NCBI GenBank assembly: GCA_017554605.1
Contig: JAFZIA010000082.1
Span: forward strand, 1-35,442
Direction: 5' to 3'
Source of the DNA: Bacteroidaceae bacterium
Lineage (GTDB): Bacteria > Bacteroidota > Bacteroidia > Bacteroidales > Bacteroidaceae
Length of the DNA: 35,442 nucleotides
Part shown: positions 1-35,442 of the stretch, piece after piece
Layout of the letters: every line of letters begins with the position of its first letter
Numbering within the stretch: the stretch's first letter is position 1
Notes under the pieces: model-generated
The model's database searches: none
What the model saw: the letters and a program-made list of their open reading frames with translations, nothing else
Told to the model about the DNA's origin: nothing
Translations under genes and position numbers: made by a program

Positions 1-304
1 TTGGCTGCGCTCATTGCGTGTGAATGCAAGCATTCACCCATTCGCTTGCACAAGCTTTCTCTCGCACTGTTTCCTTAAAACAGCCTACCCGCAATTAAAT
101 TTCTTTTCGGCGTGCAGTTGGTCTAAGATTTACCTGTTGCAATAGATGAAAAATATTAGTCATTCAATGTGAATTGCCCACACCTTTTTTCTACTGAGCC
201 TTAAAAATTCATAAGACAATCAAAAAAAAGAGAGAAACAACATACAGGAATTTTCAAAAATTCATACCTTAGCGCCATTAAACAAAAAACAAAGAACAGA
301 CAAT
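1..304. other. Non-coding leader before ddh, with degenerate repeat at its left end
   Basis: I see no credible gene here. Bases 20-37 form a near-perfect palindrome (GTGAATGC, AA, GCATTCAC). Bases 73-95, read on the minus strand, carry ATTGCGG and GGCTGTTTTAAGG separated by three bases. The same two blocks recur at 12078-12102, so this looks like a decayed dispersed repeat. The right part is A-rich and must contain the ddh promoter. The best -7 candidate is TACCTTAG at 265-272, one mismatch from TAnnTTTG, without a convincing -33 partner. Confidence 0.5.
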
Positions 305-1204
305 ATGAAAAAAATCAGAGCAGCCATTGTGGGCTACGGGAACATAGGAAAATATGCACTGCAGGCATTGGAGGCAGCACCCGACTTTGAGGTAGCAGGC
401 ATCGTGCGCCGTTCGGGAGCCGAGAACTGCCCCAAGGAGATTACCGGCTACAACGTGGTGACAGACATACGCGAACTTGGCGACGTTGACGTTGCCATCT
501 TGTCGACCCCCACCCGCAGCGTCGAAAAATACGCAAAGGACATACTGGCACTTGGAATAAACACAGTCGACAGCTTCGACATACACTCGCAGATTGTACC
601 CCTGCGCCGCTCGCTCGACGAGAGCGCAAAGTCGGGCAACGCAGTAGCCATAATATCGGCAGGCTGGGACCCCGGAAGCGATTCGGTGGTGCGCACACTG
701 CTGCAGGCAATAGCCCCCAAAGGCATTACCTACACAAACTTCGGCCCGGGAATGAGTATGGGCCACACTGTAGCTGTAAAGGCCATCGAAGGAGTGAAGG
801 CCGCCCTCTCTATGACTATCCCCGTAGGCACAGGCATACACCGCCGTATGGTGTACATCGAGCTTGAAGAGGGATACAACTTCGAGCAGGTTGCAGCAGC
901 CATAAAAGCCGACCCCTACTTTGTGAACGACGAGACACACGTGATGAACGTACCCTGCGTCGACGAGCTGCTGGATATGGGCCACGGAGTGAACCTCACC
1001 CGCAAAGGAGTGTCGGGCAGCACACAGAACCAGTTGTTCGAGTTCAATATGCGCATAAACAACCCCGCGCTCACAGGACAGGTGCTCGTGTGCGCAGCAC
1101 GCGCCACTATGCGCCAGCAGCCCGGCTGCTACACTATGGTAGAGGTCCCCGTCCTCGACCTCCTCTACGGCGACCGCGAGGAGCTGATAGCCCACCTTGT
1201 ATAA
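305..1204 (+). CDS. ddh: meso-diaminopimelate D-dehydrogenase
   Basis: This 299-residue NADPH-dependent enzyme converts L-tetrahydrodipicolinate plus ammonia to meso-diaminopimelate in one step, the short route to the peptidoglycan cross-linking residue and to lysine. The N-terminus is a Rossmann fold with the nucleotide loop [11 protein letters not shown] at about residues 9-19. The motifs STPTRS (about 67), DSFDIH (about 89), [10 protein letters not shown] (about 118) and [10 protein letters not shown] (about 146) are typical of the family. Length is slightly below the usual 320-330. The ATG lies about 30 nt after a weak -7 box, and no alternative start fits better. The gene stands alone: a strong hairpin follows it and pyrC has its own promoter. 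Its product is the substrate that MurE, encoded 22 kb downstream, adds to the peptide stem. Confidence 0.95.
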
Positions 1205-1218
1205 AAAGTGTATATAAC

Positions 1219-1265
1219 AATATGACAGTGCACCGTGGCTTTTTGCCACGGTGCACTGTCATATT
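1219..1265. terminator. Perfect 21-bp hairpin after ddh
   Basis: Bases 1219-1239 are exactly complementary to 1245-1265, with a five-T loop at 1240-1244. It begins 14 nt after the ddh stop. No U-tract follows on the plus strand, so termination is inferred from the stem strength and position. The symmetry would let it work in either direction. Stem length and perfection are greater than an ordinary intrinsic terminator needs. Confidence 0.7.
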
Positions 1266-1350
1266 ACAGGCAGCAACAGCCTGAAAAGCTACAAAATAAT
1301 AGCAAAAATCAACTTACGGTACCGCTAAAGACACTATAAATGATAAAATA

Positions 1351-1382
1351 TTTCTTTACATCACGTTTTTTTTATACTTTTG
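1351..1382 (+). promoter_or_regulatory. Bacteroidota-type promoter for pyrC
   Basis: TACTTTTG at 1375-1382 is a perfect TAnnTTTG -7 box. TTTC at 1351-1354 is a one-mismatch -33 element with a 20-bp spacer. Transcription would begin near 1389, so the ATG at 1406 is the usable start and an in-frame ATG at 1340 lies upstream of the promoter. Confidence 0.65.
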
Positions 1383-1405
1383 CGGACAAATTGAAAAAAA
1401 ACACT

Positions 1406-2743
1406 ATGCGCATACTGATAAAAAACGCCACGATAGTTAACGAAGGTCAAAAATTCATAGGTTCGATAGTGGTGAACAACGACAAGATTGCCGAAGTAAT
1501 CCACGAAGGAGAGAAGCCGCGCAGAAGCAATCTCGAAATCATCGACGCACAGGGAATGTACCTCATTCCCGGAGTCATCGACACGCACGTACACTTCCGC
1601 GAACCAGGACTGACACACAAAGGCAGCATATACAGCGAGAGCCGCGCAGCAGCAGCGGGCGGCGTAACATCGTATATGGAAATGCCCAACACCGTTCCGC
1701 AGACAACAACCGTCGGCATACTCAGGGACAAATATGCCATAGCAGCACAGGACAGCGCCGTGAACTACTCGTTCTATTTTGGCGCCACCGACAGCAACAG
1801 CAACCTCTTTTCGCGCATCAATCCCCACAAGGTGTGCGGAATAAAGCTCTTTATGGGTTCAAGCACAGGCAATATGCTCGTTGAAAGCCGCGAGAAGCTT
1901 GCACAGATATTCGCCTCGGCAAGACTGCCGTTGGCCGTACACTGCGAGGACACCACCATCATAAACAAGAACATCAAGAAGGTTACAGCAAGCGAAGGGA
2001 CCGACCCCGACGTCTCGTTCCACCCCGTGATACGCAGCGCCGAGGCCTGCTACCAGTCGACAAAGAGTGCCATTGAACTTGCCAAGGAATTCAGCACACA
2101 ACTGCACGTGCTGCACATAAGCACGGCAAAGGAGCTGGAACTCCTTGCAACCGTACCTGCGGAGCACAAGCGCATATTCGCCGAGGTAACCCCCGCGCAC
2201 CTCACCTTCTGCGACGAGGACTACAAGAGACTGGGAACACGCATAAAGTGCAACCCCGCGATAAAGACAGCAAAGGACCGCGATGCACTGCGCAAAGCCC
2301 TCAACGAGGACAGGATAGACCTCATAGGCACCGACCACGCACCGCACCACATCGACGACAAGAACGGCGGTGCGCTCAAAGCCGCATCGGGAATGCCCAG
2401 CATACAATTCTCACTCCTTGCAATGCTCCGCCTCGTCGACGAGGGAGTACTGTCCATAGAGACACTTGTCGAGAAAATGTGCCACGCCCCCGCACGGCTC
2501 TTCAAGATACGCCACCGCGGCTACCTGCGCAAGGGACACATTGCCGACTTTGTACTCCTTGACCCCAATGCACCCCACACGATAAAGAAAGAGGACATAC
2601 TGAGCAAATGCGGCTGGAGCCCCTTCGAAGGGGAGACCTTCAACTGGAGCGTGCGACAGACCTGGGTAAACGGCGAGTGCGTCTACAAGGACGGAACAAT
2701 AAACGACGAGGTACGCGGCAAATCCCTACGATTCGACCGATGA
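1406..2743 (+). CDS. pyrC: dihydroorotase (class I type)
   Basis: This 445-residue zinc amidohydrolase cyclises N-carbamoyl-L-aspartate to dihydroorotate in pyrimidine synthesis. The metal site is intact: DTHVHFREPG at 59-68 (His61, His63), a carboxylatable lysine in GIKLFMG (Lys147), His179 in HCED, His237 in LHIS and Asp310 in GTDHAPH. The length and the HVHFREPG form fit the long class I enzymes rather than the short E. coli type. The frame is open further upstream to an ATG at 1340, but the promoter at 1351-1382 falls inside that extension, which has no family similarity, so I chose 1406. The TGA stop overlaps the ATG of the next gene (ATGA), implying translational coupling to the MetH reactivation-domain protein. 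Confidence 0.95.
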   Translation: MRILIKNATIVNEGQKFIGSIVVNNDKIAEVIHEGEKPRRSNLEIIDAQGMYLIPGVIDTHVHFREPGLTHKGSIYSESRAAAAGGVTSYMEMPNTVPQTTTVGILRDKYAIAAQDSAVNYSFYFGATDSNSNLFSRINPHKVCGIKLFMGSSTGNMLVESREKLAQIFASARLPLAVHCEDTTIINKNIKKVTASEGTDPDVSFHPVIRSAEACYQSTKSAIELAKEFSTQLHVLHISTAKELELLATVPAEHKRIFAEVTPAHLTFCDEDYKRLGTRIKCNPAIKTAKDRDALRKALNEDRIDLIGTDHAPHHIDDKNGGALKAASGMPSIQFSLLAMLRLVDEGVLSIETLVEKMCHAPARLFKIRHRGYLRKGHIADFVLLDPNAPHTIKKEDILSKCGWSPFEGETFNWSVRQTWVNGECVYKDGTINDEVRGKSLRFDR

Positions 2744-3546
2744 AGAAGCATCGCCTTACATACAAAGCCGATGAACTGACACCCTACATCAACTGGGACT
2801 ACTTTTTCCACGCCTGGAGCATACCGCACGCAAGGCAGGGCGAGGCCGCAGCCAAACAACTGCAGCACGACGCCGTGGAGCTCATCTCGGGCAACAACTG
2901 CAACGTGCACGCACTCTTTGCACTGTGCGAGGCGCACAGCACGGGCGACAACATAGACATTGAAGGCACACTGCTGCCCCTGCTGCGGCAACAGCACACA
3001 CTCCCCGGCAAGCCCAACCTGTGCCTGAGCGACTTCGTATCGCCATATAAGGACAGGATAGGACTGTTTGCCACAGCCATTGAAAAATCATTCGAAGATA
3101 AAAGAAGCAACGACGACCCCTACACAAGCCTGTTAATACAGACAACTGCCGACCGCCTTGCCGAGGCTGCGGCCACACGCCTGCACCTCGACGTACGCAC
3201 AAAAGAGAGCCTTTGGGGCTACTCGCCCGATGAACGGCACACCATCGAGGAGCTGCTGCACGAGAGGCATCAGGGCATACGCCCGGCAGTGGGCTATCCC
3301 TCGCTGCCCGACCAATCGGCCATATTCATAATAGACAAGCTAATCACACTCTCCGACGCAGGAATAACCCTCACTCCAAGCGGCGCAATGCAGCCGCACG
3401 CCTCGGTGTGCGGCATTATGATAGCCCACAGCGCAGCACGCTACTTTTCGGTGGGCAACATCTGTGACGAGCAACTGCACGACTATGAGCAAAGACGCGG
3501 GATACCCGCCGCCACGCTGCGCAAATACCTTGTCCGCAACATATAA
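2740..3546 (+). CDS. stand-alone methionine synthase (MetH) reactivation-domain protein
   Basis: This 268-residue protein matches the C-terminal S-adenosylmethionine-binding activation domain of cobalamin-dependent methionine synthase, not the whole enzyme. That domain re-methylates oxidised cob(II)alamin with AdoMet so MetH can restart. Recognisable blocks are YINWDYFFHAW near residue 16, RLAEAAATRLH followed by ESLWGYSPDE in the middle, then GIRPAVGYPSLPDQ and SGAMQPHASVCG near the C-terminus, corresponding to the RPAxGYPxxPDH and MxPxASVSG motifs of MetH. There is no homocysteine, folate or cobalamin domain, so it must act in trans on a MetH encoded elsewhere. Separate reactivation domains are known in Bacteroides and Thermotoga. 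The frame stays open upstream into pyrC, but 2740, overlapping the pyrC stop, is where the domain-like sequence begins. Confidence 0.88.
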   Translation: MKKHRLTYKADELTPYINWDYFFHAWSIPHARQGEAAAKQLQHDAVELISGNNCNVHALFALCEAHSTGDNIDIEGTLLPLLRQQHTLPGKPNLCLSDFVSPYKDRIGLFATAIEKSFEDKRSNDDPYTSLLIQTTADRLAEAAATRLHLDVRTKESLWGYSPDERHTIEELLHERHQGIRPAVGYPSLPDQSAIFIIDKLITLSDAGITLTPSGAMQPHASVCGIMIAHSAARYFSVGNICDEQLHDYEQRRGIPAATLRKYLVRNI

Positions 3547-3570
3547 CCGCAACATATTACCCCTTTTCTA

Positions 3571-3600
3571 TTGAGAGAAAAGAAAAAAACAGTATATTCG
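3571..3600 (+). promoter_or_regulatory. Probable promoter for plsC-lpdA
   Basis: TATATTCG at 3593-3600 is one mismatch from TAnnTTTG. TTG at 3571-3573 lies 19 bp upstream, the normal Bacteroidota spacing. The predicted transcription start is about 20 nt before the ATG at 3627. Confidence 0.5.
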
Positions 3601-3626
3601 CAAAAAATATCTAACAAATACACGCT

Positions 3627-4358
3627 ATGAGAAAAATTCTTCACCCCCTTTACGTGCTTTATCAACTGTGCTTTGCCCTTTGGGCAGGCATTCTGCTCAC
3701 CTTCCTGGCATCATTTGCAATATGGTTCTTTGGCGGAGTACTCAAGCTGAAGAACGGCGACTACTACCCCGCCGTAATCTGGTGCCGCCTTATGTGCATC
3801 ATATTCCTCATTCCCATAAAGATTGTGGGCCGCAGCAAATACGTGAAGAAAGACGAGAACTATGTGTTCGTAGCCAACCACCAGGGAATGTTCGACATTT
3901 TCATTCTCTATGGCTATATAACGAAGAACTTCAAGTGGATGATGAAAAAGTCATTGCGCAAGGTACCAATGCTCGGCCTTGCCTGCGAAAAGACCGACCA
4001 CGTATTTGTAGACCGCACCACTCCGCAAAAGGACATTCTGCGCAAGTCGCTCAACATTCTAAAGAGCGGAAAATCGATGGCTATATTTGCCGAAGGCACA
4101 CGCAGCGACAACGGCAAATTGGGAGCATTCAAGAAAGGTGCATTCGTCGTTGCCAATATGGCACAGAAGAGCATTATTCCCATCTCCATTCAAGGAGCAT
4201 ACGACATTCTGCCCAAGGGTTGCTGGTGCGCACACTGGTCACCCGTAATATTGACATTCCACGCCCCCATAGAGTGCAAAGGACGCGACAGCGAGAATGT
4301 AGAATACCTTATGAAGGAGACCCGCGCCGTTATTGCAAAGACTCTTGGCGAGGAGTAA
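3627..4358 (+). CDS. plsC: 1-acyl-sn-glycerol-3-phosphate acyltransferase (PlsC family)
   Basis: This 243-residue membrane-associated acyltransferase is expected to acylate lysophosphatidic acid to phosphatidic acid at the inner membrane. The catalytic NHQGMFD (HX4D, His85 and Asp90) and the phosphate-binding FAEGTRS (Glu156-Arg159) are both present, with IIPISIQGA as the downstream block IV. A hydrophobic segment covers about residues 12-36 and a second about 54-66, consistent with N-terminal membrane anchoring. The family is broad, so lysophospholipid or aminolipid acylation is possible; the exact acceptor cannot be read from sequence. Its own promoter lies upstream and lpdA starts 27 nt downstream, so the two are probably co-transcribed although no functional link is obvious. 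Confidence 0.85.
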   Translation: MRKILHPLYVLYQLCFALWAGILLTFLASFAIWFFGGVLKLKNGDYYPAVIWCRLMCIIFLIPIKIVGRSKYVKKDENYVFVANHQGMFDIFILYGYITKNFKWMMKKSLRKVPMLGLACEKTDHVFVDRTTPQKDILRKSLNILKSGKSMAIFAEGTRSDNGKLGAFKKGAFVVANMAQKSIIPISIQGAYDILPKGCWCAHWSPVILTFHAPIECKGRDSENVEYLMKETRAVIAKTLGEE

Positions 4359-4385
4359 TCCATTAATCCATAAAAACAGAAAAGT

Positions 4386-5735
4386 ATGTACGATATAGCT
4401 ATAATAGGTGCAGGACCTGCCGGATATGTGGCAGCCGAGAATGCAGGAGCGTCAGGACTCAAAGTAGTTCTGTTCGAAAAGAAAGAGCTTGGTGGCGTAT
4501 GCCTCAACGAGGGTTGCATACCCACAAAGACACTGCTCTACAGTGCAAAGATGTACGACCACGCACAAGGCGGAAAGAAATACGGCATCACAGCACAGGA
4601 GGTTGCCTACGACTACAAGAAGATTGCCGACCGCAAGACAAAGGTAGTGCGTAAGCTCGTGGCAGGAATAAAGATGAAGATGGAGCACCACAACGTAGAG
4701 GTGGTGCGCGGCGACGCATACATACAGAGCGGTAACGAAAGCTGCATAAACATCACCTGCGGAGAACAGGCTTACCAGGCAGCAAAGCTGCTTATATGCA
4801 CCGGAAGCGAGGCATTCGTACCCCCAATCCCCGGAGTACAAGACAACCCCGCGATACTCACCAACCGCGAGATACTGTCACTGACTGCAGCCCCCGAGAG
4901 CCTTACAGTCATTGGCGGCGGAGTGATAGGAATGGAGTTCGCAAGTTTCTACAACAGCCTGGGCATTCCCGTGACAGTAATTGAAATGCTGCCCGAGATT
5001 TTAGGAGGCATAGACAAGGAGATAGGCGAGATGCTCCGCTCAATCTATGCAAAGAAAGGCATCAAATTCCATTTGAACAGCCGTGTTACAGCCATAGAGG
5101 GCAACACCGTACATTTTACCGACGCCGAGGGCAACGAATCGTCAATAGAGGGTGACAAGATACTGGTGAGCGTGGGTCGCCGTCCTGTCTTGCAAGGCTA
5201 CGGACTCGAGAATATCCCCGTAGCAGTGGAGCGCGGCATAAAGGTGAACGAGCATATGCAGACATCAATGCCCAACGTATATGCAGCGGGCGACGTGACA
5301 GGATTTTCGCTGCTTGCACACACAGCCAGCCGCGAGGCCGAGGTTGCCATAAACCACATACGCGGCATTGAGGACAAGATGGAATACAACGCAATCCCCG
5401 GAATTGTATATACCAACCCCGAGGTTAGCAGCGTGGGACTTACCGAGGAGCAGGCAGCGGCACAAGGCATCGAGTACCGCCTGAGCAAACTCCCGATGAC
5501 ATACGCAGGACGCTTTGTAGCCGAGAACGAGGGACAGACAGGACTGTGCAAAATCCTCACAACCCCCGACGGCAAGGTGCTTGGCGTACATCTGCTTGGA
5601 AACGCATCGAGCGAGTTTATATGCGCTGCCTGTATGGCTATAACAAACAGGCTGACAGTGGAGCAACTGCGCCGCACGGTATTCCCCCACCCCACAGTGT
5701 GCGAGATACTGAAAGAGGGCGTTTTTGAAATTTGA
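4386..5735 (+). CDS. lpdA: dihydrolipoyl dehydrogenase
   Basis: This 449-residue FAD flavoprotein reoxidises protein-bound dihydrolipoamide with NAD+ as the E3 part of 2-oxoacid dehydrogenase or glycine-cleavage complexes. It shows GAGPAG (8-13) for FAD, the redox disulfide CLNEGC (Cys39, Cys44), a second dinucleotide fold with GGGVIGMEF near 177, YAAGDV near 300, and the C-terminal dimer-interface dyad FPHPTVCE (His435, Glu440). All catalytic residues are present and length is slightly below the usual 460-475. No E1, E2 or glycine-cleavage gene is adjacent, so its partner complex must be encoded elsewhere. It follows plsC by 27 nt, probably in one transcript. Confidence 0.93.
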   Translation: MYDIAIIGAGPAGYVAAENAGASGLKVVLFEKKELGGVCLNEGCIPTKTLLYSAKMYDHAQGGKKYGITAQEVAYDYKKIADRKTKVVRKLVAGIKMKMEHHNVEVVRGDAYIQSGNESCINITCGEQAYQAAKLLICTGSEAFVPPIPGVQDNPAILTNREILSLTAAPESLTVIGGGVIGMEFASFYNSLGIPVTVIEMLPEILGGIDKEIGEMLRSIYAKKGIKFHLNSRVTAIEGNTVHFTDAEGNESSIEGDKILVSVGRRPVLQGYGLENIPVAVERGIKVNEHMQTSMPNVYAAGDVTGFSLLAHTASREAEVAINHIRGIEDKMEYNAIPGIVYTNPEVSSVGLTEEQAAAQGIEYRLSKLPMTYAGRFVAENEGQTGLCKILTTPDGKVLGVHLLGNASSEFICAACMAITNRLTVEQLRRTVFPHPTVCEILKEGVFEI

Positions 5736-5757
5736 GACTGCAAACCTGCAAGGAAAC

Positions 5758-5785
5758 CGGGGAGCAGCACCACGCTCCTACCCCG
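5758..5785. terminator. Possible weak hairpin after lpdA
   Basis: CGGG and GAGC at 5758-5765 can pair with GCTC and CCCG at 5774-5785 across an 8-nt loop and a 3-nt bulge, 22 nt after the lpdA stop. There is no U-tract on the plus strand. It is compatible with a terminator before the next promoter, but not strong evidence. Confidence 0.35.
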
Positions 5786-5834
5786 CCAAAAAATAAAAGA
5801 GCCGTTCATACAAACAAATAAAAAACATAAGTTC

Positions 5835-5866
5835 TTAGGTTTATTTGATAAAAAGTGTTTCCTTTG
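5835..5866 (+). promoter_or_regulatory. Possible promoter for inositol-3-phosphate synthase
   Basis: TTCCTTTG at 5859-5866 is one mismatch from TAnnTTTG. TTAG at 5835-5838 is a weak -33 element with a 20-bp spacer. This supports translation from the ATG at 5894 rather than the in-frame GTG at 5855, which lies upstream of the -7 box. Confidence 0.45.
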
Positions 5867-5893
5867 TACTATAAAACCAATATACCAACAAAA

Positions 5894-7195
5894 ATGAAAG
5901 AGTGCAGGGTAAAACCGACCAACGGAAAATTAGGTGTTATGTGCGTAGGATTAGGCGCAGTAACCACCACCACCATAATAGGCGTGCTGATGTCACGCAA
6001 AGGGCTCTCCAAGCCCACCGGTTCATTTGCTTGCGACGGCATAATGCGTCTGGGCAAAGGAGCAGACAAGATATACAAAGAGGTTAAGCACATTCTTCCC
6101 ATAGCCTCGCTCGACGACATTGTGTTCGGAGCGTGGGACTTGTACGAGGACGACGCCTACGATGCAGCCATCAAGGCAAGCGTGCTCCGTCAGGGCGACA
6201 TTGAGCCCGTGAAAGAAGAGCTCAAGGCCATACGCCCCTATAAGGCATTGTTCGACAAGAACTATGCTACAAACATTGACGGTCCTAATGTAAAGACCGG
6301 CGACACACGCTGGGAGCTCACCGAACAGTTGCGACAGGACATACGCAGCTTCAAGGAGGAGAACAACTGCGAGCGCGTAGTGGTAATATGGATAGCAAGC
6401 ACCGAGAAATACATTCCCCGCGACGAGAACGTGCACGGCTCGCTCGCAGCATTCGAGGCGGCAATGAAGGCCAACGACACGGAGCGTGTAGCGCCCAGTA
6501 TGTGCTACGCCTACGCTGCAATGCGCGAGGGCTGCCCCTTTGTGATGGGCGCGCCCAACCTGTGCATCGACATTCCCGCAATGTGGGAGCTTGCCGACGA
6601 GGAGAAAGTGCCCATTACCGGCAAGGACTTCAAGAGCGGACAGACAATGATGAAGACCGTGCTTGCACCGGCATTCTTCACCCGCCAGCTTGGAGTTACA
6701 GGCTGGTTCTCTACCAACATACTTGGCAACCGCGACGGAGTAGTGCTCGACGCGCCCGAGAATTTCGAGACCAAGCGCCGCAGCAAGATGTCGGCAGTAG
6801 AGAATATCCTCGACAGCGACATCTACCCCGACCTCTACTCGGACATCTACCACAAGGTACGCATCAACTACTACCCCCCTCGCGGCGACGAGAAAGAGAG
6901 TTGGGACAACATCGACATTTTCGGCTGGATGGGCTATCCTATGACCATAAAAGTGAATTTCCTGTGCCGCGACTCCATACTGGCAGCACCGCTGGTACTC
7001 GACCTCATTCTCTTCAGCGACGTTGCACTGCGCGCAGGAGAGTATGGCATACAGGAGTTTATGTCGTTCTACTGCAAGGCACCTATGCACAAGGACGGGG
7101 AGAAGCCCGTACACGACCTCTTCAAGCAGTTTGCAATGCTCAAGAACAAGATAAGGGAGCTTGCAGGCTACGAACCCGACCAGGAGCTCGATTGA
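5894..7195 (+). CDS. ino1: inositol-3-phosphate synthase
   Basis: This 433-residue NAD+-dependent enzyme isomerises glucose 6-phosphate to 1L-myo-inositol 1-phosphate. The N-terminal nucleotide loop VGLGAVTTTTIIG begins about 18 residues from the chosen start. Family blocks include YIPRDENVHGSL, PFVMGAPNLCIDIP, ITGKDFKSGQTMMKTVLAP, STNILGNRDG and the C-terminal DSILAAPLVLDL. I chose the ATG at 5894 because the extension to GTG 5855 overlaps the -7 element and has no conserved content. In Bacteroides this enzyme feeds phosphatidylinositol-type and inositol sphingolipids, but the CDP-alcohol transferase and phosphatase genes of that pathway are not in this window. An inverted repeat follows 22 nt after the stop. 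Confidence 0.93.
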   Translation: MKECRVKPTNGKLGVMCVGLGAVTTTTIIGVLMSRKGLSKPTGSFACDGIMRLGKGADKIYKEVKHILPIASLDDIVFGAWDLYEDDAYDAAIKASVLRQGDIEPVKEELKAIRPYKALFDKNYATNIDGPNVKTGDTRWELTEQLRQDIRSFKEENNCERVVVIWIASTEKYIPRDENVHGSLAAFEAAMKANDTERVAPSMCYAYAAMREGCPFVMGAPNLCIDIPAMWELADEEKVPITGKDFKSGQTMMKTVLAPAFFTRQLGVTGWFSTNILGNRDGVVLDAPENFETKRRSKMSAVENILDSDIYPDLYSDIYHKVRINYYPPRGDEKESWDNIDIFGWMGYPMTIKVNFLCRDSILAAPLVLDLILFSDVALRAGEYGIQEFMSFYCKAPMHKDGEKPVHDLFKQFAMLKNKIRELAGYEPDQELD

Positions 7196-7217
7196 CATTT
7201 TCACACAAAAGCAGTAT

Positions 7218-7257
7218 AAGAAATATGCAATATTCACACGAGTATTGCATATTTCTT
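7218..7257. terminator. 15-bp inverted repeat between ino1 and argR
   Basis: AAGAAATATGCAATA at 7218-7232 is perfectly complementary to 7243-7257, with a 10-nt loop. CAATTTTTACC follows, giving a short T-run on the plus strand. It most likely terminates the ino1 transcript. The AT-rich TATGCAATA and TATTGCATA halves also resemble a repressor operator, so a double role with ArgR is possible. Confidence 0.6.
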
Positions 7258-7288
7258 CAATTTTTACCGTATATATCCTTTATTTTCT

Positions 7289-7329
7289 GCATTTTTATTA
7301 TGCCGTTAAATAAAAAACATATATTTTTG
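7289..7329 (+). promoter_or_regulatory. argR promoter with overlapping palindrome
   Basis: TATTTTTG at 7322-7329 is a perfect -7 box 22 nt before the argR ATG. A -33 element placed 19 bp upstream falls at about 7299-7302 (TATG). That position lies inside the palindrome GCATTTTTATTATGC (7289-7303), which resembles the half-site pattern of ARG boxes (TGnAT, A/T spacer, ATnCA). Autoregulation by ArgR is inferred; the Bacteroidota ArgR consensus is not known to me. Confidence 0.55.
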
Positions 7330-7351
7330 CAGCCACAAAAATAGAAACAGA

Positions 7352-7837
7352 ATGAAAATAAAGAATTCACGCCTCGACGCAATACGCCTCATACTGTCCA
7401 CACAAGAGATAGGAAGCCAGGAGGAGCTCCTGAACGAGCTTGCGAAAGAAGGCTTTACACTGACACAGGCAACACTCTCGCGCGACCTGCACCAGTTGCG
7501 GGTAGTGAAGACCGTGGGCGTACAAGGAAAATACCGGTACGTACTTACCCGTCCGCACCAGTACCGCCACGACGGCAGCGAGGGCGAGATGCGCCCCATT
7601 GCCCCCGCAGTAATGGAAGTGAACGGCTTTCTGTCGATAAAATTCTCGGGCAACATTGCCGTCATACGCACAAAGCCAAGCTACGCAAGCACATTGGCCT
7701 ACCACATTGACGCATACAACTTCCCCGAGGTTGTAGGCACAATTGCAGGCGACGACACAGTGATGCTGGTAATTTCGGAGAATGCGACAAGAGGAGCAGT
7801 ACTGAAAGCCCTCAGAAGCATTATACCTAACTTATAA
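7352..7837 (+). CDS. argR: arginine repressor
   Basis: This 161-residue regulator senses L-arginine as a hexamer and represses arginine synthesis. The N-terminal winged helix-turn-helix spans about residues 6-50, including TQATLSRDLHQL, the usual DNA-recognition segment. The C-terminal trimerisation and arginine-binding domain contains GTIAGDDT at 129-136 with the paired aspartates that contact arginine. Length is normal. It is transcribed from a perfect -7 promoter that overlaps a candidate operator, and the GNAT gene starts 12 nt after its stop. Leading an arginine gene cluster strongly suggests that the adjoining genes are its targets. Confidence 0.93.
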   Translation: MKIKNSRLDAIRLILSTQEIGSQEELLNELAKEGFTLTQATLSRDLHQLRVVKTVGVQGKYRYVLTRPHQYRHDGSEGEMRPIAPAVMEVNGFLSIKFSGNIAVIRTKPSYASTLAYHIDAYNFPEVVGTIAGDDTVMLVISENATRGAVLKALRSIIPNL

Positions 7838-7849
7838 AAAAACAAAAAT

Positions 7850-8410
7850 ATGGATATAAACACACCCAACGATGGAATTGAGGTACTTGTAGCAGATGCC
7901 TCACACGAGAAATACGTCGACGAGATACTCGAAACAATAAGCGCAGCAGCAAAAGTACGCGGCACAGGAATCGCCAAGAGGACACACGAGTACGTTGCAC
8001 AGAAGATGCGCGAGGGAAAGGCCGTCATTGCACTGAGCAAAGAGGGCGAATTTGCAGGCTTCTGCTACATTGAGAGCTGGGGCAACAGACAGTACGTTGC
8101 AAACTCGGGACTAATCGTATGCGAGAAGTTCCGTCGTCACGGCCTTGCAAAGAGAATCAAGAAGAGAGCATTTGACCTGTCACGCGAAAAGTGGCCCGAT
8201 GCAAAGCTCTTCGGACTCACAAGCGGCGGCGCCGTGATGAAGATAAACACCGAGCTCGGCTATGTACCCGTACCCTTCTCGGAGCTTACCGACGACGATG
8301 CATTCTGGAAAGGCTGCCAGGGCTGCGTGAACCACGACGTGCTTATGCGCACCGACCGTCGCTACTGCATCTGCACAGCAATGCTCTACGACCCCGCAAA
8401 GCACAAATAA
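7850..8410 (+). CDS. GNAT-family glutamate N-acyltransferase (probable first enzyme of arginine synthesis)
   Basis: This 186-residue GNAT protein has the acyl-CoA pyrophosphate-binding motif RRHGLA at 95-100, following beta-strand SGLIVCEKF, and a C-terminal part rich in cysteines (KGCQGCVNHD). It sits between argR and argG, where Bacteroides species keep a GNAT protein assigned to N-acylglutamate synthesis. In Bacteroides the pathway runs on N-succinyl rather than N-acetyl intermediates (N-succinylornithine transcarbamylase is established there), so the donor could be succinyl-CoA. That is inference; the sequence alone does not reveal the acyl donor. It lacks the amino-acid-kinase domain of classical E. 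coli ArgA, so the gene symbol is left blank. A repeat element begins 5 nt after the stop. Confidence 0.8.
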   Translation: MDINTPNDGIEVLVADASHEKYVDEILETISAAAKVRGTGIAKRTHEYVAQKMREGKAVIALSKEGEFAGFCYIESWGNRQYVANSGLIVCEKFRRHGLAKRIKKRAFDLSREKWPDAKLFGLTSGGAVMKINTELGYVPVPFSELTDDDAFWKGCQGCVNHDVLMRTDRRYCICTAMLYDPAKHK

Positions 8411-8415
8411 CCCCA

Positions 8416-8604
8416 AGAAGCTGTTTTAAATTTATATCGCCAAGTTTTTATAGAGCAAAAATAGGGTGTTTATTTATTTTTTAAGGGCGCATAGCAGGCT
8501 ATGTAACCGTAAAAAAAGAAAGAAACAGACATTTTTGAACATAAAAACGGCGAAACAATCAGCTTCTATCAAGAAAATGTTTTTAGAAATTTAAAACAGT
8601 TTCT
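8416..8604. repeat. 189-bp MITE-like repeat, complete copy
   Basis: The ends are imperfect terminal inverted repeats: AGAAGCTGTTTTAAATTT at 8416-8433 and its complement with one mismatch at 8587-8604. The interior is AT-rich and non-coding. It contains CATAGC, a 2-nt loop and GCTATG at 8489-8502, a small hairpin. Read on the minus strand, its right two thirds align with 35305-35442, and its left 44 nt on the plus strand match 14164-14206. I see no clear target-site duplication. It fills most of the gap between the GNAT gene and argG and may supply or block transcription there. Confidence 0.75.
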
Positions 8605-8648
8605 AGGAAGATAATTGAACAAACAATAAAACATATATATATACAGAT

Positions 8649-9851
8649 ATGAGCAAGAAAAAAGTAGTGGTTGCATTCAGCGGAGGACTCGACACCTCCT
8701 TCACCGTAATGTACCTTGCAAAAGAGAAAGGCTACGAGGTTTACGCAGCCTGCGCAAATACCGGCGGCTTCAGCCCCGAACAGCTTAAACAGAACGAAGA
8801 AAATGCCTACAAGCTTGGAGCAACAAAATATGTGACACTCGACGTTACACGCGAGTACTACGACAAGAGCCTGCGCTATATGATATACGGCAACGTGCTG
8901 CGCAACGGCACATACCCCATATCGGTATCATCGGAGAGAATATTCCAGGCACTTGCAATAGCACGTTACGCCAACGAGATTGGCGCATCGGCAATAGCAC
9001 ACGGCTCTACAGGCGCAGGCAACGACCAGATACGCTTTGATATGACATTCCTTGTACTCGCACCAGGAGTAGAAATCATCACCCTCACACGCGATATGGC
9101 ACTCACACGCGAATACGAGATAAACTACCTCAACGAGAATGGCTTCAGCGCCGACTTCACCAAGCTCAAGTACTCGTACAACGTAGGTATCTGGGGAACA
9201 TCAATCTGTGGCGGCGAGATTCTCGACTCGGCACAGGGACTGCCCGAGAGCGCCTACCTCAAACAGGTTGAGAAAGGTGGCGAGGAGGAGCTTCGCCTCA
9301 CATTCGAGGAGGGCGAGCTCAAGGCTGTAAACGGCGAGAAGTTCGACGATCCCATCAAGGCAATACAGAAAGTAGAGGAAATTGGAGCACCCTACGGCAT
9401 AGGACGCGATATGCACGTGGGCGACACAATCGTAGGCATCAAGGGCCGCGTAGGCTTTGAGGCAGCAGCACCTATGCTCATTATAGGTGCACACAAATTC
9501 CTGGAGAAATACACACTGAGCAAATGGCAGCAATACTGGAAGGACCAAGTTGCCAACTGGTACGGAATGTTCCTGCACGAGAGCCAATACCTTGAGCCCG
9601 TGATGCGCGACATCGAGGCAATGCTCGAGAGCTCGCAGCGCAACGTGACAGGTACAGCCATTCTCAAGCTGATGCCCAAGCACTTTGAGACAGTGGGTGT
9701 AGAGTCGCCCAACGACCTTGTAAAGAACAAGCTCGGCGAATATGGCGAAATGCAGAAGGGCTGGACAGCCGAGGAGGCAAAAGGCTTTATCAAAGTGACC
9801 TCAACCCCCTTGCGCGCATATTACCTTAACCACCCCGACGAAAAAATTTAA
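8649..9851 (+). CDS. argG: argininosuccinate synthase
   Basis: This 400-residue enzyme joins citrulline and aspartate with ATP to give argininosuccinate. The N-terminal ATP pyrophosphatase loop AFSGGLDTS is at 9-17. Further motifs are AHGSTGAGNDQIRF near 117, EINYLNENGFS and SYNVGIWGTSICGGEI in the citrulline and aspartate-binding part, and GIKGRVGFEAAAP toward the C-terminus. Length is normal. It is preceded by a 238-nt gap occupied largely by the 189-bp repeat, so it may have its own promoter, but I found no convincing -7 box directly upstream. argC starts 9 nt after its stop, so argG, argC and argD form one operon. Confidence 0.95.
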   Translation: MSKKKVVVAFSGGLDTSFTVMYLAKEKGYEVYAACANTGGFSPEQLKQNEENAYKLGATKYVTLDVTREYYDKSLRYMIYGNVLRNGTYPISVSSERIFQALAIARYANEIGASAIAHGSTGAGNDQIRFDMTFLVLAPGVEIITLTRDMALTREYEINYLNENGFSADFTKLKYSYNVGIWGTSICGGEILDSAQGLPESAYLKQVEKGGEEELRLTFEEGELKAVNGEKFDDPIKAIQKVEEIGAPYGIGRDMHVGDTIVGIKGRVGFEAAAPMLIIGAHKFLEKYTLSKWQQYWKDQVANWYGMFLHESQYLEPVMRDIEAMLESSQRNVTGTAILKLMPKHFETVGVESPNDLVKNKLGEYGEMQKGWTAEEAKGFIKVTSTPLRAYYLNHPDEKI

Positions 9852-9860
9852 CAGAGAGCT

Positions 9861-10829
9861 ATGATTAAAGTTGGAATTATAGGAGGTGCCGGATACACCG
9901 CAGGCGAGCTTATCCGCCTGCTCATATGCCACCCCGATGTAGAGATATGCTTTGTAAACAGCAGCAGCAATGCCGGCAACAAGATAACCGCAGTACACGC
10001 AGGACTGCTGGGCGAGACCGACCTTGAATTCACCGACGAGCTTCCGCTGGAGGAAATTGACGTGCTCTTCTTCTGCACCGCACACGGCGATACACGCAAA
10101 TTCCTCGAGAGCCACACGCTGCCCGACGGACTGAAAGTGATTGACCTGTCGATGGACTACCGCATAAAGAGCAACGAGCACGACTTCATCTACGGCCTGC
10201 CCGAGCTCAACCGCCGCCAAACCTGCAAGAGCCGCTACGTGGCCAACCCCGGCTGCTTTGCCACCTGCATAGAGCTTGCACTGCTCCCACTTGCCAAGGA
10301 GCACCTTCTGAAGGGCGACGTATCGGTGAACGCCATTACCGGCAGCACCGGTGCAGGAGTAAAGCCCTCGGCATCGACACATTTCAGTTGGCGCAACAAC
10401 AACATAAGCATATACAAGCCCTTTGAGCACCAGCACGTGCCCGAGATTATGCAGAGCATCAAGCAGTTGCAGCCCGACTACGAAGGCTCGATAGACTTTA
10501 TCCCCTATCGCGGCGATTTTCCCCGCGGAATATTCGCCACAGTGGTTGTGAAATGCGACACCGACATTGATACGCTCTACAAGATATACGAGCACTACTA
10601 CGAGCGCGACTCGTTCACACACGTAGTACCCACCCCCCTCGACCTCAAGCAGGTAGTAAACACCAACAAATGCCTCATACACCTTGAAAAGCACGGCGAC
10701 AAGCTGCTCATCACCTCAATCATCGACAATCTCCTCAAGGGAGCGAGTGGTCAGGCCGTACACAATATGAACCTGCTCTTCGGCCTCGCCGAGACAGTGG
10801 GCCTTATGCTCAAGCCCTCGGCATTCTAA
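9861..10829 (+). CDS. argC: N-acyl-gamma-glutamyl-phosphate reductase
   Basis: This 322-residue NADPH-dependent reductase converts N-acylglutamyl phosphate to the semialdehyde, the third step of arginine synthesis. The Rossmann loop GIIGGAGYTAGELIRLL starts at residue 5 and the catalytic cysteine is Cys132 in NPGCFATC. GSTGAGVKPS and the late GASGQAVHNMNLLFG are also family motifs. Length fits the class of about 310-350 residues. Given the Bacteroidales context the natural substrate may be N-succinylglutamyl phosphate, which the sequence cannot settle. It lies 9 nt after argG and 21 nt before argD. Confidence 0.94.
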   Translation: MIKVGIIGGAGYTAGELIRLLICHPDVEICFVNSSSNAGNKITAVHAGLLGETDLEFTDELPLEEIDVLFFCTAHGDTRKFLESHTLPDGLKVIDLSMDYRIKSNEHDFIYGLPELNRRQTCKSRYVANPGCFATCIELALLPLAKEHLLKGDVSVNAITGSTGAGVKPSASTHFSWRNNNISIYKPFEHQHVPEIMQSIKQLQPDYEGSIDFIPYRGDFPRGIFATVVVKCDTDIDTLYKIYEHYYERDSFTHVVPTPLDLKQVVNTNKCLIHLEKHGDKLLITSIIDNLLKGASGQAVHNMNLLFGLAETVGLMLKPSAF

Positions 10830-10834
10830 TAAAA

Positions 10835-10842
10835 TAAGGAGA
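10835..10842 (+). promoter_or_regulatory. Shine-Dalgarno-like site before argD
   Basis: TAAGGAGA lies 8 nt before the argD ATG. Most genes in this window lack such a sequence, as expected for Bacteroidota, so this one and the rsmH site stand out. Confidence 0.5.
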
Positions 10843-10850
10843 AAAGAAGA

Positions 10851-11975
10851 ATGAAACTATACGATGTTTATCCGCTCTTCGACGTGAATATAGTCAAGGG
10901 CGAAGGCTGCAAGGTGTGGGACGACAAAGGAACAGAATACCTCGACCTTTACGGCGGACACGCAGTAATCTCCATCGGACACTGCCACCCCAAATACACC
11001 AGTGCAATAAGCAGCCAGGTTGCCACACTCGGCTTCTACTCGAACTCGGTAATAAACACCCTGCAGAGCAGGCTGGCCGAGACACTCGGACGCGTAAGCG
11101 GCTACGAGGACTACAGCGTATTCTTTGTGAACTCGGGTGCCGAGGCCAACGAGAATGCCCTCAAACTCTCGTCGTTCCACAACGGCAAGAGCAGGGTGAT
11201 TGCCTTCAGGAAGGCTTTCCACGGCAGGACCTCGCTTGCAGTGGAGGTTACCGACAACCCCAAGATAATTGCCCCCATCAACGCCAACAACCACACGACA
11301 TACGTGCAGATGGGCGACATTCAGGCAGTGAAGGAAGAGCTTGCCAAGGGCGACGTGACAGCAGTGATAATAGAAGGCATACAGGGTGTAGGCGGAGTGA
11401 GGATACCCGACGCCGCATTCTTGCAGCAACTACAAGAGGCGTGCCACGCTACAGATACCACCCTTATACTCGATGAGATACAGAGCGGTTGCGGACGCAG
11501 CGGAAAATTCTTTGCCCACCAGTGGGCAGGCATACGTCCCGACATCATCACACAGGCAAAGGGACTGGGTAACGGCTTTCCCATAGGTTGCGTGCTCATA
11601 AGCCCCAAATTCACCCCGTGGGCCGGACAGCTCGGAACAACATTCGGCGGCAACCACCTTGCCTGTGCTGCTGCACAGGCTGTGCTCGAGGTAATGGAAG
11701 AGGAGCAACTGGTGGAGAATGCAAATGCCACAGGCGAGTATCTTATGCAGGAGCTCTCCAAGATAGAGCAGATAAAGGAACTGCGCGGCAAAGGACTTAT
11801 GATAGGAATGGAGTTCGAAGAGCCCATTAAGGAGATACGCCGCCGACTGCTCTTCGAGGAACACGTGTTCACCGGAGTAAGCGGCACAAATGTCATACGC
11901 CTCCTGCCGCCATTGACATTGTCTATGGAACAGGCACAGGAGTTCATAAAGAGACTAAAGAGGGTATTGCAATAA
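10851..11975 (+). CDS. argD: N-acylornithine aminotransferase
   Basis: This 374-residue PLP-dependent class III aminotransferase transfers an amino group from glutamate to N-acylglutamate semialdehyde to make N-acylornithine. It has NSGAEANENALK near 94 for cofactor phosphate binding, AFHGRT near 122, LILDEIQSGCGR with Asp208 contacting the pyridine nitrogen, and the Schiff-base lysine Lys237 in TQAKGLGNG. Length is slightly short for the family but no motif is missing. As for argC, the in vivo acyl group may be succinyl. An 18-bp hairpin starts immediately after the stop and closes the arginine operon. Confidence 0.93.
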   Translation: MKLYDVYPLFDVNIVKGEGCKVWDDKGTEYLDLYGGHAVISIGHCHPKYTSAISSQVATLGFYSNSVINTLQSRLAETLGRVSGYEDYSVFFVNSGAEANENALKLSSFHNGKSRVIAFRKAFHGRTSLAVEVTDNPKIIAPINANNHTTYVQMGDIQAVKEELAKGDVTAVIIEGIQGVGGVRIPDAAFLQQLQEACHATDTTLILDEIQSGCGRSGKFFAHQWAGIRPDIITQAKGLGNGFPIGCVLISPKFTPWAGQLGTTFGGNHLACAAAQAVLEVMEEEQLVENANATGEYLMQELSKIEQIKELRGKGLMIGMEFEEPIKEIRRRLLFEEHVFTGVSGTNVIRLLPPLTLSMEQAQEFIKRLKRVLQ

Positions 11976-12014
11976 CAAAGAGAACCGCCGGGCGATGCCC
12001 GGCGGTTCTCTTTG
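11976..12014. terminator. Strong hairpin closing the arginine operon
   Basis: An 18-bp perfect stem (11976-11993 with 11997-12014) has a 3-nt loop GAT and starts on the base after the argD stop codon. It is GC-rich in the centre and flanked by AAAG and CTTT. It could serve both argD and the convergent secreted-protein gene ending at 12229. Confidence 0.85.
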
Positions 12015-12228
12015 CCTACGTGCAAGATGCTTAATCTTGGCCAAGAATGCGTGCACCCGGTCGGGCACTTGCTTGTCATTGCGGCTTACGGCTGTTTTAA
12101 GGGTGCCGCGGAATTGCAAACAGACAATGCTTGCAGCAATCGCTCACTCGGAGCACAGGCGAAGATTAATTTCATTGAACTTGCTTACGCCCGGCATATT
12201 TCAAGCAAGCTTGAATCTGCGCTCGCTC
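12015..12228. other. Degenerate non-coding stretch with second dispersed repeat
   Basis: No gene is supported. Bases 12078-12102 carry ATTGCGG and GGCTGTTTTAAGG, the same pair of blocks found on the minus strand at 73-95. AATGCTTGCA at 12126-12135 likewise matches the complement of 25-34. This suggests a decayed repeat shared between the two places, in opposite orientation. Confidence 0.45.
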
Positions 12229-13710
12229 TTATTTTATCAATATCTTTTTCCCGTTTATTATATAAACACCTTTTGTAGGGAATTTAACCGCACGTCCAGC
12301 GAGGTCGGTGACAGATCTATCTTCATCGCAAACAAGAGTATTTTCCATATTCCTCATCTCTTCTTCGGACAACTCTATAATATTCTCGAACAAGTTCCAG
12401 CCCTCGGTCAATTTATATGCATCGAGTGCTCCTGCGGGTATATGCAGTTTGCAATTTTCTTTATCCACATTGCCGAACACAGTTGTATCCACTGCAAACA
12501 GCCTCTCCCCGGGTATCAAGGATATTATTGTTTCAATATTGCTGCAATCGTAGAAAGCGTAGCTGCCCAATGTTCTTAGAGTGCTGGACAAATGCAAGCC
12601 GGTTATCTCCTTGCAACCATTAAAGACTCCATCAGAAATTCCTATAATACCTTCGGGAATAACCATCTCGCCTGCAGGCTCATTATAATTATAACCTATT
12701 ATATTGTTTTTACAAACAGCGTATTCGGCAGGTAGCTGCATATATACATCGAAACTGTCTACATCGGTTACCTGGTACATATTTTTTGTTGCCAATACAG
12801 CAGCCTTTTGGGCAACAAGCGCCGTTTCATCGGTGATATTGAAAACCCCTTTTTGATTTTCATTCAATGTTCTCAGGCGGAAGCCGTTTCCAACAATACT
12901 GCCGAACCGAGGGGCAAACAACGTCTCCCAATAGCAGCAGGCCGCTACATAATCGCCCAGCCCGTCAGCAAGATGGCTGCCGTCTGTGGAGAAGTCACTG
13001 CCGTCATTCAACGACGTGGCACGCAGGTTCTCTACGGCAGTGCCATAAGGGACAATAAAGTCTATGCCATAATTCAGCTTCAGCCTCTTGACCGAATTGG
13101 CTATATCCTGCCATCTCTTGAACGAGGATTTGCTTTTGTTCTCGGCATAACTCCAGCTCCAGCTATGAATCAATAAAAATCCGATTGCAGCTTGGGGATT
13201 TGTTTCACGAATAATGGAGATGAGTTCTTTGAGGCAGCCTTTATTGCCTCCACCATTCCAAGCATCGAAATTTGCAGAATAGGAACTGTACTGATGAATC
13301 AGTATCAGATCCCATTTGCCGTTTTTCAACGCCTGCCTAAAAAGATGCCCGTCACGAACTCTGCCGTCGCCGCAAGTCACATCGGGTATGGCGTAACCGC
13401 AGATATGCCCAATCTCATATTCTTCTGTATCCTTGTCGTTATAAGCGTCTACCCAAGACCTGAAACTCGCGCCTCCGCGTGTTGCACAATAAAGAGAATG
13501 GCAGCCGGCAGCGTTTGCCGCAGCCGCAATTTGAGGAATGTAGTGCGTTGCATCAAGAGTGTAGCTGTTGCCAATATCCAAAATGCGCAAATTCTCCTTG
13601 CTTAAATTGCATAGAGGGTTACCGTATGCAGGGATTGTATCACTGCCCGATGCAGCATTGGAATGTGCAAGAGCAAGCAACATTGCAAAGAAAAGCAGAA
13701 ATTTCTTCAT
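12229..13710 (-). CDS. secreted SGNH/DUF4886-like protein with BspA-type leucine-rich repeats
   Basis: Function is unknown. The 493-residue product starts with a signal peptide (MKKFLLFFAMLLALAHSNA). The N-terminal domain resembles DUF4886, an SGNH-hydrolase-like fold: ILDIGNSYTLDA carries a GNS (47-49) in the block I position and DGSH (243-246) fits the block V Asp-x-x-His, so an esterase or deacetylase active site is plausible. Residues about 345-400 (MVIPEGIIGISDGVF, LSSTLRTLGSYAFYDCSN) form two or so BspA-type LRR_5 repeats. The last 20 residues (DLAGRAVKF, GVYIINGKKILIK) resemble the tail of many Bacteroidales secreted proteins. In-frame ATGs at 13722 and 13743 are possible starts; 13710 gives the cleanest signal peptide. 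Codon use looks less biased and more AT-rich than neighbours, and two of the roughly four GATC sites in the window lie here, hinting at a different history. Confidence 0.8.
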   Translation of the reverse strand: MKKFLLFFAMLLALAHSNAASGSDTIPAYGNPLCNLSKENLRILDIGNSYTLDATHYIPQIAAAANAAGCHSLYCATRGGASFRSWVDAYNDKDTEEYEIGHICGYAIPDVTCGDGRVRDGHLFRQALKNGKWDLILIHQYSSYSANFDAWNGGGNKGCLKELISIIRETNPQAAIGFLLIHSWSWSYAENKSKSSFKRWQDIANSVKRLKLNYGIDFIVPYGTAVENLRATSLNDGSDFSTDGSHLADGLGDYVAACCYWETLFAPRFGSIVGNGFRLRTLNENQKGVFNITDETALVAQKAAVLATKNMYQVTDVDSFDVYMQLPAEYAVCKNNIIGYNYNEPAGEMVIPEGIIGISDGVFNGCKEITGLHLSSTLRTLGSYAFYDCSNIETIISLIPGERLFAVDTTVFGNVDKENCKLHIPAGALDAYKLTEGWNLFENIIELSEEEMRNMENTLVCDEDRSVTDLAGRAVKFPTKGVYIINGKKILIK

Positions 13711-13783
13711 TCTCGAATTCATTCTTAAACCAGTTGTTCCCATACGTTAATAACAGATGAAAAAGCACACCTGCACACTCGTG

Positions 13784-13813
13784 CAAAGATATGTTTTTTT
13801 TATTTCCCGACAA
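13784..13813 (-). promoter_or_regulatory. Promoter of the DUF4886-LRR gene
   Basis: On the minus strand TATCTTTG (13791-13784) is a perfect -7 box. TTG (13813-13811) lies exactly 19 bp upstream. The leader to the ATG at 13710 would be about 65 nt. Confidence 0.75.
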
Positions 13814-14119
13814 GCATTCGTACAAAAAGGAGTGCCGCATTACGGGCGCCGGTCGCCCCATCGCACCCACAATAGGGCAGGCTGCCAGCATTGTCGGGCG
13901 CCAGAAAAGAGTACACGGGCAACCATTATCGCACATACTGTATGCAAATGCTGCAACCGTGTAAGAATGAACAAGTTGCCGTAATAATACAAAAGAGTGC
14001 AGAACACGATAGAGCATACATTGCGTATTAATCTGCAATTCATAGAACCTCCTACAATCCCTCAAATTCAACGGCCTTGAAGGATTTTTGTTCAAAAACA
14101 GAAAAAAGATTTATCAATC
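13814..14119. other. Intergenic patch without a recognised gene
   Basis: Only short, unconvincing open frames cover this stretch. It holds a GC-rich block at 13846-13912 with nested GGCGCC and GGGCG/CGCCC self-complementary segments, surrounded by AT-rich sequence. It may be an eroded gene or repeat. I could not match it to anything else in the window. Confidence 0.4.
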
Positions 14120-14151
14120 TTTGATTGTCTCAACATAATGGATTACTTTCG
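14120..14151 (+). promoter_or_regulatory. Probable promoter of the symporter-porin-nhaA cassette
   Basis: TTTG at 14120-14123, a 20-bp spacer, and TACTTTCG at 14144-14151 (one mismatch to TAnnTTTG). Transcription would begin near 14158 and give a 5' leader of about 135 nt that contains a shortened repeat copy. Confidence 0.55.
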
Positions 14152-14163
14152 TACAGAGAATTT

Positions 14164-14213
14164 AGAAGCTGCTTAAATTTATATCGCCAAGTTTTTTATA
14201 GAGCAAAGCTTCT
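14164..14213. repeat. Shortened copy of the MITE-like repeat
   Basis: Bases 14164-14206 match the left end of the 189-bp repeat (8416-8459) almost base for base. They end in AGCTTCT (14207-14213), the complement of the first seven bases, so the copy looks like an internal deletion that kept both tips. It lies in the leader of the symporter gene, downstream of the predicted promoter. Confidence 0.65.
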
Positions 14214-14292
14214 TACTATTTTGGGGAACAAGGTTCAAAAAAGAAAAGACAAAGAGCCCCCCGCCTATTACCAAAAAACAACCTACCCGCTT

Positions 14293-15747
14293 ATGACAAA
14301 CCTACTCAGACTCCTTAAGAAAAACGGTAGAATAGTAAAGCTGTTGTTTGTGGCAGTGCTCACAACCATAATGTGGTTCCTGCCCATCGATGCTTTTGGA
14401 ATAGAAGGACTGACCGTGCTCCAGCAAAGAATCATCGCATTGTTCGTGTTTGCCGCCACAATGTGGATTCTTGAGGCTGTGCCCGCGTGGACCACGTCGT
14501 TGCTCATAATAGTGCTTATGCTGCTCACCGTCTCCACCAGCGGAATATCGTTCCTCATAAGCGACATTCCCAAGACCGAGCTCATCAACTACAAGACCAT
14601 TATGGCAACCTTTGCCGACCAGACCGTGATGCTCTTCCTGGGCGGATTCATACTGGCGCTCGTCGCCTCCAAGAGCGGCGTGGACATAACCCTTGCCCGA
14701 GCAATGCTCCGCCCGTTCGGTACACGCCCCCGCGTGGTACTCTTTGGATTTATCCTTGTTACGGCAGTATTCTCGATGTTTGTGAGCAACACGGCGACTG
14801 CCGCAATGATGCTCACCTTCCTCACTCCGGTGCTCAGGTCGCTCCCCGCCGACGAGAAAGGCCGTACGGCACTTGCACTGGCAATACCCATCGGCGCCAA
14901 CATAGGAGGAATGGCAACCCCCATCGGCACACCCCCCAACGGCATTGCACTCGGCTATCTGAACAACACCGAGGGACTCAACCTCGGCATCGGCTTTGAC
15001 CAATGGACAATGGTAATGACACCGCTGATGCTCGCCATACTCGTATTTGCGTGGTTCCTGCTGAGCAAGATGTTCCCCTTCAAGGCCGACAGCGTCCAGC
15101 TTAAAATCATAGGCGGAGCAAAGAAAGGCTGGAGGACAACCGTGATATACATAACCCTTGCCCTAACAATCGCACTGTGGATGTTCGAGAAGGAGACAGG
15201 AATAAACTCATACATTGTCGCACTCATTCCCGTAGGCATATTCAGCCTCACCCGAATAATAAAGTCGGGCGACCTGAAGGAGATTGACTGGTCGGTACTG
15301 TGGATGGTTGCCGGAGGCTTCGCGCTGGGCGTGGGAATGGACAAGACAGGCCTTGCCAAGACCCTTGTACAGGCAATCCCCTTCAACGAGTGGCCGGTGC
15401 TTATTGTTATTGTGGGCAGCGGAGTGATATGCTGGCTGCTCTCCACATTCATCTCAAATTCGGCAGCGGCAGCGCTTATGGTGCCTATCCTGGCGGCAGT
15501 GGGCAAGGGAATGGGACCTATGCTCGATGAGTTCGGTGGCATCGGCACACTGCTAATCGGAATAGCACTCTCGGCATCGTTTGCAATGGCACTGCCCATA
15601 AGCACCCCTCCCAACGCAATATCATACTCCACAGGACTTATAAAATCGTCGCAGATGTGCACAGTAGGTATTATAATAGGAATAGTATCACTTGCACTGG
15701 GATACGCTACCCTCGTATTCATCGGACGTACAGGATTCTTCGGATAA
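14293..15747 (+). CDS. DASS (SLC13) family sodium-coupled anion/dicarboxylate symporter
   Basis: This polytopic inner-membrane protein of 484 residues has about 11-12 hydrophobic segments. It carries the two pseudo-symmetric substrate and Na+ sites of the family: SNTATAAMM in the first half with PIGTPPN after it, and SNSAAAALMVP with PISTPPN in the second. The second motif is SNS rather than the canonical SNT. Family members import succinate, malate, fumarate, citrate or sulfate with Na+; a C4-dicarboxylate is likely but not provable. The frame is open back to 14125, but that extension runs through a repeat copy and the predicted promoter, so I chose the ATG at 14293. Its neighbours are a porin-like protein and NhaA. 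Confidence 0.87.
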   Translation: MTNLLRLLKKNGRIVKLLFVAVLTTIMWFLPIDAFGIEGLTVLQQRIIALFVFAATMWILEAVPAWTTSLLIIVLMLLTVSTSGISFLISDIPKTELINYKTIMATFADQTVMLFLGGFILALVASKSGVDITLARAMLRPFGTRPRVVLFGFILVTAVFSMFVSNTATAAMMLTFLTPVLRSLPADEKGRTALALAIPIGANIGGMATPIGTPPNGIALGYLNNTEGLNLGIGFDQWTMVMTPLMLAILVFAWFLLSKMFPFKADSVQLKIIGGAKKGWRTTVIYITLALTIALWMFEKETGINSYIVALIPVGIFSLTRIIKSGDLKEIDWSVLWMVAGGFALGVGMDKTGLAKTLVQAIPFNEWPVLIVIVGSGVICWLLSTFISNSAAAALMVPILAAVGKGMGPMLDEFGGIGTLLIGIALSASFAMALPISTPPNAISYSTGLIKSSQMCTVGIIIGIVSLALGYATLVFIGRTGFFG

Positions 15748-15773
15748 AGACATACAACTGAATTACCCCCATA

Positions 15774-15813
15774 ATGAGGCTGAGCCAAGATTGCAATTTT
15801 GGCACAGCCTCAT
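15774..15813 (+). terminator. Hairpin between symporter and porin genes
   Basis: ATGAGGCTG (15774-15782) pairs with CAGCCTCAT (15805-15813), then an A-A mismatch, then GCCAA with TTGGC, closing a 10-nt loop. There is no U-tract, and no promoter is evident between it and the porin ATG 40 nt downstream. It may be a partial terminator or an mRNA-stabilising structure that sets unequal expression. Confidence 0.55.
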
Positions 15814-15852
15814 AAACAAAAGAATAGTATAACACAAAAAAATAAAAACACA

Positions 15853-17130
15853 ATGAAGAGATTATTTCTTTTTGCAGCGCTTGCAGTGGCTGCATTCTGT
15901 ACAAATGCACAAGAGAACACAAAACCCAGTGTCAAGCTCTACGGATTTATCCGCAACTATATGGATTTTGACACACGAGAGAACCTGAGCAGCAACAGCG
16001 ACCAGTTCAATATGATTCCCAAGGACGAGTATCGCAACGATTATGGCGACGACCTTAACCAGCGTCCCGACATTCACCTGCTGAGCATCACCACCCGCTT
16101 GGGACTGAACATAACAGGCCCCGAGTTCCTGGGCGCGAAGACCTCGGCAAAGATTGAGTCGGACTTTGCCGGATTCGGCAGCAACAACACCGTGCTGCGC
16201 ATACGTCAGGCGTGGGCAAAGATGGAGTGGGAGAAGCATAGCCTGCTCGTAGGCCAGGCGTGGCATCCGATGATGGGCGATATGATGCCCGACGTATTCA
16301 GCCTTGCTACAGGAGCACCATTCACCCCTTTCAGCCGTACACCCCAAGCAAGATACGACTACAAGGCAGGCAAAGTAACACTTACAGCCACAGCACTCTA
16401 CCAGTTGCAATATCTCTCATACGGTCCTAACGCTAACAACCTCGAATCCTCAACAACCTCGTTCGAATATGCCCGCAAGGCCGTTATTCCCGAGCTCTAC
16501 TTCCAAGCAATGTACAAGAACGGAGGATTTATGGCAGGTGCAGGCGTGGACATTCTCACACTCAAGCCCCGCACCGAGTTTGTCGACAACAACGGCGTAA
16601 AGGTTCAGAGCGACGAGCTTTTGCACAGCTTCAGCCCCACGCTCTTTGCATCGTACAAGAACGGCAACTGGGGCATCAAGGGACGCGTTACATACGCACA
16701 GAACGCCTCGCACCTGAATATGCTCAGCGGCTTCGGAGTAACAAAGATAAAGGACAACGGCGAGGCCGAATACGGCAACCTGAACAGCATCACAGGCTGG
16801 ATAGACATCACATACAAGCAGAAGCTCGAGAAAGGCACACTCACCTGGTGTCTCTTCGGCGGCTACGGCAAGAATCTTGGCTGCGACAAGGATTTTGTGG
16901 GAAGCGATATGATGTACGTACGCGGCTTCAAGAACCTCGACAGCTACTGGCGTGTGGCACCCAGCGTACTCTACACACACAATGCAATGCAGGTGGGCAT
17001 AGAGTATGAGCCCACCACCGCAGGCTATGGCGAGATGCCCAAGCCGGACGAAATTACCGACGGCAGCGTCAAGAAGGACCACTCGGTAACCAACCACCGC
17101 GTGTGCCTTATGATGAAGTACAATTTCTAA
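15853..17130 (+). CDS. outer-membrane porin-like beta-barrel protein (possibly DcaP-like)
   Basis: The 425-residue product has a signal peptide ending near CTNAQ (residues 1-19 or so) and alternating short amphipathic strands. It ends in KYNF, the terminal phenylalanine typical of outer-membrane barrels. The early segment VKLYGFIRNYMDFDTREN resembles DcaP-type trimeric porins, which in Acinetobacter pass dicarboxylates. That assignment is by resemblance and is tentative. Translation from the in-frame TTG at 15799 would begin inside the upstream hairpin and delay the signal peptide, so I chose the ATG at 15853. It lies between a DASS symporter and nhaA in the same direction, suggesting that it supplies the symporter's substrate to the periplasm. 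Confidence 0.78.
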   Translation: MKRLFLFAALAVAAFCTNAQENTKPSVKLYGFIRNYMDFDTRENLSSNSDQFNMIPKDEYRNDYGDDLNQRPDIHLLSITTRLGLNITGPEFLGAKTSAKIESDFAGFGSNNTVLRIRQAWAKMEWEKHSLLVGQAWHPMMGDMMPDVFSLATGAPFTPFSRTPQARYDYKAGKVTLTATALYQLQYLSYGPNANNLESSTTSFEYARKAVIPELYFQAMYKNGGFMAGAGVDILTLKPRTEFVDNNGVKVQSDELLHSFSPTLFASYKNGNWGIKGRVTYAQNASHLNMLSGFGVTKIKDNGEAEYGNLNSITGWIDITYKQKLEKGTLTWCLFGGYGKNLGCDKDFVGSDMMYVRGFKNLDSYWRVAPSVLYTHNAMQVGIEYEPTTAGYGEMPKPDEITDGSVKKDHSVTNHRVCLMMKYNF

Positions 17131-17173
17131 TCTACACCCACCCCTAACACCAACAACAAAATAAATATCAAGT

Positions 17174-18529
17174 ATGGGAAACTACAGTTTCAGAAGTATG
17201 CTGAAGAAATATACTTCGGCAAGCACTTTGCTCATTTCGGCAGCAATCATCGCCCTGATATGCGCCAATAACGAGCTCACCAGGGAATGGTACTTCAACC
17301 TCCTGAAGACCCCCGTGAATGTATCCATAGGAGAGTTCAACCTGTTCAGCCACAACGGACACTGTATGACACTGATACAGGTTATAAACGACTTTCTGAT
17401 GGTGATATTCTTCCTTGCCGTCGGACTCGAGATAAAGAGAGAGATTCTTGTGGGCGAGCTCTCGTCGCCAAAGAAAGCCCTGCTCCCCATCATAGGAGCG
17501 TGCGGAGGTATGATAGTGCCCGTCCTTCTGTTCTGGCTGCTCTGTCCCGCCGATGCAGATATGCAGCGGGGAATGGCAATACCTATGGCCACCGACATTG
17601 CCTTTTCGCTCGGAGTACTTGCAATATTCAGCAAGAGAGTGCCGCTGGGACTGAAAGTATTTCTTGCAGCGCTTGCCGTAGCCGACGACCTTGGAGGCAT
17701 CATTGTCATTGCACTCTTCTACACCTCGGACATACACGTGGGCTTCCTGCTCCTCTCGGCATTGTGCACAGTGATAATGGTTGCGGGCAACAGACTGAAC
17801 GTACACAACAAGAATTTCTATATCATCATCGGATTCGTGCTGTGGTACACAATGCTCAACTCGGGAATACACGCAACCATTGCCGGCGTTATAACTGCAT
17901 TCTGCGTGCCCGCCAGCCTGAAACGCGGAGGAGGATACTACTTTGAGCGTATATGCAACAACATCAAGGAAGTGAAGATTGTCGACTGCAGCAAGCACAG
18001 CGCTGTAATACTCTCGCACTACGAGATACAGAAGCTCAAGAGTATCGAATCGGCAGCCGACAAGCTCATAAGCCCCCTGCAGACACTCGAGGATATGTTG
18101 CAGCGCCTGATTGGATACGTTATTATACCGCTCTTTGCCTTTGCCAACGTGGGAATAGACTTTTCGGCTATGAACCTCGACAGCATTGTCTCGGGAGTGG
18201 GAATACCGGTAATGTCGGGACTTGTAATAGGCAAGTTCGTGGGAGTACTCCTTTTCTCTTGGCTTGCAGTTAGAATTGGCGTAGTAGTGTTGCCACAAGG
18301 AGCAAACTGGAAATCCTTTATTGGAATATGCGCCCTCTGCGGAATAGGACTAACAGTCTCCATTTTCATTGCCGACCTCTCGTATGCAGGAATAGGCGAA
18401 AAGGGCTACGCACTGCTCTCACAAGCCAAATTGGGCGTGCTGTGCGGCTCATTAATATCTGCAACTGTAGGCTGCATATTGCTCAACAGATTCCTGCCAC
18501 GCACCTCCCATACACAGGAAACTGTATAA
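17174..18529 (+). CDS. nhaA: Na+/H+ antiporter NhaA
   Basis: This inner-membrane antiporter exchanges cytoplasmic Na+ for external protons. The essential aspartate pair is Asp171-Asp172 in ALAVADDLGG, preceded by ATDIAFSLG (Asp141), and VGLEIKRE near 83 is another family block. At 451 residues it is longer than the E. coli protein (388). The extra length is mainly a hydrophilic insert at about residues 255-305 (KEVKIVDCSKHS through KLISPLQ), which is seen in some NhaA proteins. It starts 43 nt after the porin stop and probably shares its transcript, which would link Na+ export to a Na+-driven symporter. Confidence 0.95.
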   Translation: MGNYSFRSMLKKYTSASTLLISAAIIALICANNELTREWYFNLLKTPVNVSIGEFNLFSHNGHCMTLIQVINDFLMVIFFLAVGLEIKREILVGELSSPKKALLPIIGACGGMIVPVLLFWLLCPADADMQRGMAIPMATDIAFSLGVLAIFSKRVPLGLKVFLAALAVADDLGGIIVIALFYTSDIHVGFLLLSALCTVIMVAGNRLNVHNKNFYIIIGFVLWYTMLNSGIHATIAGVITAFCVPASLKRGGGYYFERICNNIKEVKIVDCSKHSAVILSHYEIQKLKSIESAADKLISPLQTLEDMLQRLIGYVIIPLFAFANVGIDFSAMNLDSIVSGVGIPVMSGLVIGKFVGVLLFSWLAVRIGVVVLPQGANWKSFIGICALCGIGLTVSIFIADLSYAGIGEKGYALLSQAKLGVLCGSLISATVGCILLNRFLPRTSHTQETV

Positions 18530-18550
18530 ACATCATCAACTAAAAAACTA

Positions 18551-18580
18551 AAAAAAGCGCGCCCACGGGCGCGCTTTTTT
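18551..18580. terminator. Bidirectional terminator between nhaA and the M28 peptidase gene
   Basis: AAAAAAGCGCGCCC (18551-18564) pairs with GGGCGCGCTTTTTT (18567-18580). The T-run on the plus strand and the mirrored A-run give a classic intrinsic terminator for both convergent genes. Confidence 0.92.
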
Positions 18581-18585
18581 AGAAG

Positions 18586-19566
18586 CTATTCATTGGCCAT
18601 ACGCCACACACAAAGATAGGCAGCGCGGGTAATATCGAGCAGTTTGGAATAGTCAATCTTGCCGGCACTGTCGCCGGGCGCGTGGTAATCGGGGTGCCCC
18701 TCGGTGTGGTACCATACTATAGGAATGCCCGCGCGCGCAAAGGGAGCGTTGTCGCTGCCCGAATAGGGCTTGTCCCACGATACATAATCGGGCGTGAAGC
18801 AGAAACCGCGCCTACGCATATCTTCGCGCAGCCAATCGCCGAACTGCGGGTGCGAGGACGTGTAGAAATACTTCAGATAGGAAGGGTTGCCAACCGGTCC
18901 CCGGCCCACCATATCAAAGTTCACATACGCCTTTATTTTCTCCTTTTCCTGCCAATTCTGCACAAAACAAGTAGAGCCCAGAAGCCCTTTTTCCTCGCCG
19001 TCCCAAAAGGCAAAAACAATGCTCCGCTCGGGCTGTTTACCCGACATTTTTATGGCCTTTGCAATCTGCAGCACAGCCGAAACGCCCGAAGCATTATCGT
19101 CGGCGCCGTTGAAACAGGAATCGCCATCCACAGCACAGCCAATGCCCAAATGGTCGTAATGTGCTCCCACAACAACATATTCATCGCGGTTTTTCCCGGG
19201 TATCACAGCCAGAATATTATTGAGCCTGCGAACCGACAGCACCGTCGAATCGGGAGCAAGCCTCCATCTTATACCATTTTCATTCTCAACCTCGTAAGCA
19301 TCGAAGCTTTGAGTATAGCTGCAATTATCGAAAGAGGCTATCCCCCACTCCTTGAGAAGAGATATTATATAGCGCGCAGCAATATAACCGCCCTCGCAGC
19401 CGGCCTCCCTGCCACACAAAAGGTCATCGGCCAGAAAGCCCACATAATTGCGCGCCTGCTCCTCGCTCAAAGTCCTGTACCCGCGCTCAAGCGCACGCTG
19501 GGCAAAAGCATTCTGCGCCACAGGCAACAAAAGAAAAAGATTTACAAACAACAAGAATTTTCTCAT
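18586..19566 (-). CDS. exported M28-family zinc metallopeptidase
   Basis: This 326-residue protein has a signal peptide (cleavage probably near NAFAQ, residues 19-23) and a co-catalytic zinc peptidase domain. Ligands and catalytic residues are visible in order: His136 in AHYDH, Asp156 in GADDNASG, the Glu191-Glu192 pair in DGEEKG, Asp218 in FDMVGR and His295 in DYHAPGD. M28 enzymes are mostly aminopeptidases, and some relatives are glutaminyl cyclases; the intact DGEEKG favours a peptidase. Location should be periplasmic or outer surface. It is a single-gene unit on the minus strand with its own promoter, convergent with nhaA and divergent from mraZ. Confidence 0.88.
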   Translation of the reverse strand: MRKFLLFVNLFLLLPVAQNAFAQRALERGYRTLSEEQARNYVGFLADDLLCGREAGCEGGYIAARYIISLLKEWGIASFDNCSYTQSFDAYEVENENGIRWRLAPDSTVLSVRRLNNILAVIPGKNRDEYVVVGAHYDHLGIGCAVDGDSCFNGADDNASGVSAVLQIAKAIKMSGKQPERSIVFAFWDGEEKGLLGSTCFVQNWQEKEKIKAYVNFDMVGRGPVGNPSYLKYFYTSSHPQFGDWLREDMRRRGFCFTPDYVSWDKPYSGSDNAPFARAGIPIVWYHTEGHPDYHAPGDSAGKIDYSKLLDITRAAYLCVWRMANE

Positions 19567-19807
19567 AGACTGTCACTTTAAAAACAATACAGGGCATCGT
19601 CCCCGCTTTTACTCCGCAAACATATAACTTTTCACGGAATAAGGCAAATTACAGCCAACAAAGCAACGCTCGGCAGCAACATTTCCCCACCAATCTCCAC
19701 CGCCCGTAACAACTGCAACAACAAATTTATTTTCAACAGCATAAGCATCGGCATCAAGAATTAACAATCTGTTGAAAACTTTATAAATAAATTATTTTAT
19801 AATTATA
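19567..19807. other. Divergent intergenic region between the M28 gene and mraZ
   Basis: It holds the minus-strand promoter of the M28 gene at its left side and an AT-rich tract at about 19730-19807 before the mraZ operator. I see no gene or RNA in it. Confidence 0.5.
19617..19648 (-). promoter_or_regulatory. Promoter of the M28 peptidase gene
   Basis: On the minus strand TATGTTTG (19624-19617) is a perfect -7 box. TTTG (19648-19645) is a perfect -33 element, with a 20-bp spacer. The leader is about 45 nt. Confidence 0.8.
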
Positions 19808-19838
19808 GTGGGGAATTGTGGGGAATTGTGTAAATTTG
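19808..19838 (+). promoter_or_regulatory. mraZ promoter overlapped by probable MraZ operator
   Basis: GTGGGGAATT occurs twice in tandem (19808-19817, 19818-19827), followed by a degenerate third unit GTGTAAATTT. The TGGGG cores repeat every 10 bp, which matches the known MraZ operator design of TGGGN direct repeats separated by 5 bp. A perfect -7 box TAAATTTG (19831-19838) overlaps the third unit, and the -33 position falls in the first repeat. MraZ binding should therefore block RNA polymerase and autoregulate the cluster. The leader to the ATG would be about 23 nt. Confidence 0.8.
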
Positions 19839-19867
19839 AAACGATTTTACTATTTTAGAGAAATTAT

Positions 19868-20332
19868 ATGCGTTTTTCGGGCAACATAGAGGCAAGGACA
19901 GACAACAAGGGCAGAGTATTCATACCTGCCTGCTTCCGCCGCATATTGCAAGCAGAGAACTGCGAGAAGCTCATTTTGCGCCAGGACCCGCACCAGCAAT
20001 GCCTCGTACTGTACCCCGAAAGCACGTGGAACGCCATTCTCGACGAACTCAGCAGCCAACTCAGCCGCTGGAGTTCTGCCGACAGAATGATATTCCGCAA
20101 ATTCGTGGCCAACATAGACGAACTGTCTATAGACAGCAACGGAAGGATACTGCTCCAGAAGAAATTCCGCGACACAGCAGCCATAGGACAGGAAGTGTGC
20201 TTCATCGGAATGGACGACACGATAGAAATATGGGCCAAGGACAAGCTCGAAGCCCTGCTGGCCGGCAGCGACGATTTTGGGGCAGAATTAGAAAAAGTAA
20301 TGAACAAAGAGAAAGGAGGCGACAATGAGTGA
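19868..20332 (+). CDS. mraZ: transcriptional regulator MraZ
   Basis: This 154-residue protein has two SpoVT/AbrB-type half domains, recognisable by DNKGRVFIPACFR at about 12-24 and DSNGRILLQKKFR at about 89-101. MraZ forms a ring that binds repeated TGGGN sites and represses its own promoter and hence the division and wall cluster. The direct repeats immediately upstream fit that exactly. It is the first gene of a run of thirteen on the plus strand, and its 3' end overlaps rsmH by 8 nt. Domain order and length are normal. Confidence 0.96.
   Translation: MRFSGNIEARTDNKGRVFIPACFRRILQAENCEKLILRQDPHQQCLVLYPESTWNAILDELSSQLSRWSSADRMIFRKFVANIDELSIDSNGRILLQKKFRDTAAIGQEVCFIGMDDTIEIWAKDKLEALLAGSDDFGAELEKVMNKEKGGDNE
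20312..20319 (+). promoter_or_regulatory. Strong Shine-Dalgarno-like site before rsmH
   Basis: AAAGGAGG ends 5 nt before the rsmH ATG and lies within the mraZ reading frame. It is the best anti-SD match noticed in a window whose other starts mostly lack one, and it supports 20325 as the rsmH start. Confidence 0.55.
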
Positions 20333-21230
20333 GCAGACAGTATACCACACTCCGGTGATGCTCAACGAGAGCGTGGAGGGAATGGAGATTGAAAAGGACA
20401 GCATTTGCGTAGACGTCACATTCGGCGGCGGAGGACACTCGCGCAGGATACTCGAAGAGCTGGACAACAGCGGGCACCTGTACAGTTTCGACCAGGACGA
20501 AGATGCCGAGAAGAACGCCCCCGACGACAAGCGCTTCACCTTTGTACGCGGCAACTTCCGCTTTCTGTACAATTTTATGCGCTACTACGGCGTAGAAAAG
20601 ATAGACGCCCTGCTGGCCGACCTGGGAGTGTCGGGACACCACTTTGACGACGAGACACGCGGCTTCTCCTTCCGCTTCGACGCCGACCTTGATATGCGAA
20701 TGAACAACAGGGCGGGACGCACAGCAGCCGACCTGCTGAACGAGGCAAGCGAAGAGGAGCTCGCAAGAATCTTCAAGCTCTACGGCGAGCTCAACTGCAG
20801 CCGCAAGCTCGCATCGGCCATCGTCAAGCAGAGAGCACAGAAGCCCTTCCGCAAGGTGAGCGACCTCATAGAGGTCTCAAAGCCCTTCTGCCCCCCGCAG
20901 CGCGAGAAGAAAGAGCTTGCCAAGATATTCCAGGCACTGCGCATAGAAATCAACCAGGAGCTCGAGAGCCTGAAGGAGATGCTCGAGCAGGCAAAAGAGC
21001 TGCTCCCCGCAGGAGGACGCCTGGTTGTCATAACATACCACTCCATCGAGGACCGCATAGTAAAGAACTTTATGAAGAGCGGCAACATAGAAGGCGAAAT
21101 AACAAAGGACTTCTTTGGCAGGATCGAGTCGCCCTTCGAGGCAAAGAAAGTGATGCTACCCACACCCCAGGAACAGGAGAGCAACCCCCGTTCGCGAAGC
21201 GCTAAACTAAGAATAGCAATCAAAAAATAG
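20325..21230 (+). CDS. rsmH: 16S rRNA (cytosine-1402 N4) methyltransferase
   Basis: This 301-residue SAM-dependent enzyme (MraW) methylates N4 of C1402 in the ribosomal decoding centre. The start is clear: HTPVMLNESVEGM, then the SAM loop DVTFGGGGHSRRIL at about 30-43, DALLADLGVSGHHFD near 90, RGFSFRFDADLDMRM near 107, and the late VVITYHSIEDRIVKNF. All are family motifs. It overlaps the end of mraZ by 8 nt and has a strong Shine-Dalgarno-like site. It is the usual second gene of the mra cluster although its role is in translation rather than wall synthesis. Confidence 0.96.
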   Translation: MSEQTVYHTPVMLNESVEGMEIEKDSICVDVTFGGGGHSRRILEELDNSGHLYSFDQDEDAEKNAPDDKRFTFVRGNFRFLYNFMRYYGVEKIDALLADLGVSGHHFDDETRGFSFRFDADLDMRMNNRAGRTAADLLNEASEEELARIFKLYGELNCSRKLASAIVKQRAQKPFRKVSDLIEVSKPFCPPQREKKELAKIFQALRIEINQELESLKEMLEQAKELLPAGGRLVVITYHSIEDRIVKNFMKSGNIEGEITKDFFGRIESPFEAKKVMLPTPQEQESNPRSRSAKLRIAIKK

Positions 21231-21235
21231 CAGCA

Positions 21236-21565
21236 ATGAAAAAGAAGAAGAAAAAAATAGACAAAATAACCAACTCGCTCATAAGCGGCAAGTTCTTCAA
21301 GAGCGAGCTGTTCATAAAGAATACGGGCCTGTTGCTGCTCATTGCACTGTATGCGTTCATCTATGTGAGCAACCGCTACGCCACCCGCCAGGAGATTGCA
21401 CACATAAAAGAGCTCAGGACACAGGTGACAGATATGCGCTACAAACTGCTCACCCTGCAAAGCGAGCTGTCGGAAAAGAGCAGGCAGTCGAACATAGAGA
21501 GACACATAAAAGAGAACAACAGCCATTTGAAAGTTGCAACCAACCCACCCTACACAGTAAAATAA
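21236..21565 (+). CDS. ftsL: FtsL-like division protein
   Basis: This 109-residue single-pass membrane protein has a lysine-rich cytoplasmic start (MKKKKKK), one transmembrane helix at about 31-44 (TGLLLLIALYAFIYVS) and a periplasmic heptad-patterned helix at about 50-85 (REEL-like runs around AHIKELRTQVTDMRYKLLTL). That is the FtsL/FtsB architecture: it would bridge FtsQ with the FtsW-FtsI synthase. Sequence similarity to classical FtsL is weak, so identity rests on topology and its place between rsmH and ftsI, the usual ftsL position. Confidence 0.82.
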   Translation: MKKKKKKIDKITNSLISGKFFKSELFIKNTGLLLLIALYAFIYVSNRYATRQEIAHIKELRTQVTDMRYKLLTLQSELSEKSRQSNIERHIKENNSHLKVATNPPYTVK

Positions 21566-21575
21566 ACTAAAAGCT

Positions 21576-23780
21576 ATGTTTCCATTCAAAGACAACATCA
21601 TAAAACGGTTCAAATTCGTTTTGTTCACCGTCTTTACAGCTTGGGCTATTTTCATTGTGGCAAGAATCATATCCATCATCACCATAGAAAAGTCCTTCTG
21701 GTCCGAGGTTGCCGAGAAGGCCATCGTGTACAACAAGACAATTGAGCCCAAAAGAGGCGACATATTGAGCGACAATGGCGAAATTATGGTGAGCAATATG
21801 ATGAAGTACCGCTTCTACATAGATTTTGACAACCTCAAGGACTACAACTACAGGGGAAACAAGCTCAAGACAAGGACCGAAGAGAAGGACTCAGTGTGGA
21901 AAAACGGATTCCAGGAGATGTGCGACGGTCTTGCAAAGATTTTTCCGCAATGGACGTCGGACGACTTCAAGAAGCACCTCAAGGCCGGCATTGCACAGAA
22001 GAACAGCGGAAAGAAGGGACGCTTCGGCTACAGGAAATACCCCCTTTGCCCCGACCACCAGCTATATGCCACCTACACACAATACAAGCAGGCCCTGACA
22101 CTCCCGATACTCTCCGACAAGAAAGTCTACTCGGGACTTGTAGTGGACAAATATATGTACCGCAAGAAATTCTTCGGCTCACTGGCCTACAGTACCCTGG
22201 GCGACTACCGCATACTGGGCAAGAAGAAAGACGGAGAGCCCATAGTGGATATGCACGGACTGGACCAGACATACGACTCGCTGTTGCGCGGCAAGAACGG
22301 CATAATGCACACCGAGAAGCAGAAAGAGATTATAGACATACCCGTAACCAACGGACTCGACATACAGACAACACTCAACGTGGAGCTCCAGGACATCTGT
22401 GAGACGGCACTGCGCAACGGACTCACCGAGAAAGGCTCAAAGGCCGGCTGGGTGATACTGATGGAGGTGAAGACAGGCGATATAAAAGCAATCGTGAACC
22501 TCTCGCTCGATGACAACGGCAATTACATCGAGACATACACACAGGGTCCCAACAACGTGACACCCAACCACGCAGTAGGCGACCTGCGCGAGCCCGGCTC
22601 AATCTTCAAGCCGATAGCAATGGCAATTGCCCTGGAGGACGGCAAGGTAAAGGAGAGCGACTCGGTGAGGACCTTCGGCGGAAAGATGCAGATGCACGGC
22701 CGCACCATAAACGACGCCACACGCCCCAAGCGTGCCTGGCAGACAATGACAGAGATAATACAGAACTCGTCGAACGTAGGTATGGCGCAGATAATAAACG
22801 ACGGCTACAAGGACAACCCCGCCCAATTCACCGACTGGCTCGTGAAACTGGGAATGAGGACCAACTACCACATACTCGACAGCGAGCGCACCCCGACGTT
22901 CCGTACCCCGAGCAGCACCGGCTGGTCAAAGTCCGACCTGCAGGCAATGTCCCGCGGATACGCGACATCGCAAACGGCGCTGAGCATCGTCACATTCTAC
23001 AACGCCCTTGCAAACAACGGAGTGAGAATGAAGCCCCGCCTTGTGAAAGCCATACTCAAAGAGGGGAATATAATTGAGACCATCGACCCCGAGGTCCTCG
23101 ACGGACAGATGCTCTCGCCCGCAACGATAGAATCGGTCAAGAGAATGCTCATAGCCGTAGTGAACGAGAAAGGGGCAACCGGCGCCCGCGCAAAATCGGA
23201 CAAGGTACGCCTGGCAGGAAAGACAGGTACGGCACTCAACAAGAACGGCAACGTACTCAGTTTCTGCGGATTCTTCCCCGCCGACAACCCCGAGTACACC
23301 TGCATTGTACAGAATATAAACAACATTGGAGGCGGAGGAAGCACCTCGGCACTGATTTTCAAGGATATTGCCGAGAAGGTTATGGCAAACAGCGAGAACC
23401 GCCCCTTGAACGAAGCAAAGGACACGGTAAACAACCCTCTTCCCACGGCAAAGAACGGCAATGTAACAGCCATACACTATCTGCTCAACCAGATGGGAAT
23501 AAGGATAGACGGCATTGACATAAGCGACGACCCCGACGAACCGAGCTGGGGCAGGCTCGCCTGCGACGCTCAAGGAGTAATGAGCATAGAGACAACGACA
23601 TACAGCGAGAGCACAGTCCCCAACGTGATAGGAATGGGCGCAAAGGATGCCATATTCCTTATGAACCGTGCAGGGCTCGACGTCTCCATAAACGGATACG
23701 GCAAAGTAGTATCACAGACCCACACAGCCGGACAAAAGGCCAAGCGTGGAACAAGAATAACACTCACATTAAAACCATAA
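21576..23780 (+). CDS. ftsI: division penicillin-binding protein (transpeptidase) with PASTA domain
   Basis: This 734-residue class B PBP cross-links septal peptidoglycan. Order: one transmembrane helix at about 14-36, the N-terminal dimerisation/pedestal region starting at EPKRGDILS (58-66), then the transpeptidase with SIFK (Ser342 nucleophile, Lys345), SSN (398-400) and KTG (549-551). A single C-terminal PASTA domain (about 679-734) begins at [13 protein letters not shown] and ends in ITLTLKP. PASTA on the division PBP is common in Bacteroidota and Firmicutes. It lies 10 nt after ftsL and 4 nt before murE. It works with the SEDS polymerase FtsW encoded downstream. Confidence 0.94.
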
Positions 23781-23784
23781 GAAT

Positions 23785-25239
23785 ATGAGACTGGGCACAT
23801 TGATAAAAGAGATACAATACACCCGCATTGTACTACCCAAAGAAGAGAGCGACATTAAAGGAATAAGCATAGACTCCCGCACCATCAAGGAAGGCTACCT
23901 GTTCATAGCCATCAGAGGCACACAGGTAGACGGCCATCAGTATATAGAGGCTGCCGAGAACAGCGGAGCAGCAGCCATTATATGCGAGACAATGCCCGCG
24001 AAGCAGAATCCGTGCATCGCCTACGTACAGGTACCCGACGCACAGGCAATAACGGGCAAGATTGCCACCACCTTCTACGGCAACCCCACCGACCGCCTGA
24101 AACTGGTGGGCGTGACAGGCACAAACGGAAAGACCACCATCGCCACGCTGCTCTACAGGCTCTTTGGCAGTATGGGACACAAATGCGGACTCATATCTAC
24201 AGTGTGCAACTACATCGGCGGAGAGGCCTACCCCACCACGCACACCACCCCCGACGCAGTGACACTCAACGGACTCTTGGGCAGAATGGCCGATGAGGGA
24301 TGCGAATATGCATTTATGGAGGTGAGCTCGCACGCAATGGTACAAGGCCGAGTGGGAGGCCTCAACTTTGCAGGCGGAATTTTCACCAACCTCACACGCG
24401 ACCACATAGATTTCCACGAGACAATGGACAACTACCTCAAGGCCAAGAAGAGTTTCTTCGACGGCTTGTCGCGCGACGCCTTTGCAATCATAAACCTCGA
24501 CGACAGGAACGGCCCCGTGATGGTACAGAACACCCGTGCCGACATTAAGAAATACTCCACACGCACACTGAGCGACTACCGTGCACGCATCGTGGAGACA
24601 CACCTCGACGGAATGATACTCGAGTTCAACGGACAGGAGTTCTCGACACTGCTCACCGGCCGCTTCAACGTGAGCAACCTGCTTGCCATATTTGCCGCAG
24701 CAGTGGAGCTGGGCAAGGAGCCCGCCGAGGTACTGCGCGTAATGAGCACACTGCACCCCGTATCGGGCCGCTTCGAGACCCTCCACTCAAAGGAAGGCTA
24801 CTCGGCAATAGTGGACTACGCCCACACACCCGACGCAATAAAGAACGTGCTCGGCACAGTGAACGACGTGCTGCACGGCAAAGGCTCGGTAATAACCGTG
24901 GTGGGAGCCGGCGGCAACCGCGACAAGGGCAAGCGACCGCTTATGGCACAAGAGGCGGTAAAGGCCAGCACCCGCGTGATAATAACATCGGACAACCCCC
25001 GCTTCGAAGAGCCGCAGGACATAATAAACGATATGCTCGCCGGACTCACGCCCGAACAGATGAAGAAGGTAATCTCCATTGCCGACCGCAAGGAAGCCAT
25101 ACGCACCGCCTGCGCATTTGCACAAAAGGGCGACGTGATAGTGGTGGCCGGAAAAGGACACGAGAACTATCAGGAGATAAAAGGTGTAAGACACCACTTC
25201 GACGACAAAGAGATACTGAGCGAAATTTTCAATTCATAA
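23785..25239 (+). CDS. murE: UDP-MurNAc-L-Ala-D-Glu:meso-diaminopimelate ligase
   Basis: This 484-residue cytoplasmic Mur ligase adds the third residue of the peptide stem with ATP. The P-loop TGTNGKTT is at 111-118, the central domain holds TTHTTPD and EVSSHAM, and the C-terminal domain carries DNPR at 403-406. DNPR is the recognised signature for meso-diaminopimelate, as opposed to lysine, specificity. This agrees with the ddh gene at the left of the window. All catalytic motifs are present and length is normal. It starts 4 nt after ftsI and is followed by a 38-nt gap before mraY. Confidence 0.96.
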
Positions 25240-25277
25240 AAGCTGTTCACAAACAACTTCTTAAACTGTAGACCATT

Positions 25278-26537
25278 ATGCTTTACGAACTATTCAGAAT
25301 ATTACAGGAACACGACATACCCGGCGCACGCCTGTTGGGGTACACCTCGTTCAGAGCCCTTGTGGCAATAATTGCGGCGCTGCTCATATCCACCATCTTC
25401 GGAGAGTACTTTATCCGCTTCTTCAGGAAGCGCCAGATTTCGGAGACACTGCGCGACATCGACAAGAACGACCTCAAGAAAGGCGTTCCCACAATGGGCG
25501 GAATAATAGTAATAGTATCGATACTCGTCCCCTGCCTTCTTGTAGGAAAATTGAGCAACATATATATGATACTGCTGCTCATCACCACCGTGTGGCTGGG
25601 AATAATAGGCTTCGTCGACGACTACATAAAGACAAAAAAGAAGAACAAGGACGGGATACCCGGCAAGGTGAAAGTCATTGCACAGGTTGGACTGGGACTC
25701 ATAATAGGACTCACACTGTACCTCAGCCCCCAGGCTGTTATGCGAGAGAATATAGAAGTGAGGACCTCTTCCAACGTGGTTGAAGTGCACCACCGCAGTA
25801 CCCCCGAGAAACTGAACAAGACTACCATACCTTTTATAAAGAACCACAATTTCGACTACAGCAAGGTATTCTCGTTCTGCGGGAAGTATGCCAACGCTGC
25901 CGGCTGGGTATTCTTTGTGATAGTAACCATATTCATTGTCACTGCAGTATCGAACGGAGCCAACATTAACGACGGAATGGACGGAATGCTGGCAGGAAAC
26001 GCCGCGATAATGGGCGTGACGCTCGCTATCCTTGCATACGTATCGAGCCACGTAGGCTGGGCCGAGTATCTGAACATAATGCACCTTCCGGGCAGCGAGG
26101 AGGTTGTAATCTTCTCATTTGCCTTCATAGGAGCATTGATAGGCTTCCTGTGGTACAACTCGTTCCCCGCACAAGTATTTATGGGCGACACAGGCAGCCT
26201 TACGATAGGAGGAATAATAGCGGTAGCGGCAATACTCCTGCACAAGGAGATACTGCTGGTATTCATCTGCGCCACATTCGTGGTGGAGAACCTGTCGGTA
26301 ATTATGCAGACAACATACTTCAAGATGGGCAAGAAGAAAGGCGTGAGACAGCGACTGTTCCGTTGTGCCCCGCTGCACCACCACTTCACAATAAGCGACG
26401 ACCGCCTCGACCCCACAAGCACATACAGGTTCAGAGGTCCGGCACGTCCTATGCACGAGGCAAAAGTGACAGTCCGCTTCTGGATTGTGACAATAATAAT
26501 GGCAGCACTTACCCTGATGACACTTAAGATAAGATAA
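25278..26537 (+). CDS. mraY: phospho-N-acetylmuramoyl-pentapeptide transferase
   Basis: This 419-residue polytopic membrane enzyme moves phospho-MurNAc-pentapeptide onto undecaprenyl phosphate to give lipid I. Conserved cytoplasmic-loop motifs are VPTMGG (about 74), GFVDDYIK with the aspartate pair (about 115), NGANINDGMDG (about 235), FMGDTGS (about 300) and APLHHHF near the C-terminus. About ten transmembrane segments are visible. It is longer than the 360-residue E. coli enzyme because of an extra loop at about 155-205 (VVEVHHRSTPEKL region), a Bacteroidota feature as far as I know. Confidence 0.96.
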   Translation: MLYELFRILQEHDIPGARLLGYTSFRALVAIIAALLISTIFGEYFIRFFRKRQISETLRDIDKNDLKKGVPTMGGIIVIVSILVPCLLVGKLSNIYMILLLITTVWLGIIGFVDDYIKTKKKNKDGIPGKVKVIAQVGLGLIIGLTLYLSPQAVMRENIEVRTSSNVVEVHHRSTPEKLNKTTIPFIKNHNFDYSKVFSFCGKYANAAGWVFFVIVTIFIVTAVSNGANINDGMDGMLAGNAAIMGVTLAILAYVSSHVGWAEYLNIMHLPGSEEVVIFSFAFIGALIGFLWYNSFPAQVFMGDTGSLTIGGIIAVAAILLHKEILLVFICATFVVENLSVIMQTTYFKMGKKKGVRQRLFRCAPLHHHFTISDDRLDPTSTYRFRGPARPMHEAKVTVRFWIVTIIMAALTLMTLKIR

Positions 26538-26539
26538 AG

Positions 26540-27892
26540 ATGGAAAAGAGAATAGTCATATTAGGAGCAGGAGAGAGCGGAGCGGGCGCAGCCATACTCG
26601 CCAAGAAGCTCGGCTTTGACGTATTTGTATCGGACTTCGGGAAAATTTCCGACAAATACAAGGCAATGCTCGACGAAGAGAATATTCAGTGGGAGGAGTG
26701 TACACACACACCCGAGCTCATACTCAACGCACAGGAGATAATAAAAAGTCCCGGAATACCCAACGACGCACCTATGGTGGCACGCGCCGCAGAGGCCGGA
26801 ATACCCATAATATCGGAGATTGAGTTTGCCGGACGCTACACAAGGGCCAAGATGGTGTGCATAACAGGAAGCAACGGAAAGACCACCACCACCTCGCTCA
26901 TATACCACATATTCAAGGAGGCCGGACTGAACGTAGGACTGGCGGGCAACATAGGCAACAGCCTCGCCCTACAGGTAGCCCAGGGCGACAGGGACTACTA
27001 CATCATTGAGCTCAGCAGTTTCCAGCTCGACAATATGTACGAGTTCCGCGCCAACGTGGCCGTGCTTATGAACATCACCCCCGACCACCTCGACCGCTAC
27101 GGCCACTGTATGCAGAACTACATCGACGCAAAATTCCGCATACTGCAGAACCAGCAGTCCGAGGACGCATTCATCTACTGGAACGACGACCCCATAATAC
27201 AGAACGAGCTGCCAAAGTACAAGCACGGCAAGCTCTATCCCTTTGCCGAGACAAGGCAGGAGGGAATGGCCGCCTACACCGAGGAGCACCGCATAGTGTT
27301 TACCGAGCCCACCCCGTTCAATATGGAGCAGGAGGAGCTCTCGCTCACCGGCAAGCACAACCTCTACAACTCTATGGCAGCCGGAATATCGGCAAACGTG
27401 GCAGGAATACGCAAAGAAACCATACGCGAGGCACTGCAGAGCTTCACCGGCGTCGAGCACCGTCTGGAGAAAGTGGCACGCATCAACGGCGTTGAGTACA
27501 TAAACGACTCAAAGGCAACAAACGTCAACAGTTGCTGGTATGCCCTGCAGAGTATGAAGACAAGCACCGTCCTCATACTCGGCGGAAAGGACAAGGGCAA
27601 CGACTACAGCGAGATTGCCCCCCTTGTACGCGAGAAATGCAGCGCGCTCATATTCCTTGGAGCCGACAACAGCAAGCTGCACTCATTCTTCGACAGCTTC
27701 GGCATTCCCACCGTAGACGTGACATCTGCCGACGAGTGCGTGCAACAGGCCGCACAACTGGCAAAGAGCGGGGAGACAGTACTCCTGAGCCCCTGCTGCG
27801 CAAGCTTCGACCTCTTCAAGAGCTACGAGGACAGAGGCAGGCAGTTCAAGGAATCGGTTCTTAAACTAAAGTCAACAACAGAGCAACAATGA
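26540..27892 (+). CDS. murD: UDP-N-acetylmuramoyl-L-alanine:D-glutamate ligase
   Basis: This 450-residue cytoplasmic ligase adds D-glutamate, the second stem residue. The N-terminal Rossmann-like uridine domain begins IVILGAGESGAGAAILAKK, the P-loop TGSNGKTTTT is at 109-118, ELSSFQLD lies near 156, NITPDHLDRY near 178, and HNLYNSMAA with YINDSKATN mark the later parts. It follows mraY by 2 nt, and its TGA overlaps the ftsW ATG (ATGA). Nothing is missing. Confidence 0.96.
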   Translation: MEKRIVILGAGESGAGAAILAKKLGFDVFVSDFGKISDKYKAMLDEENIQWEECTHTPELILNAQEIIKSPGIPNDAPMVARAAEAGIPIISEIEFAGRYTRAKMVCITGSNGKTTTTSLIYHIFKEAGLNVGLAGNIGNSLALQVAQGDRDYYIIELSSFQLDNMYEFRANVAVLMNITPDHLDRYGHCMQNYIDAKFRILQNQQSEDAFIYWNDDPIIQNELPKYKHGKLYPFAETRQEGMAAYTEEHRIVFTEPTPFNMEQEELSLTGKHNLYNSMAAGISANVAGIRKETIREALQSFTGVEHRLEKVARINGVEYINDSKATNVNSCWYALQSMKTSTVLILGGKDKGNDYSEIAPLVREKCSALIFLGADNSKLHSFFDSFGIPTVDVTSADECVQQAAQLAKSGETVLLSPCCASFDLFKSYEDRGRQFKESVLKLKSTTEQQ

Positions 27893-29166
27893 GCATCGGG
27901 AATATAACAAAGCTGTTCAAGGGAGACCGCATCGTGTGGTGCATCTTCTTTACCCTGTGCATACTTTCACTGATAGAGGTATTCAGTGCAAGCAGCAGCA
28001 AGACCTTCAACACAAGTTTCTGGTCGCCGATAATCACGCACGGCAAATTCATCGCCGGCGGCGTTATTGTAGCCTGGCTTGTACATACATTCAAGATAGA
28101 ATGGATAAAGTCATCTACAAAGTGGGTGTATCTTGCCGGGATAGCAATGCTCATATACGCACTGTTCAACGGAGTGTCAATCAACGTGAGCCGGCGCTGG
28201 ATATACATCTTCGGAGTACAGTTCCAGCACTTCGAGATAGTGAAGCTGGGCGTGGTAATGCTCATTGCACTCATTCTGACAAAAGCGATGGAGGGTGAGC
28301 GCACATACCTGTCGTGGGACTCGGCATTGGCACTGATAAGCAAAAAGCTGAAAGGCGACAACCGCGAGGGCGACTACACAATGCGTTCCATTATCGTATG
28401 CGTAGCGATACCCTGCGCATTCATCTTCACCGAGAACCTCTCCACTGTCATCATAATAGCGGCAGTAGCCTTCCTTATGATGATATTCGGCAACGTGAAC
28501 TGGAAGCACCTGCTACTCCTTACGGGCACACTTGCCGCATTCGCAATTTCGGGTATCCTGCTTTTGCATATGGTACCCGAGGAGTTCAAGGAATACGGCT
28601 CCATAGGCAGCAAGATTGTCACCTGGAAGCACCGCATAGTAGACGGAACAGACTCCTTCAAGATACAGGACGCCGACGACGTTGTAATATCGGGCAACGA
28701 GCAGCTTGTCTACTCGAAAGTCGCTATTTCCGAGGGCGGCGTAACAGGCCGCGGACCGGGAAACTCCGTACGCCGCGACTTTATCCCCCACGCCTACAAC
28801 GACTTCATTTTCTCAATAATACTCGAAGAATTGGGACTGCTGGGAGGAATATTCACAATAATTCTGTACCTTACGCTGCTCTACCGTTGCGGAGTGATAG
28901 CCCGTGACTGCGACGACCCCTACGCCATCTTCCTTGTGACAGGACTGGGAGTGCTTATATGCATTCAGGCAATGATGCACATGACAATATCCGTAACAAC
29001 TTTCGTTTCGGGCCAGCCACTCCCGCTCATAAGCCAGGGCGGAACGTCGTTCATCATAAACTGCACATACATAGGAATAATACAATGCGTAAGCAAATAT
29101 GTAAGAAGGCAGAACAGGGAGACCACCAAAGAGACTACAGACACACAGGAAACACAAACAAACTAA
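27889..29166 (+). CDS. ftsW: SEDS-family peptidoglycan glycosyltransferase FtsW
   Basis: This 425-residue polytopic protein polymerises lipid II at the septum together with FtsI. Family marks are VSRRWIYIFGVQFQ near 95, NLSTVIIIAAVAF in mid-protein, GVTGRGPGNSVRRDFIPHAYNDFIFSIILEE-type loop at about 285-312 (containing the catalytic-loop aspartate region), and the late SGQPLPLISQGGTSF. About ten transmembrane segments are visible. A charged loop at about 140-160 separates membrane segments. It overlaps murD by 4 nt. It is assigned as FtsW rather than RodA from its place in the division cluster. The only CATG I found in the window lies inside this gene at 28980-28983. Confidence 0.94.
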   Translation: MSIGNITKLFKGDRIVWCIFFTLCILSLIEVFSASSSKTFNTSFWSPIITHGKFIAGGVIVAWLVHTFKIEWIKSSTKWVYLAGIAMLIYALFNGVSINVSRRWIYIFGVQFQHFEIVKLGVVMLIALILTKAMEGERTYLSWDSALALISKKLKGDNREGDYTMRSIIVCVAIPCAFIFTENLSTVIIIAAVAFLMMIFGNVNWKHLLLLTGTLAAFAISGILLLHMVPEEFKEYGSIGSKIVTWKHRIVDGTDSFKIQDADDVVISGNEQLVYSKVAISEGGVTGRGPGNSVRRDFIPHAYNDFIFSIILEELGLLGGIFTIILYLTLLYRCGVIARDCDDPYAIFLVTGLGVLICIQAMMHMTISVTTFVSGQPLPLISQGGTSFIINCTYIGIIQCVSKYVRRQNRETTKETTDTQETQTN

Positions 29167-29179
29167 AAGACATAATACT

Positions 29180-30334
29180 ATGGAAAAGAAGTACAGAATC
29201 ATCATAAGCGGCGGCGGAACAGGCGGACACATATTCCCCGCATTGTCAATTGCCGATGCCATACGCAGCAAGCAGCCTGACGCCGAAATACTTTTCGTGG
29301 GAGCAGACAACAGAATGGAGATGCAGCGCGTCCCCGAAGCAGGATACAACATAGTGGGACTGCCCATTGCGGGATTCGACCGCAAGCGCTGGTGGAAGAA
29401 CATAAAAGTACTGTGGCTCATTCTCAAGAGCCAGATGATGGCAAAGAAAATAATTAAGGAGTTTGCCCCACAGGTTGCGGTGGGAGTGGGCGGATACGCC
29501 AGCGGCCCCACACTTAAGATGGCCGCAAGCCTCAATATCCCCACCCTCATACAGGAGCAGAACTCATACGCAGGAGTGACAAACAAGATTCTCTCGCGCA
29601 AGGCCAAGATGATATGCGTGGCATACGACGGAATGGAGCGTTTCTTCCCCCACGAGAAGATTAAGTTCACGGGCAACCCCGTACGCAGCAGCCTCCTGGA
29701 GATGCGCAACAGCCGCGAGGCTGCAATGGCAGCAATGAAGCTCGACCCCGCCAAACGCTGCGTGCTCATTGTGGGCGGCAGCCTGGGAGCAAGGAGTATG
29801 AACGAGAGCGTCCTTGCCAACATTGATATGATAAGCAAGAACAGCGACATACAGTTCATCTGGCAAACGGGCAAGATATACTACGAGGAGATGTGCCACA
29901 GAGTAAACAAGATGGGCAAGCCCAAGAACCTCACCGTAACCGACTTTGTATCGAATATGGCAAACGCGCTGAGCGCAGCCGACCTTGTGGTGTCACGTGC
30001 CGGAGCCGGCTCAATCTCGGAGTTCGCGCTGCTCGGCAAGCCCGTTATTCTTGTACCCTCGCCCAACGTATCCGAGGACCATCAGACAAAAAATGCAATG
30101 GCACTCGTGAACATCGGGGCAGCCATACACGTTGCCGACGTAAAGGCCAAGAGCGAGCTTCTGCCCACAGCCATTGCAACAGTGAAGGACGCAGACAAGC
30201 TGGGCAGCCTGAGCGAGAATATACTCAAACTGGCAAAGCCCAACGCCGCACAGCTCATAGCCGACGAGGTGCTGATGCTCGCCGACGCATACATAGAGAA
30301 AGAGACACGACGCAAAAAAGAGAATATCAGATAA
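29180..30334 (+). CDS. murG: undecaprenyldiphospho-muramoylpentapeptide beta-N-acetylglucosaminyltransferase
   Basis: This 384-residue GT-B enzyme adds GlcNAc to lipid I, making lipid II on the inner face of the membrane. It starts with the glycine-rich loop SGGGTGGHIFPAL (10-22). It has VGVGGYASGP near 101, EQNSYAGVTNK near 127, GGSLGARSMN near 199 and the UDP-binding RAGAGSISEFALLGKP near 274. Length is slightly above the E. coli enzyme. It lies 13 nt after ftsW, and murC begins one base after its stop. Confidence 0.96.
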   Translation: MEKKYRIIISGGGTGGHIFPALSIADAIRSKQPDAEILFVGADNRMEMQRVPEAGYNIVGLPIAGFDRKRWWKNIKVLWLILKSQMMAKKIIKEFAPQVAVGVGGYASGPTLKMAASLNIPTLIQEQNSYAGVTNKILSRKAKMICVAYDGMERFFPHEKIKFTGNPVRSSLLEMRNSREAAMAAMKLDPAKRCVLIVGGSLGARSMNESVLANIDMISKNSDIQFIWQTGKIYYEEMCHRVNKMGKPKNLTVTDFVSNMANALSAADLVVSRAGAGSISEFALLGKPVILVPSPNVSEDHQTKNAMALVNIGAAIHVADVKAKSELLPTAIATVKDADKLGSLSENILKLAKPNAAQLIADEVLMLADAYIEKETRRKKENIR

Positions 30335-30335
30335 G

Positions 30336-31718
30336 ATGGAACTCAAGAATATAAAATCGGTATATTTTCTGGGAGCAGGCGGCATTGGAATGAGCGCCCT
30401 TGTACGTTACTTCCTGCGCGAGGGAAAGGTTGTGGCAGGCTACGACCGCACACCCAGCGAACTAACCTCGCGCCTCATTGAAGAGGGAGCGCAGCTACAT
30501 TTCGAGGAGGACACCGCCGCCATTCCCCAGGAGTGCCGCGACAAGGAGAGCACCCTTGTGGTGTACACCCCCGCAATACCCAAGGGACACAAGGAGTGGG
30601 AATATTTCCGCAACAAAGGCTTCGCAATAAAGAAACGCGCCGAGGTGCTTGGAATAATCACACGCGACAGACGCGGCGTATGCGCAGCCGGCACACACGG
30701 AAAGACAACGACCTCCACTATGACAGCCCATCTGCTGCACCAGTCCCACGTCGACTGCGCAGCCTTTTTGGGAGGCATATCAAAGAACTACAAGAGCAAC
30801 CTCATAGTAACGGACAAGAGCGACCTTGTGGTCATTGAGGCCGACGAGTACGACCGTTCCTTCCTGCAGCTCACCCCCTACGTTGCAGCCATCACCAGCG
30901 CCGACCCCGACCATTTAGACATTTATGGCAACAAAGAGAACTACCTCGAGGCCTTTGCCCAGTTCACAGAGCTCATACGCCCCGACGGATACCTCATTAT
31001 GCACGAAGGTCTGGAGGTTGAGCCGCGCACACAGCAGGGAGTGAAGTGCTACACCTACGGACGCCACAGCGGCGACTTCCACGCCAGGAACATACGCATT
31101 GGCGGCGGAACGATAATATTCGACTACTGCTCACCTTTTGGCGACATCAAGGACGTTGAGCTTGGAGTACCCGTGAGCATAAACATAGACAACGGGATAG
31201 CATCTATGGCAATGGCGCAGATATGCGGTGCCACAGACGACGAGATACGCCAGGGAATGAAGAGCTTCGCAGGTGCCGACCGCCGCTTCGACTTTCACAT
31301 AAAGGACGACTCGCTGGTACTGTTGAGCGACTACGCCCACCACCCCGACGAAATAAAGGCCTGTGCCGAGTCGATGAAGGCACTCTACAGCGACAGGAAG
31401 ATAAGCGTGATATTCCAGCCGCACCTCTTCAGCCGCACAGCCGACTTTTACAAGGAATTCGCACGCAGCCTCTCGCTCTTCGACGAGGTAATCCTCACCG
31501 AGATATACCCCGCACGCGAAGAACCGATGCCCGGAGTTACAAGCAGGCTCATATTCGACCTGCTCGCACCCGACGTGGAGAAGACAATGTGCAGCCGCAG
31601 CGAGGTACTCTCAATCGTCGAGGCAAGGAAGAACGATTTTCAGGTACTAGTATCGCTGGGAGCAGGCGACATAGAGAACGACGTGCCCCGAATGGCAGAA
31701 ATATTGAAGAACCGTTAA
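30336..31718 (+). CDS. murC: UDP-N-acetylmuramate:L-alanine ligase
   Basis: This 460-residue cytoplasmic ligase starts the peptide stem by adding L-alanine. The uridine-binding loop FLGAGGIGMSALVRYF is at 11-26. The P-loop GTHGKTTTST is at 119-128. EADEYDRSF lies near 169, TSADPDHLDIYG near 186, and the C-terminal DYAHHPDEIKA and FQPHLFSRT are conserved. The Mur ligase set is completed by murF, which is not in this window. It lies 22 nt before ftsQ. Confidence 0.96.
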   Translation: MELKNIKSVYFLGAGGIGMSALVRYFLREGKVVAGYDRTPSELTSRLIEEGAQLHFEEDTAAIPQECRDKESTLVVYTPAIPKGHKEWEYFRNKGFAIKKRAEVLGIITRDRRGVCAAGTHGKTTTSTMTAHLLHQSHVDCAAFLGGISKNYKSNLIVTDKSDLVVIEADEYDRSFLQLTPYVAAITSADPDHLDIYGNKENYLEAFAQFTELIRPDGYLIMHEGLEVEPRTQQGVKCYTYGRHSGDFHARNIRIGGGTIIFDYCSPFGDIKDVELGVPVSINIDNGIASMAMAQICGATDDEIRQGMKSFAGADRRFDFHIKDDSLVLLSDYAHHPDEIKACAESMKALYSDRKISVIFQPHLFSRTADFYKEFARSLSLFDEVILTEIYPAREEPMPGVTSRLIFDLLAPDVEKTMCSRSEVLSIVEARKNDFQVLVSLGAGDIENDVPRMAEILKNR

Positions 31719-31740
31719 CGGCAGCAGCAAAGTAACAAAT

Positions 31741-32469
31741 ATGCTAAGAAAGACAATCGCAATCTCTGTAGCCGCATTGCTCGGCTGCTACATCCTGTTC
31801 GCTACAATATACCTCGGCTGTAGCGAAAAGGAGGATATATGCCAAGGAGTGAGCATAAGCATATCCGACTATGGATACAGCAGCATAACAACAGACGAGA
31901 TAGAGAGACTGCTCAAGAGCAAGAACCTCTACCCCGGGAACAAGGCTATGAGCTCGATAGACTGTTCGCAAATAGAGGAGGTGCTCGACGGCCTGTCGGT
32001 AATTGCACGATGCCAATGCTACAAGACACACAACGCCACGGTAGGCATCGACATAAAATGCAAGAAGCCCGTGATGCAGGTTTTCGCCAACAATGGAGAG
32101 CACTACCTCATAGACAACAACGGCGATATTATAGAAGGAGTACAGAGCGCATTGTATCTTCCTGTCGCAAGCGGCAACATCGACAGGAATATGGCCAAGG
32201 AGGAGCTGCTCACGATTGCCCGCTTCCTGCAGGGCACACGCTTCTGGAACGAACAGATAGAGCAGATACACTTTACCTCGAAGAAAGAGATAATACTTGT
32301 GCCGCGCATCGGCAACCACATTATAGAATTGGGCGAACTGAGCAACATCAAGGTAAAACTTGACAAGCTGATGGCCTTTTATCAGAAAGGACTCAACAAA
32401 ATAGGCTGGAACAAATACTCCAAGCTGAACATAGAGTTTGACAACAAAGTAATCGGAACCAAAAGATAG
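31741..32469 (+). CDS. ftsQ: cell division protein FtsQ-like
   Basis: This 242-residue bitopic protein would link FtsL/FtsB to the ring and control septal synthesis. One N-terminal transmembrane helix (about 6-26) is preceded by only a very short cytoplasmic end, and the rest is periplasmic. The POTRA-like stretch is hard to see by eye; the beta domain contains HYLIDNNGDIIEG near 120, matching the FtsQ pattern of a residue run ending in DxxG. Sequence conservation is low, as usual for FtsQ, and the call depends partly on its place between murC and ftsA. Several cysteines near the membrane (GCSEKEDIC) are unusual for a periplasmic protein. Confidence 0.85.
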   Translation: MLRKTIAISVAALLGCYILFATIYLGCSEKEDICQGVSISISDYGYSSITTDEIERLLKSKNLYPGNKAMSSIDCSQIEEVLDGLSVIARCQCYKTHNATVGIDIKCKKPVMQVFANNGEHYLIDNNGDIIEGVQSALYLPVASGNIDRNMAKEELLTIARFLQGTRFWNEQIEQIHFTSKKEIILVPRIGNHIIELGELSNIKVKLDKLMAFYQKGLNKIGWNKYSKLNIEFDNKVIGTKR

Positions 32470-32475
32470 CACCAA

Positions 32476-33954
32476 ATGGCAAAGAACGAATATATAGCAG
32501 CAATAGAAATAGGTTCATCAAAAATCTCGGGCGTGGTGGGAATGCACACCGTGTCGGGAATAAGGATTCTGGCCTACGCAAGCGAAGCCTCGAACAGCTA
32601 CGTAACCAAAGGAGTGATACGCAACGTCGACGAAGCGAGCAAGAGCCTCAACAGCATCATAAACCGCCTCGAGAGCCAGATGGAGAACATACATATAAAG
32701 AAGGCATACATATCATTCAGCAGTATGTCCACACACTCCATTGCCTCAAAGGTAGTAAAGTCCTTCGACACCTTTACAAAAGTGACGCCCGAAATAATAC
32801 AGGAGATGCTCTCGGAGAACGAGCCGGCATTCAAGGTGCCGGCAGGCTACAAGAAGCTGCAGGTGGTGCCCCAGGAATACAAGCTCAACGGCGACACAAG
32901 CACCCAGCCCATAGGCACACCCACAATGAGCATAGAGTGCAACTACCTGAACATAATAGTAAAGGAGCAGTATATGCGCCAGCTCGAGGAGAGCTTCGCA
33001 ACAGCCGAGATAGAGATTGCAGGCAGTTCGAACACCGCACGTCTCGAAGCAGAGTTCATACTGAACGAAGAGGAGATGAACTGCGGCTCGGCATTGGTGA
33101 ACATTGGAGCCGAGACAACAACCGTAGCAATATACTCGGGCAAGATGCTGCGCAAGCTTACAGTAATTCCCATAGGAAGCGCAAACATCACAAAGGATAT
33201 ATGCTCGGAACAGATAAGCTACAACGACGCCGAACAGATTAAGATATTCAAGGGCTACAACTCCGCCCCCGACAGCAGTTCGCCGTTGACCCCCGAACAG
33301 ATAAACAACATCATATCGGGACGAATGCTTGAGATACTCAAGAACGTACAGTACCAGATTGAGAATTCGGGCTACAATATCGGCCGCATCATATTCACAG
33401 GCGGAGGCACCAAGCTCAAGAACATACACGCCATAATAGAGGAGAATCTGCCCAACTACAAGTTCCGCATAGCCAACGACATACAAACCCCATACAACAA
33501 CGACAACAATCTTCCAATAACAACGGGAAACATCACCCCCACACTGTTCGGCCTGCTGAGCAAAGGCACAATAAACTGCTGCGACGAAGAGGTTATAGCT
33601 CCAGCAGATGCAATAGTCCCCGAGGACCTTTTCAGGACAAATACCACACACGAGGAAGCCGCAGCACAGGCAATGGCAACCACCACAGAGAGAACTGCTG
33701 CTATCAAAGAGAGCCCCGATGAAGAAGAAGCAGAAGAAGAGGCAACAACAGAAACACCCGTCACAAAAGCCCCCGGGGAGACAACCGGAGGCACAACCGA
33801 AGAGAACGTCATAGACACGCCAAGCGACACCGGCAAGGGCCGCAACAAGAAAAACCCGATAGAAGCCATAAAAAGCTTATTCGACGACTGGTGGAGCGGC
33901 GAAGTCACAAGCGACGAGAGCAGCAGAGACGAGAGAGACAACGACGAACTGTAA
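32476..33954 (+). CDS. ftsA: cell division protein FtsA
   Basis: This 492-residue actin-like ATPase tethers FtsZ to the membrane. The phosphate-1 motif is AIEIGSSKISGVVG at 9-22, with a second ATP-binding stretch ALVNIGAETTTVAIY near 210 and FTGGGTKLKN near 310. The actin-like fold ends near residue 370. An unusually long acidic and threonine-rich linker of about 75 residues (rich in EEE and TTE runs) leads to a C-terminal KNPIEAIKSLFDDWW (about 456-470), the likely amphipathic membrane helix, and then a short acidic tail. The extended linker suggests a more flexible membrane tether than in E. coli. It follows ftsQ by 6 nt. Confidence 0.95.
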   Translation: MAKNEYIAAIEIGSSKISGVVGMHTVSGIRILAYASEASNSYVTKGVIRNVDEASKSLNSIINRLESQMENIHIKKAYISFSSMSTHSIASKVVKSFDTFTKVTPEIIQEMLSENEPAFKVPAGYKKLQVVPQEYKLNGDTSTQPIGTPTMSIECNYLNIIVKEQYMRQLEESFATAEIEIAGSSNTARLEAEFILNEEEMNCGSALVNIGAETTTVAIYSGKMLRKLTVIPIGSANITKDICSEQISYNDAEQIKIFKGYNSAPDSSSPLTPEQINNIISGRMLEILKNVQYQIENSGYNIGRIIFTGGGTKLKNIHAIIEENLPNYKFRIANDIQTPYNNDNNLPITTGNITPTLFGLLSKGTINCCDEEVIAPADAIVPEDLFRTNTTHEEAAAQAMATTTERTAAIKESPDEEEAEEEATTETPVTKAPGETTGGTTEENVIDTPSDTGKGRNKKNPIEAIKSLFDDWWSGEVTSDESSRDERDNDEL

Positions 33955-33973
33955 CGAACAAACAAGCACAACT

Positions 33974-35305
33974 ATGAACGAAACAGAAAATATCGGCAGC
34001 GAGCTGCTCCCGTTCGCCATTTCCAAAGGCACACAGCGCATAATAAAGATTATCGGCGTGGGCGGTGGCGGTAGCAACGCCGTAAAGAATATGTATAAGG
34101 AGGGAGTGCACAATGTATCGTTTGCAATATGCAACACCGACCTTCAGGCACTCAACGACTCGCCAATCTCGGTAAAAATACAGTTGGGCGACAAGACAAC
34201 CGAAGGACTGGGAGCAGGCAACGACCCCGCCGTTGCCCGAGCTGCCGCCCTTGAGAGCAAGGAGCAGATAGAAGCCCTCTTTGACGACGGTACAAAGATG
34301 GTGTTCATCACCGCAGGAATGGGTGGAGGAACAGGAACAGGCGCATCACCCATCGTAGCGCAGATAGCCAAGGAAAAAGGAATGCTCACGGTGGGCATCG
34401 TGACAATCCCCTTCCGCTTTGAGCTTGGCGGAAAAATCAAGCAGGCCCTGAAAGGAGTGACCGAGATTGCCAAGCACGTCGACGCGCTGCTTGTGATAAA
34501 CAACCAGCGCCTGCTGAGCATCTACCCCGAACTCACGCTGAAGGCAGGATTCAAGAAAGTGGACGAGGTGCTCACCACCGCCACAAAGAGCATAGCCGAG
34601 ATTATCACCGCACGCGGAACCATCAACCTCGACTTCCGCGACGTGAAGAAAGTGCTCAAGGACGGCGGAGTGGCAATTATGAGCTACGGCTGCGAGTCGG
34701 GCGAACAGCGCGTGGCAAAAGCCTTCCGCAAGGCACTGCACTCGCCCCTGCTCAACGACAACGACATATACAAATCCAAAAAAATACTCTTCAACATATA
34801 CGAGAACCCCAACTCCCCCATAATGGTAGCCGAAATGGAGGAGATTGAGAGCTTTATGCGCAAATTCTCCGAGGAGTACATCGAGGTAATATGGGGCGTG
34901 AGCGAGGACCACTCCCTGCGCGACGGCGACGTGAAGGTGACAGTACTTGCCACAGGCTTTGGAATGAAGAACATTCCGGGTATGGAGCCCGTTATAAAGA
35001 AACAGGAAGATGAACAGGTTGCAGCCACACGCGAAGAGCAGAAGAAGATAGAAGCCGAAGAAGAGGAGCTCCAGCAAATGGCCAACGTCTTCTACAAGCA
35101 GGACTACCGCGTCTACATCTTCACCGGCGACGAGATGTTCGATGAGGATTTTGTATCGACCGTCGACAGCCAGCCCACCTACAGCCGCAGCGCCCACGAG
35201 CTCGAGCAGCTAAAGAGCCGCAGCAAGGCAATGGCAGCAGCCAAGGAGCAGGCCCAGGCACAGGAGACCACAAGCCAACCCCAAGAAGAACCTACCGTAA
35301 ACTAA
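33974..35305 (+). CDS. ftsZ: cell division protein FtsZ
   Basis: This 443-residue tubulin-like GTPase forms the division ring. GVGGGGSNAV is at 28-37, the G-box GGGTGTG at 117-123, and the T7-loop NLDFRDVK is near 218. The globular core is complete to about residue 330. The rest is a charged coiled region (EEQKKIEAEEEELQQM), a short structured-looking stretch (YKQDYRVYIFTGDEM) and a glutamine and glutamate-rich end. I do not see the usual conserved C-terminal peptide that binds FtsA. The last base of the stop codon is the first base of a repeat copy. Confidence 0.95.
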   Translation: MNETENIGSELLPFAISKGTQRIIKIIGVGGGGSNAVKNMYKEGVHNVSFAICNTDLQALNDSPISVKIQLGDKTTEGLGAGNDPAVARAAALESKEQIEALFDDGTKMVFITAGMGGGTGTGASPIVAQIAKEKGMLTVGIVTIPFRFELGGKIKQALKGVTEIAKHVDALLVINNQRLLSIYPELTLKAGFKKVDEVLTTATKSIAEIITARGTINLDFRDVKKVLKDGGVAIMSYGCESGEQRVAKAFRKALHSPLLNDNDIYKSKKILFNIYENPNSPIMVAEMEEIESFMRKFSEEYIEVIWGVSEDHSLRDGDVKVTVLATGFGMKNIPGMEPVIKKQEDEQVAATREEQKKIEAEEEELQQMANVFYKQDYRVYIFTGDEMFDEDFVSTVDSQPTYSRSAHELEQLKSRSKAMAAAKEQAQAQETTSQPQEEPTVN

Positions 35306-35442
35306 GAAGCTGTTTAAATTTCTAAAAAAAGTTATTATTATATTGGAAGCCGTTATTTCGTTGTTTTTTATGTTCAAAACTGCCCGTTTTCTTCTTTCTC
35401 TCGGTTACGTAGCCCGCTACGCGCCCTCGAAAAATAATAAAA
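35305..35442. repeat. MITE-like repeat, copy cut by the window edge
   Basis: From AGAAGCTGTTTAAATTTC at 35305 onward it aligns with the minus strand of the 8416-8604 repeat over about 130 nt, at roughly three-quarters identity by eye. The motif CGTAGC, CC, GCTACG here corresponds to CATAGC, CT, GCTATG there. One base pair has changed on both sides, which points to a conserved hairpin. It begins on the last base of the ftsZ stop codon and probably continues beyond the window. Confidence 0.75.

Follow-up and report, generated by a model that had tools for sequence, protein, structure and literature searches.

Near-complete loss of CATG and GATC from a Bacteroidaceae genome, an extreme form of restriction-site avoidance

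The window analyzed here, a stretch of 35,442 nt (positions 1 to 35442) which constitutes contig C25 of genome G000 of a Bacteroidaceae bacterium, was found by word counts and codon-aware null models to be nearly free of CATG, GATC, and CTAG. The case is one of restriction-site avoidance, an already known phenomenon encountered here in an extreme form; earlier work on the avoidance of type II restriction-modification (R-M) sites reportedly includes that of Gelfand and Koonin (1997) and Rocha et al. (2001). The depletion extends beyond codon use, the genome carries two nuclease-family genes accompanied by methylases, and the CATG state changes between sister species. We propose, with a probability of roughly three in four, that a long life with orthodox type II R-M systems purged CATG, GATC, and other sites from this lineage through self-cutting.

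A single CATG (28980 to 28983) is present on the forward strand of the window, against 133 expected under a second-order Markov model, and GATC is present four times (9348 to 9351, 12314 to 12317, 13308 to 13311, and 21122 to 21125, all coding) against 63 expected. Exact counting agreed with every position listed in the initial annotation, although its expectation of about 138 occurrences of each word was, for GATC, a figure of base composition only, the codon-aware value being approximately 65; the depletion itself was upheld. CTAG is likewise reduced to two copies against 41.5 expected, one intergenic (8603 to 8606) and one coding (31647 to 31650), and GGATG and CATCC together occur 9 times within the genes of the window, where codon-aware shuffling predicts about 47. 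CATC and CATA exceed expectation, whereas CATG is almost missing.

Two null models were applied to the 29 genes of the window, the first shuffling synonymous codons inside each gene (300 shuffles) and the second additionally holding codon-junction dinucleotides (200 shuffles). The one observed CATG compares with means of 122.7 (SD, 7.4; minimum, 100) and 132.1 (minimum, 114) under the first and second models, respectively, and the four observed GATC compare with means of 64.9 (minimum, 46) and 67.6 (minimum, 44). Because these shuffles predict far more of both words than is observed, codon or dinucleotide bias is ruled out as the cause, and it is confirmed that neither the encoded proteins, nor codon usage, nor dinucleotides at codon junctions account for the loss. 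The shift in codon choice before Met that had been claimed from the sequence was borne out on a wider scale: for residues offering a choice between third-base C and T, codons preceding Met in the G000 sample described below end in T, A, G, and C in 1635, 977, 420, and 19 cases, respectively, whereas the same codon class in stretches of relatives which do not avoid CATG yields 903, 1020, 409, and 1475.

This sample comprises 559,826 readable bases, pooled from the window and 38 readable stretches of 40 others, and in it CATG falls to 2% of expectation and GATC to 9% (per strand, 45 versus 1809 and 106 versus 1182, respectively). As the wider genome is thus likewise depleted, an effect confined to the window is ruled out. 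Karlin ratios of 0.036 (CATG; 0.01 in the window), 0.108 (GATC), and 0.070 (CTAG) lie far under 0.78, the threshold at or below which a site is regarded as under-represented in the available part of Rusinov et al. 2015 (PMC4687349), where CTAG is also described as scarce in many prokaryotes. The ratios of GTAC, TGCA, TCGA, and GGCC range from 0.82 to 0.93. The initial view that only two tetramers had been lost proved too narrow, with CTAG, GGATG, GATATC, AACGTT, CATATG, and CAGCTG being strongly avoided as well.

The earlier attribution of these losses to restriction enzymes, for which R-M genes of both specificities were sought in the genome, is partly supported: for CATG, a genome-wide loss and a candidate cassette were found, and for GATC the searches returned no cognate system here. 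Located at the murF-ddl junction, the cassette consists of four genes, encoding a nuclease of the NlaIII/iceA family (228 amino acids [aa]; PF05315 ICEA, E value of 1.1e-114, match to positions 1 to 218 of 218), an N4/N6 methylase directly upstream of it, a D12 methylase (E value of 3.9e-54) two genes downstream, and a protein whose matches, to EVE and nuclease-like domains, are weak. The nuclease is predicted to target CATG, and one of the two methylases, either the D12 or the N4/N6 enzyme, would serve as its partner. M.NlaIII and M.HpyI are D12-type methylases, and the full-length match and nearby D12 methylase resemble NlaIII of Neisseria and HpyI (iceA1-hpyIM) of Helicobacter, from which the arrangement here differs in its four genes, second methylase, and EVE/nuclease-like protein. 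According to the available part of one study (PMC10423294), CATG is the densest of the motifs studied in Helicobacter pylori, where the CATG methylase is universal, the nuclease is missing from some strains, and nuclease presence shows no link to motif density; the ICEA family therefore does not always purge its site, in contrast to the near erasure observed here. Restriction pressure behind the CATG loss is well supported.

ICEA-type nucleases are present in 3 of the 44 genus genomes (G000, G157, and G116), above the cut-off in 2 of 151 genomes of the wider family, and weakly matched by 1 of 72,556 plasmid records. The D12 methylase matches 109 plasmid records, all at less than 60% identity, and the two matching plasmid regions viewed have no annotated ICEA neighbor. 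In G157, the ICEA gene is split across two contigs, with one stop reported inside it, and in G116 the cassette lies elsewhere, between nth-like and pgk-like genes. A search with the N4/N6 methylase matched 25 of the 44 genomes, strongly only in the same three; most of the weak matches cover just the first 40 to 60 query residues, which derive from the end of the murF-like gene upstream, read in the wrong frame, and the remainder match short methylase stretches. The methylase gene itself likely starts at L020:15307.

A second putative system comprises an EcoRV-family nuclease (PF09233, E value of 2.7e-101) and an adjoining D12 methylase (E value of 4.1e-19). The closest PDB chains to the nuclease are those of EcoRV (E value of about 6e-36), and a GATATC specificity is predicted by homology, in a host and genome context other than that of the EcoRV R-M system. 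Among the 44 genus genomes, this family was found in G000 only, where GATATC stands at 0.15 of expectation, compared with 0.60 to 0.99 in three relatives (324 to 398 kb sampled each). Each of the three D12 methylase matches of G000 belongs either to the cassette or to this EcoRV-family system. For GATC, a search restricted to the DpnII family (PF04556) returned no match in G000, whose assembly is 87.6% complete. As DpnII-family genes are present in 5 of the 44 genus members, an older or unassembled GATC system is likely to be behind the loss here, and DpnII/MboI-like systems are a plausible source of the GATC avoidance apparent in nearly all of the genus, although one DpnII carrier, G101, is reduced only to 17 GATC against 62 expected.

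Ten of the 41 genus genomes with a stretch for comparison are CATG-poor, among them all three ICEA carriers (Fisher P = 0.011), and CATG is by far the top word co-depleted in these carriers among 4- to 6-mers with sufficient expectation. A second word common to the three, such as might belong to the other cassette methylase or the possible nuclease, was sought in the same size range, and nothing came near CATG. Once the tree is considered, the association cannot reach significance, since among the six independent pairs with contrasting CATG states, an average of 1.3 also contrast in ICEA. Also at odds with a simple account, the PF05315 search found no ICEA gene in 7 of the 10 CATG-poor genomes, and in four of these genomes (G130, G168, G164, and G152; 86 to 90% complete), no D12 methylase was found either. 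In G169 and G184, D12 methylases carried by prophages were considered as alternative CATG methylases, with no evidence for or against such a role. The contrast is sharp between sisters at 84% identity, where G164 retains 0 of 70 aligned CATG sites of G159, against 52 of 103 TGCA and 45 of 60 TCGA sites.

The source of the pressure is open to other readings, one of which is a variant of our proposal: an older, different CATG system may have purged the genome before being lost, the present cassette being a late arrival well tolerated by a CATG-free chromosome. We regard this as possible, if somewhat improbable. In G169, the closest relative, the murF-ddl junction is empty although the genome is CATG-poor (2 versus 68 expected), the cassette occupies another locus in G116, and the cassette retains two CATG in about 3.6 kb, a density above that of the G000 sample; avoidance is also reported as a trace of lost systems in the available part of PMC4687349. 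On the other hand, all three cassette carriers are CATG-poor, and G169 could equally well have lost the cassette precisely or carry it in the unassembled part of its genome (79% complete).

Avoidance might instead arise from DNA exchange among strains whose systems differ, from the movement of phages or plasmids, or from a regulator or repair nuclease that recognizes GATC. Nearly the whole genus is low in GATC though few members carry the DpnII family, and DNA exchange and MutH are among the causes of GATC avoidance proposed in the available part of PMC4687349; yet the CATG state differs between close sisters, which presumably share DNA donors, and GATATC is lowest where the EcoRV gene is present, leaving this reading unlikely. 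Least probable by far is a mutation or repair bias which destroys words without a self-cutting cost, for example, through very-short-patch-like repair, to which the same source partly ascribes low CTAG in many prokaryotes, or through a mutable methylated base. No cytosine C5 methylase (PF00145) was found in G000, which makes deamination of 5-methylcytosine an unlikely cause; CATG changes between G159 and G164 are spread over all four positions (7, 14, 11, and 44 cases for positions 1 to 4), 50 of 67 coding changes retain both amino acids, and CATC and CATA are in excess while CATG is nearly gone.

Under the proposed purge by type II systems, in which nuclease and methylase act separately, any lag in methylation, as may follow replication, scarcity of the enzyme, or loss of the system, would expose unmethylated chromosomal CATG, GATC, and other sites to cutting, and self-cutting would be the selective agent. 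Mutations removing sites would be favored and could be nearly all synonymous, because one synonymous change can remove CATG or GATC within a gene. GATC may have been purged by DpnII-type systems since lost here or unassembled, the present cassette is perhaps the newest of several CATG systems, and avoidance of GGATG, AACGTT, CATATG, and CAGCTG may record other R-M systems.

Such avoidance may also reach protein sequence. His-Met is encoded as CACATG, which contains CATG, or as CATATG, and where both words are avoided the dipeptide therefore has no safe coding. The sole CATG of the window is of this kind (CAC ATG, codons 28978 to 28983, forward strand) in an ftsW-like gene, which also carries CATATG at His-Met (28567 to 28572, forward strand), as does a dihydrolipoamide dehydrogenase-like gene (4386 to 5735; CATATG at 5253 to 5258, forward strand); both genes were assigned by eye. 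In multi-contig samples of four genomes, a set with no CATG-only avoider, the ratio of observed to expected His-Met is 0.44 and 0.37 for the two avoiding both words, 0.59 for the one avoiding CATATG only, and 0.75 for the one avoiding neither; when the samples are pooled for comparison, no other dipeptide among the 400 is as strongly reduced. These samples replaced an initial contrast between a genome-wide sample and ftsZ-region stretches, in which gene content was unlike and other dipeptides differed more. Trp-Met, always encoded by TGGATG, showed no depletion attributable to GGATG (39 versus 41.4 expected). That the two conflicting words caused His-Met to be selected out of proteins, with restriction pressure altering the proteome, is a prospect which we rate slightly below even; no report of restriction avoidance altering amino acids was recognized among the matches listed in a limited literature search. 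If true, restriction selection on DNA words would also shape proteins, an effect that could be checked in any genome with conflicting avoided words.

The present case shares with the type II avoidance described in the available part of PMC4687349 a genome-wide site loss, cognate nuclease genes (here for two words), and depletion in relatives without the system, and is set apart from it by far lower Karlin ratios, by many words being avoided together, by a near-binary state between species of one genus, and by the possible reach into protein sequence. Because lists of avoided words are species specific and differ between sister species of one genus, word counts are readable as a history of restriction systems, lost ones included, and the genus offers a natural experiment on the speed at which chromosomes are purged of, and refilled with, such sites.

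The positions listed in the initial annotation, which had described CATG and GATC as nearly absent from the window, proved exact, with a single CATG (28980) and four GATC (9348, 12314, 13308, and 21122). A second-order Markov model predicts 133 and 63 occurrences, respectively, on the plus strand. Within the coding part of the window (29 genes, 32,694 bases; the names ftsZ, ftsW, murF, ddl, nth, and pgk reflect by-eye recognition from translations), the shuffling of synonymous codons within genes (n = 300) yielded 122.7 CATG (minimum, 100) and 64.9 GATC (minimum, 46), while a stricter shuffle in which junction dinucleotides were kept (n = 200) yielded 132.1 (minimum, 114) and 67.6 (minimum, 44). 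The scarcity therefore stands, as no null model predicted the observed counts and both codon-aware shuffles remained far above them. The words GGATG/CATCC are also low in the window genes (9 versus about 47 expected), as is CTAG in the window (2 versus 41.5), the latter having little weight because CTAG is reported to be low in 55.4% of control site-genome pairs (PMC4687349).

The source genome, G000 (2.48 Mb, 140 contigs, 87.6% complete), of which the window forms contig C25, was sampled through the window and 40 further stretches, two of which were entirely N. The sample amounts to 564,622 bases, of which 559,826 were readable, or about 23% of the genome. On both strands, CATG (90 versus 3618 expected), GATC (212 versus 2364), CTAG (100 versus 1308), and CATCC (171 versus 776) were depleted, as were the hexamers GATATC, the most depleted of its length (42 versus 282), AACGTT (36 versus 161), CATATG (84 versus 318), and CAGCTG (66 versus 248). 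Karlin ratios were 0.036 for CATG, 0.108 for GATC, and 0.070 for CTAG, against 0.82 to 0.93 for GTAC, TGCA, TCGA, and GGCC. Contig C8 (50.7 kb; stretches L011, L031, and L032) holds 15 of the 45 residual CATG sites of the sample; it is of lower GC content and encodes Fic and RhuM-family proteins, a sub-threshold TraG match, and a large N4/N6 methylase, presumably of the kind belonging to type III systems. This gene content suggests an accessory island, whose residual CATG would fit imported DNA prior to purging.

The restriction proposed to underlie these losses found a genetic counterpart in G000 for CATG, in the form of an ICEA-family nuclease accompanied by methylases, while a search of the 87.6% complete assembly for a DpnII-family nuclease, as would be expected for GATC, found none. 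Four genes are located between a murF-like gene and ddl on contig C26 (locus L020), encoding an N4/N6 methylase (15307 [likely start] to 16089), the ICEA-family nuclease (16099 to 16785; PF05315, E = 1.1e-114), a protein with weak EVE, NucS, and Alw26IDE-like matches (16701 to 17915), which is possibly a second nuclease of the cassette, and a D12 methylase (17920 to 18921). ICEA is the family of iceA1, which is reported to be 52% identical to NlaIII (PMC2749054), and CATG is the target of M.HpyI from the iceA system (PMC10423294). On contig C79, a D12 methylase gene accompanies one for a nuclease of the EcoRV family (PF09233, E = 2.7e-101), which matches PDB chains of EcoRV at E about 6e-36. 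The EcoRV family was detected in G000 alone among the 44 genomes of the genus, and GATATC stands at 0.15 of expectation in G000 versus 0.99, 0.69, and 0.60 in the relatives G085, G152, and G046, respectively; in the 20-kb stretches, where its counts are too small to be telling, a few genomes are also low. A further N4/N6 methylase on contig C45 (L024:1378 to 2355; best PDB match 8urk, E = 3.7e-35, an entry named "Methyltransferase") has no evident nuclease neighbor, and no PF00145 cytosine methylase was found in a search of G000.

FtsZ was matched in 41 of the 44 genomes (in G180 apparently via a weak paralogue only), and one stretch of up to 20 kb was fetched per matched relative (n = 40). 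Named relatives retrieved with FtsZ are metagenome assemblies under the title Bacteroidaceae, most of them of herbivore-gut origin, and those outside the close group (L056 to L063) have CATG at 0.5 to 0.93 and GATC at 0.2 to 0.53 of expectation. Across the 41 genomes the CATG state is nearly binary: ten (G000, G169, G130, G157, G184, G181, G168, G164, G116, and G152) lie at or below 0.12 of expectation, G179 at 0.24, G161 and G173 near 0.52, and the others at about 0.63 to 1.05. The ICEA gene occurs in three of the 44 genomes (G000, G157, and G116), all three of which are poor in CATG (Fisher P = 0.011 across 41 genomes); on a tree of dcw proteins, the CATG states make six independent pairs, and a tree-aware test of the association is unable to reach significance. 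The G157 copy is divided between two contigs, and a stop is reported within it. The three carriers also have both cassette methylases, and among the 4- to 6-mers expected at least 6 times in each of them, no word is co-depleted nearly as strongly as CATG.

The ICEA gene was not found in the other seven CATG-poor genomes, nor any D12 methylase in four of these. Two of the seven, G169 and G184, carry a very similar D12 methylase and neighboring gene (L209 and L210) adjoining similar phage-like genes, with Phage_tail_S found for L209, probably representing a common prophage. The nearest relative, G169, has an empty site at the murF-ddl junction, with ddl beginning at 1652 shortly after the end of murF (L119:1622), and yet CATG is reduced there to 2 versus 68 expected in the genome's stretch. 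The cassette is located between nth and pgk in G116 and is thus mobile; its flanks in G000 bear imperfect repeats, about 24 bases long and agreeing in 21 of 25 aligned columns, which resemble the empty site. CATG avoidance thus outlasts the cassette, precedes it, or stems from other CATG systems, and avoidance has been described as a trace of lost systems (PMC4687349). Purging is not automatic, since CATG is reported to be the densest motif in Helicobacter pylori, where the CATG methylase is universal and the nuclease, missing in some strains, is unlinked to motif density (PMC10423294).

Between the sister species G159 and G164 (84% identity), none of 70 aligned CATG sites of G159 is kept, in a comparison which is undirected, such that purge and refill look alike; 1 of 81 is kept in G116. 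Control words were kept in G164 at 52/103 (TGCA), 45/60 (TCGA), 44/74 (CATC), 29/70 (ATGC), and 14/41 (GTAC) sites. Both amino acids are kept in 50 of the 67 coding changes at CATG between G159 and G164, and the commonest replacement, CATA (31/70), corresponds to C to T before ATG on the other strand, presumably the synonymous change before Met.

GATC is scarce across nearly the whole genus, at 0 to about 0.45 of expectation. DpnII-family nucleases occur in five of the 44 genomes, whose stretches hold 17 of 62 expected GATC sites (G101), 6 of 55 (G151), 0 of 36 (G165), 1 of 57 (G179), and 2 of 27 (G181); given this range, the carriers are not all extreme avoiders. GATC has been reported to be avoided where systems reside in related strains, with DNA exchange or MutH suggested (PMC4687349). 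Past DpnII-type systems are the likeliest cause of the GATC loss, a reading held with less confidence than that for CATG.

Other words are depleted in individual relatives. CTNNAG hexamers with countable expectation stand at 0.01 to 0.14 in G046 and G152 (L166 to L205) and about 0.6 to 1.2 in G000 and G085, which looks like a degenerate restriction specificity; CTAAG and CTCAG are also low in G152. G046 (L186 to L205) is poor in GTATAC, GTCGAC, and GTAGAC (0.02 to 0.07; other GTNNAC words, 0.4 to 1.2; a GTMKAC pattern), CCAGG (0.05), and CTAG (0.02), and G085 (L146 to L165) in CCGCGG (0 versus 13), CCATGG (12 versus 59), and CCACGG (4 versus 19), a CCRYGG pattern. Single species have their own purged tetramer: GGCC (7/56; L084, G178), AGCT (8/42; L085, G158), GCGC (2/20; L095, G182), ACGT (0/21; L096, G155), and CGCG (24/69; L087, G160).

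Avoidance may extend to protein sequence, as CAC ATG contains CATG and the sole alternative for His-Met, CATATG, is avoided in G000 too. In mechanically picked open reading frames (ORFs), His-Met numbered 31 versus 70.6 expected in G000 (30 as CATATG), 21 versus 57.0 in G152, which avoids both words (15 CATATG, 6 CACATG), 33 versus 56.3 in G046, which avoids CATATG alone (31 as CACATG), and 34 versus 45.6 in G085, which avoids neither. It was the lowest of about 400 dipeptides in a pooled comparison (ratio 0.62; 0.58 and 0.66 with ORFs of at least 200 and 300 codons) and ranked first for G000 and G152 against G085 at three ORF cutoffs; against G046 it ranked 2 to 7 and 1 to 7, respectively. 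Met-His is low in G152 as well, Trp-Met (always GGATG) was not depleted, and ftsZ-region stretches of nine CATG-poor relatives, of noncomparable gene content, showed no His-Met depletion (26 versus 24.0). A lowering of His-Met by restriction pressure in doubly avoiding genomes is thus suggestive only. The case as a whole is one of real, extreme, multiword avoidance of restriction sites, two of the words having a cognate gene family in the genome.
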